This document shows positions 1-64,000 of a stretch of DNA of 64,000 bases, piece after piece; the first letter of the stretch is position 1; each line of letters starts with the position of its first letter. The translations under genes and the position numbers were made by a program. The stretch comes from Scleroderma bovista. Lineage: Eukaryota > Basidiomycota > Agaricomycetes > Boletales > Sclerodermataceae. The stretch spans positions 1 through 64,000 of the forward strand of contig JAYMGJ010000737.1 of assembly GCA_037178675.1 (NCBI GenBank). Direction: 5' to 3'. The notes beneath the pieces were generated by a model. That model did not search any database, had not been told where the DNA came from, and saw only the letters and a list, made by a program, of their open reading frames with translations.

Positions 1-3000
1 CTCTATTCAGCTAAAGCCTGACGGCAGCTTTCGCGCTGCGTTGGTCGACGCTGCTCCTGACCTTTCCTCTGTCCCCAAGGCATACCACGACTTTGCCGAC
101 GTCTTTAGTAAGGCGAAAGCATTGGTACTCGCGCCTCATCGGGAATATGACCTCAAGATAGAACTGGAAGAAGGAGCACCATTACCGCCCGGAAGACTCT
201 ATTCTCTCTCCCCCGTCGAGCTCGAAACCCTTCGGGCATTCATCGACGAAAACCTTTGCTTTGGTTTCATCTGTCCGACCTCATCCTCCCATGCAGCCCC
301 TGTCCTCTTCGTCAAGAAGAAGGAGGCTCTCTCCGACTTTGCGTCGACTACCGAGGACTCAACAAAATATCAAAGAAGGATCGGTACCCTCTACCTCTCA
401 TCTCCGACCTACTCGACTCTCCGAGTCGGGCAAAGGTCTATACTAAAATCGACCTGAGACATGCTTACCACCTGGTTCGCATTGCCGAAGGCGATGAGTG
501 GAAAACCGCCTTCAGGACTCGTTATGGCTCGTACGAGTGGCAGGTGATGCCCTTCGGTCTCACCAATGCCCCTGCAGCCTTTCAGCGATTTGTCAACTTG
601 GTGTTCATGGACATGCTCGATGTCTGCGTCGTAGTCTACCTCGACGATATTCTAGTCTACTCGGACAACATGGAGGACCATACCAAGCACGTTCGGGAAG
701 TGCTTCGGCGACTGCGCCAGCACAAGCTTTACGCCAAACCTGAAAAGTGTGAGTTCCATTCGGACTTGGTGGAGTATCTTGGGTACTTCCTCTCCCCCGA
801 CAGTTTGACAATGTCGCAAGACAAAGTCAAGACAATATGCGATTGGCCCGAACCTCGCAAGGTGAAGGACATTCAGTCCTTCCTCGGTTTCGCAAACTTT
901 TACCGTTGATTCATCTTCAATTACTCCGATATAGTGGTTCCCTTAACTCGGTTGACACGGAAAGATGCCCCCTGGGATTTCTCTGACGTCTGCCGACGGT
1001 CATTCAATCACCTGAAGGAAGCCTTCACCACAGCTCCCATCCTCACCCATTTCCGGCCAGGTGCCCAACTAACAGTTGAGACCGACGCTTCGGACTACGT
1101 GATCGCCGGTATCCTATCCATCACTGGTTTGGATGGCGAGATACGACCGATTGCATTTTACTCTTGCACTCTGACTGCGCCTGAGCTGAACTACGATACA
1201 CACGACAAGGAGCTTCTCGCTATTTTTGAAGCCTTCAAGGCCTGGCGTCATTATCTGGAGGGTCCTGCCTTCCTGATCGATGTTGTGACCGACCACAAAA
1301 ATTTGGAGTACTTCTCCACCTCTAAGGTTCTCACCCGTCGGCAAGCCCGATGGTCGGAATACCTCTCCTCCTTTAACCTGATCATTCGTTTCCGACCTGG
1401 TAAACTTGGTGCAAAGCCCGACGCCTTGACTAGACGCTGGGACGTCTACCCCAAAGAGGGGGATAGGGGCTTCACCCGAGTCAACCCACAGAACCTCCGA
1501 CCAGTGTTCACGGCTGAACAGCTCACCAACTCCCTTCGCGCGACATACCTACACGCCCCAGTACTCAGAGCTAGTGCACTCATGGACGTCGAGCGTCTTC
1601 ACGCCGATATCCCAGCCAACCTCCCGACCGATCCAATCGCTAAAGCCCACCTCTCGGACACATCGAACCCCCGATGGTCGACCGATGAGACTGGTTACCT
1701 ACGTCTCGATGGCCGCATGTACATCCCCGAGGCCAATGACCTACGTCTTCGTGTCCTCAGATACAAGCATGACCATCCCCTATCGGGACACTTCGGTCAG
1801 AACCACACTCTAGAGCTCATTCGTCGCGAATACACATGGCCAGGAATTTGTACCTACGTAAAAGACTATGTCAAGTCCTGCACGGCCTGCGCCCGAGCTA
1901 AGACGCCACGTCACCGACCCTATGGGATGCTCAAGCAATTACTGGTCCCCGACCGACCATGGAATTCCATCTTGATGGATTTCATCGAGCAACTCCCATC
2001 CTCATCCGGCTTCACAGCCATTCTGGTAGTCATTGACTGACTATCAAAGCAAGCCATATTCATCCCGACTCATGACACAATAACCTCCCCTGAGCTCGCA
2101 CAGCTCTTCCTACTCCATGTCTTCGCTAAGCACGGCGTCCCCACACATGTAATGTCTGACCGAGGCTCAGAGTTCGTCTCGCATTTCTTCTGATCACTCG
2201 GCAAGGCCTTAGATATGAAATTACATTTCACTTCGGGCTATCACCCAGAAGGTGACGGACAGACCGAGCGAGCTAATCAAACACTCAAGCAATACCTCAG
2301 GATGTACTGCAATTACCAGCAGGACAATTGGTCGGACCTCTTACCTCTCGCCGAGTTCGCCTACAACAATGCCCCTAGCGCTACGACTGGTGTATCACCG
2401 TTCTTCGTGAACAAAGGATATCACCCCAACCTCGCTGTGCACCCCGAGCGCGATCTTTCATCGGCTCAGGCAAGGGAATATGCAGTTGACCTAGAGTCAT
2501 TGCATGAGTACCTACATGAAGAAATGGCTGCTGCCCAGAAAAGGTACCAAGGCCCTGCTGACGCCAGAAGATCACCCGCACCCGATTTCAAAGTCAGTGA
2601 TCAAGTATTCATCAAAGCCAAGTACTTTAGGTTTACCTGACCATCAAAGAAACTCTCCGAGAAGAATCTTGGCCCCTACCCAATCATCGCCCAAGTCGGC
2701 ACTTTATCATTCACAATCCGTCTCCCTGACTCTATGCGTGCTGTCCACCCCGTCTTCCACGTCTCACAGCTCGAACCCGCGACACCGAACACAATACCGA
2801 ATGGGTCACAACCTCCACCACCTCCCATCGAAGTCGACGGCGAACCCGAGTTCGAGATCACTGAGATCCTCAATTCAAAGTTCAACCGACGTCGACGCCA
2901 ATGCCCACTCCTCTACCTAGTTAGATGGGCTGGTTACGAAGGTACCAATGAGGAAACATCTTGGTTGATTGCGACCGAGCTCAGACACGCATCAGAACTC

Positions 3001-3063
3001 GTGGCCGACTACCACAAAGCCTACCCGACCAAGCCAGGCCCCTTAGAAAGCCTCTCACACTGA
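1..3063 (+). pseudogene. Gypsy-1 pol polyprotein (RT, RNase H, integrase, chromodomain), 5' end outside window
   Basis: Ty3/gypsy pol that would copy element RNA to DNA and integrate it. In order: reverse transcriptase with the YLDD active site at 637-648; RNase H (TDASDY near 1081, TDHKNLEYF near 1291); integrase zinc region (H..H..C..C, about 1770-1900); catalytic core with D in MDFIEQ (about 1975), D in SDRGSEF (about 2157) and E in GQTERANQ (about 2265); chromodomain about 2856-3020 (LVRWAGYEGTNEETSW). It is broken by a one-base deletion near 331 (frame 2 to frame 1) and by four in-frame TGA stops at 907, 2038, 2191 and 2638; at each the gypsy pattern expects arginine, so CGA became TGA. 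Gag, protease and the 5' LTR would lie left of the window. Confidence 0.93.
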
Positions 3064-3919
3064 GTTGTCTAAGTCACCGAACAAAGTCTATTGACAGTGT
3101 AGAAAACAAAGTAAAAAGAAAAAGAAAACTAATTACAATTTTAAGTCCAGTCCGACTACTCAGACTCGCCTTCTCCGTCTTCGTCCCCCAACTCTTCGCC
3201 TTCCCCGTCTGTCTCGTCTGACTCTTGCTGCTCCTCGCTCTCCTCGGGCATTGCCATGCCCTTGCCCTTCGGGTCCTTAGCGTCGGCCACCCTCTTCGTC
3301 TCCCATGCAACCCCTTCCACCTTTCGACCGAGCTTTGCCAGCTCTCTGGTGTTGAGGTCAATCGCCGCAACGATTTCCCCGAGTCGGCGGTCTAGGACCA
3401 GCGCGATGTCACGCACCAAACGTGTTTGGTACTGTGGACATGGAGAAAGTTAGCCGATGAAACTAATGCGAAGAACACACACCCAAGATCTGTTGAAAGA
3501 TTGTCCCAACTTGAGGGATACAGACAGCCCTCGCTATCCATATCACGCAAAGTCAAGACTATCCTTATGCGAAGAATGAATACAAGCTCGTTGTAGCCAT
3601 CTATCGCACAAGAATGACTATCCTGATGCGAGAGATGAATGCCAACATGGACAGTCATCTATCGCACAAGAACCGCCAAGAAGCAGAAGAATCCAAGGAT
3701 TGATGATCATTTCAGTATGAGAGAGGAATGCAACCTACTGCAGTCCAACTCCCATACCAGAACAACCAAAGAAGCAGAAGAAACGATAGAGAAACAAAGG
3801 AGAAAAGGAAGAATCATTTTTAGTGCCCAAATGTCAAATTTAGGCGCCCAGTGCCGGCATTCCGATATTTTGAATAGCTCCGCCATTTTTGAAGCTATCA
3901 ATCATGTGACTATACCATC

Positions 3920-4417
3920 ATGGAGCCTAGACCGTGGTCTATCTGCCTGTCAAGTTCTGACGTAAATCTGTTCATTTCCCACGGAGATATTCCACCCGCA
4001 ATCCAGACACCCACTTCATCACTCACTATGGAGTCCACATTTTCTCTGGAACGTTTCTCCGCTATTGCAGCAGACCTCAACTATGTCCTGCTCTTGGAAC
4101 AGCCTCTCCCTGAGCTCCTGTGTACTGTCTGGTACATATCTTCCCAGCCTGCTCCCTCAGTCCCTCTCGTTCTCGGTCAGCGCGTTCTCCTCGTCAGTCC
4201 TGCGTCGCGCACATACTTTGGTCGTCTCAAGTCTATCATTAGACTTGAAAATTCATACCTGGTCGTCTCTGTGTCTCCTGAGTCCTCTGCATATGGTCCT
4301 TTCATCCCAGAGTCCTGTCACATCCATCTCCCTCTATCATTCATCTCGCTTCCCTGGACACGTCGAATCTGCTACTTGCGATTCTCTTCCCTGCTATCCC
4401 GCAACAAACACGAATGA
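3920..4417 (+). CDS. Open frame inside LTR-A, conserved in LTR-B, unknown product
   Basis: A 165-codon open frame in the 5' half of the LTR (core MES.FSLE.FSAIAADL.YV, then a hydrophobic region with QPAPSVPLVLGQRVLLVSPAS). The same frame is open, without indels across about 340 nt, in LTR-A at 39941-40438 and in LTR-B at 9423-9824, 22616-23008, 32048-32536, 57728-58087 and, on the minus strand, 57128-56694. I recognise no domain, signal peptide or clear membrane segment. It could be a real LTR-encoded protein or a chance frame preserved because copies are young. Confidence 0.35.
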   Translation: MEPRPWSICLSSSDVNLFISHGDIPPAIQTPTSSLTMESTFSLERFSAIAADLNYVLLLEQPLPELLCTVWYISSQPAPSVPLVLGQRVLLVSPASRTYFGRLKSIIRLENSYLVVSVSPESSAYGPFIPESCHIHLPLSFISLPWTRRICYLRFSSLLSRNKHE

Positions 4418-5100
4418 AACAGTGCTCTAGAACCCTTCTTAGGAGCCCTAATAGAGTACAGAACCTTCCCCTTACTGCTCAAGGGAAGACTGCACTTTGG
4501 GAGCACCAAATTTCGCGTTTTTGCTCTACAGAAGCTCAATCCAAGGGATTTGTGACACTCTGTGACCAGCTGTGACTCTACTTGTCATTCCAGGCCCCCT
4601 GACACTGCTCTTCTGGTCGGATCAATTCTTTTATTATCCCCCAGCCACTCCCATCAGTGGCACTGCTTCAGAAGCTCATCTCCAGATCTAAAGTTCAATA
4701 AATCATAGGTTGTGCTTCCCTTCTTTCTGAGTCACACAGAGTCACTCTGGCTCACTCTGACTCACTCTGCTGCGCATTATTCATCCCCTCTTGGCATTAC
4801 TAATCCCCATTACTCCCCTTACCAATCACTTACCAATCATCCTTCAAATCATGCTTATCATGCTGCTTATCAATTCATGACTCATGCCCCTATGATTCAT
4901 ATGTATTATGTCATCGCATATGCTCATTTAGCTTCGATCTACTCATCCCCTGCTTTCCCCCCCTCTCTTTTGGGCCCCATGCAATGATTTTTCCATATTC
5001 TTGGTTATACACCCCTTTTTACCTATGTTTTTGCTCTTTCCCTTGGCTCAGCAGCTTGTTCAGGCTCTCCCCATCGATGACTCAGCCTGATTACACTGCT

Positions 5101-5150
5101 TATCAATCGCTTACCAATTTCTTACCAATCTCTTACCAAGCACTTAGTCA
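5101..5150 (+). promoter_or_regulatory. CTTACCAAT repeat array upstream of the LTR-A TATA box
   Basis: Successive 10-11-bp units built on CTTACCAAT lie about 35-80 bases upstream of the TATA box; further units occur at about 4815-4850. LTR-B carries similar GCTTACT and CTTACCAAT units before its own TATTTAAA. Position and periodicity suggest transcription-factor sites, but no factor is identified. Confidence 0.4.
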
Positions 5151-5179
5151 TTTGTGCTTACAGGGCCACAGCCCCTCCT

Positions 5180-5187
5180 GTATATAA
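5180..5187 (+). promoter_or_regulatory. LTR-A core promoter (TATATAAA); AATAAA at 5230-5235
   Basis: GTATATAAACC followed about 45 bases later by TCAATAAAGCG gives the usual U3/R arrangement of TATA box and polyadenylation signal. The same pair recurs in the copies at 41200 and 47960 and marks the direction of transcription as plus. Confidence 0.6.
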
Positions 5188-6632
5188 ACCAGCAGCCAAA
5201 GGCTGCAAGGAAGTGTCTGCTTCCCCCTCAATAAAGCGACCACATTCACTCTCCCTCACTGTCTATAAGCTCCTTCTTTGTCTTTGGACTTGTAGGTCAC
5301 TCAGTGCTGGCCTAAAGCTCCTATATTACTGTTTATCAGATATATCTTGTATCTGATCATTTCTCTAGGCTCAAGCGCAGTCTAGCATCACTGTCCACTC
5401 CATCCCATCACTGTCCATCGCATTCTTTAAGCAGGAACTGTCCCCTTGCTTCCCTGTTGCTCCATCACTGCTGTTACACCCCTGTCATCAATCTATCATC
5501 GCTTTTCTATCCCAGGACTCTTCCTAACCACTGTGGTAGGCTGAAGAGGAGTCAATACCATCCCCAGTCGCATCTATTCCCCATCAGAAGCCCTTCCCTT
5601 CCCTCCTGCATCCTGCCTGAAGGCGTGCAGCACATCCCTCTGAGGAGATTAAATACCAGAAACGCAAAGGAAGACCACCACTCGCATATTGCTGTCATTT
5701 GGTGTTGGTTGTTGGTTGTTCTGACCTCTTCCCTCACTTAGGCGCACAGCGACTGGGTCTGGTCGACTCGATGGCCCAGCCACCGAGAATCCTCCCATTG
5801 CCGCCTCAATCTCCTCCGTACTCGCAGCCTTGGCGATCGTTTTCTTCTTCCGCTTCCTCTTCTCGCCTCCTCTCAGCGACGTTTCCACCTCCACCGCCTT
5901 CTCGCTCTGTTTTCTCTTCTCTCCGCTCGCCGACCGTTCCAACACCGACGTCGACACGTTGAAGGTACACTTTACCTTAGATCATTGACACCGACCGCAC
6001 GTCGGAGTGCGCGCACTGTCGGCCAGATCACACTCGGCACTGTGGCCGCTTCGCCTGCATCGGTCACAAGGGGGCCTGAACCTCATGATGCCCGTGTTGG
6101 AATGGGCAGTTGCCTGGTGGGGCTAATCAAATAATAAATCAACAAAAAGTCAATAAAGAATTAATAACGACGCACCTTGGGCTTCGGCCCCAGACCCAAA
6201 CGTTCCCTCATTGCTTCGCCAGCCACCAGTGACTCAGCCTTCTCTCTCGCCCTCACCTCTGCCTCGGCCTTGCGCCTCGCCTCGAAATCCGCTCGCGCCT
6301 TAGCCTCGGCGACTCACTTCGCCTCCTCTTCGGCTTTCCGCTTCTCTTCGGCGACCCTTCTCGCCTCTTCCTCAGCCTTCTTCCTGGCAGCCTCCTCCGC
6401 CAACCTCCTCGCCTGTTGCTCGGCCGCCTGTTTCATCAGTCACTCCTGTCGCCGACACGACTGTTCGTCGAACTTGGCGATTTGGACTTGGATTGAATCG
6501 GTCGGCTTCCCTTCCAACTTGGGTGAGGGGGCACACGTCCAGTCGACGTTGTTGGTGTTGCTAGCGGACATGTTCAAATCAAGGATGTTATGAAGAAGAG
6601 AATTTGTTGGGTTACCGTCACCGAAGGCCAGT

Positions 6633-6640
6633 CTTATATA
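6633..6640 (-). promoter_or_regulatory. TATA box of the antisense gene
   Basis: On the minus strand TATATAAG lies about 62 bases upstream of the ATG at 6571 and between it and the 3' LTR. The distance suits a fungal core promoter, suggesting that the antisense gene is transcribed independently of the pol genomic RNA. Confidence 0.55.
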
Positions 6641-6723
6641 CGCCCTAACCGATTTTCAAACCCAGACAATGGTCGCACACATTCGGTGTGGAATACGCAT
6701 TGCAGCCTCGTGGGCTTGGCCCT

Positions 6724-6735
6724 AAGAGGGGGATA
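6724..6735 (+). other. Gypsy-1 polypurine tract
   Basis: AAGAGGGGGATA lies immediately before the TGTCATGACC start of the LTR, the expected place for the plus-strand DNA primer. This puts the antisense gene inside the element rather than beside it. Confidence 0.75.
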
Positions 6736-6736
6736 C

Positions 6737-7362
6737 TGTCATGACCGTGACATCTGATCACCCTGTACCCTATTGTCCGATCGCATCCACGTGTTTGCCG
6801 CCCGTTTTATTGTATGTACTCCCTTTTCCGTTTCTCTCTATCTGTCCTGTATCGCCACCAATCAGTGAGCGCGTTGTCCGATCTGTCTCTCTGTACTATT
6901 ACCTAATATGTTTCCTTTCTCGTTTCCGGTTACTATACGTTCCCGTCCCGTTGCATTACTAATACGATACTCATCAGTAATCCAGTTATCGCACTTACCG
7001 TACTTACTCAGCACACAGCACAACTGCGCTCGTCATTCGTCGGTAATCCCGACTTCCCGTACATCGCCTCATCTGTTCCACTCAGTATAAATACCTAGAT
7101 ACTCGGTCTGTTGTAGTTTCAGTTCGAATATCGAATAAGATACTTCTCATCTGTTCTCTCTTCGTGCTCTCTGCCTCTATCCTCGTACAAGCACTCGGTC
7201 ATAGACTGTTTACCCTCGGACTCTCTGTCAGACCCTCGGTCGGCCTTCCTATTACTCGGGAAGCGCGACTACGCTACATAGCATCTCGGTCTTACGGCTA
7301 GACCAACCTCTGACCCCCAGATCCCCCGTAGAGATCAGATCGGTGAAGAACCGGTCTTGACA
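6737..7362 (+). repeat. Gypsy-1 3' LTR (626 bp)
   Basis: Starts TGTCATGACC and ends GGTCTTGACA, with matching short inverted ends. A TATA box (TATAAAT) is at 7085-7091. The right flank moves directly into RPB1-like pseudogene sequence. The 5' LTR and target duplication cannot be checked in this window. Confidence 0.82.
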
Positions 7363-8900
7363 CTGGAGTCGATATCTAAGTTACAAAATGTTAGGCAGTG
7401 ATTGTGAATGATGCTTATATGTACTTTGGTCAATGGAGGAGTTTCAACAAACTCGACCATGCACAACTTACTAGACAACCTCACCCTGGGAAGGATGGAG
7501 CATTCATCGAACGACAAAAGATCGATATGTTTGCGCTAGGTTTGAGGTCAAGTACCAGGTCAACATGATGGATAAACAAGAGGTTCTTCAGATCGGGATT
7601 GATGGTAGTTCGTTGGAGTTATAGGTGAAGCTCAATGTGGAGTTTGGAGGGCGTGGAGCTATTGTAAATTGCATGCTTCTCCAGGTTCGTATCCCCGGCG
7701 GCCCACCTTCATGTTTTCTGGCACCTAGATTTGTCCAAGTTATCTCACCTCAAGCAAATAAGCCTGCCATGGGCGTTGTCCAAGATACACTTTGTGGTAT
7801 CTGCAAATTTATCCTCCAAGACACATCTTTTGACTGGACGCAAGTCCAAAAATCCTTCTTTGGCTCCCAGACTGGGATGGCCATGTCCCCACACCTGCTA
7901 TAATCAAACACAAACCGCTCTGGACAGGAAAACAAATCCTGAATATGGTTATCCCTCGGAATCAATGTCCACCTTTTGTCTGAACCTCTCTGTCATGCCT
8001 CCTTACAATGCTGATTTCGATGGTGATGAAATGAACATTCAGTGAGTATCCCCATGCATCGTTAAAATTGCTGCACATGTTGATGACGGGCAGGTATTAT
8101 ACCCCAATTTGAGGAGGCCCGGGAAGAGCTACCACAAATCACATGGGCACCATCAGGAAATTGAAGAAGAAAAGATAATCCATTATAACCCTAGCATGCA
8201 ATGGATAATGCTAGATATGATCAGATATGACCAGGTAATTGATTATCACCCTACAAAAAACATCTGCCAGAGATTATAATGAATTATCTTTTCTTCCCCA
8301 TTTTCCTGATGCACCCCTCCAGGTTCATCCCCCCACTTTCATGTTCTCTGGCTGGCACCTAAACTCGTTGTCCAGATTATCTCACCCCAGGCAAATAAGC
8401 CTGCCATGAGCATCATTGGACATCATGGTCCATTACGACTCTACTGTACGCAACTCTCTAGGTGACCTCATCCAGTTTATCTATGGTGAAGATGGGATGG
8501 ATGGAGCATTCATCAAGCGACAAAAGAAATATGTTCACGCTGAGTAACAAGGAGTTTGAGCACAAGTATTGGGTCGACATGATGGATAAAGAGGGAGGGT
8601 TCCTTCCAGGAGTTCTGCAGATTGGGATCAATGATAGCTCATTGGAGTTGCAAGCAAAGTTCGATGAGGAGTATGGACGGCTTGTGAAGGACAGGCAGGA
8701 GCTGCGCACTTTCATCTTTCCTTGTGCAGATGGCCTCACCCCACATTTTATGCCCATCAATCTTTATTGGATTATCCAGAATGCAGCACAGATATTCCAT
8801 ATTGATAGGCGGAAACCAAGCAATCTTGATCCTGCGTACATTGTTGATGTGGTCTGGGCGCTCATGGAGAGACTACTTGCTGTACTTGGCGACAACCCGC
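7363..8900 (+). pseudogene. RPB1 (RNA polymerase II largest subunit) fragments, duplicated and scrambled
   Basis: Several short stretches match the RPB1 core in shifting frames. About 7460-7640 and 8460-8700 are two copies of one segment ([14 protein letters not shown], then MMDK and DGSSLELQ). About 7740-7830 ([19 protein letters not shown]) and 8375-8410 are two copies of another. 7980-8042 holds the metal-binding region [10 protein letters not shown], here downstream of sequence that it should precede. 8560-8890 reads through WIIQNAAQIFHIDRRKPSNL. Intron-like breaks (GTGAGTAT at about 8042) remain, so this is a DNA copy, not a processed one. Frameshifts and order changes exclude function. 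Confidence 0.8.
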
Positions 8901-10986
8901 TGTCACACATCAAACAGGTTTGGTACAGTGAACATGGAAGATAATGCCTATATTGAATGATCCTTATGTGAAGGATAAGCATGACAGACCCTCATCGTAG
9001 CCATCTATCGCACAAGGAGACTATCCTGATGTGAGAGATGAATGCCAATGCTGACAGTCATCTATCGCACGAGAACTGCCAAGAAGCAGAAGAAACTGAA
9101 GGAATGTCATCAATTGTGGTATGAGAAAAAAATGCACACATCTGCAGTCCAACTCCCATACCAGAACAATCAAAGAAGCCAAAGAATTGATGGAGAAACA
9201 AAGGAGAAAGAGAAGAAATGATTTTTAGCACCCAAATGTCATTTTTAGGCACCCAGTGCCGGCATTCTGATATTTTGAATAGCTCCATCGTTTCTGAAGC
9301 TATCAGGCACATGACTATACATCAGAAAGCCTAGAACGTGGTCTATCTGCCTGTCAAGTTCCAACGCAAATCTGTTCATTTCACACGGAGATATTCCCCC
9401 TGCAATCCAGACATTCGCTTCATTGCTCACTATGGAGTCCATATCTTCTCTGGATCATTTCTCTGCTATTGCTGCAGATCTCCACTATGTCCTGCTCTTA
9501 GGACAGCCTCTCCCAGAGTTCCCATGCACTGCCTGGCACATATCTTCCCAGCCTGCTCCTTCAGTCCCTCTCGTTCGCGGTCAGTGTGTTCTCCTCGTCA
9601 GTCCTGCATCAAGGACATACTTTGGTCATCTTAGGTCTATTGTCAAGCTTGAGAAGTCTTCTCTGGTCGTCTCTGTGTCCCTTGAGCCCTCAGCCTATGG
9701 TCCCTTCCTCCAAGATACTTGCTATGTCCATCTTCCTCTGTTGTTTGTCTTGCTTCCCTGGATGCGTCAAATTCAATACTCTATCCACTTCCCTACTTTC
9801 AGACGACGTCCCCCAGCACCATGACAGTTATGCCCCCACTTTATAGTGCTATTAGGAAGAAGAACCCTCTCTCATTCTTTCCCAGAAGAGAGCTCGTCAA
9901 GGGAGCCCTTGGTTGCGCTTCAGCAGTGCTAGAACACATGCACTATAACTTAGTGTATGCTGACCCCCCAAAAGACCTCCGGACCCCTGGTACCCTTCTT
10001 GTGGCTGTTTTGTCTCGGATCAATCCCCCTGTTTATCTCAGATCTTCCCCATTGTTGTCCCATCAAATTCTTGATGGTACACAGCCCCCCATCAAACTTC
10101 TTAGGCTGTGCATCAATGACTCCTTCTGCTGTGCAGTGACTCATCCCTTGCTTACTGATGCTCTCTTGTCATCAGTATTACTCTATCCCTTTCGCATTTT
10201 TGGTATATTACTCAGCTGATGACTCACTCCCTTACCAATCACTCTTGTCATGCAGCTTACTCATTCCTTTACTCAGCAGCTTATTCATGCTCCCTATGCT
10301 TACTCATTCCTGCTTATCCCTTGCTTACTGATCACTTACAAACCCCTTACAAAGCTCTTACCAATTCTTGACAAATTCTGCTTACTCCCTTCTCTTTTTG
10401 TACTTTAATGCTGTGCCCCCCATGTATTTAAACCCCTGGGCTCAGCCGAGTGAGGAGAGACCTAATTGCACAAAATTATCCCTCTCTCAGACTCTCTCAA
10501 TCAGTATCCCTTCAGTCCTTGAGTCCTTGTAGGCTTCAGTGAAGGTCTAAAGGCTCAATATTGTCAAGTTTATCCAAGTTATTCAAGATCTATTCTTTTT
10601 ACTAGGCTCAAGCGGAGTCTAGGCTTCATACTAGTCTATCTTCCTTGCCTCTGGACATCAGAGGCATCTCTGGCCCTTTGCTGCACCAACCTCTAGGTGT
10701 AGTATTGCTACTTCAGTCTCTGTCAGTCCAATCCCCACTTTGACACTTCCTAGGCTTTGGGAAGAGTCCAGACCCCTATCCCCTTTGTCATCTATTGCTC
10801 CTGTACCCCAGGAGTATCCTGCATCATTGTCTGCATCACCCTGTTGGTGTAGATCCCCTTCCCCCCTTCTCAGCACATCCTCTCTGGACACTGCAGAGGT
10901 AAACCACCACTCACACATATTTGTAGTCCTTTGTTGGTGTTGTGTTTGGGTTATTACTCCGACCCAAATCCACACTTTGACTCACA
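8901..10986 (+). mobile_element. Solo LTR, family B (copy B1, complete, 2,086 bp)
   Basis: Begins TGTCACACATCAAACAGG and ends TTTGACTCACA. The left target is CCGC (8897-8900) and the right CTGC (10987-10990), one CpG-to-TpG change apart. Removing the LTR and one target copy joins the RPB1 reading frame as ...DNPLSREAQ..., which confirms both boundaries. Identical in family to the LTRs of Gypsy-B. Confidence 0.88.
9423..9824 (+). CDS. Open frame inside LTR-B (homologue of the LTR-A frame)
   Basis: A 133-codon frame homologous over about 115 residues to the frame at 3920-4417 and ending in FRRRPPAP. A second frame, 166 codons at 9719-10219 (repeated at 22903-23403 and, minus strand, 14387-13887), overlaps its end in another phase but has no counterpart in LTR-A. 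Function unknown. Confidence 0.3.
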   Translation: MLTMESISSLDHFSAIAADLHYVLLLGQPLPEFPCTAWHISSQPAPSVPLVRGQCVLLVSPASRTYFGHLRSIVKLEKSSLVVSVSLEPSAYGPFLQDTCYVHLPLLFVLLPWMRQIQYSIHFPTFRRRPPAP

Positions 10987-11072
10987 CTGCTCAGCAGAGA
11001 GGCACAGGTGAATACATCACTTATGTTCCGGATGCACGTACACGCGACGCTCGCGACACACTGTGTGTGCTC
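10987..11072 (+). pseudogene. RPB1 fragment continuing across LTR-B1
   Basis: Reads [22 protein letters not shown], the RPB1 stretch that follows the FHIDRRKPSNL segment left of the LTR. The match stops abruptly where mitochondrial HSP70 sequence begins. Confidence 0.72.
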
Positions 11073-11830
11073 TCAGGAAATGTCACTGACATCCTCCTCC
11101 TCAATGTTACCCCCCCCTCTCTTGGTATTGAAACCCTTGGTGGCATCATGACCAAACTCATCACCCATAACAAGACCATCCCCACGAAGAACTCACAGGT
11201 CTTCTCAATGGCTGCTGATGGCCAGACTGCCATCATTGAAGTCAAGATCTTCCAGGGTGAACGTGAACTCATCAGGGACAACCAGATCCTTGGCAACTTT
11301 AACCTTGTTGGCATTCCACCTGCTCCCAAGGGTGTGCCCCAGATCGAAATCATGTTTGACATCAATGCTGGTAAGTTGGCAAATCGGTGGTGGGCATTCA
11401 GCTAATGACCTGCATATGGCAATGTTCATGTTACCGCCAAGGACAAGGCAACTGGCAAGGACCAATCTATGACCATTGCATCTTCATCAGGTCTCAATGA
11501 CAAAGACATCAAACACATGATCTCCAATGTGAACAAGTATGCTGAGCCCGACAAAGCTCGACGTCACCTTATCGAGGAGGCAAACAAGGGTGAATCAATA
11601 TGTGCTGACACAGAGAAGGGTAAATTGACATCGCACCATATTATTAACTGCCACTAAAACTGCTTCCACAGTGATGAACGAGTTCAAGGATCAGCTTGAT
11701 GCCACCGAGAAAGACAAGGTCTCCAAATTTGTTGAGGAACTTCGTGAATTGTCTGTGGAGGGTCTCACTGGTGATGCTTCTGTGACTGCTGATCAAATTT
11801 GGGAGAAGATCAGCGAGACTTTGATGCTCA
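11073..11830 (+). pseudogene. Mitochondrial HSP70 (SSC1-type) substrate-binding region, fragment
   Basis: Clear mtHSP70 signatures: [16 protein letters not shown], then [30 protein letters not shown] and [12 protein letters not shown]. After an intron (GTAAGTTGGC..., about 11371-11419, 3' site damaged) it continues KDKATGKDQSMTIASSSGL. A second intron (GTAAATTGAC...CCACAG, about 11620-11671) precedes the helical lid (MNEFKDQLDA). The ATPase domain is missing. Retained introns mean DNA-level copying. It lies between two RPB1 fragments in the same orientation. Confidence 0.85.
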
Positions 11831-13107
<1,277 letters not shown>

Positions 13108-14801
13108 TGTGAGTCAAAGTGTGGATTTGGGTTGGAGTAATAACCAAAACACAACACCAACAAAGGACTACAAATATGTGTGAGTGGTGGTTTACCTCCG
13201 CGGTGTCCAGAGAGGATGTGCTGAGGAGGGGGGAAGGGGATCTACACCAACAGGGTGGTGCAGACGATGATTCAGGATACTCCTGGGGTACAGGAGCAAT
13301 AGATGACAAAGGGGATAGGGGTCTAGACTCTTCCTAAAGCCTAGGAAGTGTCAAAGCGGGGATTGGGTTGACTGGGACTGAAACAGCAATACTACACCTA
13401 GAGGTTGGTGCAGCAAAGGGGCAAGGGGGCTCCTGACGTCCAGAAGCAATGGGATATGAAGGATAGACAGGCTAGACTCCGCTTGAGCCTAGAGAAATAC
13501 TTGGACTTGAATAGATTGAATAAAACTTGAATATCAGAGTCTTTAGACCTTCACTGAAGCCTACAAGACTCAAAGAGCTGAGGGGATACTGACTGAGAGA
13601 GTCTGAGAGAGGGATAATTTCGTGCAATTGGGTCTCTTTTTCACTGGGCTGAGCCCAGGGGTTTAAATACATGGGGGGGCACAGCATTAAAGTACAAAAA
13701 GAGAAGGGAGTAAGCAGAATTTGTCAAGGATTGGTAAGGGATTGGTAAGAGCTTTGTAAGGGGTTTGTAAGTGATCAGTAAGCAAGGGATAAGCAGGAAT
13801 GAGTAAGCATAGGGAGCATGAATAAGCTGCTGAGTAAAGGAATGAGTAAGCTGCATGACAAGAGTGATTGGTAAGGGAGTGAGTCATCAGCTGAGTAATA
13901 TACCAAAAATGCGAAAGGGATAGAGTAATACTGATGACAAGAGAGCATCAGTAAGCAAGGGATGAGTCACTGCACAGCAGAAGGAGTCATTGATGCACAG
14001 CCTAAGAAGTTTGATGGGGGGCTGTGTACCATCAAGAATTTGATGGGACAACAATGGGGAAGATCTGAGATACATAGGGGGATTGATCTGAGACAAAACA
14101 GCCACAAGAAGGGTACCAGGGGTCCAGAGGTCTTTTGGGGGGTCAGCATACACTAAGGTATAGTGCATGTGTTCTAGTGCCACTGAAGCGCAACCATGGG
14201 CTCCCTTGATGAGCTCTCTTCTGGGAAAGGACGAGAAAGGGTTCTTCTTCCTAATGGCACTATAAAGTGGGGGAATAACTGTCATGGTGCTGGGGGATGT
14301 CGTCTGAAAGTAGGGAAGTGGATAGAGTATTGAATTTGATGCATCCAGGGAAGCGAGACAAACAACAGAGGAAGATGGACATGGCAAGTATCTGGGAGGA
14401 AGGGACCATAGGCTGAGGGCTCAGGGGACACAGAGACAACCAGAGAAGACTTCTCAAGCTTGCCAATAGACCTAAGATGACCAAAGTACATCCTTGACAC
14501 AGGACTGACAAGGAGAACACGCTGACAGAGAACGAGAGGGACTGAGGGAGCAGGCTGGGAAGATATGTGTCAGGCAGTGCACAGGAACTCTGGGAGAGGC
14601 TGTCCTAAGAGCAGGACATAGTGGAGATCTGCAGCAATAGCAGAGAAATGATCCAGAGAAAATATGGACTCCATAGTGAGTGATGAAGCAAATGTCTGGA
14701 TTGCAGGGGGAATATCTCCGTGGGAAATGAACAGATTTGTGTCAGAACTTGACAGGCAGATAGACCACATTCTAGGCTCTCTGATGGTATAGTCACGTGC
14801 C
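13108..14801 (-). mobile_element. LTR-B copy B2, 5' truncated
   Basis: Reverse-oriented LTR-B whose 3' end (TGTGAGTC on the plus strand) follows the flank CTGG at 13104-13107. It matches the consensus to 14801 (AGTCACGTGC) and then stops; about 400 bases of the LTR start are lost at the junction with LTR-C1. Confidence 0.82.
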
Positions 14802-15343
14802 ATGGAGCTACTTGGTATGACACGAAGTCAATGCTGGTACAAAGCCAAGGGGGTACCACTTAATGCTACGGTCTGTGTTTACTCTCCTTAAGCCTGGAGT
14901 CTGGCTATAGTTGCTCTACTAGGCTGAGCAAGCATGTGATAGACAAAGTAGGATGGGTAGATTCGAGCTCTAGTGAGACAACCCTAAGGGACAAGCCCAA
15001 AAAACTATCACACAATCTTTGAGGGATAGGAGTCGAGTCTTAGAGCATAAACCCAAAGAGAGGTCGAATGGAGAGCCCCAGGGTGCTGGATTGACCAGTA
15101 CATATACTACAGAGCATGCACCAGGCATGAGGTATACATGAGACTACAGCATGTATGTAGGTAGTGGTATGACATCAAGGGTGTAAGTATAGACACACAT
15201 GAGGCAAGGGACTATGCTACATACAGTGTTCCAGGTTGTATACAGGCTGCGTACAGGTTGTAACTGGGTTGCATATAGGTCTGATAAGTTAGAATGTCAT
15301 CTAATCACAGATTAGATAAGATAAAAAGTCATGGTCTGTTACA
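14802..15343 (-). mobile_element. LTR-C copy C1 (solo gypsy LTR)
   Basis: On the minus strand it begins TGTAACAGACC at 15343 and shares the LTR-C2 (49952) features: TTTTTATCTTATCTAATCTG, TCCAGCACCC, GGGGCTCTCCATTC and GGGTTGTCTCA. Its distal end near 14802 is inferred from loss of LTR-B match, so a target duplication could not be defined. Confidence 0.65.
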
Positions 15344-16620
15344 GCCTCACTTTGACAACAGGATATTGGACCAAATTGAACTGGCACTGCACACATTCCA
15401 TGACAATAAGTTGGCTATCATCACTGCTGGCACAAGACAGGGTTCCAACAGACCCCTCGAACATTGGGAAATTCCAAAGCTTGAAATCTTACAACATGTC
15501 ATGTGGTCCATTCATGCCTCTGGTGCTATTATGCAGTGGACAGCTGATATTACAGAGCATGCCCATATTACAGAGATAGAACAACCTGCACATGCTGGAA
15601 ACAATCAGGATTACTACTTGCAGATTGTCTGGCACCTTGACCACAGTGAAAAATGCTTTCAATTTGACCTTGCTACACATTTTGTATCTATTGAACAAGG
15701 TCTTGAGGAGGATGAAGATCAGGAGGATGAACATGAACTGGACAATGAGGTGCTTCATGTCAAACATTATTACACCCCATCTCACACATCTGTCAACTAT
15801 TTTGAAGCTGCCAATGTGATTGCTACAGGTGCCATGCACTGTGATGTACTCCCTCCAAGATTCTTTGCATCTTCCACGACCACATTTTGGTTAGCTCTTA
15901 AGCCATCACTACGGGCCTCAGTTGACAAGGCTGAACAAATATATGGCTTACCCAACCTACGACAGGCCATCACTGACTACTGTCACCACACAGATTGTTT
16001 GGCAGACAGACAATTCAGAACAAGCAATTTCTCCACTGTCAGGATGCAGATTTGGTTTAAACTTTGAATGCAACAACCGACCTATCATGACCAACATTCG
16101 GTTGAGCCACCTTAAAGTCTTCTTGCCTCACCTTCCTCTATGGAACCTCCTTGCAGTTGGTACAACTTTGCTATCATTAGTCAAACCAACAAAAGTGACT
16201 GGCCTTCCAATGGCCTCAGAGGTATGTTTCACAATGAAAGGTCCCATCATATATTCACTATCTTTTAGGTCATGCTGTAGTGCAGATCTGCCTTATCTTC
16301 CGCCTCCTTCACAGCAATACTTTTCTTGCATATGTTTATCGCTTCAAGGATAGCTTGCCTCCATCGTGCAGCACAAACAACAGTGCTGCCAACCTGCACA
16401 TACTGAAATGAGCAATCAGAAGTGATGGTGCCCATGTTGGAGAGGTTATTCCATTGCTCTATCCTTGCTCACCAGCTCACATTATCCATGTGTTGGTAAA
16501 GAGGCCAATCCATGTTTAACACATCACACTGCCTATGAACTATTGAATAAGTTCTGGCTCAATAAATACTGGAACAAGGAATTTTTTACACATTATCGCA
16601 CCCTCCTTAAGTCTGTAGTT
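15344..16620 (+). pseudogene. Plavaka-type transposase, C-terminal remnant (DUF6830-like region)
   Basis: The open frame to 16067 carries the hallmark stretch EHWEIPKLEILQHV, IMQWTADITEHAHI, GNNQDYYLQI and HLDHSEKCFQFDLATH, then the acidic region and AEQIYGLPNLRQAITDY. After a frameshift near 16055 it continues to an intron (GTATGTTTCAC...TTTTAG, 16221-16269) and GHAVVQICLIFR, GAHVGEVIPLLYP and an NKYWNKEFF end. The N-terminal catalytic part is absent, replaced by LTR-C1. Not the same copy as the N-terminal remnant at 42190. Confidence 0.82.
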
Positions 16621-16736
16621 TCCATGTGTATTTGTCTGCAATGTCAATTGTGTATGTTTTGCATTCATCCTTACCCAGCTCTCCGAGTGCAGTTCAATGT
16701 CATTGCTTTCACCGGTGCCTGCTCTTCACACAGTAA

Positions 16737-19700
16737 CACAGACCACCCCTGTTAAGCTTCGAACAATGTCTGTTCCTACTATGGGAAAAATCTTTAAGGC
16801 AGAAGATGTCAATCAAGATCTCCTTGTTGAATTGGATGGTGCCACTCTTGATGAAGACCCTTTGGACAATTCATCTCACTATATCCTGGATCAATGCACC
16901 ACCATGTCACCTACAATGATGCAGAGCCTTCCATCTGAAGAGGGGAAGTTGAAGATTTTGTTGTTATCACTCAGAGAAGAGCCTTATTATCGAGATGGTC
17001 ACTAAGAGCCGACAAAAATTCCCAACATCTTGAGATTCATATATCAACCTTCACAGCTACATCACTCATCTGCCTGTAGATCTCAAGGCTCTCACTTGGC
17101 CAATGGTACTGGATGTGAGAAGGGTTGCTCATCCACTGGCCTCCGACGTGAGACTGTTCATAAGAATATTTCTGGGACTTTACAAAATGAGAGTATCAAA
17201 GGAACCTTCATACCTGCTGCAGGTTCAGAGGAGAGACATATTGCGAGTTGGCTGAATGGGGTCACAGAAGCTCTACAGGCCCTTCTCCCCCACGCTGATA
17301 TTTCATCTAATATTTCAGGTACTATGCTCACTCGAAGGATGACCACACATTCTAGCACCGCCAAACCCCTTCATTTTTGGTCATCCAAGACATCACGTCA
17401 ACCAATCAAGGACAGTCCGTTGTCATACAAGCCAGATTTAGTCCTGTGGGAGAGAACCTCTGGACCCAAGCCAGACTTCTCATGGAAGAATGTTATTTCC
17501 TTCATGGAAGTGACATCAACCTCTTACTCAAATTCTGGTAGTACAGCAACTGTTTGAAACGGTGTCATGCACAAAGCCTATGCAATTTTTGCATCACAAC
17601 CTGGTCAACAATTTTTATTTGTGCTGTCCATCACAAATCAGGAGTTTCGCGTGCACATGTTCAATCACTCTGGGGTGGTTCATTCCCATCCCTACAACAT
17701 ACACCAATCTCCCCATGTGCTACTGTGCATGCTATCTTACTTGCATTCGGTAAATCTGAACACATCAGGTATGATCCCCCCTTCATTTGTTTTTCATCCC
17801 ATTCATCACTTGTGCTCAACACAATCCAAGTGGGGCTCATGTCATACCATGTCATAAAAAGAATCTTTTTCAACTATTTAATCTGTGGCCAGGGCACTTC
17901 GTGCTGGCATGTACATCGTGGCAGTCAAAACTACATCGTCAAAGATTCATGGACTCACAAAAGCCAAGTAACCCATGAGAGGGATATACTCACCCAAATT
18001 TGGGGTTTGAAGGGAGTCCCTCAACTCCTTGCTGCCTGGACCATTAGCATTGGAGGCTCAGATGATTGGACAGACACACACCATTTTTCCCTTCCTTCCA
18101 ACATCAGTGTTCGAGTCCACCAGCAACTCCTTATGCAACCGGTTGGGGTTCCCCTATCTGAATTCAAATCTATCTGTGAACTCTTCAGCATACTCATTGA
18201 TATCCTTGATGGTACAGTTGAGTATCTCACTATGCATAACATTACTGTGCATAAAACCTCACCATGCATGGCAAAGCCTTGGGACCAACCTCGTCCCCAC
18301 TAAATTATGCAAAAAAAAATATTGTACTGCATGATACATATGAAATTTTGGGGTTTATGCATTATTATATTTGGAAATTAGGGTGGTTGGAGGTGTCATG
18401 CCCATGTGCTTGGTGGCTCTGGGACAAAAGAAATTGACATTTCTGGTTCAATCATGCCACCTGAAACTGTTAAGGTGCACAAGCATTGCACCATCTCTAA
18501 GCCATACAACTGCCAAGCTTCAAAAGCCACCCCTATGGGTTCTCAGCCACCTCTGAAGACTTCTGCAGTCAAACTGAAGACACAGCATGGCTGTAACAAT
18601 CTCACTCAGTGCACACTGGCTGCCAGTTGTGGCTTACCATGACCAGCACCACTGTTGGGGAAAGGGAAGTTGGGCATTCTCCATACCATTATCCAGGTGG
18701 TGATGACAAAATCATTAACAAGGTGAAGAACTGAGGCACTGATAATTCAGGTGCTGCCTGCAATGGGGATGGTGGTGATGACAATGACAATGACAACACA
18801 ATACCAGAGTTGACCTTACAGCAGGGAGTTGATCTGTGCATGAAAATGGAGCAGCTATGTTTGCAGCATGCTGAGGTTGATGGGGTGGATTTGAATGCTT
18901 TACAGAGGCATGTTCGCACACTTTGTGGCCACTTGTGCAAGACGGAGATGCAGAGCCTGCAAACAGGTTTCATTGGAACACTACTTTGTTCCCAAACCAT
19001 CAAACACTTAGTCTGTTACCGTAGATGTCACATGCTGTCACAGAATGTGACAATATACCTGTGCATACAACACAGTTATGCATAGCCCAATCTGGGGACC
19101 ATTATGTATTATGAGATACTCAACTATATGTCCTAACAACTACTTGTTAGTTGACCTGATGGCATCCATAGTTCACATGACACTTGTCATGCAATTTCAG
19201 ATCCTCCATCGTGATGTGAGCATCAACAATACTATGATATATGTTCCCGATGTTTCCAAGAGTAAAGCCAAGAAAACTCACAGTGGTGAAGAATCCAGGA
19301 AAGCCTTTGGTGGGGAGCCTTCTTCAGCTGGTGACTATGTCAAGGACAATGGAAAGGGTGATGAGTCACTTGAGCAGCAACTTGTTCGGTGGGAGAGAGA
19401 AAGGCACCAACAGATCCAGGCTGGTACCTTACGTTGTGGCCTCCTTGTTGACTTTGATTATGCTACTGATCTTGATCAAAACCTACCTGTGGTTTCCAGT
19501 GATCACACTGTATGTATTTTTTTATCAAGTTCCCCCTTTCACTCATCAATTTTGCCAGGGGACAGTGCTGTTCATGTCATCAAATATCCTCCTGGACTAT
19601 AAGAAAGACAAGATGGTCCACTCCGCCAGTGATGACTTAGAATTGCTCGTTTATGTCCTTATTTGGATGTGCATCTTTCATGCCAGCCCTGGAACCGTTT

Positions 19701-20230
19701 GTCAGGACAAACATGTCACTGACACTGTCTTGAAAAGTTGGGTTACAGTGAACAATGAAAATGATGCAGTGTCCCTTGGGGCCTTCAAAATAGGGCTAAG
19801 ATCTCGGCCAGCCACTGTGACCAATGACTTTACTATATACCTAAAGCCTGCCTGTGCTACCATTGACAAATTTCCCATGGAACTTGGGCGGTGGGCCACA
19901 ACTGATTGCACTGATCATCTACCCCATTACAAGGCCATTAGAAATATTCTGCTGGAGGGCTTTGGTACAGTTGAGGAGGTACCAAACTGGAGTGCTGCCA
20001 AGGATGTACATGGATATGGTCTACTACATCAGAAGTCAACATGCAAAGTACCATCTTTTGCAACAGATGGTTACAAAGATGATGCTTACATTTTGTTACA
20101 TGTTTGTTACATCCACAGATTTATCCTACAATGGCATCCTTCAATGTCAGTGTTTCCTCCCGCTGCATCATCCAATCTCATATGCATCAAACAAAAGTGC
20201 ATCAGATGTCACCCAAATGCAAGGGAATGA
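16737..20230 (+). pseudogene. FunK1-type fungal protein kinase, decayed
   Basis: Fragments follow the FunK1 order. N-terminal region about 17060-17720: PVDLKALTWP, then KPDLVLW, AIFASQPGQQFLFVLSI and VVHSHPYNIHQSPH. About 17880-18200: GTSCWHVHRGSQNYIVKDSW and HERDILTQI. Catalytic region about 19195-19700: ILHRDVSINNTMIY (catalytic HRD), GLLVDFDYA (DFD in place of DFG, usual for FunK1), then SNILLDYKKDKMVHSASDDLELLVYVLIW. At least three frame changes and an inserted stretch (18304-19130) break it. FunK1 genes are high-copy in Agaricomycetes. Confidence 0.8.
18304..19130 (+). other. Unrecognised stretch separating the two FunK1 halves
   Basis: About 830 bases lie where FunK1 should pass directly from the SEF..ICELF helix to the HRD loop. 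Short open frames (18406-18642, 18810-19085) show no family I know and no terminal repeats. It may be an old insertion or rapidly decayed kinase sequence. Confidence 0.4.
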
Positions 20231-21181
20231 TAAGTTACCACTCGCCTTATGTGTGATGGTAGCACACATCAGAGTCTGTTGGAACCACCGCCAATGTTCA
20301 TGCTTCCTTCCGCATGTATCCTTGCCAGCTTGCCAGACCAAGCACCAATGATTCAGGAGCATTCAGTATTGGAGATGTCATGATGTACTTGAATATCTGG
20401 ACTCATTGATTCTGTGTGGCCTAGAAACGGTACTAGAGACCACATACCTGTGAACTTATCTGCATGAGACAACAAGAATTAGCGAACAGTGAAGGAGGCG
20501 AGCATCAATCAACTTACAGTGAGAGACTGGAGACCAACCGGCAGTGGTAATGTCAACAAAAAAGCATCTGGGGCAGTCGAGACTGAGAATGTCTGAGCAT
20601 AAGTGTTTTGGGCCAGGACTCTTAAGCTTGTTGTTTCCTAAATGGGATGCCACGTTAAAGTAAAGCTTTAGAAGTCAAAGTCTGCATCAACTTCAACTCC
20701 TTGGGTCATGCTAACAAAATTTAGGTCATCAACATGCAATGTCTTCAGCCAGCCGAGGACCTTGGATTCATCTTTTTGGACAACTGTAGAACTTCTGGCC
20801 TCAGGATGTATCACAGTGGCTTACGAGGGCGAGCAGCTATTATGGGTGAGTTCTCGAGCCTGTCTGGATGTTGTTTTTCTTTTGATTCCTCATCGGTGAT
20901 CAGGAATACATGTATCTCAGGAAGGTGCAGGGTTTTGGTGCTTCAAGAGAAGCCAAAAACAATGGATAAAGAGTCACTGGTAATTATTAGTTTTGCAAAG
21001 TTTTTACCTCAGTTATTTTCTAGACAACTACATTTTTATCACAGCCAACACATCCACAGTTTTGGTGTTCACCTCGATGGAACATGTGTTTCAGCATGTA
21101 GCACACTATAAGTACCAGGGTGAGCAACCAATGAGGTTTGTCCCTGGGCCATTCTAATCCTCCTCTTACTGTTATTTGCAA
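20231..21181. other. No recognisable gene
   Basis: Short open frames at 20708-20899 and 20734-21111 show no family I recognise and overlap in different phases. No terminal repeats or RNA genes are evident. Confidence 0.5.
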
Positions 21182-22095
21182 ATGGCTTCGTATGATCCAA
21201 AGAAATGGTCGGCTCATCCTGAAGATCCACTTACAGCAGCGACCTTAAAAAGACCAAAAAGAATGGACACTGATCTCAGCTATGGTGTGCAATATTTTTG
21301 ATGTTCATGTTAACTTCCACAACTGCTTTACAGGTGACACTGTCGCCCAGACTGTGCACCACTCCTCCAGGTTGAATAAAGGGAATGGTGGCCAAATAAC
21401 CCAACTTCAAAATATTGAATGCATTCAGACAGCACCAAGCGCTACTTCCAAAGTGTCTCATGCTTCCAAGCTTGACATTGCCACCACCAATGAACTGATG
21501 AACCCAATGGCCCCAACAAAGCCAAGCCCCGCCTCAAGATAGTGTCATCTTGTGCATAAGAGTCTGATGGTCAATCAGGCCTTGAGTTGGTATGCAATGT
21601 TTCACATCCTTAGGTCCCCACGTACTTACAACTTTAAAACCAGCCTATCCAGAACTCACAGGATTCTATTGTCTACAACAGACCACCTCCACCTGCATAC
21701 CAGCTAGCATGTGAAGGCTCTCAGTACAGCTTCTGCCATGATTTTGGACAAGATAGTGATGCAGTATGTTTGGACACTCCACCATCATCACATGGATCCA
21801 CTGTGCCATCTGTTCACCTGACATTTCATGGAGGATCTATTCCCCCAATGTCCCATGGAGGATCAGCTGTTGCAAGTTCCCGTGGCGGATCTGTTGCTGC
21901 AAGTTCCCATGTCAGATCTATTGCCCCAAGTTCCTGTGGTGGACCTGTTGTCCCAAGTTCTCGTAGTGCATTAGTTGGTAAGGCTTCTGGCTTATGCAGT
22001 AGATCGTCAGGCATTATGAACATATCCCTTACTACAGCACACCCCACTCGGCATCCACATGGTACTCTATCGTCTGTTGTACCTTGCTCATCCAG
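21182..22095 (+). pseudogene. Unknown gene with 9-residue repeats, cut by LTR-B
   Basis: An ATG at 21182 opens MASYDPKKWSAHPEDP; an intron (GTGTGC...TTTACAG, about 21285-21333) leads to a basic stretch with SSRLNKGNGGQ and NPMAPTKP. This layout resembles N-terminal parts of multicopy hypothetical proteins in basidiomycete transposons (memory-based, weak). After another gap a Pro/Ser/Gly-rich segment has tandem (H/R)GGS-type 9-residue units. The end is removed by the 5' LTR of Gypsy-B. Product unknown. Confidence 0.4.
21828..21970 (+). repeat. 27-bp minisatellite encoding 9-residue units
   Basis: About five imperfect 27-bp units, each like CATGGAGGATC...CAAGTTCC, keep the reading frame and give repeats of the form (H/R)-G-G-S-x-x-x-S-S. 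The in-frame period suggests growth as coding sequence. Confidence 0.7.
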
Positions 22096-24181
22096 TGTCA
22101 CACAACAAACAGGTTTGGTACAGTGAACATGGAAGATAATTCCTATATTGAATGATCCTTATGTGAAGGATAAGCATGATGGACCATTCATCGTAGCCAT
22201 CTATCGCACAAGAAGACTATCCTGATGCAAGAGATGAATGCCAATGCAGACAGTCATCCATCGCATGAGAACTGCCAAGAAGCAGAAGAAACTGAAGGAA
22301 TGATGTCAATTGTGGTATGAGAAAGGAATGCACACATCTGCAGTCCAACTCCCATACCAGAATGATCAAAGAAGCCAAAGAATTGGGAGAAAAAGAAGAA
22401 ATGATTTTTAGCACCCAAATGTCATTTTTAGGCACCCAGTGCCGGCATTCCGATATTTTGAATAGCTCCATTGTTTCTGAAGCTATCAGGCACGTGACTA
22501 TACCGTCAGAGAGCCAAGAGCATGATCTATCTGCCTGTCAAGTTCCAACGCAAATCCATTCATTTCCCACAGAGATATTCCCCCTGCAATCCAGACATTC
22601 GCTTCATCACTCACTATGGAGTCCATATTTTCTCTGGATCATTTCTCTGCTATTGCTGCAGATCTCAACTATGTCCTGCTCTTAGGACAGCCTCTCCCAG
22701 AGTTCCCATGCACTGCCTGGCACATATCTTCCCAGCCTGCTCCCTCAGTCCCTCTCGTTCTCTGTCAGCGCATTCTCCTTGTCAGTCCTGTGTCAAGGAT
22801 GTACTTTGGTCATCTTAGGTCTATTGGCAAGCTTGAGAAGTCTTCTCTGGTCGTCTCTGTGTCCCCTGAGCCCTCAGCCTATGGTCCCTTCCTCCCAGAT
22901 ACTTGCCATGTCCATCTTCCTCTGTTGTTTGTCTCGCTTCCCTGGATGCATCAAATTCAGTACTCTATCCACTTCCCTACTTTCAGACGACGTCCCCCAG
23001 CACCATGACAGTAATGCCCCCACTTTATAGTGCTATTAGAAAGAAGAACCCTCTCTCGTTCTTTCCCAGAAGAGAGCTCATCAAGGGAGTCCATGGTTGT
23101 GCTTCAGCAGTGCTAGAACACATGCACTATACCTTAGTGTATGCTGACCCCCCAAAAGACCTCTGGACCCCTGGTACCCTTCTTGTGGCTGTTTTGTCTC
23201 AGATCAATCCCCCTATGTATCTCAGATCTTCCCCATTGTTGTCCCATCAAATTCTTGATGGTACACAGCCCCCCATCAAACTTCTTAGGCTGTGCATCAA
23301 TGACTCCTTCTGCTGTACAGTGATTCATCCCTTGCTTACTGATGCTCTCTTGTCATCAGTATTACTCTATCCCTTTCGCATTTTTGGTATATTACTCAGC
23401 TGATGACTTACTCCCTTACCAATCCATCTTGTCATGCAGCTTACTCATTCTTTTACTCAGCAGCTTATTCATGCTCCCTATGCTTACTCATTCCTGCTTA
23501 TCCCTTGCTTACTGATCACTTACAAACCCCTTACAAAGCTCTTACCAATCCCTTACCAATCCTTGACAAATTCTGCTTACTCCCTTCTCTTTTTGTACTT
23601 TAATGCTGTGCCCCCCCATGTATTTAAACCCCTGGGCTCAGCCCAGTGAAAAAAGACCCAATTGCACGAAATTATCCCTCTCTCAGACTCTCTCAGTCAG
23701 TATCCCCTCAGCTCTTTGAGTCTTGTAGGCTTCAGTGAAGGTCTAAAGACTCTGATATTCAAGTTTTATTCAATCTATTCAAGTCCAAGTATTTCTCTAG
23801 GCTCAAGCGGAGTCTAGCCTGTCTATCCTTCATATCCCATTGCTTCTGGACATCAGGAGCCCCCTTTCCCCTTTGCTGCACCAACCTCTAGGTGTAGTAT
23901 TGCTGTTTCAGTCCCAGTCAACCCAATCCCCGCTTTGACACTTCCTAGGCTTTAGGAAGAGTCTAGACCCCTATCCCCTTTGTCTTCTATTGCTCCTGTA
24001 CCCCAGGAGTATCCTGCATCATCATCTGCACCACCCTGTTGGTGTAGATCCCCTTCCCCCCTCCTCAGCACATCCTCTCTGGACACTGCAGAGGTAAACC
24101 ACCACTCACACATATTTGTAGTCCTTTGTTGGTGTTGTGTTTGGGTTATTACTCCGACCCAAATCCACACTTTGACTCACA
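22096..24181 (+). repeat. Gypsy-B 5' LTR
   Basis: Starts TGTCACACAACAAAC and ends TTTGACTCACA. A core promoter TATTTAAA is at about 23620 and the CTTAC-type repeat array precedes it (about 23400-23560). Confidence 0.87.
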
Positions 24182-24183
24182 TC

Positions 24184-24200
24184 TGGAGCCCACCGCAAGG
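24184..24200 (+). other. Gypsy-B primer-binding site
   Basis: Two bases after the LTR, TGGAGCCCACCGCAAGG begins with TGG, as expected for pairing with the CCA end of a tRNA. The tRNA species is not identified. Confidence 0.5.
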
Positions 24201-24613
24201 GGTGGTTATTTCTGGATAGGATTGTGCTTATTCCTCCTCATCATCGCTCTTACTGCTCCTTGGATCCCTCCCTGCTTCATTGCTGTCATCCTCCTGGTCT
24301 CCTACTTCGCCCTCTTCATCTATAGGAACCCCTTTGACTATCTCTGACTCCAACCTGATCTCTCTACCTGCTGGTCCATCATCTCCTCCTCGTACCCCCC
24401 CTATTTCTGCTATATCGCTCTCGAATAACTCTGTGCCTTCTTCCCTGTCTGGCACATTGTCATCCTCATCTATACCAACCCCTGAGTCCCTTCTTGGGTC
24501 GACTCTAGCCTCTACTGCCTCTGTATCCATCCCCGCTTCATCTGTTTCCCCACCTGCTGTTACTATGTCTGCACCTGCTACGCTCCCATCTGTCCTTACT
24601 CCCTCTTCTTGGG

Positions 24614-27600
24614 ATGAATTCTGCCCCTGAACTCTTCAGAGGTGACCACTCTCAGATTAGGACCTTCCTAGACCACTATGAACACCTCTGTGCCCTGCAT
24701 AACGTTGTCGATGATCAGGAGAAGGTTGACTCTATTCTCTGCTACTGCTCTACTAGAGTCCAAGAGATCATTGAAGGCATGACTCACTTCCATGTTCCAA
24801 ACTGGGATGAGCTCAAGAACGACCTCCTGAAGCACTTTGATGCTGATCTTTCCGATGAGAGATTTTATGAGCAAGATTTGAAGAACTTTGTCAAGGGTGC
24901 AATGCGTGCTCCCATCCTATCCCTCCATGACTTCCGAGCCTATAACAGAGACTTTATCCATATTGGAGGATGGTTAAGGAACAAGGGAAAGATCACCAAA
25001 GAAGACTATAACCGCTACTTCTGGGCTGGACTACCCCTTTCCTTCCGTCTCAAAGTTGACTCTCGTCTTATCCTTAAAGACCCTGACTTGGATGTCTCTA
25101 TCCCCTACTCCTACTCCAATGTCTGCAAGGCTGCCGAAGAACTCCTTCATAGGGATCACTTTGATGCTGAGTACTTGGAATGTCTTGGTGTTGAAGAGAA
25201 AGAAAATATTCCCCTTCCCCACTCTGACCCCAGGTCTGATCCTGTTCGTCCGCTTTTGTCTCCTCTGGATGCTAGGATCACTTTGCAAGGATTGGATAAA
25301 GCTGGAACCACTGCTCAGAAGCAGGATGAGGTGGAAAATCTCATCACAAAGATGTCTCAGATGACTCTCTCCGATCCCAACTATGCGCTTTACTACTATC
25401 GTGCCATCAAGCTGGACCCTGATGCCAGCAGAGTTATCTCCCCTCCTGCTCTTAATTCTTGATCATCTACTCCTTCCACCTCTGCTCCTACTCGTCCTGA
25501 TGCTGCTCCTCGTCCTCCTGCTTGCCATCCCATTACTTGCTATGGATGTGGTGTTGAGGGCCATGGTGTAAATGGTTGCGATAAGATCAATGATCTTGTT
25601 GCCAAAGGCTTACTTGCTAGGGATGATGCTCGTTGTGTCACTCTCCCTAATGGCCAGTATATCCCCAGGACTCGAGATGAGACTATCATGCAAGCCTATG
25701 AGTGTCATGCCGCTGCTGCCAGACCTGCTAGCACTGTCCGCTTTGTTACTCATGCTGAAGAAGAAGTCTTGGAGTCTGGAATCTGTGAACTGGAAGAAGA
25801 AGAGCCCCTGGTCGCTGCTGTTGATCGTGCTCCTAGAGTTACTAAGGAGAAAAGGAAAGCTGCCTTTGAAGGTGTCATCATTCCCCCTTATGGTAAAGGC
25901 AAAGGAAAGGAGAATTAAGCCCCCACTTTCACACCAGTTCCTGCACCTAAGCCCATCCTATTGACTCCTGCTCCCATTCCCATGCCAGTTCCCATCAATG
26001 TTCATACTCATGTCTTTGATGGCTCAAATGATGATGCTATCATGCAAGATGACACTCTGCCTATCAGATCTTTGCACCCTGATGTGGACTCTTCTGAGAA
26101 GAAGAAGCCTAAGCCTGCTACTGCGATGTCTTCACCTCTCTCCCAGAATACCAGTGCCAAGTCTATTGTGGATCACATTCTTGCTACCCCTCTCACTTTG
26201 TCTGTTGGAGAAGCTATTGGCTCGTCGAAGGATGTTTCCCAGCATCTCCAGGATCTTATTAGGGTCAAGAGGCAGGCTCTCCCCTTCGTCAAGCACGTCC
26301 AAGGAACTCCTCCTGCTGCTGCCTATATGTGTCTCACTTCTAGTCCCCTCATTACTATTAATCTCCACTGCAATGACCAACCAGTGAAGGCCATCATCGA
26401 TTCAGGCTCTACTCTCAACGTCATCAAAGCCAGTATTGCCAAGTCTGTCATCAAGATGCCTATTGATACCTCCCATTCTATGGTCATGAGAGATGCCAAT
26501 GGTGGTACCTCTAAGCTCATCGGTCTCATTCAGAATGTCCCTCTCTTCTGTGGAGCTGCTCAGACCTGGACCAATCTCTTCGTCTCCCCTGATAATGACT
26601 CTGGCTTCGATCTCCTCCTTGGTCGCCCCTGGGCCCATGGAAACTCAGTTAGCATTGTTGAAAGAGACTCTGGAACCTATATCATCTTTGGAGCTGACTC
26701 CAACCATCCATTGGAGATGTGTGCTGTCGATGCGCATGCTGCTACTCACTCTGGAACTGGATTAATGGCTACTCTTGAGCCAGACAGCAAGATGGAAGAA
26801 GAATCTGCTGCTCCATATTCATCCCCCCATGATCCTGCCACTCTGGATATTCTTTCAGATCATTTACTGGACTTTCCTGATGCTCCTGATGCCAATCCCC
26901 CCTCATCTGAGACTGTTCTTCCTATACTGTTTTCACCTCCTGGTTCTCCTATAATGCCACCTGGTCCAGTTTGCTATGTCTCTCCAGCTCATATATCCCC
27001 TCCACTCTCTCAGTCTTCGTCTCCCATGTCTTCCGTGGTCCGCGAGTATAATCCTCCATCTCCCGACCCTAATTTCTCTGCAAATGAAGCTCTTCAAAGG
27101 ATCATTGAACAGATTGAGACTCCTGGAAATACTGCAGCTGCTGAAGAACACCCTGTTATCACTCGCATCTGTGCTAGGATTCATGAACAAGAGGGTCACT
27201 CCTTCCTTGACAGAATGTTATTGACTACTAGTCGATTGGTACCTCTCTCAGGCCTCAATCTTGAGACCTGCTATGCTCTCCCTGCTCAAGAAGGTGTTGA
27301 TGAATTTGGAACTCCTTACCAGGATTATCTCATCCTGCATACTTGTATGGACATCATCAGCGAAGAGTCTATAACCAATCCTACTGGCAGAGTTGTGCAA
27401 TTTGGGACTGCCTATACTTGATTCTATCCCCATCCCCCTTTCTTGACTATGAATCTAGATTTCCCTCTTGCCACCAGTGAAGCTCCTGATCCCCCTTCAT
27501 CGCCTCCTGCTGAACTGCCCACTTGCAATGGAACATCTTCTCCTTCAGTCCCTGATCCACTGTCATCGCATCCTATTTCTCCTGGATCTCCTCCTCCTAT

Positions 27601-28159
27601 TCCTACCAGTGCACCTGCCAGCCAGTCTCCTACTCTCGATGAAGCTCTCCATGTTGTTTCCAGGCATATTGAGGCTGTCGGTGACAATGCTGTTGAGCCA
27701 CTTCACCCTGCTTTTGCCTATCTCTGTGCCCAGATTCGTGAGGAAGAGAGATGCTCCATGCTTAACCTTTTGATCTACTTGCATGCTCATATGGACAACT
27801 CTAATGCTGAAGAACCCACTGCTCAAGCTCCAGAGCCCCCTGTCTCATCCAGTAACTATGATCCTCCTCCATCATATTCTGCTGACTCTGTACCTGCTCC
27901 TGCCACCGATCCTACTCCCCCTATCCTTGTATTCACTTTGGAAGAAGAAGAGCAGACTACTCTCCTATCGACTCATGATTTCCCCATCTCTGGACTGCAA
28001 CTTCTTGTCGCTGCTGTTGATCGAGTTACCCAGGATGCCCATCCTACTCCATCTCCAGCTGTCGTCTCTAATCACAATACTCCATCATCTCCCAAGGATG
28101 ACTCTTCACTCATCTTACGCCCTGCTGAAGTCAACTATCTTGTCAATTTATTTCGCTGA
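24614..28159 (+). pseudogene. Gypsy-B gag and aspartic protease
   Basis: A single frame through all of this region. Capsid-like part 24614-25462 (LFRGDHSQIRTFLDHYE, RYFWAGLP); zinc knuckle C-x2-C-x4-H-x4-C at 25538-25579; retropepsin active site IIDSGSTLNVI with DSG at 26399-26407 and LLLGRPW about 80 codons later; then a Pro/Ser-rich linker. In-frame stops at 25460 (TGA), 25917 (TAA) and 27419 (TGA) break it. Two of the three fit CGA to TGA. The gag start ATG at 24614 is the first that gives the capsid region. Confidence 0.85.
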
Positions 28160-28308
28160 ACTACTATGCTTGCCCTCACATACACCTTTGCTTACTATGT
28201 CACATGTTTTTGATTCTTTTTGTACTACCAATGGTCTTTATACTCACTTTGACCGGAATGTCGTAAAACTACCGAACTCTTCCCAAGTGCCTTGGCGCTT
28301 ACAAACAT

Positions 28309-31300
28309 GTGGATCAGAAAGTCAAACCAGTTCCTGGTCGCTATCCAGAAGACACCTGCGTTCATTGTCAATTCCCCGAAAATCCCCTCAACTCACTCAC
28401 TCCACTCACTCCCCTGCCACCCAACTTCATTCCCACGAAGAAGCTTACCAATGAGTGCCTGGCTTCTATGAAACTTAACTCTGATGGCTTCCTCTGGCCA
28501 GAAGAAGAAAAACTTTTTGCACGTGTCATGAAGCTTAATGAAGCGGTGCTAGCCTTTGACGAATCAGAACGTGGCAATTTTCGCTCAGACTACTTCTCCC
28601 CTTACATCATCCCAGTCCTACCCCATGAGCCATGGGAGTACCACAACATCCCTATCCCTCCTGGCATTCGCGAACATGTTATCCAGCTGCTTAGAGACAA
28701 GATCACAGCCGGGCTCTATGAACCTGCCCAGTCGTCATACTGCTCCAAGTGGTTCTGTGTTATGAAGAAGAATGGAAAGATCTGGATTGTCCATGATCTG
28801 CAACCGCTCAATAAGGTTACAATCAGAGATGCCGGAGTTCCACTTGTTTTGGATGACTTTGTTGAACCATTCGCCAGTCGGCAATGTTACACTGTCTTTG
28901 ATCTCTTTTCCGGATTTGATGCCCGCCAACTGCATCCTGATAGTCAAGATCTCACATCATTCATTACTCCCCTTGGTCTCTTACGACATACTGCCATGCC
29001 ACAAGGCTACACCAACTCTCCTTCCAAATTCCAGAATTGTACTAGTTTCATCTTACAGGATGAGATCCCACATGTAGCCAACATATTCATTGACGATCTT
29101 CCCATCAAAGGCCCTGCAACACGCTATGACGACACCAATGGCAATGCTGAAACCCTGCCAGCCAACCCAGGGATTTGTCGCTTCATTTGGGAACATGCTG
29201 TAGATGTGCACCGGATTATGCATCACTTTGCACATGCAGGTGGAACATTTTCTGGTCCAAAGACCCAACTCTCCCATCCTCATGTTTTGATTCTAGGCCA
29301 AGAATGCCATCCTGATAGTCGCTCTCCCGACCATGGCAAGGTCAAGAAGATCTTAGATTGGCCTCCCCTTGCAACGTCAAAGGATGTGCACTCATTTCTA
29401 GGTCTCTGTGGAACTGTGCGCATCTGGATTGCCAACTATTCCCTCCTCGCTCATCCTCTCATCAATCTCTACCGCAAAGACACTCCTTTCATTTGGGACA
29501 CCCCCCAGCAAGACACTTTCGATGCCTTGAAGATCGCTGTCTCTTCCGCTCCCTCCCTTCATCCCATCGATTATTCCACAGATCTCCCTGTCATTCTCTC
29601 AGTCGACACCAGCTATATCGCCATCAGATTCATCCTGTCCCAGTATGATGAGTCTGGTCACAAATGTCCTGCTCGTTATGGCTCACTTCCTATCAATGAA
29701 CATGAATCTCGCTATAGTCAGCCCAAACTCAAGTTATACGGTCTATTCCATGCACTTCGTCACTATTGTCTCTTTCTTTACGGTGTCAAGAACCTCCATG
29801 TTGAAGTTGATGCAAAGTACATCAAGGGTATGCTTAATGATCCTGACCTCCAACCTAACGCTACTATCAATCGCTGGATCGAAAGTATACTCTTATTTGA
29901 CTTTAAACTAATTCACGTTCCAGCCGTTTGTCACCAAGGACCTGATGCACTCTCTAGGCGTCAGCCCTCTGAAGAGGAGATAGAAGATGGTGAAAGAGAT
30001 GCTGAAGACACTGATGAATGGCTAGAAGATCTTTTGTTTTGTACTGCCGCCCACCCTCTTTCTTATGACCCCATTATGCTCCCTTCATTCCTATCTCAAG
30101 ATACGACTCAAGACATTATTCTACGACAAATTCTCCACTTCCTCCAAACGACTCAACTCCCATCATTCCCCTCCAACACCACTCGTAAACATTTCATCAG
30201 ATGCTCCCTTCAATTCTTTATTTGTTCTGGCCAACTGTTCAAACGTCAAGGCCCTCATACTCCAACTAAAGTCATCTTTGATCCTGATCTCCGTGCACAA
30301 CTTCTCAATCAAGCCCATGAAGACCTTGGGCACTGTGGAGTATTTGGAGTATTCCAAGCTGTCAGGGATCACTTCTATTGGCCACAGATGTACTCAGACA
30401 TTGCCCACCACATTCGTTCTTGCCATGAATGCCAGATTCGCAGCACCTGCAAAGTTGAAATTCCCCTCACTGTCTCTCCATCCCCCCGAATCTTCATGAA
30501 GATCTACGTTGATGTCATGCTCATGCCAAAAGCTCGTGGCTATCGCTATCTTGTTGCTGCTCGCGATGATATCTCCCTTGCTGCCGAAGGCCGTGCTCTC
30601 AAGCATGCCAGTTCAGACAGCCTAGCCAAGTTTTTCTGGGAAGAAATTATTTGCCGTTACAGAGTTATTGCCCAGATCATCACTGACAATGGCAGTGAGG
30701 TCAAGGGTGCATTCAAGAAACTCATGCAGTGATACTCTATTCCCCAAATCCACATTTCCCCCTATAATTCCAAAGCCAATGGAGTTGTAGAGCGTGAACA
30801 CTTTACTATCCGCAAAGCTATTATCAAGTCCTGTGAAGGCAATCTCAATCTATGACCCACCAAGGTCCATCACGCTTTCTTTGCAGACAAGGTCATCACC
30901 TGTTGTTCTACTGGATTCAGCCCCTACTACCTCCTTCATGGTCTCAAACCTGTCCTCCCATTTGATCTCTTTGAGGCTACCTATCTTGTTGAAGGCTTCT
31001 ACTCTGAGATGACCTCAGAGGAGCTCCTTTCCCTGCACATCAGACAATTGGAGAAAAGACCAGATGATTTCCATGATGCGTTTACTACTCTACAGAAGAC
31101 CCGCCTCTGTTCCAAAGCCCAATTTGAGAAGAGATATACCAGACGTCTATTCAAGTCCTCCTACCAGCCTGGAGACCTTGTCCTGGTTCGCAACAGCCAA
31201 GTGGGGAAAGAATTAGATCATAAATCAAAGCCACGTTACCTTGGCCTCTTTGAAGTTGTTCGTTGCACTCTTGAGAAGGAGGCTCATATGTCCTGAAGGA

Positions 31301-31468
31301 AATGGATGGAACTGTCTCAGCTCGAGGCATAGCTGTATTGCGCCTTATCCCTTATTATTCCCGACACACTCCTTTGCCCAACTCTATTCTCCCTAACGAT
31401 GATGAAAGTGACAATGAAAATGCCGATGAAAATGGAGAAAACGATTATGACTCTGACGACTCATCATG
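28309..31468 (+). pseudogene. Gypsy-B pol (RT, RNase H, integrase)
   Basis: Frame 1, shifted relative to gag near 28300. RT about 28600-29200 with FIDD at 29086-29097 in place of YxDD; RNase H about 29560-29960 (VDTSYIAIRFIL, EVDAKYIKGML, PDALSRR); integrase zinc region about 30316-30435 (H..H..C..C), core with VDVM (about 30510), TDNGSEVKG (about 30690) and VVERE (about 30787). Stops at 30730 (TGA for arginine) and 30856 (TGA where tryptophan is usual), plus a one-base shift near 31280, after which SYVLKEMDGTVSARG continues to 31468. No chromodomain is seen. Confidence 0.88.
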
Positions 31469-31611
31469 ATGCCCAATATGCCCTCATGCTATGTCATATG
31501 CCCCCTATGCTTCCTCATCTATGCCCCCCATGCCAGTCTTCCCAGCTCTTTTTGTTGTCCCACCCTCCTTGTTTGCAATCGGGGACAATTGCATTTCATG
31601 TCACCTGTGGA

Positions 31612-33340
31612 TGTCACGCACCAAACAGGTTTGGTACAGTGAACATAGAAGATAACGCCTATATCAAATGATCCTTATGCGAAGGATAAGCACGACAGAC
31701 CCTCATCATAGCCATCTATCACACAAGAAGACTATCCTGATGCAAGAGATGAATGCCAATGCAGACAGTCATCTATCGCACAAGAACTGCCAAGAAGCAG
31801 AAGAAACTGAAGGAATAACGTCAAATGTGGTATGAGAAAGGAATGCACACATCTGCAGTCCAACTCCCATACCAGAACAATCAAAGAAGCCAAAGAATTG
31901 ATGGAGAAACAAAGGAGAAAGAGAAGAAATGATTTTTAGCACCCAAATGTCATTTTTAGGCACCCAGTGCCGGCATTCCGATATTTTGAATAGCTCCATT
32001 GTTTCTGAAGCTATCAGGCACGTGACTATACCATCAGAGAGCCTAGAATGTGGTCTATCTGCCTGTCAGGTTCCGACGCAAATCCATTCATTTCCCATGG
32101 AGATATTCCCCCCGCAATCCAGACATTCGCTTCATCGCTCACTATGGAGTCTGTATTTTCTCTGGATCATTTCTCCGCTATTGCTGCAGATCTCCACTAT
32201 GTCCTGCTCTTAGGACAGCCTCTCCCAGAGTTCCCATGCACTGCCTGGCACATATCTTCCCAGCCTGCTCCCTCAGTCCCTCTCGTTCTCTGTCAGCGCA
32301 TTCTCCTTGTCAGTCCTGTGTCAAGGACGTACTTTGGTCATCTTAGGTCTATTGTCAAGCTTGAAAAGTCTTCTCTGGTCATCTCTGTGTCCCCTGAGCC
32401 CTCAGCCTATGGTCCCTTCCTCCCAGATACTTGCCATGTCCATCTTCCTCTGTCGTTCATCTCGCTTCCCTGGATGCATCAAATTCAGTGCTCTATCCAC
32501 TTCCCTAATTTCAGACGACGTCCCCCAGCACCATGACAGTAATGCCCCCACTTTATAGTGCTATTAGGAAGAAGAACCCTCTCTCGTTCTTTCCCAGAAG
32601 AGAGCTCGTCAAGGGAGTCCATGGTTGCGCTTCAGCGGTGCTAGAACACATGCACTATACCTTAGTGTATGCTGACCCCCCAAAAGACCTCTGGACCCCT
32701 GGTACCCTTCTTGTGGCTGTTTTGTCTCAGATCAATCCCCCTATGTATCTTAGATCTTCCCCATTGTTGTCCCATCAAATTCTTGATGGTACACAGCCCC
32801 CCATCAAACTTCTTAGGCTGTGCATCAATGACTCCTTCTGCTGTGCAGTGACTCATCCCTTGCTTACTGATGCTCTCTTGTCATCAGTATTACTCTATCC
32901 CTTTCGCATTTTTGGTATATTACTCAGCTGATGACTCACTCCCTTACCAATCAATCTTGTTATGCAGCTTACTCATTCCTTTACTCAGCAGCTTATTCAT
33001 GCTCCCTATGCTTACTCATTCCTGCTTATCCCTTGCTTACTGATTGCTTACAAACCCCTTACAAAGCTCTTACCAATCCCTTACCAATCCTTGACAAATT
33101 CTGCTTACTCCCTTCTCTTTTTGTACTTTAATGCTGTGCCCCCCATGTATTTAAACCCCTGGGCTCAGCCCAGTGAGGAGAGACCCAATTGCATGAAATT
33201 ATCCCTCTCTCAGACTCTCTCAATCAGTATCTCTTCAGTCCTTGAGTCCTTGTAGGCTTCAGTGAAGGTCTAAAGGCTCAATATTGTCAAGTTTATCCAA
33301 GTTATTCAAGATCTATTCTTTTTACTAGGCTCAAGTGGAG
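31612..33340 (+). repeat. Gypsy-B 3' LTR, truncated
   Basis: Starts TGTCACGCACCAAACAGG after ACCTGTGGA; a weak purine-rich tract (ATCGGGGACAA) lies about 30 bases upstream. The match to LTR-B ends near 33340 after ACTAGGCTCAAG; the final 400 or so bases are replaced by unrelated sequence. Confidence 0.85.
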
Positions 33341-33350
33341 TCAAAGCTCT

Positions 33351-33710
33351 ATGCTAGCAAGCCTTTGTCTTGCATGGCAGATGAAGCTGAGTGAAATGCC
33401 ATCACATCCTGATGAGATATGGGGTGTTCGTGCTGAGGATCTTCATAAAGCAACTTGCATTTTTCCTTTTATGCATGTTGTTGACATTGAGGAGGAAACT
33501 ATAGATGATATAGATTCTGAGAATGGGAGAGAAGAGCTCCCTATAGATGATGAGCTATTGGATGCAGCTGAGGAATTTGCTCTTGCTGATGAATATCATC
33601 ATCGGGTTGGAGATGGTCTGGAGGAAGGAATTACATGGATAGAGCAATGGGAGGATGATGTATTGGACATGGATCCTCAATCATCTCCAAGCAAAAGAGC
33701 ACGTAGATAG
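33351..33710 (+). CDS. Acidic 119-residue open frame, unknown
   Basis: Very acidic frame (DIEEETIDDIDSENGREE, DDVLDMD) ending in a basic SPSKRARR, which could be a nuclear signal. The first codons still read LTR-derived sequence, so the original N-terminus is missing. It may be the C-terminal end of a transposon protein cut by the LTR junction. No family recognised. Confidence 0.3.
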   Translation: MLASLCLAWQMKLSEMPSHPDEIWGVRAEDLHKATCIFPFMHVVDIEEETIDDIDSENGREELPIDDELLDAAEEFALADEYHHRVGDGLEEGITWIEQWEDDVLDMDPQSSPSKRARR

Positions 33711-33954
33711 TTATATATTAATTGTTGTAAAAGGTTATTATAGAAATGAACCTTGTTGTCTTTTTCAATACAAATAACATATAAACTGGATTAAGGATTT
33801 ATCTGTGACTGATTGTCTGATATGAATTTTTTATGAAGAGTATATACTATAACAGTTTCAAGTCTATGATGGGATGTGCTATTTGCATAAAAAGTAGTCA
33901 CTGGGGTATTTTGTAATAGGTTTGAAGGTTTTGATGAAATATGCCTCATTGGCA

Positions 33955-34150
33955 CCAATGAGATCTTCCATAATAGCTTTTAGGGCTGTCATGGGACATC
34001 CCATTGTCAGGCAAGAAGACCAGTGGGATGTCCCATAATAGCTTTGGGGGCCATCATGGGACATCCCATTGTCAGGCAAGAAGACCAGTGGGATGTCCCA
34101 TAATAGCTTTGAGGCTGTCATGGGACATCTCATTGTCATGCAAAAAAACA
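33955..34150 (+). repeat. Hairpin-forming tandem array, 64-65-bp period
   Basis: Each unit contains ATGGGACATCCCATTG and, about 20 bases on, CAGTGGGATGTCCCAT, which can pair as a 14-16-bp stem. Unit starts at 33991, 34056 and 34120. A matching array is at 35419-35525. Confidence 0.75.
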
Positions 34151-34345
34151 AATCCATAAGATGTACCATGATGTAAGATTGAACATTTCATCCACATAGA
34201 GAACTGCTGACTGCTATAATGGCATGAATGATAATGTGATCTTTAGATCTCCCTGGTTCATATGCTTGAAAATGGATTCATAATCAAGTATTGATTAATA
34301 ATTTCATTTTTATTGTCCACAAGATGACATAAATAAGTACTGGTA

Positions 34346-34966
34346 ATGCCTCTTGTTCCTCAACCACCACCTTCCCCCATGGGAAAGTTGCCCCCCCAGC
34401 CCAAACACCAATGTTCCACATCATCCCCATGCTCAATCCTCCTCTTTGAGGTGGGAAAGAGACTTCACTCCTTCCCCAAGAGCACGTTCAAGGCCTGCTT
34501 CACCCCCCCTGCTGTACCCTGCTTGGTACTCAGCCATGTTGCTTCACATCTGCCTTGCTGGTCCTGGACCACCAAGGCTGGCCCCAATGTGGGAAAAATC
34601 TTCTCTGTCCCCACTGTTCTGACCTCCTGCAGGAAGGACAGTCCCAAGGCAATCCAATGGATTGTCTCCATTTTCCATTCTTTTAAGTCCCAGCTGGCCC
34701 CTCAGGCTCTCAATCTGACATCGGGTTGGGTTCTGCCTGCCTACATCAAAATCTATCAGAATAACATGCTGCTGCACCTCTGTGCCCAGCAGGCTCACCC
34801 CTGGGCTGCCCCCCCCTCAAACCCAATCAGCCTACCCAGCCAGCTGTGCCCCCTCCCCTCTCTACCCCCACTGACCTCGTGGCAGAGCTCCGTAAGGAAG
34901 TTGCAGCACTCTGGCGCAAATTCAATGCCTTCTGTTGAAAAGACAACAAGCTACTACCTCAGATGA
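34346..34966 (+). other. Pro/Ser-rich region between hairpin arrays, not clearly coding
   Basis: A 206-codon frame is open here, but an overlapping frame carries equally protein-like segments (LVAELRKEVAALWRKFN near 34880). I cannot choose between them. It may be the decayed core of an element bounded by the two hairpin arrays. 34970-35410 shows no gene. Confidence 0.3.
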
Positions 34967-35418
34967 GGTGCATTCAACCCAGGGACTTCTGGAGGTCTGG
35001 CAAGGCTCCCAAGGACTAAGGAGACTAAGAAAACTAGAGAGTGGAAGGCTGGTTCAGTCACTCCATGACTGAGCTCAAAGATGTACACTGAAGAGAGATT
35101 TGTTGCTTAGTAAGCTAGTACAAGCCTACATAGCTAAGGTAGAGAGCCCAGTATCAGTACTACCAATTCTACACACCTAGAGACAGGACTGTCTCTACAC
35201 CGTGCTCTTGTCATTTATGTCTGTAGAAAACACAACCTGTATTTTATGCCCACATATCCATGATATGATACAAAGCAACTATTTTCAATATTTAGGATGG
35301 ACTATCCCACCAACATTGTGAGTGACATGAAAGCAGGCAGAGGTGGGTGGAGGTGTTTAGATTGACGTTCTTGACACATCACTACATAAAAATGAAACAT
35401 TCATCACAGCCTGGTACA

Positions 35419-35525
35419 ATGGGACATTTCATTGGTATTTTTATGTGCAAGTGGGATGTCCCATTGTAGCCTCAAGGCTATCATGGGACATCCCATTGGT
35501 ATTTTTATGTGCAAGTGTCCCATCA
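35419..35525 (+). repeat. Second hairpin array, same 64-bp unit
   Basis: Units start at 35419 and 35483 with ATGGGACAT...CATTG and GTGGGATGTCCCAT; the loop differs (GGTATTTTTATGTGCA) from the first array, but the inter-hairpin spacer (TAGCCTCAAGGCTATC) is related to the first. Confidence 0.7.
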
Positions 35526-35721
35526 CAAAATCAAGGCTATCAGCAGACATCTATTGCAATGATTTCTCAATGACTCTCATCACTGTCATCATAGTTTTTT
35601 ATCCCTCATCACCATCCCCTCTCATCATGGTCATCAGTCATTTTTCACACCTCATGTGTCATGCCAACTGAACCTTTTCTGCTCAACCATGATGGCAAGC
35701 TTCCATGCACATCAAAGTGTA

Positions 35722-36826
35722 GTGTTTTAAAGTCCAGTCTGGTCTGATCTTTTGCCCATTTTTGAAGGCAACCAGACCCCAACTGGTTGCAGAAATTTCA
35801 ATATTTCTCAAACCACAACCAAACCAATCACACCCAGTTGCAACCTTCACTTATTTTAATTAGGGGGTCTGCAAGCAATTTTAGCCATGCAAATTGAGAA
35901 ATAAGGGGTCTGAAATTGATCTGCACAGAAAAGGAGGTTCACAACCAATTTTCAGCACACAGATCAAGATCCCCTTTTTTTCACAAAACAGGGGATCTGT
36001 CAAGTCTGGGTCTACTCCAGTATGGGGTCTGGTCAAGCCTGGATGAAAACAGATGAGAGATAAGGTCAGAGGTTTGGGAAGAGGTTAGCCTGGGCCAGAG
36101 TTGCAACTGATTGGATTCAATGACAAGGACAACAAGTGTTGATCCCTTGTGTAGGTTCAGATCAGATGGAGATGGACAAGGAGCAGGAGTAGTAACTTAG
36201 ATGATTTCAAATTGGAGAGTACAGGATAAACTACAGAGTATCTATACTAAGTAAGAACTAGGGACAAGTATATATGGTGACAAGTAAACACCCTGAAGAC
36301 AAGGGATAACTAGGGAAAGTACTAGGACAGGTCTGATGAAAATAAAGTCAAGTCCAGGTAAAATAAACCAGGTCTGATGAAAATGATACAAGGCATAGGA
36401 TATAACAAGATGTGGAGAACTTGAAGCAAAGCAGAGTTGACAGGGAAGTGTAGTAAGGACTGAATAGAGACTAGCCCAAGGGTCATACTTAACAGAGGTG
36501 TATCTGCATGATCATGACCAGAGTAAGTTGCAAACGACCAGAGTTGAGCTGGAGAGCTGTGATGCAACTGGAGTAACTGGATAAGATATGGAGTTGGTCA
36601 TGGTCATGACAGGGTCTGCAACCAATTTTAAGCATGCAAACCAGGAACCCCTGATTTGTGCAAAAACAGAGGTACTTGATCTTCATGTAGCCCTGCAACT
36701 AGTTTTATATTTTCCCACAAGCTCATGCAATCACAACCAGACCAATCACCCAACCCCCAACTCCAGCAACTGCAGTCTGGTTCAGTTGCTGGTCTTTTTG
36801 CAGTCCTAGGACCAGACTTTTATTGC
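35722..36826. mobile_element. Non-autonomous DNA element X1 (MITE-like)
   Basis: The left end TTTTAAAGTCCAGTCTGG and the right end, read in reverse, AATAAAAGTCTGGTCCTAGG resemble the termini of the MITE at 46431, and GTTGCA motifs lie near both. There is no open frame of note. The interior at about 36060-36600 is an inverted, diverged copy of sequence at about 38390-39120. Exact ends are uncertain. Confidence 0.5.
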
Positions 36827-37098
36827 TGTTTGAAAAATGGTCAGCAGTCAGGCATTTCTGAGTAAAAGTGACTCAGAAATATGGTAAACTTGTGCAAGTG
36901 ATATCTTGCTGATATCAGGCTAAATCTTGCAGTAATAGAATCATACTTTCAGCTGCTAGGGTGCCCCATACTAGATATTTTCAATTCAGACCATTTTTTT
37001 CATATTGTCATTCTTGAGCAGCCTTGTAAGGACTGTGCACCCATTATAAAATTACAGAGTAACTTCAACTGGCCCAAAACTATCTAAGGATGCTAGGA

Positions 37099-37250
37099 AT
37101 AATATATAGAGGGGTGCCCACACTATCAGGAGGTGGGTGGATTTGTGTAGTAAGGTAGTGGCTTGCTTAGAGTTCAAGTGCAAGTGGCAGGGCTAAGTCT
37201 GTTGGTACAAACCCACTTCCTGATTGTGCAAGCACCCCTCTATATATTAT
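37099..37250. mobile_element. Short MITE (152 bp) with long inverted repeats
   Basis: The left arm ATAATATATAGAGGGGTGC and the right arm GCACCCCTCTATATATTAT are complementary; imperfect pairing continues about 20 more bases (CAATCAGGA.GTGGGT). The loop is about 70 bases and has no coding capacity. Confidence 0.7.
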
Positions 37251-38213
37251 CACCTTGTTTAACAAGGTCACTCCTGGAGTATGAGGTTGTGTGTGATACA
37301 GTAGTGTTCTCAACAAGTGGTTTGGTCAACATTCAACATCCACTTCTGTTGCAAATGGGAGCATCTCATGCATGTCTGTGTATTAGACTCACCAGGTCTT
37401 CCACCTGAAACAGGTTTACCAGTGAGTTTATGGAATCCACACACCCCATCACAAGATAGATAGCATGTAACACCATTTTTCCTCAGACCAGCAATCTAAT
37501 AGGGTGTCCAATTCAGCATTTTTGTAGAAATAAACTAGCCAGTTTCTCCACATTATTATTGCTTGTCCAAAAAAAAACCAAGTGCAAAAGGGAGGAGCAA
37601 CTTGTAGAACATTACAATCTTCATCACTGCTCATGCTTGGATAACTGTCTTTTGGATAGCTTTGACATGGTATGTCAGCAGTGGACAAAAATTATACATT
37701 TGTGCAGCCTCCTGACATAATCACAAGATGTCACAAAATTTGCAAAGTCCACATCTATACACATACACCAAGGTGGATGCACATCCAGATCCAGATCCAG
37801 AATGTAGAACCTTATCCCTCAACTGTGGTGATTTGGTAGGGAGCCAGCTGCATCTTCTCACATTCCAACACTCAAAAGGTGCTGTCAATGTTTGGCCAAT
37901 GTCATTCTCTCCTACTATAGCTATGTTACACCCATCCATAGGTAGAGCACTTGTAACAACTAAATAGATGGTGGTGATTGTGCTATTCACCCAAGTGTCA
38001 TGTAATATTCTAGAAGTAATCATGCTCACTTCTATACCCCATATTGTTTTGTCCATCACCCCAGTAGTAAGGAAGAAGAAGGTAAAAGTCACCAGACTAC
38101 TAGAGAAGCAAATAAAGCATGAAGATGGTTTTGCAATATCACAGAACCCATTTGCAGCAAGGGAATGTGCAGTGTGTAAAGAAAATACAAAACAATCTGG
38201 AGTAAGCAGGAAT
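37251..38213. other. No recognisable gene
   Basis: AT-rich sequence with short frames in several phases (37721-38092 minus, 37968-38222 plus), none resembling a known family. 36827-37098 is likewise featureless. Confidence 0.45.
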
Positions 38214-39530
38214 AGTGTTTAAAAGTCCAGTCCTAGGACTGCAAAAAGCCTGGCAACTGAGCTGGACTGGTACCAGTTGTGACCAGACTGCAGTTGGTGG
38301 TCCTGTCATATCCATACTTTTCCCAGTCACAACTCCGGTCTAACCCTGGCCTGCCTGACCTCTCCTTAGGCATAGATGCAACTCTGGATCTAGTCTGCCC
38401 ATCTCCAGCCCCATAGCTGCACTCCAGCTCAACTCTGGTCACTACGTCCATCTCCACCTCAGGACTAACCCTGTCTTCCCCTAGACAGATCCACGGTCTA
38501 ACTCCTCCATGTCGGACCTGTACCTACCATTAGTCGCTACTCCGGTTTCAGTCTGGCCACTACCTTTGTCTGGTCTGCGACCTAGCCCAACTCTGGCTGG
38601 TACATCCAACTCCGGCTCAGGTTTGCTCCTGTTCCACTCCGCTTCCCCTGATAGGTCCACCAATGGCCTTGGACATTTCCATGTCCAACTCCGGACCTTC
38701 CTCCGACTACTCCGCCCTTCCTCCACCTGTGCACTCCCTCCGGTTGTGCACTTCCTCCAGTCCCACTTCCTCCAGTCCCACTTCCTCTGGTCCTGGACAT
38801 CGCTCCGGACTTAACATTAGTTAAGTCCACCTCCAACCCTTACTTGTCCTCTTCCGACCTAGTTCCCTTTACCTACTTGTCCCTGCATCTGCTCCATCAT
38901 CCCTGTAATCCTAGTTCCCTGTTTCTGCTTCTGCTCTGGTTTATTTTCCTGTCCCTGCTTTATTTTCTTGTACCTGGTTTATTTTCCTGTCTACTTCTGC
39001 TCCATCCCTTGTCTCGACATTAAGGTGTTTACTTGTCACTGTATATACTCACCTTAGTTTCATTACTATATAAAACTACCATACTCCGGCCTAGTAGTCC
39101 TTAGATCAAATCTCGACTAAGATACTCCCCACTCTGTACTACCCACCATGCTCTCCTAATCCCATCTTGTTCTCCTGAACTCCGGCCAAACTCCTAGTCC
39201 TATGTCCGATCCTAGCAAGTCTCCTACTCACACGAGGGCAAAAGCCACCTCTGTCCCAGACTCGACGCTAGACCTCTCAGGACTTATCCCACCTCTGGGA
39301 TGTCCTTCACTCCGGACAAGCTGCGCTCAACTCCGGACCACTTTCCCACGGTCCGGACTTACTCCGCAAAAACCTGGACTTACTCCCTGTGCTTCTCTAG
39401 TGCCCGGACTTCGTTTGTTTGACCTGGACTTGACTCTCTGCACTAGCTAGCACCTACTAGTGTCTGGACTTACCTCCTCATTAGTTCCTTGCACCTCTGG
39501 ACCACCTAGTAAGATTGTCAGGAGAACTGA
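38214..39530 (+). repeat. Element X terminus and LTR-like repeat in inverted relation to 36060-36600
   Basis: Starts TAGTGTTTAAAAGTCC and GGACTGCAAAAAG, an end of the X family. About 38390-39120 then matches the reverse complement of 36060-36600, including GGTGTTTACTTGTCAC next to a TATATAC box, so it may be an old LTR. 39120-39530 is rich in CTCCGGAC-type motifs. No coding frame is supported. Confidence 0.5.
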
Positions 39531-41769
39531 TCTTGACAGATACAGACAGCCCTTGCTATCCATATCACACAAAGTCAAGACTATCCTTATGTGAAGAACA
39601 AATACAAGCTCGTTGTAGCCATCTATCGCACAAGAATGACTATCCTGATGCGAGAGATGAATGTCAATGCTGACAGTCATCTATTGCATGAGGACTGCCA
39701 AGAAGCAGAAGAATCCAAGGATTGATGATCATTTCAGTATGAGAGAGGAATGCAACCTACTGCAGTCCAACTCCCATACCAGAACAACCAAAGAAGCAGA
39801 AGAAACAATAGAGAAACAAAGGAGAAAGGAAGAATCATTTTTAGCACCCAAATGTCAAATTTAGGCGCCTAGTGCTGGTATTCCGATATTTTGAATAGCT
39901 CCACCGTTTTTGAAGCTATCAATCATGTGACTATACCATCATGGAGCCTAGACCATGGTCTATCTGCCTGTTGAGTTCCAACATAAATCTGTTTATTTCC
40001 CACAGAGATATTTCACCCGCAATCCAGACACCCACTTCATCACTCACTATGGAGTCTGCATTTTCTCTGGAACATTTCTCCGCTATTGCAGCAGACCTCA
40101 ACTATGTCCTGCTCTTGGGACAGCCTCTCCCTGAGCTCCTGTGTACTGTCTGGTACATATCTTCCCAGCCTGCTCCCTCAGTCCCTCTCGTTCTCGGTCA
40201 GCGCGTTCTCCTCATCAGTCCTGCGTCACGCACGTACTTTGGTCGTCTCAAGTCTATCGTTAGACTTGAAAATTCATACCTGGTTGTCTCTGTGTCTCCT
40301 GAGTCCTCTGCATATGGTCCTTTCATCCCAGAGTCCTGTCACATCCATCTCCCTCTATCATTCATCTCGCTTCCCTGGACACGTCAAATCTGCTATTCAT
40401 GTTTCACTTCCCTGCTATCCCGCAACAAACACGAATGAAACAGTGCTCTAGAACCCTTCTTAGGAGCCCTAATAGAGTACAGAACCTTCCCCTTACTGCT
40501 CAAGGGAAGACTGCACTTCAGGAGCACCAAATTTCGCATTTTTGCTCTACAGAAGCTCAATCCAAGGGATTTGTGACACTCTGTGACCAGCTGTGACTCT
40601 ACTTGTCATTCCAGGCCCCCTGACACTGCTCTTCTGGCTGGATCAATTCTTTTATTATCCCCCAGCCACTCCCATCAGTGGCACTGCTTCAGAGGCTCAT
40701 CTCCAGATCTAAAGTTCAATCAATCACAGGTTGTGTTTCCCTTCTGTCTGAGTCACACAGAGTCACTCTGGCTCACTCTGACTCACTCTGCTGCGCATTA
40801 TTCATCCCCTCTTGGCATTACTAATCCCCATTACTCCCCTTACCAATCACTTACCAATCATCCTTCAAATCATGCTTATCATGCTGCTTATCAATTCATG
40901 ACTCATGCCCCTATGATTCATATACATTATGTCATCGCATATGCTCATTTAGCTTCAATCTACTCATCCCATGCTTTCCCCCCCTCTCTTTTGGGCCCCA
41001 TGCAATGATTTTTCCATATTCTTGATTATGCACCCCTTTTTACCTATGTTTTTGCTCTTTCCCTTGGCTCAGCAGCTTGTTCAGGCTCTCCTCATCGATG
41101 ACTCAGCCTGATTACACTGCTTATCAATTGCTTACAAATTTCTTACCAATCTCTTACCAAGCACTTAGTCATTTGTGCTTACAGGGCCACAGCCCCTCCT
41201 GTATATAAACCAGCAGCCAAAGGCTGCAAGGAAGTGTCTGCTTCCCCCTCAATAAAGTGACCACATTCACTCTCCCTCACTGTCTATAAGCTCTATCTCT
41301 GTCTTTGGACTTGTAGGTCACTCAGTGCTGGCCTAAAGCTCCTATATTGCTGTTTATCAGATATATCTTGTATCTGATCATTTCTCTAGGCTCAAGCGCA
41401 GTCTAGCATCACTGTCCACTCCATCCAATCACTGTCCATCGCATTCTTGAATCAGGAACTGTCCCCTTGCTTCCCTGTTGTCCCATCACTGCTATTACCC
41501 CCCTATCATCAATCTATCATTACTCTTCAATCCCAGGACTGTTCCTAACCACTGTGGTAGGCTGAAGAGGAGTCAATACCATCCCCAGTCGCATATCATC
41601 CCCATCAGAATCCCTTCCCTTCCCTCCTGCATCCTGCCTGAAGGCGTGCAGCACATTCCCCTGCGGAGATTACATTGCAGATATGCAAAGGAAGACCACC
41701 ACTCTCATATTGCTGTCATTTGGTGTTGGTTGTTGGTTGTTCTGACCTCTTCCCTCACTTAGGCACACA
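39531..41769 (+). mobile_element. LTR-A copy A2, about 125 bp missing at 5' end
   Basis: Homology to LTR-A begins near CTTGACAGATACAGACAGCC and runs to the terminal ...CACACA at 41769, followed by CTGG. TATA box and AATAAA are conserved (about 41201 and 41251). The LTR frame is open at 39941-40438. Confidence 0.85.
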
Positions 41770-42055
41770 CTGGCTTCACTCTGCCAGCCTCCTTTGTGCT
41801 CTGCATGACTGCCATGGTTGCCTCCATCTCTTGAACTTGATTGCAGCCTTGCTGAAGGGCAGCTTCACAAGTGCTTTTGACTTCCTTTGCATGGAAGTCA
41901 TCAGCCTTCTTCTCTGCTGGGATACACCATTTATTCTGTGCGTTGAGTATAATGTGACCTGGATGCAGGTTTGCATTCTCTTGTTGCGGGTGACCAACAG
42001 AAGAATTATTAGCCAACATGGTACTTGTTGGGCTGAGGGTGGGAGACAGAGACAA
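41770..42055 (-). pseudogene. Small Plavaka-adjacent hypothetical gene, 3' end cut by LTR-A2
   Basis: On the minus strand the frame reads NLHPGHIILNAQNKW, then AEKKADDFHAKEVK and an alanine/glutamate-rich coiled-coil-like tail. Multicopy basidiomycete proteins with an N-terminal HPG..LL...K.R...QK..DD pattern often sit beside transposons (recollection, unsearched). It is divergent from the Plavaka gene starting at 42190. Confidence 0.45.
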
Positions 42056-42189
42056 TGAAAAGTAAGTTTGAATTTCACAGCTTTAACCATCCATTGGAAA
42101 TATTTGCTCACAAACAAATGACCTGATTTCTGCCCTAAGTTTTTGCCACCCTGACATTCTATTGACCACACAGTACTAGTTGTGTTGAA

Positions 42190-43239
42190 ATGCCCTCAGC
42201 TACTAGAGGCTCTGGTCATCGAAAACCAACACAGAGGCCTACCAGCACACCTCAACTCCCTTGTGATGAGCCAGGGTGTGGCTGATGGTTCAGAAATTTA
42301 TCCAGTCTCACACAACACAAACAGTCATTCCATCCATGCTTCAGTCACCATCCTCAAGATTGGCCTGACTGCATTGAGTCACCTAATCATTTTGAACTAG
42401 ATGACTACCCAATGTCTCCAGTACCTGAACACGTATTTGATGGCCATCAAAGAGATGACCCATTCAGCCATGAACATGAGGCCATGAGGGTGGAATATAT
42501 TGGTCCTGGAAGGAAGCTTTACTGCAATTATCACCCCAGTCTCAATGGTAAGCCTGTGAGATTCTGGAATATCTCAGCTAATGCCTCATTGCAGCACAAA
42601 AATGTGATGAACATGGACAGTTTTTACCAGATGATGCTCTGCCCCTGCCACATGCACAGAAAGCATCAGATGACTGGATGCCATATCGCAACTGAGTGGA
42701 GTTTGAGCTTGCCAACCTCTTTAGGCGGCTCGAAATACCTGCTAAAAAAATTGATGCAGTACTTGATCTCTGGGCTGCGACAGTCCTTGGTTTGGGGGGG
42801 CAACCGCCATTCACTAATCACAAGGACCTCTACCATGTCATTGACAGCACCCATGTTGGCAATGTTGAATGGAAAAGCTTCAATGTTGGATTCAATGGCA
42901 AACAACAAGATGGGGATTCCGCACCTTGGATGTTGGACAGCTATGAAGTTTGGTATTGAGACCCACAGGAAGTTGTTCACAATATGCTCACAAGCTTGGA
43001 ATTTGCAGATGAAATGGACTATGTACCATATCAAGAATACAATGCATTGAATGATCAGAGGCATTGGCAGGACTTCATGTCTGGTGATTGGGCCTGGGAG
43101 CAAGCGGTATGTAGCACATCTCACCTTGTTATGAATTTTACTAATGTGAAGTTACTAGGATAGGATTGTTAATGAAGATCCAACAGCTGCTGGAGCCATG
43201 TTGGTTCCAATTATTCTCGGTAGCGACAAGACAACCGTA
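42190..43239 (+). pseudogene. Plavaka-type transposase, N-terminal remnant
   Basis: The ATG at 42190 leads to a C2H2 finger (CDEPGCG...HKQSFH, about 42260-42335), then EYIGPGRKLYCNYHPSLNG. After an intron (GTAAGCCTGTG...ATTGCAG, 42548-42592) come CDEHGQFLPDDALP, VEFELANLFRR, then LDLWAATVLGLGGQPPFTNH and KDLYHVIDST, all standard in Plavaka proteins. A further intron (GTATGTAGC..., about 43108) precedes LVPIILGSDKTTV, where the match ends. TGA stops at 42283, 42693 and 42957 all fall where arginine CGA is likely. The catalytic middle and C-terminus are absent. Confidence 0.85.
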
Positions 43240-43583
43240 CTCATCAGCAAACTAACCCACCCCTGTACAGGGCTTGTGCAAACTTGTACAGAGCCACAGA
43301 GTCTACAGAAAGGTTCCCACTAATACAGAAGTTGGCAGGCATATACAGACCAACTACTCAACATCCTAGTTCTGTGTAGTTGTGTCTTGACAGCATGCCT
43401 CTATGCTGTACAGTCATTCAAGGAAGCTGCAGGACAGGCTGTATAATATGCTTCTATGCTATAGAGTCATTACAGTGAACTTCAGACAGGCTGCACAGAA
43501 CTGCAAAACTATTGCATTCCACAGGATATCACATCACAACAGGATAACAACATTGATCACAAACTAAAAGATAAGATCCAACC
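43240..43583. other. No recognisable gene
   Basis: Sequence between the broken Plavaka remnant and the DUF6532 gene. Short direct repeats such as CATGCCTCTATGCTGTACAG and a related GCTTCTATGCTATAGAG are visible, but no coding signal. Confidence 0.45.
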
Positions 43584-45385
43584 CTAATCAAGAACCACTT
43601 GGAAATCATCCTCATCAGCAGTTACTGTGTTGCTCCGGTCAAGCAATGCACTGTACAGAGGTGAGGTAATACAACAGGAAAAAAAGGTGACAACCCACCT
43701 AGTCTTCGCCCAATTGATCCTAAGTGCATGAGTCATAGCACCATGCTTGGGGCTAGTGTCGATTTTAGCCTGCATCACCATCAATTGCATGAAAATCTTC
43801 GAGTAGGTAGTGAATTTGAACTGGCAGTCCTGTTGAACCCGTGAGTGTATACTTGTCAATAGCTGCTCATAACTGTAGAAGGGAGTGTGAGCATTTACTA
43901 ATTAAGAAGCCAATACTCACCACTGTTGTGGCAAGGCAGATGACAGCCTTTGGGACTTCACATGCAAATACTTCCAGGAAAAGATTTCCAAGAGCAGAGG
44001 GTCTGCTGTAAAAAAACTCTGTGATAAGGCCAGCAAGAGCCAGAGATGCCATATTTCTCATTGTGCCCTGAAAAATGCATTTAGTTACACATGATGCAAA
44101 GCTTAGAAGGACAAACATCTTCAGTGATACCATCCCTAACAAACATTGCACCATGGATCAGTTGTTGTGCATTCTCTAAATTTTCCTCGGCTGATCGATT
44201 GCCCCCCAAAGGATAGTGGCGCAAAACATATTCACAAGCCTTCGTTTTGATGGTGGATCTCCATGTCATGAGCGCCTCCCAGAGCTGATAAATATGTAAA
44301 CATTTGTAATGGAAAAGTAAATAAAACCCACTAGAGTGCCAAGGTCCTTGTGGTACTGTGGCCAATATCCTGCTCATCATTAGAAGGCATTGTTCATTGA
44401 AGTAATATGACCCTCACCAGGTGGAATTAACACCTCCTTCTCCTCACATTCAGCAATTGCTTCAGTGATATACACAGAACTCTTCTCATCTATGAATTGA
44501 GCCCGGCTGATGAAAGGATCCGTGGCAGTGCCACACTGTGCCAGTTGCTTTGCTTGTTCAATGATTTCACAAAATTTGTACGGATAAGAACAGAGTTTGG
44601 TTGCGTTACCACTGACCTTGCCAGGTGAAATTGGCACTTGTTTTGGGATGTCTGCAGTAGAGTCTTCTATATCAGGAGTGGAATACTTATCCAGTGAGGG
44701 GGGGCTGCAGGGGAATCAGGGAACCATCCCTGACAAATGTCAAGTAGCCACTGAGGATCCGGAGCGTGAGGGGTACAGTTTCAGCGGTGGTGCTCTTTGA
44801 TCACATCAGTTTGGGAGTGTGTATCCTCCATAAGTAGAGTGGAATCTGACTAAATAATATTAACTACATTCTATTTGAATATTCACTTACCGATTGGAGG
44901 GGGTTGGGCACTGCAGCTACTAGGGAAATGAGACAAGTTCTGTTGCACTTGTGACTGATGTCCTGCAGGATGATTGGTAGACATGTGTATGACAATCAAT
45001 GACCAACCCACCTGTATGCCAATACTCTTGAACCAAGTTCTCTGCCACTCTGTCATCTTCATCAGGAGACACTTCATCAATATCAACATCCTAAGTGACC
45101 AAATATCAGGTGGTGAGAGTATAAAATGGTAAATGTGGTGAATACTTACGATATCACCACTGGGCTGTTCATCATTGACTATTGCAGGTCTCCTGTAATA
45201 ATTGTCCAGTAACTGGCTTTCAAACTCATCTTGTAGCTGGCTTTGATAGTTGTCCTGTGGCTGGCTTTGGTAGTTGTCCTGTGACTGGTTTTGGTAGTTG
45301 TCCTGTGGCTGGCTTTGATAGTTGTCCTGTAGTTAGCTTTGGTAGTCATCCTGCAGTTGGCCTTCATTCTCAAAATTCCATTCGG
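43584..45385 (-). pseudogene. DUF6532-family protein gene, 5' end cut by LTR-B3
   Basis: Several exons on the minus strand carry the DUF6532 order: IIEQAKQLAQCGTATDPFIS, then YITEAIAECEEKEVLIPPG; after an intron YWPQYHKDLGTL; after another (GTGGGTTTTAT...TATCAG) LWEALMTWRSTIKTKACEYVLRHY and ENAQQLIHGAMFVRDG; then LAGLITEFFYSRPSALGNLFLEVF, VPKAVICLATT and FKFTTYSKIFMQLMVMQAKID. Splice sites look sound and I see no stop in these exons, so only the missing 5' end clearly disables it. The N-terminal part is a Gln/Ser/Tyr repeat. Function of the family is unknown to me; it is high-copy in Agaricomycetes. Confidence 0.8.
45232..45362 (-). repeat. 24-bp repeat encoding NYQSQPQD units in the DUF6532 gene
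   Basis: About five to six 24-bp units; on the coding strand each gives an 8-residue N-Y-Q-S-Q-x-Q-D repeat. The period is a multiple of three, so the array could change length without frameshift. Confidence 0.75.
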
Positions 45386-46428
45386 TGTGAGTCAAAGTGT
45401 GGATTTGGGTCAGAGTAATAACCCAAACACAACACCAACAAAGGACTACAAAAATGTGTGAGTGGTGGTTTACCTCCATGGTGTCCAGAGAGGATGTGCT
45501 GAGGAGGGGGGAAGGGGATCTACACCAACAGGGTGGTGCAGACGATGATGCAGGATACTCCTGGGGTACAGGAGCAATAGATGACAAAGGGGATAGGGGT
45601 CTAGACTCTTCCTAAAGCCTAGGAAGTGTCAAAGCAGGGATTGGGTTGACTGGGACTGAAACAGCAATACTACACCTAGAGGTTGGTGCAGCAAAGGGGC
45701 AAGGGGGCTCCTGACGTCCAGAAGCAATGGGATATGAAGGATAGACAGGCTAGACTCCACTTGAGCCTAGAGAAATACTTGGACTTGAATAGATTGAATA
45801 AAACTTGAATATCAGAGTCTTTAGACCTTCACTGAAGCCTACAAGACTCAAAGAGCTGAGGGGATACTGACTGGGAGAGTCTGAGAGAGGGATAATTTCG
45901 TGCAATTGGGTCTTTTTTCACTGGGCTGAGCCCAGGGGTTTAAATACATGGGGGGGCACAGCATTAAAGTACAAAAAGAGAAGGGAGTAAGCAGAATTTG
46001 TCAAGGATTGGTAAGGGATTGGTAAGAGCTTTGTAAGGGGTTTGTAAGCAATCAGTAAGCAAGGGATAAGCAGGAATGAGTAAGCTGTATGACAAGATGG
46101 ATTGGTAAGGGAGTGAGTCATCAGCTGAGTAATATACCAAAAATGCGAAAGGGATAGAGTAATACTGATGACAAGAGAGCATCAGTAAGCAAGGGATGAA
46201 TCACTGCACAGCAGAAGGAGTCATTGATGCACAGCCTAAGAAGTTTGATGGGGGGCTGTGTACCATCAAGAATTTGATGGGACAACAATGGGGAAGATCT
46301 GAGATACATAGGGGGATTGATCTGAGACAAAACAGCCACAAGAAGGGTACCAGGGGTCCAGAGGTCTTTTGGGGGGTCAGCATACACTAAGGTATAGTGC
46401 ATGTGTTCTAGCACCGCTGAAGCGCAAC
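45386..46428 (-). mobile_element. LTR-B copy B3, 5' half missing
   Basis: The reverse-oriented LTR-B 3' end (TGTGAGTC) follows TCGG at 45382-45385. Homology continues to GAAGCGCAAC and stops at the MITE. An internal 60-bp deletion near 46085 removes part of the CTTAC-type array. Confidence 0.83.
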
Positions 46429-46430
46429 TA

Positions 46431-46978
46431 GAGTTTAAAAGTCCAGTCCATAGGACCGCAAAAAGACCAGAAACTGGACTGGACTGGACTGGTTGCAACC
46501 GGACTGCAGTTGCCAGTTGCCTACTTTTGAGAATGATGAAAAAGACTGGTTGCAACCGGTTGCAACCGCATTATGTAAGCAATACATATATGGTATAAAA
46601 ACCCCTATATTACAGGCTAATTTTGGCCTGCAGTGGGTCTTAAGGGGTGTAAAACTGATCTTTTTGGATGAAATATGGCACAAATAAATATATAATGACT
46701 TGTATATAATTACTACAGTCTATAAATAGTATTTAGATGCTATCTGACACACCTTTGATGTGAAAAACATCAATAAAATGCAAAAAAACTGGTTTTTTAG
46801 TGGTTTGGACTGGTTTTTTTAGCAGTTTTGGACCGGTCTTTTTGAAAACCGGTTGCAACCACTTTGGACCAGTCTTTAAGCGGTCCATGAACCATTCCCA
46901 GGCTTCCAAAAGCGGTCCAGTCTGGTCCTCTTCCAAAAAAGGCAAAAAAAAACCGGACTGGACTGGACTTTTAAACTC
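46431..46978. mobile_element. MITE (548 bp) with perfect terminal inverted repeats
   Basis: Ends GAGTTTAAAAGTCCAGTCC and its exact reverse complement, flanked by TA on each side (46429-46430, 46979-46980). The palindrome GGTTGCAACC occurs four times near the ends, possible transposase sites. There is no coding capacity. Related ends occur at 35722, 36826 and 38214. The superfamily is uncertain: TAG...CTA outer bases suggest hAT, a TA duplication would suggest Tc1/mariner. Confidence 0.8.
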
Positions 46979-46980
46979 TA

Positions 46981-48528
46981 TGCGTCACGCACATACTTTG
47001 GTCATCTCAAGTCTATCGTTAGACTTGAAAATTCATACCTGGTTGTCTCTGTGTCTCCTGAGTCCTCTGCATATGGTCCTTTCATTCCAGAGTCCTGTCA
47101 CATCCATCTCCCTCTATCATTCATGTCGCTTCCCTGGACCCATCGAATCTACTATTCATGTTTCACTTCCCTGCTATCCTGCAACAAACACAAATGAAAC
47201 AGTGCTCTAGAACCCTTCTTAGGAGCCCTAATAGAGTACAGAACCTTCCCCTTACTGCTCAAGGGAAGACTGCACTTTGGGAGCACCAAATTTCGCGTTT
47301 TTGCTCTACAGAAGCTCAATCCAAGGGATTTGTGACACTCTGTGACCAGCTGTGACTCTACTTGTCATTCCAGGCCCCCTGACACTGCTCTTCTGGTCGG
47401 ATCAATTCTTTTATTATCCCCCAGCCACTCCCATCAGTGGCACTGCTTCAGAAGCTCATCTCCAGATCTAAAGTTCAATAAATCATAGGTTGTGCTTCCC
47501 TTCTTTCTGAGTCACACAGAGTCACTCTGGCTCACTCTGACTCACTCTGCTGCGCATTATTCATCCCCTCTTGGCATTACTAATCCCCATTACTCCCCTT
47601 ACCAATCACTTACCAATCATCCTTCAAATCATGCTTATCATGCTGCTTATCAATTCATGACTCATGCCCCTATGATTCATATGCATTATGTCATCGCATA
47701 TGCTCATTTAGCTTCGATCTACTCATCCCCTGCTTTCCCCCCCTCTCTTTTGGGCCCCATGCAATGATTTTTCCATATTCTTGGTTATACACCCCTTTTT
47801 ACCTATGTTTTTGCTCTTTCCCTTGGCTCAGCAGCTTGTTCAGGCTCTCCCCATCGATGACTCAGCCTGATTACACTGCTTATCAATTGCTTACCAATTT
47901 CTTACCAATCTCTTACCAAGCACTTAGTCATTTGTGCTTACAGGGCCACAGCCCCTCCTGTATATAAACCAGCAGCCAAAGGCTGCAAGGAAGTGTCTGC
48001 TTCCCCCTCAATAAAGCGACCACATTCACTCTCCCTCACTGTCTATAAGCTCCTTCTTTGTCTTTGGACTTGTAGGTCACTCAGTGCTGGCCTAAAGCTC
48101 CTATATTGCTGTTTATCAGATATATCTTGTATCTGATCATTTCTCTAGGCTCAAGCGCAGTCTAGCATCACTGTCCACTCCATCCCATCACTGTCCATCG
48201 CATTCTTGAAGCAGGAACTGTCCCCTTGCTTCCCTGTTGCTCCATCACTGCTATTACCCCCCCATCATCAATCTATCATTGCTCTTCTATCCCAGGACTC
48301 TTCCTAACCACTGTGGTAGGCTGAAGAGGAGTCAATACCATCCCCAGTCGCATTCCTTCCCCATCAGAAGCCCTTCCCTTCCCTCCTGCATCCTGCCTGA
48401 AGGCGTGCAGCACATCCCCCTGAGGAGATTAAATACCAGAAATGCAAAGGAAGACCACCACTCGCATATTGCTGTCATTTGGTGTTGGTTGTTGGTTGTT
48501 CTGACCTCTTCCCTCACTTAGGCGCACA
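46981..48528 (+). mobile_element. LTR-A copy A3, 5' third missing
   Basis: Picks up LTR-A at GCGTCACGCACATACTTTGG directly after the MITE and runs to ...GGCGCACA at 48528, followed by CCGG. The 3' portion is almost identical to A1. Confidence 0.85.
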
Positions 48529-49836
48529 CCGGTATCTATTAAGTTGATCAACATTACAGATCAGACTTATGAAGAGCGCCAGTCGCTAATCACGGACTTC
48601 CATGACACTCCTGTTGCAAGACATAAGGGTGTCAAAGCTATGTTTAATGTGCTCAGGAAGCACTATTCCTGGAAAGGGATGAAGGAGCAGATTCAAACCT
48701 ATGTAAAGCACTGTCAGAAGTGTCAACAGTTGAAGGTTTCGAATCAAAAGACTTCCAGAAGTCTCCTCCCCCTCCCTGTCCCAGAAGGACCGTGGCTTGA
48801 CGTCACAATGGACTTTACCGAGATGCCAGAATCCCTTGGTTACAACTATATACTAGTGATTGTCGATCGGTTTTCCAAAGAGGTAGTCTTCGTGCCGTGC
48901 ACTAAAGAGGAAACCGCCCTCTCGACTGCTGAGTTATTTAGAGACCACATCTGGTGCCAGCATGGACTTCCTAGCACTGTGGTGTCTGACCATGGATCGG
49001 TCTTTGCGAGCAACTTCCTGGGGGAGTTGTACAAACTTCTAGGCATAAAGCACAAGATGTGTACTGCCTTTCACCTGCAAACTGACGGACAGACGGAGCG
49101 GTTGAACTGCGAAATCAACCAGTACCTTCAAACCTACGTTAGCAATCGTCAAGGCAATTGGGCTAAGTGGATCAAGATTGCCCAGTTTGTCTGGAACAAC
49201 ATGGTCTCGGAGGTTACTACCGATTCCCCATTTGGAATTACCCGGAGTTATTCCCCGCACATGGGTGTAGAGCCAGTACAGACAATAGCCCCAGCGGCTA
49301 AGGACTTCGCTGCCATATTTAACAAAGTCGTTGAATCTTTTGAGAAGGCTAAATGCAACATGAAGCTTCAGGCAGATAAGCATAGAAATCCCGCCCCGGA
49401 TTATACTGTCAGTCAGCAAGTCTGGCTTTCGATGGACAACCTTCGTATATTAAATCGTGCTTCTAAGAAGCTTACGGAAAAGTGGATCGGCCCCTATGAG
49501 GTCACTCGAGTAACCCTGAACGCGGTCGAGCTTAAGCTCCTGAAAACCCTTCAGATTCACCCAGTAGTGAATGTTTCTCGAGTCAAACCTTATTTAGGTC
49601 CACTCCTTGGACAACCTGTTTCCCGGCCCGGCCTGGTGCTTGTTTCTGAAGAACGCGATGAAGAGTACGAAGTGGACTATATTGTAGCCTCCCATATTTA
49701 TAGATGCCAGCTCCAATATTTGGTGCACTGGAAAGAGTATGAAGAATACGAAAGAACGTGGGAACCCTCGTCAAATTTGAAGAATTCTCCTCTGGTAGTT
49801 GAGCGTTTTTATAGGGAAAATCCTTCTGCCCCTTGA
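48529..49836 (+). CDS. Gypsy-C integrase plus chromodomain, 5' truncated pol fragment
   Basis: An uninterrupted frame (430 codons from 48544) with the integrase zinc region (ARHKGVK... HCQKCQQL), core residues D in TMDFTEMPE, D in VSDHGSVFAS and E in TDGQTERLN, the GPYEV barrel region, and a C-terminal chromodomain (YEVDYIVASHIYRCQLQYLV, then EEYERTWEP). RT and RNase H are absent: LTR-A3 ends exactly at the start. It is the best-preserved pol segment in the window, with no stop or frameshift, but cannot act alone. Confidence 0.88.
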   Translation, partial: PVSIKLINITDQTYEERQSLITDFHDTPVARHKGVKAMFNVLRKHYSWKGMKEQIQTYVKHCQKCQQLKVSNQKTSRSLLPLPVPEGPWLDVTMDFTEMPESLGYNYILVIVDRFSKEVVFVPCTKEETALSTAELFRDHIWCQHGLPSTVVSDHGSVFASNFLGELYKLLGIKHKMCTAFHLQTDGQTERLNCEINQYLQTYVSNRQGNWAKWIKIAQFVWNNMVSEVTTDSPFGITRSYSPHMGVEPVQTIAPAAKDFAAIFNKVVESFEKAKCNMKLQADKHRNPAPDYTVSQQVWLSMDNLRILNRASKKLTEKWIGPYEVTRVTLNAVELKLLKTLQIHPVVNVSRVKPYLGPLLGQPVSRPGLVLVSEERDEEYEVDYIVASHIYRCQLQYLVHWKEYEEYERTWEPSSNLKNSPLVVERFYRENPSAP

Positions 49837-49951
49837 AAGCTTCGTATGGGCAGTCGGACTTCGACTTGTTATTTACTTGGATCCCCGAGAATCTTACCAT
49901 ATGCGAACCTACCTTTTGCAGTCTGGAATCCTGCACCTAAGGGGGGAGTAG

Positions 49952-50313
49952 TGTAACAGTCTAACTTTTTATCTTATCTAATCTGTGGTTAGATAACATC
50001 TAGTGCATCTTATCTGTAGGTCTGTCTAGACTACAGCCTCATGCTGTACATGCTGTATCCCTTGATGTCATTAGCATAGCCTTACCATGGGATGGCAGCT
50101 GTGTTCACTGCCTCGTACAGCATACAACCTCATGGATAGCCTTGCACAGGGCATGTGTAGTGAAGTATATATACTGTTGCAATCCAGCACCCAGAGGCTC
50201 TCCATTCAAGCTCTCTTTGGGTCATCACTCTAAGACGCTTGATTCCTACTTCCTCCTCGGAGTCTCAACATGTGGTAGTTCTTTGGGTTGTTTGCCCTTA
50301 GGGTTGTCTCAAC
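49952..50313 (+). repeat. Gypsy-C 3' LTR (LTR-C2), truncated; polypurine tract at 49939-49949
   Basis: AAGGGGGGAGT just precedes TGTAACAGTCTAAC, the LTR start shared with LTR-C1. A TATATATA box is at about 50167. The match to C1 ends near GGGTTGTCTCAACCC, after which the CAGTCAGAC array begins. Confidence 0.78.
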
Positions 50314-50315
50314 CC

Positions 50316-51190
50316 TTCAGGCAGTCAGGCCAGCCAGACACTTCAGGCCACTCCAGACCAGTCAGACCCCCCAGACAGCCAGGCCAGTCAGATGCTTCAG
50401 ACTGCTTCAGAGCAGTCAGAGCAGTCAGACCCACCAGGTAGTCAGGTCAGTCAGATACTTCAGGCCATTTCAGAGGTGTCAGAGTTGTCAGAGTTGTCAG
50501 ACCCCCTAGGCAGTCAGACCAGTCAGACACTTCAGACTGCTCCAGATCAGTCAGAGTAATCAGAGCAGTCAGTCCCCACTGACACTCAGAGCAGTCAGAC
50601 ACTTCAGACTTCTCCAGACCAGTCAGAATGGTCAGTGGTCAGACCCACCAGGTAGTCAGGCCAGTCAGACAGTCCAGACTAGTCAAAGTGGTTAGACCAA
50701 TCAGACCAGTCAGACTGATCAGAACCCCCAGACAGTCAGAACAGTCAGACACTTCAGATCATTCCAGACCAGCCAACCAGTCAGACTGATCAGACCCTCT
50801 AGGGTGTCAGACTGCCAGATAGTCCAGAGCAGTCAGAGCAGTCAGAGTGGTCAGACCCCCCCAGACTGTCAGACTGCCAGACTGGCCAGACAGATCAGAC
50901 ACAGACAGTCAGACCAGTCAGACACTTCAGATCATTCCAGACTGGTCAGAGCAGTCAGACTCTCCAGCTAGTAAGGTTGTCAGATAGATAAGACCATTCA
51001 GAGTAACCAGCACAATCAGGCCCTGCAGATAATAAGTCACTCAGAAAGTTTAGACCACCCAGACCATCAGACTGTCAGACTGTCCATATGAGTCATAGCA
51101 GCCAGATACCCCAACCAGTAAGTTAGTCAGACAGTCAAGACCATTCAGACCATTCAGACCATTCAGACCATTCAGACCATTCAGAAAATG
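50316..51190 (+). repeat. CAGTCAGAC-type minisatellite
   Basis: About 870 bases of imperfect units of about 9-10 bases (CAGTCAGAC, CAGACCAGT, CTTCAGAC), organised in places into larger units of about 50-60 bases; it ends in five ATTCAGACC copies (about 51144-51186). No coding signal. Confidence 0.85.
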
Positions 51191-52086
51191 TGATTAACAG
51201 ACAAAACCTAATAGTCAATCATTGTTGTTACATATGTCTCAAGAACAAGCAATAGTGTAACAATATATTCATGTAACTAATCTATAATTGTTAGGGGTCC
51301 CTATTGTCATTTAGGCATGGGTCATCATTGCCTAGGGGCACAGGTTGCCACCATGGTTGTCAACAGTGATGCTGGCAGTCAAATCACCTTGTTTACAAGG
51401 TCACTGCATGTGGAAATTGTAGATGCTTTTTCAACATCCATGCAATTGCCTGTAGTAACAAAACTCTGCTGTGGAAAAAGCCATAGTTTGGAGGCCACTT
51501 CACAAGTGTACCAGCTCTCTATAGTTAACAAGGTGAATGGCATGTGCCAAGGGGGTTAGTTTAGAGATATATGGGCATGCACATAAACAAGGTGCCTGCC
51601 ATCAGTGATGGCTTTGTTCTGGTTAAAGGTGTATGGGTGTTAGGTCCTAGCAGAGTTTGAAACCTAACCTATTGGTCCTCCTCCACTATGAATTATTTTA
51701 TTTTATTTTATTTAATATTTGGCTGACCCACACACCTTTAGCTAGAGTGCCAATTAATCCAAACAGATTAATCTCTTCCTATCCTCTGCATTTGAAATTA
51801 GGGCTATACAAATGCAGAGGATAGGAACAGAGTAATATCCATTCACCCCTGCCTGTGGACAACACCAAATTTGACCACATGCTCACACTGGGTCAATCCA
51901 GTGTCAGTAGTATAGTAGCAATAACACATCAATACCAAAAAAAGAGCCATTAAAACAAACAATTTTTATTGTATCAAGGTATGACATGGACTAAATACTA
52001 TATTAAATAAATTGTGCCGCTGCCATCATGTGATCATCGACGCAGGGCGGTGGGTGGTAGTGGGTCAGTGTCGTCACCATTGTTGC
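51191..52086. other. Unique-looking spacer; possible retroelement protease trace
   Basis: An 80-codon frame (51317-51559) contains VNSDAGSQITLF, faintly like a D-[ST]-G-S-Q protease site of retroelements but with alanine in the motif; very weak. The rest is AT-rich and holds one perfect hairpin (51777-51826). Confidence 0.3.
51777..51826. repeat. Perfect 18-bp inverted repeat
   Basis: TCCTATCCTCTGCATTTG at 51777-51794 pairs with CAAATGCAGAGGATAGGA at 51809-51826 across a 14-base loop. Confidence 0.85.
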
Positions 52087-52546
52087 TGTGAATCAAAGTG
52101 TGGATTTGGGTCGGAGTAATAACCCAAACACAACACCAACAAAGGACTACAAAAATGTGCGAGTGGTGGTTTACCTCCACAGTGTCCAGAGAGGATATGC
52201 TGAGGAGGGGAAAAGGGGATCTACACCAACAGGGTGATGCAGACAGTGATGCAGGATACTCCTTGGGTACAGGAGTAATAGAAGACGAAGGGGATAGGGG
52301 TCTGGACTCTTCCTAAAGCCTAGGAAGTGTCAAAGCGGGGATTGGGGTGACTGGGACTGAAGTAGCAATACTACACCTAGAGGTTGGTGCAGCAAAGGGG
52401 CAAGGGGGCTCCTGACGTCCAGAAGCAATGGGATATGAAGGATAGACAGGCTAGACTCCACTTGAGCCTAGAGAAATACTTGGACTTGAATAGATTGAAT
52501 AAAACTTGGATATCAGAGTCTTTAGACCTTCACTGAAGCCTACAAG

Positions 52547-55500
52547 TAGTGAAGGACATGGGTCAACCCATGGGTGTCGCGGCATCAACCTGGACCCTCA
52601 CCCGCAACGGGTAAAATTTGATATTTACCCATGGGTATTGATTTCATGTAGGACGATTGCAGGACAATATAAGTTGCTATACAAATACATTGAAGAACTA
52701 TCAGACATCCTCAGCTGGCCCCTCTTCCTCTCCATCATCACAGACCACCTTCTTGATATCTTCATCCTTCATGAATCCCAGAAGGCTCCAGCTGCTGAGA
52801 CAAAGAAGAGTGCGGATTGACTGCGATGACAAGCGATTGCAGAGGTGAGGCAGAAGGATGCGGCCTTTACTGAAAAGACGTTCAACATCGACACTCGTAG
52901 CTATACAATAAATTAGAGGTCTTGTAGATGAACAATTATGAAGACATACCTGGGATCGTCAAATAATCAAGGGCCATACGTGAGAGATGCGGATAGGTCG
53001 CACGATTCTCATGCCACCATTTGAGGGCATCAGAAATGTCTTCCACACCCGAGGCGAGGTAGGCATCTAATTCATCATGCGCATGGTTTGCATTTGGCTT
53101 CGCAAGACTTGGGAGGCTGTCAAATACATTTTGGGAGTCCTGGCGCTGGCACTGTAAAATGTGAGACAATTACAAGGAAAGTACTTAATACTTACCTGAG
53201 ATTCATCCTCTGACTTGTCAGAGGTTGAGGGTTCAGTCCAAGAAACATTGCATGTAGCATATGAGACATGGAATGTGTCACGGACGAGTTGATGTGCCGT
53301 GTTGATCCATTTGGGCTCCCATTCTGCGATCTTGAAATATTCAAGCTTGTGGCATGGGTGTAAAACTTGCCAATAAAATGATGAGATGCAAAGATACAGA
53401 GACAGTGTTGCTTACCCATGGCAATGCGGTAAAGTTTAGAGGTATCAGTATGCAAGTAGTAGTTATTGAGAGTCTTCTTGGCCAAGCCAACCGCAGCACG
53501 GATTGCCGGATCCAAGGTGTTCCTCTGCAGCATTCCTGTGGTGAAAATTTCATCAATGAAATCCATTGCTGGGATTACCATAGCGAGGTTAGGTGTCGAA
53601 TGGGAAAAGAACAGTGTTGCATCCTTGAGGACCTGTGGCTGTTTGTTTGACCAACAAAACTATTATATAAGTGTCTATCCTCACCTTCAGCACATCACGC
53701 AGCTGTTGGAGTAGTTTCCACTCATGCTCATCAATGGCAAAGTCAGCCAGACCCAACCACCGCTTGTCCGTCACCGACTCGATGACTTGATCGTACAAGA
53801 TTCCGAAGTCTACCATATCAAATGCCGAATTCCAGTGGGCCGATACATCTTGAGGCATCCACTTCTGCTTCAAACCTTGATCAGTGCAAGTGGTGTCCCA
53901 CACAGGCAAGACAGCAGTGGTGGAATGAGTAATCTTGAAAGCCAACTTCCGTATCTAATGGGCTTGGAAGTCACCACACTCAAAACATTTCAAAAGGTAA
54001 GTCCCACCTTCATGAGCGCAATCCGCACTGGTCTCACTTGATCTTCCAGATTGGCACGTTCAGCATGAGTCAAGAGCGGGACTTCATCAACCCAGCACTC
54101 TGTATCGTCAAGCAGATCTTCGCCATTCTCAGCGATTGTCTGCCAATCTTCTACATCAAGTCCCTCAGTGCCGAGGGTTTTCAGTTCTTCGTCTCTCTCA
54201 ACCATGCCCTTTGGTACGTCAAATGCTTTCACCATTGTCTTCCCAACTAAATTTCCAACATGTAGGAAACACCGCACCTGCGCTGCCTGTCCAGCAAAAC
54301 TATTGACTTTGTTTTTCAGTTCGAGCGTCATTGTATCATTAGAACTAGCATTATCGCAAGTGACAGCAAGCATCTGGAACAAAATCAGGTGCGTCTCAGG
54401 CTTGAGTTTCATTTATTAGGTTACTTTATCTGATATTCCAAACTCATCCAGGATCTTCGTGAACTCTTCGGCCAATGTTTGGCCAGTGTGTGCCTATGAA
54501 CCCTTCAATTCTCTGACAAATAAGTGAGTGTATCTGTACCCTTGAAACTTCAACAATGTCGAGCGGCAGTGCTAACACTTCCCCTTGTTGTTCCAGGTGC
54601 ACGGTCACAGCCACGAAGGCCTTGTGGTTAGGCGCTGTCCACGTGTCTGTTGCAAAACTCAATTTTCCGTTGTATTTCTGGTAAGGTTGAGAGATTTATT
54701 TGTATGTTGTTATAAATTCTTACCTGTAGCATGCCAGCAATTCTTTCCTTTGTCCGCAAAAATACAAGCCTGACATCATGCGCTACAGTCTTCGAATGCG
54801 GTAAGTAGTATGCTGGTCGCCCAGTTTTCATCAGTGAATGAAAGCTACGGTCATTGACCATGTCAAATGGCCGCAGGTTTTCAGAGACCCAGCACACAAT
54901 CTCGGCACTTGAAGGGGTTCACATGAGCACATCAGATGCAAAATTTATCGCAACTCACCGGGTTTCTGCCTTTGTATGTGGCCGGGTAGAGTAAGTAACC
55001 TTCCCTTTCTTCTTCTGTGCGAATGCCATCATAACTATCCCATTTTCAGTGTAGTCCTTTGCTGCCTTTCGGGCAGTAGAAATATCTTTTGCCTCAGTAA
55101 TGGCATTGAAGGCATCCTCGCCCCAACAGTTTTTCACATGCTGGTGCAAATTCGATGTCGACTTGGCATCCCCATTGTCGAGAAACCGCCGAATCCTTCG
55201 CTTGCAATTGTTTCCAAGACATTTGAATTCGTGCGCTCGATGGCCATTAATGTACACAATCTCTGGAACCTGCAAAAAGAATGCATAGACAGGTGAGGTC
55301 CATTCCTCCATCAGTGACTCTGTTATACTGATCAGTACTAATTTGTCACAAAACATATATCTTACCCAGTTCCCCCTCTGAGTTTTGGGGTTCGTCAATG
55401 TCGCTCTCCATCTTTTCACCTGTCATGTCAATTACCCTGTTGTGCATGTCTGCTCCTTCATCTGGCAGAATGTCGCTGTTGGGGGAGGTGTCCCTGTTGG

Positions 55501-55974
55501 GTAAGATATTGTTTGTGTCTGGCCTACTTCATTTAGACACCGTTGTGTCTGTTGCATCAATGGTATGTTTCCGTTTCAACTGGCCATGAGTTAGTTCCAT
55601 GGCTAACATCTTTTCGGTAGGACACCGAGCTCGTTTACTGCTCATTGTGAGGTTGAGGGTCGGGGCACTCAATGTTGTGTCAGACATACACCTGAGGTGG
55701 CCTTTTTTTCATTCTTTTGCAATGCTGTGTACTCCATTCTATGGTTCCATGTGATCCATTTGTACCATATGTCTATTTATGACAAAATACATTCCAGCCT
55801 GTCAGGTTTGACAGGTGCTGGGAACCTTGCACAGCTATTGCACTGCTATCATGTGTGCGGGTGTGCGAGGGTCTCTGGTGGGTCTGTGGGTTCTGAGATT
55901 TCAACCCGGACCCGGACCCTTAAGCACCCTTACCCACAACCCATCATGGGTAGCCAAACCCTTGTCCTTCACAA
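52547..55974. mobile_element. hAT DNA transposon (3,428 bp) with TIRs and 8-bp duplication
   Basis: Left end TAGTGAAGGACATGGGT and right end, read in reverse, TTGTGAAGGACAAGGGT differ at two of 17 positions. A perfect 8-bp duplication CCTACAAG (52539-52546, 55975-55982) matches hAT practice, and removing the element rejoins LTR-B4 exactly. It carries one transposase gene on the minus strand. Confidence 0.92.
52701..55687 (-). pseudogene. hAT transposase, almost complete, one in-frame stop
   Basis: About ten exons with GT...AG introns of about 40-60 bp. ATG at 55687; exon 1 has a TGA at 55531-55529 where KRSRP would be expected (CGA to TGA). BED-type finger (FKCLGNNC...HQHVKNC, about 55240-55130); then VCWVSENLRPFDMVND, FATDTWTAPNHKAFVAVT, LAVTCDNASSNDTM, VRCFLHVGNLV and AHWNSAFDMVD. 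C-terminal dimerisation region: ALKWWHENRATYPHLSRMA, then after a last intron TSVDVERLFSKGRILL and NRLSSQSIR, stop at 52703-52701. The exon 1-2 join is one base out of frame with a simple GT-AG splice, so the first exon model may be wrong or hold an indel. A downstream ATG could bypass the stop. Confidence 0.85.
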
Positions 55975-57216
55975 CCTACAAGACTCAAAGAGCTGAGGGG
56001 ATACTGACTGAGAGAGTCTGAGAGGGAGATAATTTCGTGCTATTGGGTCTTTTTTTCACTGGGCTGAGCCCAGGGGTTTAAATACATGGGGGGGCACAGC
56101 ATTAAAGTACAAAAAGAGAAGGGAGTAAGCAGAAATTGTCAAGGATTGGTAAGGAATTGGCAAGAGCTTTGTAAGGGGTTTGTAAGCGATCAGTAAGCAA
56201 GGGATAAGCAGGAATGAGTAAGCATAGGAAGCATGAATAAGCTGCTGAGTAAAGGAATGAGTAAGCAAAAATGTGAAAGGGATAGAGTAATACTGATGAC
56301 AAGAGAGCATCAGTAAGCAAGGGATGAGTCACTGCACAGCAGAAGGAGTCATTGATGCACAGCCTAAGAAGTTTGATGGGGGCCTGTGTACCATCAAGAA
56401 TTTGATGGGACAACAATGGGGAAGATCTGAGATAAATAGGGGGATTGATCCGAGACAAAACAGCCACAAGAAGGGTACCAGGGGTCCAGAGGTCTTTTGG
56501 GGGGTCAGCATACACTAAGGTATAGTGCATGTGTTCTAGCACCACTGAAGCGCAACCATGGGCTCCCTTGATGAGCTTTCTTCTGGGAAAGAACGAGGGT
56601 TCTTCTTCCTAATAGCACTATAAAGTTGGGGCATAACTGTCATGGTGCTGGGGGACATCGTCTGAAAGTAGGGAAGTGGATAGAGTACTGAATTCAACGC
56701 ATCCAGGGAAGCGAGACAAACGACAGAGGAAGATGGACATGGCAAGCATCTGGGAGGAAGGGACCATAGGCTGAGGGCTCAGGGGACACAGAGACGACCA
56801 GAGAAGACTTCTCAAGCTTGACAATAGACCTAAGATGACCAAAGTACATCCTTGATGCAGGACTGACAAGGAGAATGCGCTGACTGAGAACGAGAGGGAC
56901 TGAAGGAGCAGGCTGGGAAGATATGTGCCAGGCAGTGCACGGGAACTCTGGAAGAGGCTGTCCTAAGAGCAGGACATAGTGGAGATCTGCAGCAATAGTG
57001 GAGAAATGATCCAGAGAAAATACAGACTCCATAGTGAGCGATGAAGTGAATGTCTGGATTGCAGGGGGAATATCTCCATGGGAAATGAACAGATTTGCAT
57101 CGGAACTTGACAGGCAGATAGACCACATTCTAGGCTCTCTGATGGTATAGTCACATGCCTGATAGCTTCAGAAATGATGGAGCTATTCAAAATATTGCAA
57201 TGCCAGCACTGGGCGC

Positions 57217-59265
57217 TGTCATGCACCAAACAGGTTTGGTACAGTGAACATGGAAGATAACACCTATATTGAATGATCCTTATGTGAAGGATAAGCACAA
57301 TGGACCCTCATCGTAGCCATCTATCGCACAAGAAGACTATCCTGATGCGAGAGATGAATGCCAATGCAGACAGTCATCTATCGCACGAGAACTGCCAAGA
57401 AGCAGAAGAAACTGAAGGAATAACGTCAATTGTGGTATGAGAAAGGAATGCACACGTCTGCAGTCCAGCTCCCATACCAGAACAATCAAAGAAGCCAAAG
57501 AATTGATGGAGAAACGAAGGAGAAAGAGAAGAAATGATTTTTAGCACCCAAATGTCATTTTTAGGCACCCAGTGCCGGCATTCCGATATTTTGAATAGCT
57601 CCATCATTTCTGAAGCTATCAGGCACATGACTATACCATCAGAGAGCCTAGAACATGGTCTATCTGCCTGTCAAGTTCCGAAGCAAATCTGTTCATTTCC
57701 CACGGAGATATTCCCCCTGCAATCCAGATGTTTGCTTCATCACTCACTATGGAGTCCGTATTTTCTCTGGATCATTTCTCCACTATTGCTGCAGATCTCC
57801 ACTATGTCCTGCTCTTAGGACAGCCTCTCCCAGAGTTCCTGTGCACTGCCTGGCACATATCTTCCCAGCCTGCTCCCTCAGTCCCTCTCGTTCTCGGTCA
57901 GCGTGTTCTCCTCGTCAGTCCTGCATCAAGGATGTACTTTGGTCATCTTAGGTCTATTGTCAAGCTTGAGAAGTCTTCTCTGGTCATCTCTGTGTCCCCT
58001 GAGCCCTCAGCCTATGGTCCCTTCCTCCCAGATACTTGCCATGTCCATCTTCCTCTGTCGTTTGTCTCGCTTCCCTGGATGCGTTGAATTCAGTACTCTA
58101 TCCACTTCCCTACTTTCAGACGATGTCCCCCAGCACCATGACAGTTATGCCCCAACTTTATAGTGCTATTAGGAAGAAGAACCCTCTCTCGTTCTTTCCC
58201 AGAAGAAAGCTCGTCAAGGGAGCCCATGGTTGCGCTTCAGTGGTGCTAGAACACATGCACTATACCTTAGTGTATGGTGACCCCCCAAAAGACCTCTGGA
58301 CCCCTGGTACCCTTCTTGTGGCTGTTTTGTCTCGGATCAATCCCCCTATTTATCTCAGATCTTCCCCATTGTTGTCCCATCAAATTCTTGATGGTACACA
58401 GGCCCCCATCAAACTTCTTAGGCTGTGCATCAATGACTCCTTCTGCTGTGCAGTGACTCATCCCTTGCTTACTGATGCTCTCTTGTCATCAGTATTACTC
58501 TATCCCTTTCACATTTTTGCTTACTCATTCCTTTACTCAGCAGCTTATTCATGCTTCCTATGCTTACTCATTCCTGCTTATCCCTTGCTTACTGATCGCT
58601 TACAAACCCCTTACAAAGCTCTTGCCAATTCCTTACCAATCCTTGACAATTTCTGCTTACTCCCTTCTCTTTTTGTACTTTAATGCTGTGCCCCCCTATG
58701 TATTTAAACCCCTGGGCTCAGCCCAGTGAAAAAAAAACCCCCAATTGCATGAAATTATCCCTCTCTCAGACTCTCTCAATCAGTATCCCTTCAGTCTTTG
58801 AGTCCTTGTAGGCTTCAGTGAAGGTCTAAAGGCTCAATATTGTCAAGTTTATCCAAGTTATTCAAGATCTATTCTTTATACTAGGCTCAAGCAGAGTCTA
58901 GGCTTCATACCAGTCAATCTTCCCCGCCTCTGGACATCAGAGGCATCTCTGCCCCTTTGCTGCACCAATCTCTAGGTGTAGTATCGCTGTTTCAGTCTCA
59001 GTCAACCCAATCCCTGCTTTGACACTTCCTAGGCTTTAGGAAGAGTCCAGACCCCTATCCCCTTCATCATCTATTGCTCCTGTACCCCAGGAGTATCCTG
59101 CATCATCGTCTGCATCACCCTGTTGGTGTAGATCCTCTTCCCCCCTCCTCAGCACATCCTCTCTGGACACCGCGGAGGTAAACCACCACTCGCACATTTT
59201 TGTAGTCCTTTGTTGGTGTTGTGTTTGGGTTATTACTCCGACCCAAATCCTCACTTTGACTCACA
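57217..59265 (+). mobile_element. Solo LTR-B copy B5, complete, nested in B4
   Basis: TGTCATGCACCAAACAGG to TTTGACTCACA with a perfect 4-bp duplication GCGC (57213-57216, 59266-59269). It sits inside the oppositely oriented B4, so the two form a large imperfect inverted repeat able to base-pair over more than 1 kb. Confidence 0.9.
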
Positions 59266-59620
59266 GCGCCTAAAAATGACATTTGGGCGCTAAAAATCAT
59301 TTCTTCTCTTTCTCCTTCATTTCTCCATCAATTCTTCAGCTTCTTTGATCGTTCTGGTATGGGAGTTGGACTGCAGACGTGTGCATTCCTTTCTCATACC
59401 ACAATTGACGTTATTCCTTCAGTTTCTTCTGCTTCTTGGTGGTTCTTGTGCGATAGATGACTGTCTGCATTGGCATTCATCTCTCACATCAGGATAGTCT
59501 TCTTGTGCGATAGATGGCTAGTATGATGAGGGTCCATCATGCTTATCCTTCGCATAAGGATCATTCAATATAGGTGTTATCTTCCATGTTCACTGTACCA
59601 AACCTGTTTGGTGCGTGACA

Positions 59621-61029
59621 TCGCGTTGGTGGGCCAGTGTGGTGGTGATCAGTGTTTCGCATTGTCGATGCAGCTGGGTGGTGGACACGTCATTGGCCGT
59701 TGTCATCATGTTGGTGGTCAACAACGCCAGTGGCGGTAGTGGAGGCTGTCGTGGTTGTTGGTGTTGGTGGCCATGCCGACAACGTTGAGGGTGGGGTCAT
59801 CGTCATCATTGCAAATGGTGGTGGGGTCGTCATTGTCGTCACATTGGTGGTGGCTGTTGTCATCGTCGACACTGGTGGTGGAGTGGATGGTGGGTGTCAT
59901 CGTCTCGCACTTGCCGTCGCCGTCCTCATCCTTGTCACATCGACCTCATCATCCTTGTCCTCATCGGGTCATCCTCGCTGTCCTTGTCGTGTCGTCCTCG
60001 TCGTCATTCACACAGGTGTTGGTGATGGTGGGGTTGGGTGATTTGCTGGCAGTGATGGTGTCGTCAACAGCTACGACGCTGGGGCTGGGGTGGTCACCCT
60101 GGTATTGTTGTTGTCGATGATGACACTGGTCATTGTTGTCACTGCGGGTGCTGGGGGTGGTTGTTGTCAGTAGCAGTTGATGGATGCGAAGAACTTACCT
60201 TTGTGCAGAGCGCGGGACTTAGAAAAAAAGAATGGAGTTGTTGTGATTACAAATCACATCACAACAAATGCAAACTTTCTCTACATAAGTCCCACGTCAC
60301 CACTCTGCCTCCCATTCAACCACAACAACAACAACAACACGTCAACCACCACCACCCACGATGACAAACAACTTGCTATCAGGTATGTACCATCACATGC
60401 AGCGCCCACCACTAACACGTGACCATGACAGCCCCAGCATCGTCTCTAATGGACGACCATGGATGATGATGATGCCCACCCCTACATCATCTCTAGTGGG
60501 TGACCATGGACGACAATGACGCCCACCCCTATGTTGTCTCTAACGGACGATGGATCATAACCACCCATCCCAGCGTCGTCTCTGACGGACGATGGATCAT
60601 AACCACCCATCCCAGCATTGTCTCTGACGGATGACGGACGATGCTCAACGCAGGTCATCAACATTGCAGGCAACCACCTGGACAACAACGACAACCCCAC
60701 CACCACCAGCGACAACAACTACGATGTCGACACCCTCCACGTCCGCCATCCCCAGCACTTTACCTGAAGATGACAACAACATTCTCCCAGCCCCAGCATT
60801 GTCTGGCAACCACGACAACGCATACCCGTGTCCCCCAGCCCCAGCATTGTCGACACAGCCATCACCCACACCCACATCGGCATCGATGACGTGACTATTA
60901 CACTACCAGAATCTATGATGCCCCCCTCCATTTGTATATAATATATATTTATTGTACCATATTTTTTTCAGAATTAATATAAATTTATTAACATGAATAT
61001 TAAACAAATTAAGTGATAAAAGAATACAG
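59621..61029. repeat. Low-complexity GTTGGTGG / CGTCGTC region with a 45-57-bp minisatellite
   Basis: 59621-60180 is GTTG/GTCGTC-rich; 60300-60360 is an AAC/CAC trinucleotide run; 60430-60645 holds about five imperfect units around CTCTGACGGACGATGGATC. Several frames stay open on both strands because of composition, so no gene is claimed. 60900-61029 is AT-rich with nothing recognisable. Confidence 0.6.
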
Positions 61030-61660
61030 AGCTAATGGCCTGGCCAGTCTGACTTATCTGACTGGTCTTACTGGTCCAATTAGTGTTATTGGTCTAGCTA
61101 GTCTTACTAGTCTAATTGGTCTAACTGGTCTGAGTCTCTGAATTGTCTGGTCACTCTGGCCAGTCTTACTGATGTGACTTGTCTGGGTGGCCTGACTGGT
61201 CTTGTTGGTCTGGATTGTCTTAAATGTCTGACCAACTTACTGTCTGACAGGTCTGACAGTCTGGGTGATCTGATTAGGCTGGGTGGTCTGGATGGTCTGG
61301 ATTGTCTTGACTGACTGACTGACTTACAGTCTGGGTGGTCTGGATGGTCTGGATGGTCTTCACTGGCTGACTGACTTATGATCTGGGTGGTCTGACAGGT
61401 CTGACAGGTCTGGATGGTCTTAACTGTCTGACCAGTCTGGATTGTCTTAACTCTCTGACTGACTTACTGTCTGGGTGGTCTGACTGGTCTGGAATGGTCT
61501 GGACTGTCTGACTGGCTGGCTGGTCTGGCTGGTCTGACTGGTCTGACTGGTCTGGTGGTCTGGCCATCTGGTTTCAGACACCCTGGTCTGATGGTCTGGA
61601 ATGGCTTGACTGACTTATCTGACTTATCCATCTTAACTGTCTGATTCCAGACAATCCAGA
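61030..61660 (-). repeat. CTGACTGGT-type minisatellite, reverse orientation of the 50316 array
   Basis: Imperfect units such as GGTCTGACTGGTCTG are the reverse complement of the CAGACCAGTCAGAC units at 50316-51190. The array ends about 130 bases before the Helitron remnant. Confidence 0.8.
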
Positions 61661-61789
61661 TACTGTAAGAGGGTTAAGACCAATTGTCACCTTGCTGATG
61701 CAGTCATCTTCATCCATCATATCTCTGTCTCCATTATGTCCTTTTCTTTCCTCAAGGAAAGGAAGGCTGGCATCTGAACATCCCTTTAC

Positions 61790-63426
61790 ATGATGTGAAT
61801 GATCGTCCACACCGTTCCAAAAAGGTTACTCAGCTACTATGGCATGCTTATCGTCTACATGTTCATCCACCAGAAATAGAGCCTCCAAATCTTTTTATGG
61901 GTGGGAGGCTGCTGCAACAATTTGTCTGTGATGCATGGGCTTCCATTGATCAATCCAGACTTACCTGGGCTGCCAACAATCAAAAAAGAGTTAGGGCAGA
62001 ACTCTATTCTGGATTGCAGGACTGTCTAGCTCAAGATGGGCAGGCAAATGTTGGCCATGTCATTCTTCCCTCCACTCACAAGGGTAGTGTGCATCACATG
62101 CAACAACTGCTTCAGGATTTTTTGGCCATCTGTCAAGAGTATAGAAAGCCTGACCTGTTTATCACTATGACTGCAAATGCAAACTGGCCTGAAATTACTC
62201 AAAATCTATTGCCTGGTATGTTGATTATCCAATTTTTTCTCTTCTTCCATTTAGTTTTACTAATTCATGTTTTATCTCATAGGTCAGACTGCACAGGATC
62301 GACCTGACTTGGTTGCACATGTCTTTCATGCCAAAAAAGAGGCACTGATAAAGAAGATCCGTGATGGCTACTTTGGGAGATTGGCTGGCAAAGTGTACAC
62401 CATTGAGTATCAAAAGTGTGGTCTTCCACACATCCACATGCTTATCTTTCTGGAGGAGGGTGATAAGATCCACTTTGTTGAGCAGATCAATGCTATCATC
62501 TCTGCTCAATTACCTGATCCTCAGATTCATCCCCAGCTTCATGCTGCTGTTTCCAAGTATATGCTTCATGGTTCTTGCACTCCTGAGCGCTGCATGGAGA
62601 ACAATCTATGCAAGAAACATTTTCCAAAGTCATTCACTGAGCAGACTATTATTAAGGAAGATGGTCATCCAGACTATGCTCGCCCTGAAAATAATTGCAC
62701 TGTAGAAAAGAATGGGGTTGTCTTTGATAATAGATATGTTGACCCTCATCCTCAACAATTACTGGTGGAGTTTGACTGTCACATCAATCTGGAGATGTGT
62801 GCTTCTGTCAAGGCAGTCAAGTACATTCACAAGTACATCTACAAAGGACCTGATCGTGCCACCATACAGACAGATGGACCTCAGGATGAGATCCGTTCTT
62901 ACCTTGATGCCAGATACATTTCCTCTACTCAAGCATGTCATAATATCTTTGAATTTCCCATGCACATGGAATATCCTGCTGTCTATCATCTTCCTGTTCA
63001 TCTGCCTGGCCAGAACACTGTGGTTTTTCATCCTGAAGATGATATTGAGGATGTTGTCAACAATGTTAAGGATAGCCCTCTTCTTGGATGATTTAAGGCC
63101 AATGCAGATCCTGAATTGGTGGCAGCAGGAGTTCATAACCATCTGTATCAAGATTTTCCAAAGAGGTTTGTTTGGAATAGGTCCAGAGGAAAATGGAAGG
63201 TCTGTCAGCGCTATCAGGCCATTGGTAGAATGTACTTTATTCCTGTCACTGCTGGTGAATGCTTCTACTTGCATGTCTTGCTAACCACCATACAAGGTAT
63301 GTCTTACTATATTAACTTTAAATTGAGAGTAGGTTGAACATGTTCACTTGCATAGGTGCCATTTCCTATGAGGATCTTCGTTCCTTTGAGGGTCAATTGT
63401 ATAATACATTCAAGGAGGCTTGCCGT
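61790..63426 (+). pseudogene. Helitron Rep (HUH endonuclease) region, truncated
   Basis: Helitron N-terminal-like domain: QQFVCDAWASIDQSRLTW, then FLAICQEYRKPDLFITMTAN. An intron (GTATGTTGATT...CTCATAG, 62216-62282) leads to GQTAQDRPDLVAHVFHAK. Rep motifs: CGLPHIHMLIFL with the H-x-H metal site (about 62420-62455) and the tyrosine motif AVKYIHKYIYKG (about 62812-62847). An in-frame TGA at 63089 breaks it, then EFPKRFVW-like sequence continues (FPKRFVWNRS), a second intron near 63297, and loss of everything after FKEACR where LTR-A4 begins. The helicase domain lies beyond the LTR or is lost. Confidence 0.87.
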
Positions 63427-64000
63427 TGTCATGCACCAAATGTGTTTGGTACTGTGGACATGGAGAAAGTTAGCCGATGAAATTAATGCAAAGAACACAC
63501 CCAAGATCTGTTGAAAGATTGTCCTGACTTGAGGGATACAGACAGCCCTCACTATCCATATCACGCAAAGTCAAGACTATCCTTATGCGAAGAATGAATA
63601 CAAGCTCGTTGTAGCCATCTATCGCACAAGAATGACTATCCTGATGCGAGAGATGAATGCCAATGCTGACAGTCATCTATCGCATGAGAACCACCAAGAA
63701 GCAGAAGAATCCAAGGATTGATGATCATTTCAGTATGAGAGAGGAATGCAACCTACTGCAGTCCAACTCCCATACCAGAACAACCAAAGAAGCAGAAGAA
63801 ACGATAGAGAAATGAAGGAAAAAAGGAAGAATCATTTTTAGCACCCAAATGTCAAATTTAGGCACCCAGTGCCAGCATTCCGATATTTTGAATAGCTCCA
63901 CCGTTTTTGAAGCTATCAATCATGTGACTATACCATCATGGAGCCTAGAACATGGTCTATCTGCCTGTCAAGTTTCAACATAAATCTGTTTATTTCCCAC
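63427..64000 (+). mobile_element. LTR-A copy A4, continues beyond window
   Basis: Begins TGTCATGCACCAAATGTG after the target CCGT (63423-63426) and follows LTR-A to the window edge. Whether it is solo or the 5' LTR of a full element cannot be seen. Confidence 0.85.

Follow-up and report, generated by a model that had tools for sequence, protein, structure and literature searches.

Two close precedents, both with narrower sites, have been described for the insertion rule of the LTR-A/B family analysed here. Ginger1, a DNA transposon whose integrase is of gypsy type, is reported to duplicate CCGG (75%) or CCGT/ACGG (24%) (PMC2836005). ZAM, a gypsy-superfamily element of Drosophila, is described as having the target CGCGCg (PMC2527525) and is listed under Gypsy with a 4-bp duplication in 3/3 insertions (PMC3276498). 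The other Drosophila gypsy-superfamily families in the latter source, like the family studied here, mostly duplicate 4 bp and show palindromic motifs at their targets. Weak palindromic preferences have been ascribed to retroviral integrases (e.g. PMC4422553), and PFV, MoMLV, PERV and XMRV make 4-bp duplications with a flexible pyrimidine-purine centre (PMC4422553).

The LTR-A/B family resembles Ginger1 in its 4-bp duplication centred on CG and in its ends, which read TGTNR in Ginger1 and start with TGTCA in the LTRs here; the integrase of Ginger1, with H2C2, DDE and GPY/F (PMC2836005), is of gypsy type, as that of LTR-A/B appears to be. It differs in that Ginger1 is a DNA transposon with terminal inverted repeats, and in that the sites of Ginger1 are nearly fixed whereas 14 different NCGN words occur among LTR-A/B targets. 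The ZAM target also contains CG and is bound in vitro by the ZAM integrase itself, but it is a six-base consensus, and CGCGCg alone is insufficient for in vitro cleavage, a second nearby binding site being needed (PMC2527525). PFV, MoMLV, PERV and XMRV disfavour T and A at the two outer bases, as is seen here; however, their pyrimidine-purine centre is a tendency (average 63%, above the random 22%), while CG is near-absolute in LTR-A/B (PMC4422553). A sequence-only reading of this locus had stated that no gypsy family with this rule was known, which needs qualifying in view of Ginger1 (PMC2836005) and ZAM (PMC2527525). A literature search, which covered few subscription papers, showed no CpG rule in a gypsy family among the titles listed and nowhere DUF4100 together with a retrotransposon, and the NCGN target term was absent among the matches listed. 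No CpG-centred targets were found in the available part of PMC10045372.

Results

LTR-A/B copies in the window

The window is the whole stretch of DNA analysed, 64,000 nucleotides (64 kb) in length. Its LTR copies are as follows.

3407..5748, + strand: LTR-A1, complete (2342 bp); duplication GCGA at 3403-3406 and 5749-5752
6737..7362, + strand: control LTR of another family (TGTCATGACC...CTTGACA), not CpG-targeted
8901..10986, + strand: LTR-B1, inside an RPB1 gene fragment; CCGC at 8897-8900, CTGC at 10987-10990 (CG to TG)
13108..14801, - strand: LTR-B copy, right end at 13108, left part missing; flank CTGG 13104-13107
22096..24181, + strand: 5'LTR (type B) of a long element; flank CCAG 22092-22095
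24182..31611, + strand: internal part of the long element; starts TCTGGAGCCC (primer side, by position), ends CCTGTGGA
31612..33342, + strand: 3'LTR (type B) of the long element, cut short on the right
39532..41769, + strand: LTR-A copy without left end; flank CTGG 41770-41773
45386..46428, - strand: LTR-B copy, partial; flank TCGG 45382-45385
46981..48528, + strand: LTR-A copy, partial; flank CCGG 48529-48532
52087..59620, - strand: LTR-B4, interrupted, in pieces 52087-52546, 55966-57213 and 59268-59620; flanks TTGC 52083-52086 and TCGC 59621-59624
57217..59265, + strand: LTR-B5, complete (2049 bp), nested in B4; GCGC at 57213-57216 and 59266-59269
63427..64000, + strand: LTR-A copy running off the window; flank CCGT 63423-63426

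All 14 four-base flanks listed by the sequence-only reading are present at their positions. A scan of the window gave 16 LTR ends, and the two beyond that list, TCTG after 24181 and TGGA before 31612, are the primer-site side and the polypurine-tract side, respectively, of one long element, so that they had rightly been omitted. Two insertions were compared with the interrupted sequence, and both bear out the boundaries proposed earlier. With LTR-B1 and one 4-base copy removed, the RPB1 match (PDB 5x4z, E 1.1e-21) becomes continuous again, whereas the frame breaks if both copies are retained. Likewise, the antisense frame stays open across the flanks of LTR-A1 when the insert and one GCGA copy are removed. 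A fungal kinase family is also encoded in the window.

Classification of the family

LTR-A and LTR-B are best explained as two subfamilies of one Ty3/gypsy-type retrotransposon. The LTR ends read TGTCA...CACA with a 4-bp duplication, and thus show the TG...CA of Ty3/gypsy (Metaviridae). Frames in the internal part 24182..31611, interrupted by stops, match protease, DUF4100, RT, RNase H and integrase zinc domain, and as far as this last domain they follow the order protease, RT, RNase H, integrase. In the relatives scanned, rve lies downstream in 6/6, two of them below Pfam's cut-off. One relative, P0003, matches the Ty3 polyprotein at 2e-43; its integrase has the catalytic triad D850, D908 and E943, in which D908 and E943 are separated by 34 residues instead of the 35 of DD35E, and its best solved-structure match is the PFV integrase (1.5e-13). 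By a strict motif, a GPY/F-type integrase C-terminus is present in 48 of the 120 relatives listed and absent from the other 72. The chromodomain (PF00385) that follows the integrase in chromoviruses was found in none of the 6 relatives scanned, and it is also missing from the precomputed domains of the 120 relatives listed, among which a Trametes cubensis relative shows 58% identity. One scan of viral contigs with P0003 gave no locus. Identity with Ginger1 is ruled out by the presence of LTRs and RT, and a ZAM-type CGCGCg target by the variation of the outer bases across 185 CG-centred ends. Most LTR-A/LTR-B copies are LTRs without the rest of the element.

CG at the centre of the target

An LTR-start pattern of 25 places with 0 mismatches allowed gave 812 genome matches, which take in duplicated segments. 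TGGA, the internal 3'LTR junction, precedes 26 of the 812, and all 26 were taken as internal, by extrapolation from the window and from four copies that were fetched. Among the remaining 786 outer left ends, the centre is CG, TG or CA in 778 (778/812 with the TGGA ends kept): CG in 548 and TG or CA in 230, with TA in 3 and other centres in 5. The flank list, limited to places where position -10 is A, C or G, covers the first 100 of 605, 85 of them unique. At unique-flank left ends the centre is CG, TG or CA in 151/151 and CG alone in 117/151; at unique-flank right ends the figures are 90/91 and 68/91. Outside the duplication, CG makes up 3.5% and CG+TG+CA 21.1% of 1210 background dinucleotides, and CG occurs in only 0 to 6% at every other step within 10 bases of the target. 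A centre of CG, or else TG/CA, had been proposed from the window, and it holds genome-wide, with stronger support than the window alone could give. It is thus confirmed that the LTR-A/B family, in hundreds of copies, inserts almost only at CG-centred targets, and most seeming exceptions look like CGs mutated after insertion.

The outer bases are less constrained. In the pooled CG-centred target ends (n=185, some insertions contributing both ends), GCGG (29), CCGG (28), CCGC (25) and GCGC (15) occur. The base 5' of CG is T at 10% of target ends, compared with 30% for CGs of the fetched sequence, and TCGA was found in 0/185 although it is the commonest NCGN there (8.4%).

Comparison was supplied by a single control LTR family of the same genome, with 173 matches, of which 64 supplied flanks; 26 of these were polypurine-tract junctions, and 35 unique flanks were left for the count. 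Its centre is CG in 2/35 unique flanks. Therefore, the CG rule belongs to the element. Two more LTR families were counted for matches only: the TGTTGAAGTCGC family, copia-like by eye, has 523, and the TGTCAAGACC family has 68.

Target duplication and decay of CG

Flank pairs were collected from 98 LTRs (38/40 and 40/44 from two match sets, plus 20 flank-list places); no right end was obtained for 4 of the 20, leaving 94. Both outer bases agree in 59/89 pairs, against a mean of 8.6 and a maximum of 20 after shuffling. The 4-bp target duplication, and with it the stagger proposed in the sequence-only reading, is real. In the other 30/89 complete LTRs the two flanks disagree with each other; recombination between copies or assembly joins are the likely causes, because both centres are still CG, TG or CA in 29 of these 30.

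The 59 matching duplications comprise 38 CG/CG, 9 CG/CA, 7 CG/TG, 4 CA/TG, 1 TG/TG and 0 CA/CA. In 16/59, then, CG is paired with TG or CA, in agreement with the earlier view of TG/CA as decay products of CpG. The fitted share of native TG/CA targets in these pair classes is 0, with an upper bound of 5%. The pair classes reflect CG origin followed by decay, and fit a single CG ancestor.

Discussion

The best explanation, and a highly probable one, is an integrase of Ty3/gypsy type whose 4-bp stagger must be centred on CpG. Such an integrase would insert the two ends of the cDNA into opposite strands at points 4 bp apart, and would accept essentially no target in which the middle step of the stagger is other than CpG, with a weaker preference for C or G outside it and T disfavoured on the 5' side. 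The integrase itself would read CG in the strand-transfer complex, and loss of CG to TG/CA would arise by deamination of methylated CpG.

A further claim, compatible with this explanation, is a specific preference of the integrase for methylated CpG. In its favour, CpG is depleted in the window (o/e = 0.37), and CGs at targets turn into TG/CA, as would be expected of methylated CpG. However, the decay follows insertion and may stem from methylation spreading out of the element, and flank CpG o/e is at least 0.78 at a quarter of insertion ends, so we consider this preference unlikely. The 300-bp flanks of 90 insertion ends run from CpG-poor to CpG-rich (o/e 0.10 to 1.32, median 0.48), which suggests that neither kind of surroundings is needed for insertion; no difference in flank CpG content was seen between targets with CG and those with TG/CA (p = 0.22).

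Alternatively, a host factor binding CpG or methyl-CpG, or CpG-rich chromatin, might tether the integrase and so yield the rule. Tethers are known for Ty1, Ty3 and MLV, and this counts in favour of such an origin. So does the report that repeats of the mushroom Marasmius oreades are CpG-methylated in about 0.75 of reads (PMC9674265). A tether, however, biases regions and not the exact centre of a stagger, around which CG at other steps is scarce, and the flanks span the whole range of CpG o/e given above. Since CG is exactly central and another LTR family of the same genome lacks the rule, a chromatin tether alone is inadequate for a base-level rule, and we regard this origin as very unlikely. 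The 'integrase or tether' of the sequence-only reading is supported in part: the CpG-centred target stands, and a chromatin tether alone would hardly account for it.

CG is a flexible pyrimidine-purine step, and TA, TG and CA are likewise flexible. Bending alone might then suffice, any such centre being acceptable and TG/CA being native targets; in support, 781/812 centres are pyrimidine-purine, and PFV and MLV-like viruses show a pyrimidine-purine tendency (PMC4422553). Yet TA is found at 3/786 ends while it makes up 3.8 to 4.9% of neighbouring dinucleotides, and TG+CA outnumber CG 5- to 6-fold nearby, while at targets CG prevails (548 vs 230). Moreover, TG/TG or CA/CA pairs number 1/59, and the 4/59 pairs in which one flank has TG and its partner CA derive most simply from a CG ancestor. 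As the flexible steps TA, TG and CA are hardly or not used, base contact must add to bending, and bending as the sole cause is highly improbable. That the LTR ends are mis-drawn and CG is part of the element has almost no probability left: a constant CG beside each end would give the same look, but the outer letters co-vary on both sides (59/89 against 8.6), and the RPB1 frame is continuous only with a single 4-base copy left, an empty site that refutes this for one insertion.

With an integrase requiring CpG as the preferred explanation, the LTR-A/B family offers a near-absolute two-base code within an otherwise loose site, over hundreds of natural insertions in a single genome. It becomes testable which integrase residues read the stagger centre, whether 5-methylcytosine alters the reading of CG, and how a transposon persists on a target erased by methylation. 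More speculatively, and rather unlikely as a whole, the integrase could be a CpG reader that also senses methylation, so that the substrate of host methylation would serve as landing code, pair decay as a built-in clock, and host deamination would shrink the supply of targets; if true, each insertion would copy one CpG into two.

The pairs indicate that CG stood in both copies at insertion; if so, what has become of the copies since gauges CpG decay per locus. CG/CG is kept in 27/32 matching pairs of subfamily A against 11/27 of subfamily B (p = 0.0009). Among the matches listed, three place pairs with 9/10 flank bases in common differ only in CG versus TG/CA (C59 twice, C3/C27). TG/CA targets are also commoner where the LTR's own CACG reads CATG (12/25 vs 12/59, p = 0.017).

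Target-site duplication and empty sites

All target flanks named in the sequence-only reading were found at their positions in the window. Three of these copies are referred to here:

3407–5748: LTR-A1, complete LTR with a perfect 4-base duplication
8901–10986: LTR-B1, with flanks CCGC/CTGC
57217–59265: LTR-B5, complete LTR with a perfect 4-base duplication

Among the matches listed there were 94 unique LTR pairs with both ends, and removal of 5 internal junctions left 89. The proposed 4-bp stagger was borne out: both outer bases matched in 59 of the 89 pairs, against a mean of 8.6 and a maximum of 20 in 2000 shuffles, and a 5-bp duplication also fitted in none of the 59 matching pairs. When LTR-B1 and one 4-base copy were taken out, the match to RPB1, the gene piece that it interrupts, ran unbroken across the junction, so that both size and position are established for one empty site. 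As had also been claimed, a single open antisense frame was obtained when LTR-A1 was left out. Unlike flanks were seen on 30 of the 89 complete LTRs (L005, L010, L018, L026, L036, L153, L157 and L166, among others), with both centres CG, TG or CA in 29 of the 30; they perhaps result from recombination between different insertions, or from assembly joins at repeats.

An end scan of the window gave two further junctions, TCTG at 24182 and TGGA before 31612. Neither is an insertion site: they enclose the interior of a long element, with frame matches to aspartyl protease, DUF4100, reverse transcriptase, RNase H and an integrase zinc domain. TGGA, the 3' LTR junction, occurs only 26 times genome-wide among 812 LTR starts in the pattern counts, which suggests that solo LTRs or 5' LTRs make up the majority of copies.

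Genome-wide tally of target centres

A 25-place LTR-start pattern gave 812 exact genome matches (0 mismatches), and a 35-place pattern gave 985 with at most one mismatch; these counts, from one genome, take in duplicated segments. Pyrimidine-purine centres were found at 781 of the 812, 3 of them TA, so that TG and CA together account for 230. Without the 26 TGGA ends, 786 outer ends remained, of which 548 had a CG centre and 5 had other centres. Among the matches listed, left ends with sequence-unique flanks (n = 151) gave CG 117, TG 19 and CA 15, and such right ends (n = 91) gave CG 68, CA 15, TG 7 and CC 1. CG was 0% at the steps directly flanking the target centre and 0.7 to 6% at the remaining steps within 10 bases; background positions outside the duplication had 3.5% CG and 21.1% CG+TG+CA. 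CpG observed/expected in the target flanks ranged from 0.10 to 1.32 (n = 90 ends).

LTR flanks recurred in mirrored or repeated segments on contigs C1, C8, C12, C36, C59 and C3/C27, suggesting large duplications or haplotype copies. On C59 (twice) and C3/C27, the segment copies differ only at the target, CG against TG or CA.

CG as the original target

The 59 matching pairs comprised 38 CG/CG, 9 CG/CA, 7 CG/TG, 4 CA/TG, 1 TG/TG and 0 CA/CA. A model with CG targets only, decaying per copy by 11% to TG and 11% to CA, expects 35.9, 10.1, 10.1, 1.4, 0.7 and 0.7 respectively, and the fit put native TG/CA targets at a share of 0 (95% upper limit 5%). The pair classes and this fit thus uphold the view that CG was the original target and that TG and CA arose later. 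CG/CG was kept in 27 of 32 matching pairs of subfamily A (97–98% identity to the window copy in 39 other scored matches) and in 11 of 27 of subfamily B (complete matches 89–95% identical to LTR-B5). LTR copies that themselves show TG in place of their first CpG had TG/CA targets more often (p = 0.017), and at least three pairs of places (the C59 and C3/C27 copies above) agree at 9 of 10 flank bases, the sole difference being CG against TG or CA. Given this direction of decay and the CpG methylation reported on repeats of a mushroom genome (PMC9674265), the decay probably reflects deamination of methylated CpG.

Element, integrase and precedents

In another LTR family, used as control (among the matches listed), the same positions had CG in 2 of 35 and CG, TG or CA in 9 of 35, and no step had CG in more than 4 of 35; these are the positions of the LTR-A/B 4-bp centre, and the control family, the only one compared, may differ in duplication length. 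The CpG rule is a property of the element, not of the genome. The control pattern gave 173 genome matches with at most one mismatch, and AGGGGGATAC lies upstream of many copies of this LTR (6737–7362 in the window).

The rule is fixed to the middle of the stagger, so a tether alone, one of the earlier suggestions, would not produce it. There is a second preference outside the central CG: the base 5' of it is C 40%, G 33%, A 16% and T 10%, compared with 24, 23, 24 and 30% for C, A, G and T before CGs in the fetched sequence. Retroviruses with 4-bp duplications are described as preferring a pyrimidine-purine centre and, like this element, avoiding T and A in the outer two positions of the duplication (PMC4422553).

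In the relative P0003 (70% identity over the window frame), the integrase acidic triad is formed by D850, D908 and E943, and 34 residues separate the latter two. Among solved structures, PFV integrase is closest in sequence to the P0003 integrase. PFV Ala188 (equivalent to HIV Ser119) aligns with a serine of P0003; 73 of 118 relatives among those listed have proline here and 27 have serine. The central CG step would be compressed and read by two integrase subunits. Substituting two arginines in the C-terminal domain of MLV integrase is reported to shift the central step towards TA (PMC4477651), which makes that domain a candidate reader.

The remark that no gypsy family is known to have been described with such a rule stands in part. 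A CpG-centred target of gypsy type has parallels, the nearest being Ginger1 transposons (PMC2836005) and ZAM (PMC2527525), whose CG-containing targets are described as longer, more fixed words; the literature searched showed no bare, near-absolute NCGN rule over hundreds of natural insertions. Drosophila LTR families are described as tending towards AT-rich palindromes (PMC3276498).

Elsewhere in the window, an LTR-A end is followed directly on its right by an integrase frame with chromodomain (48544–49833). The frame is part of another element, into which that LTR-A copy probably inserted. A frame at 17554–18300 matches PF17667 (fungal protein kinase family), 19241–20227 matches it just under the family's cut-off, and an open frame at 62267–63088 matches a Helitron-like N-terminal domain.
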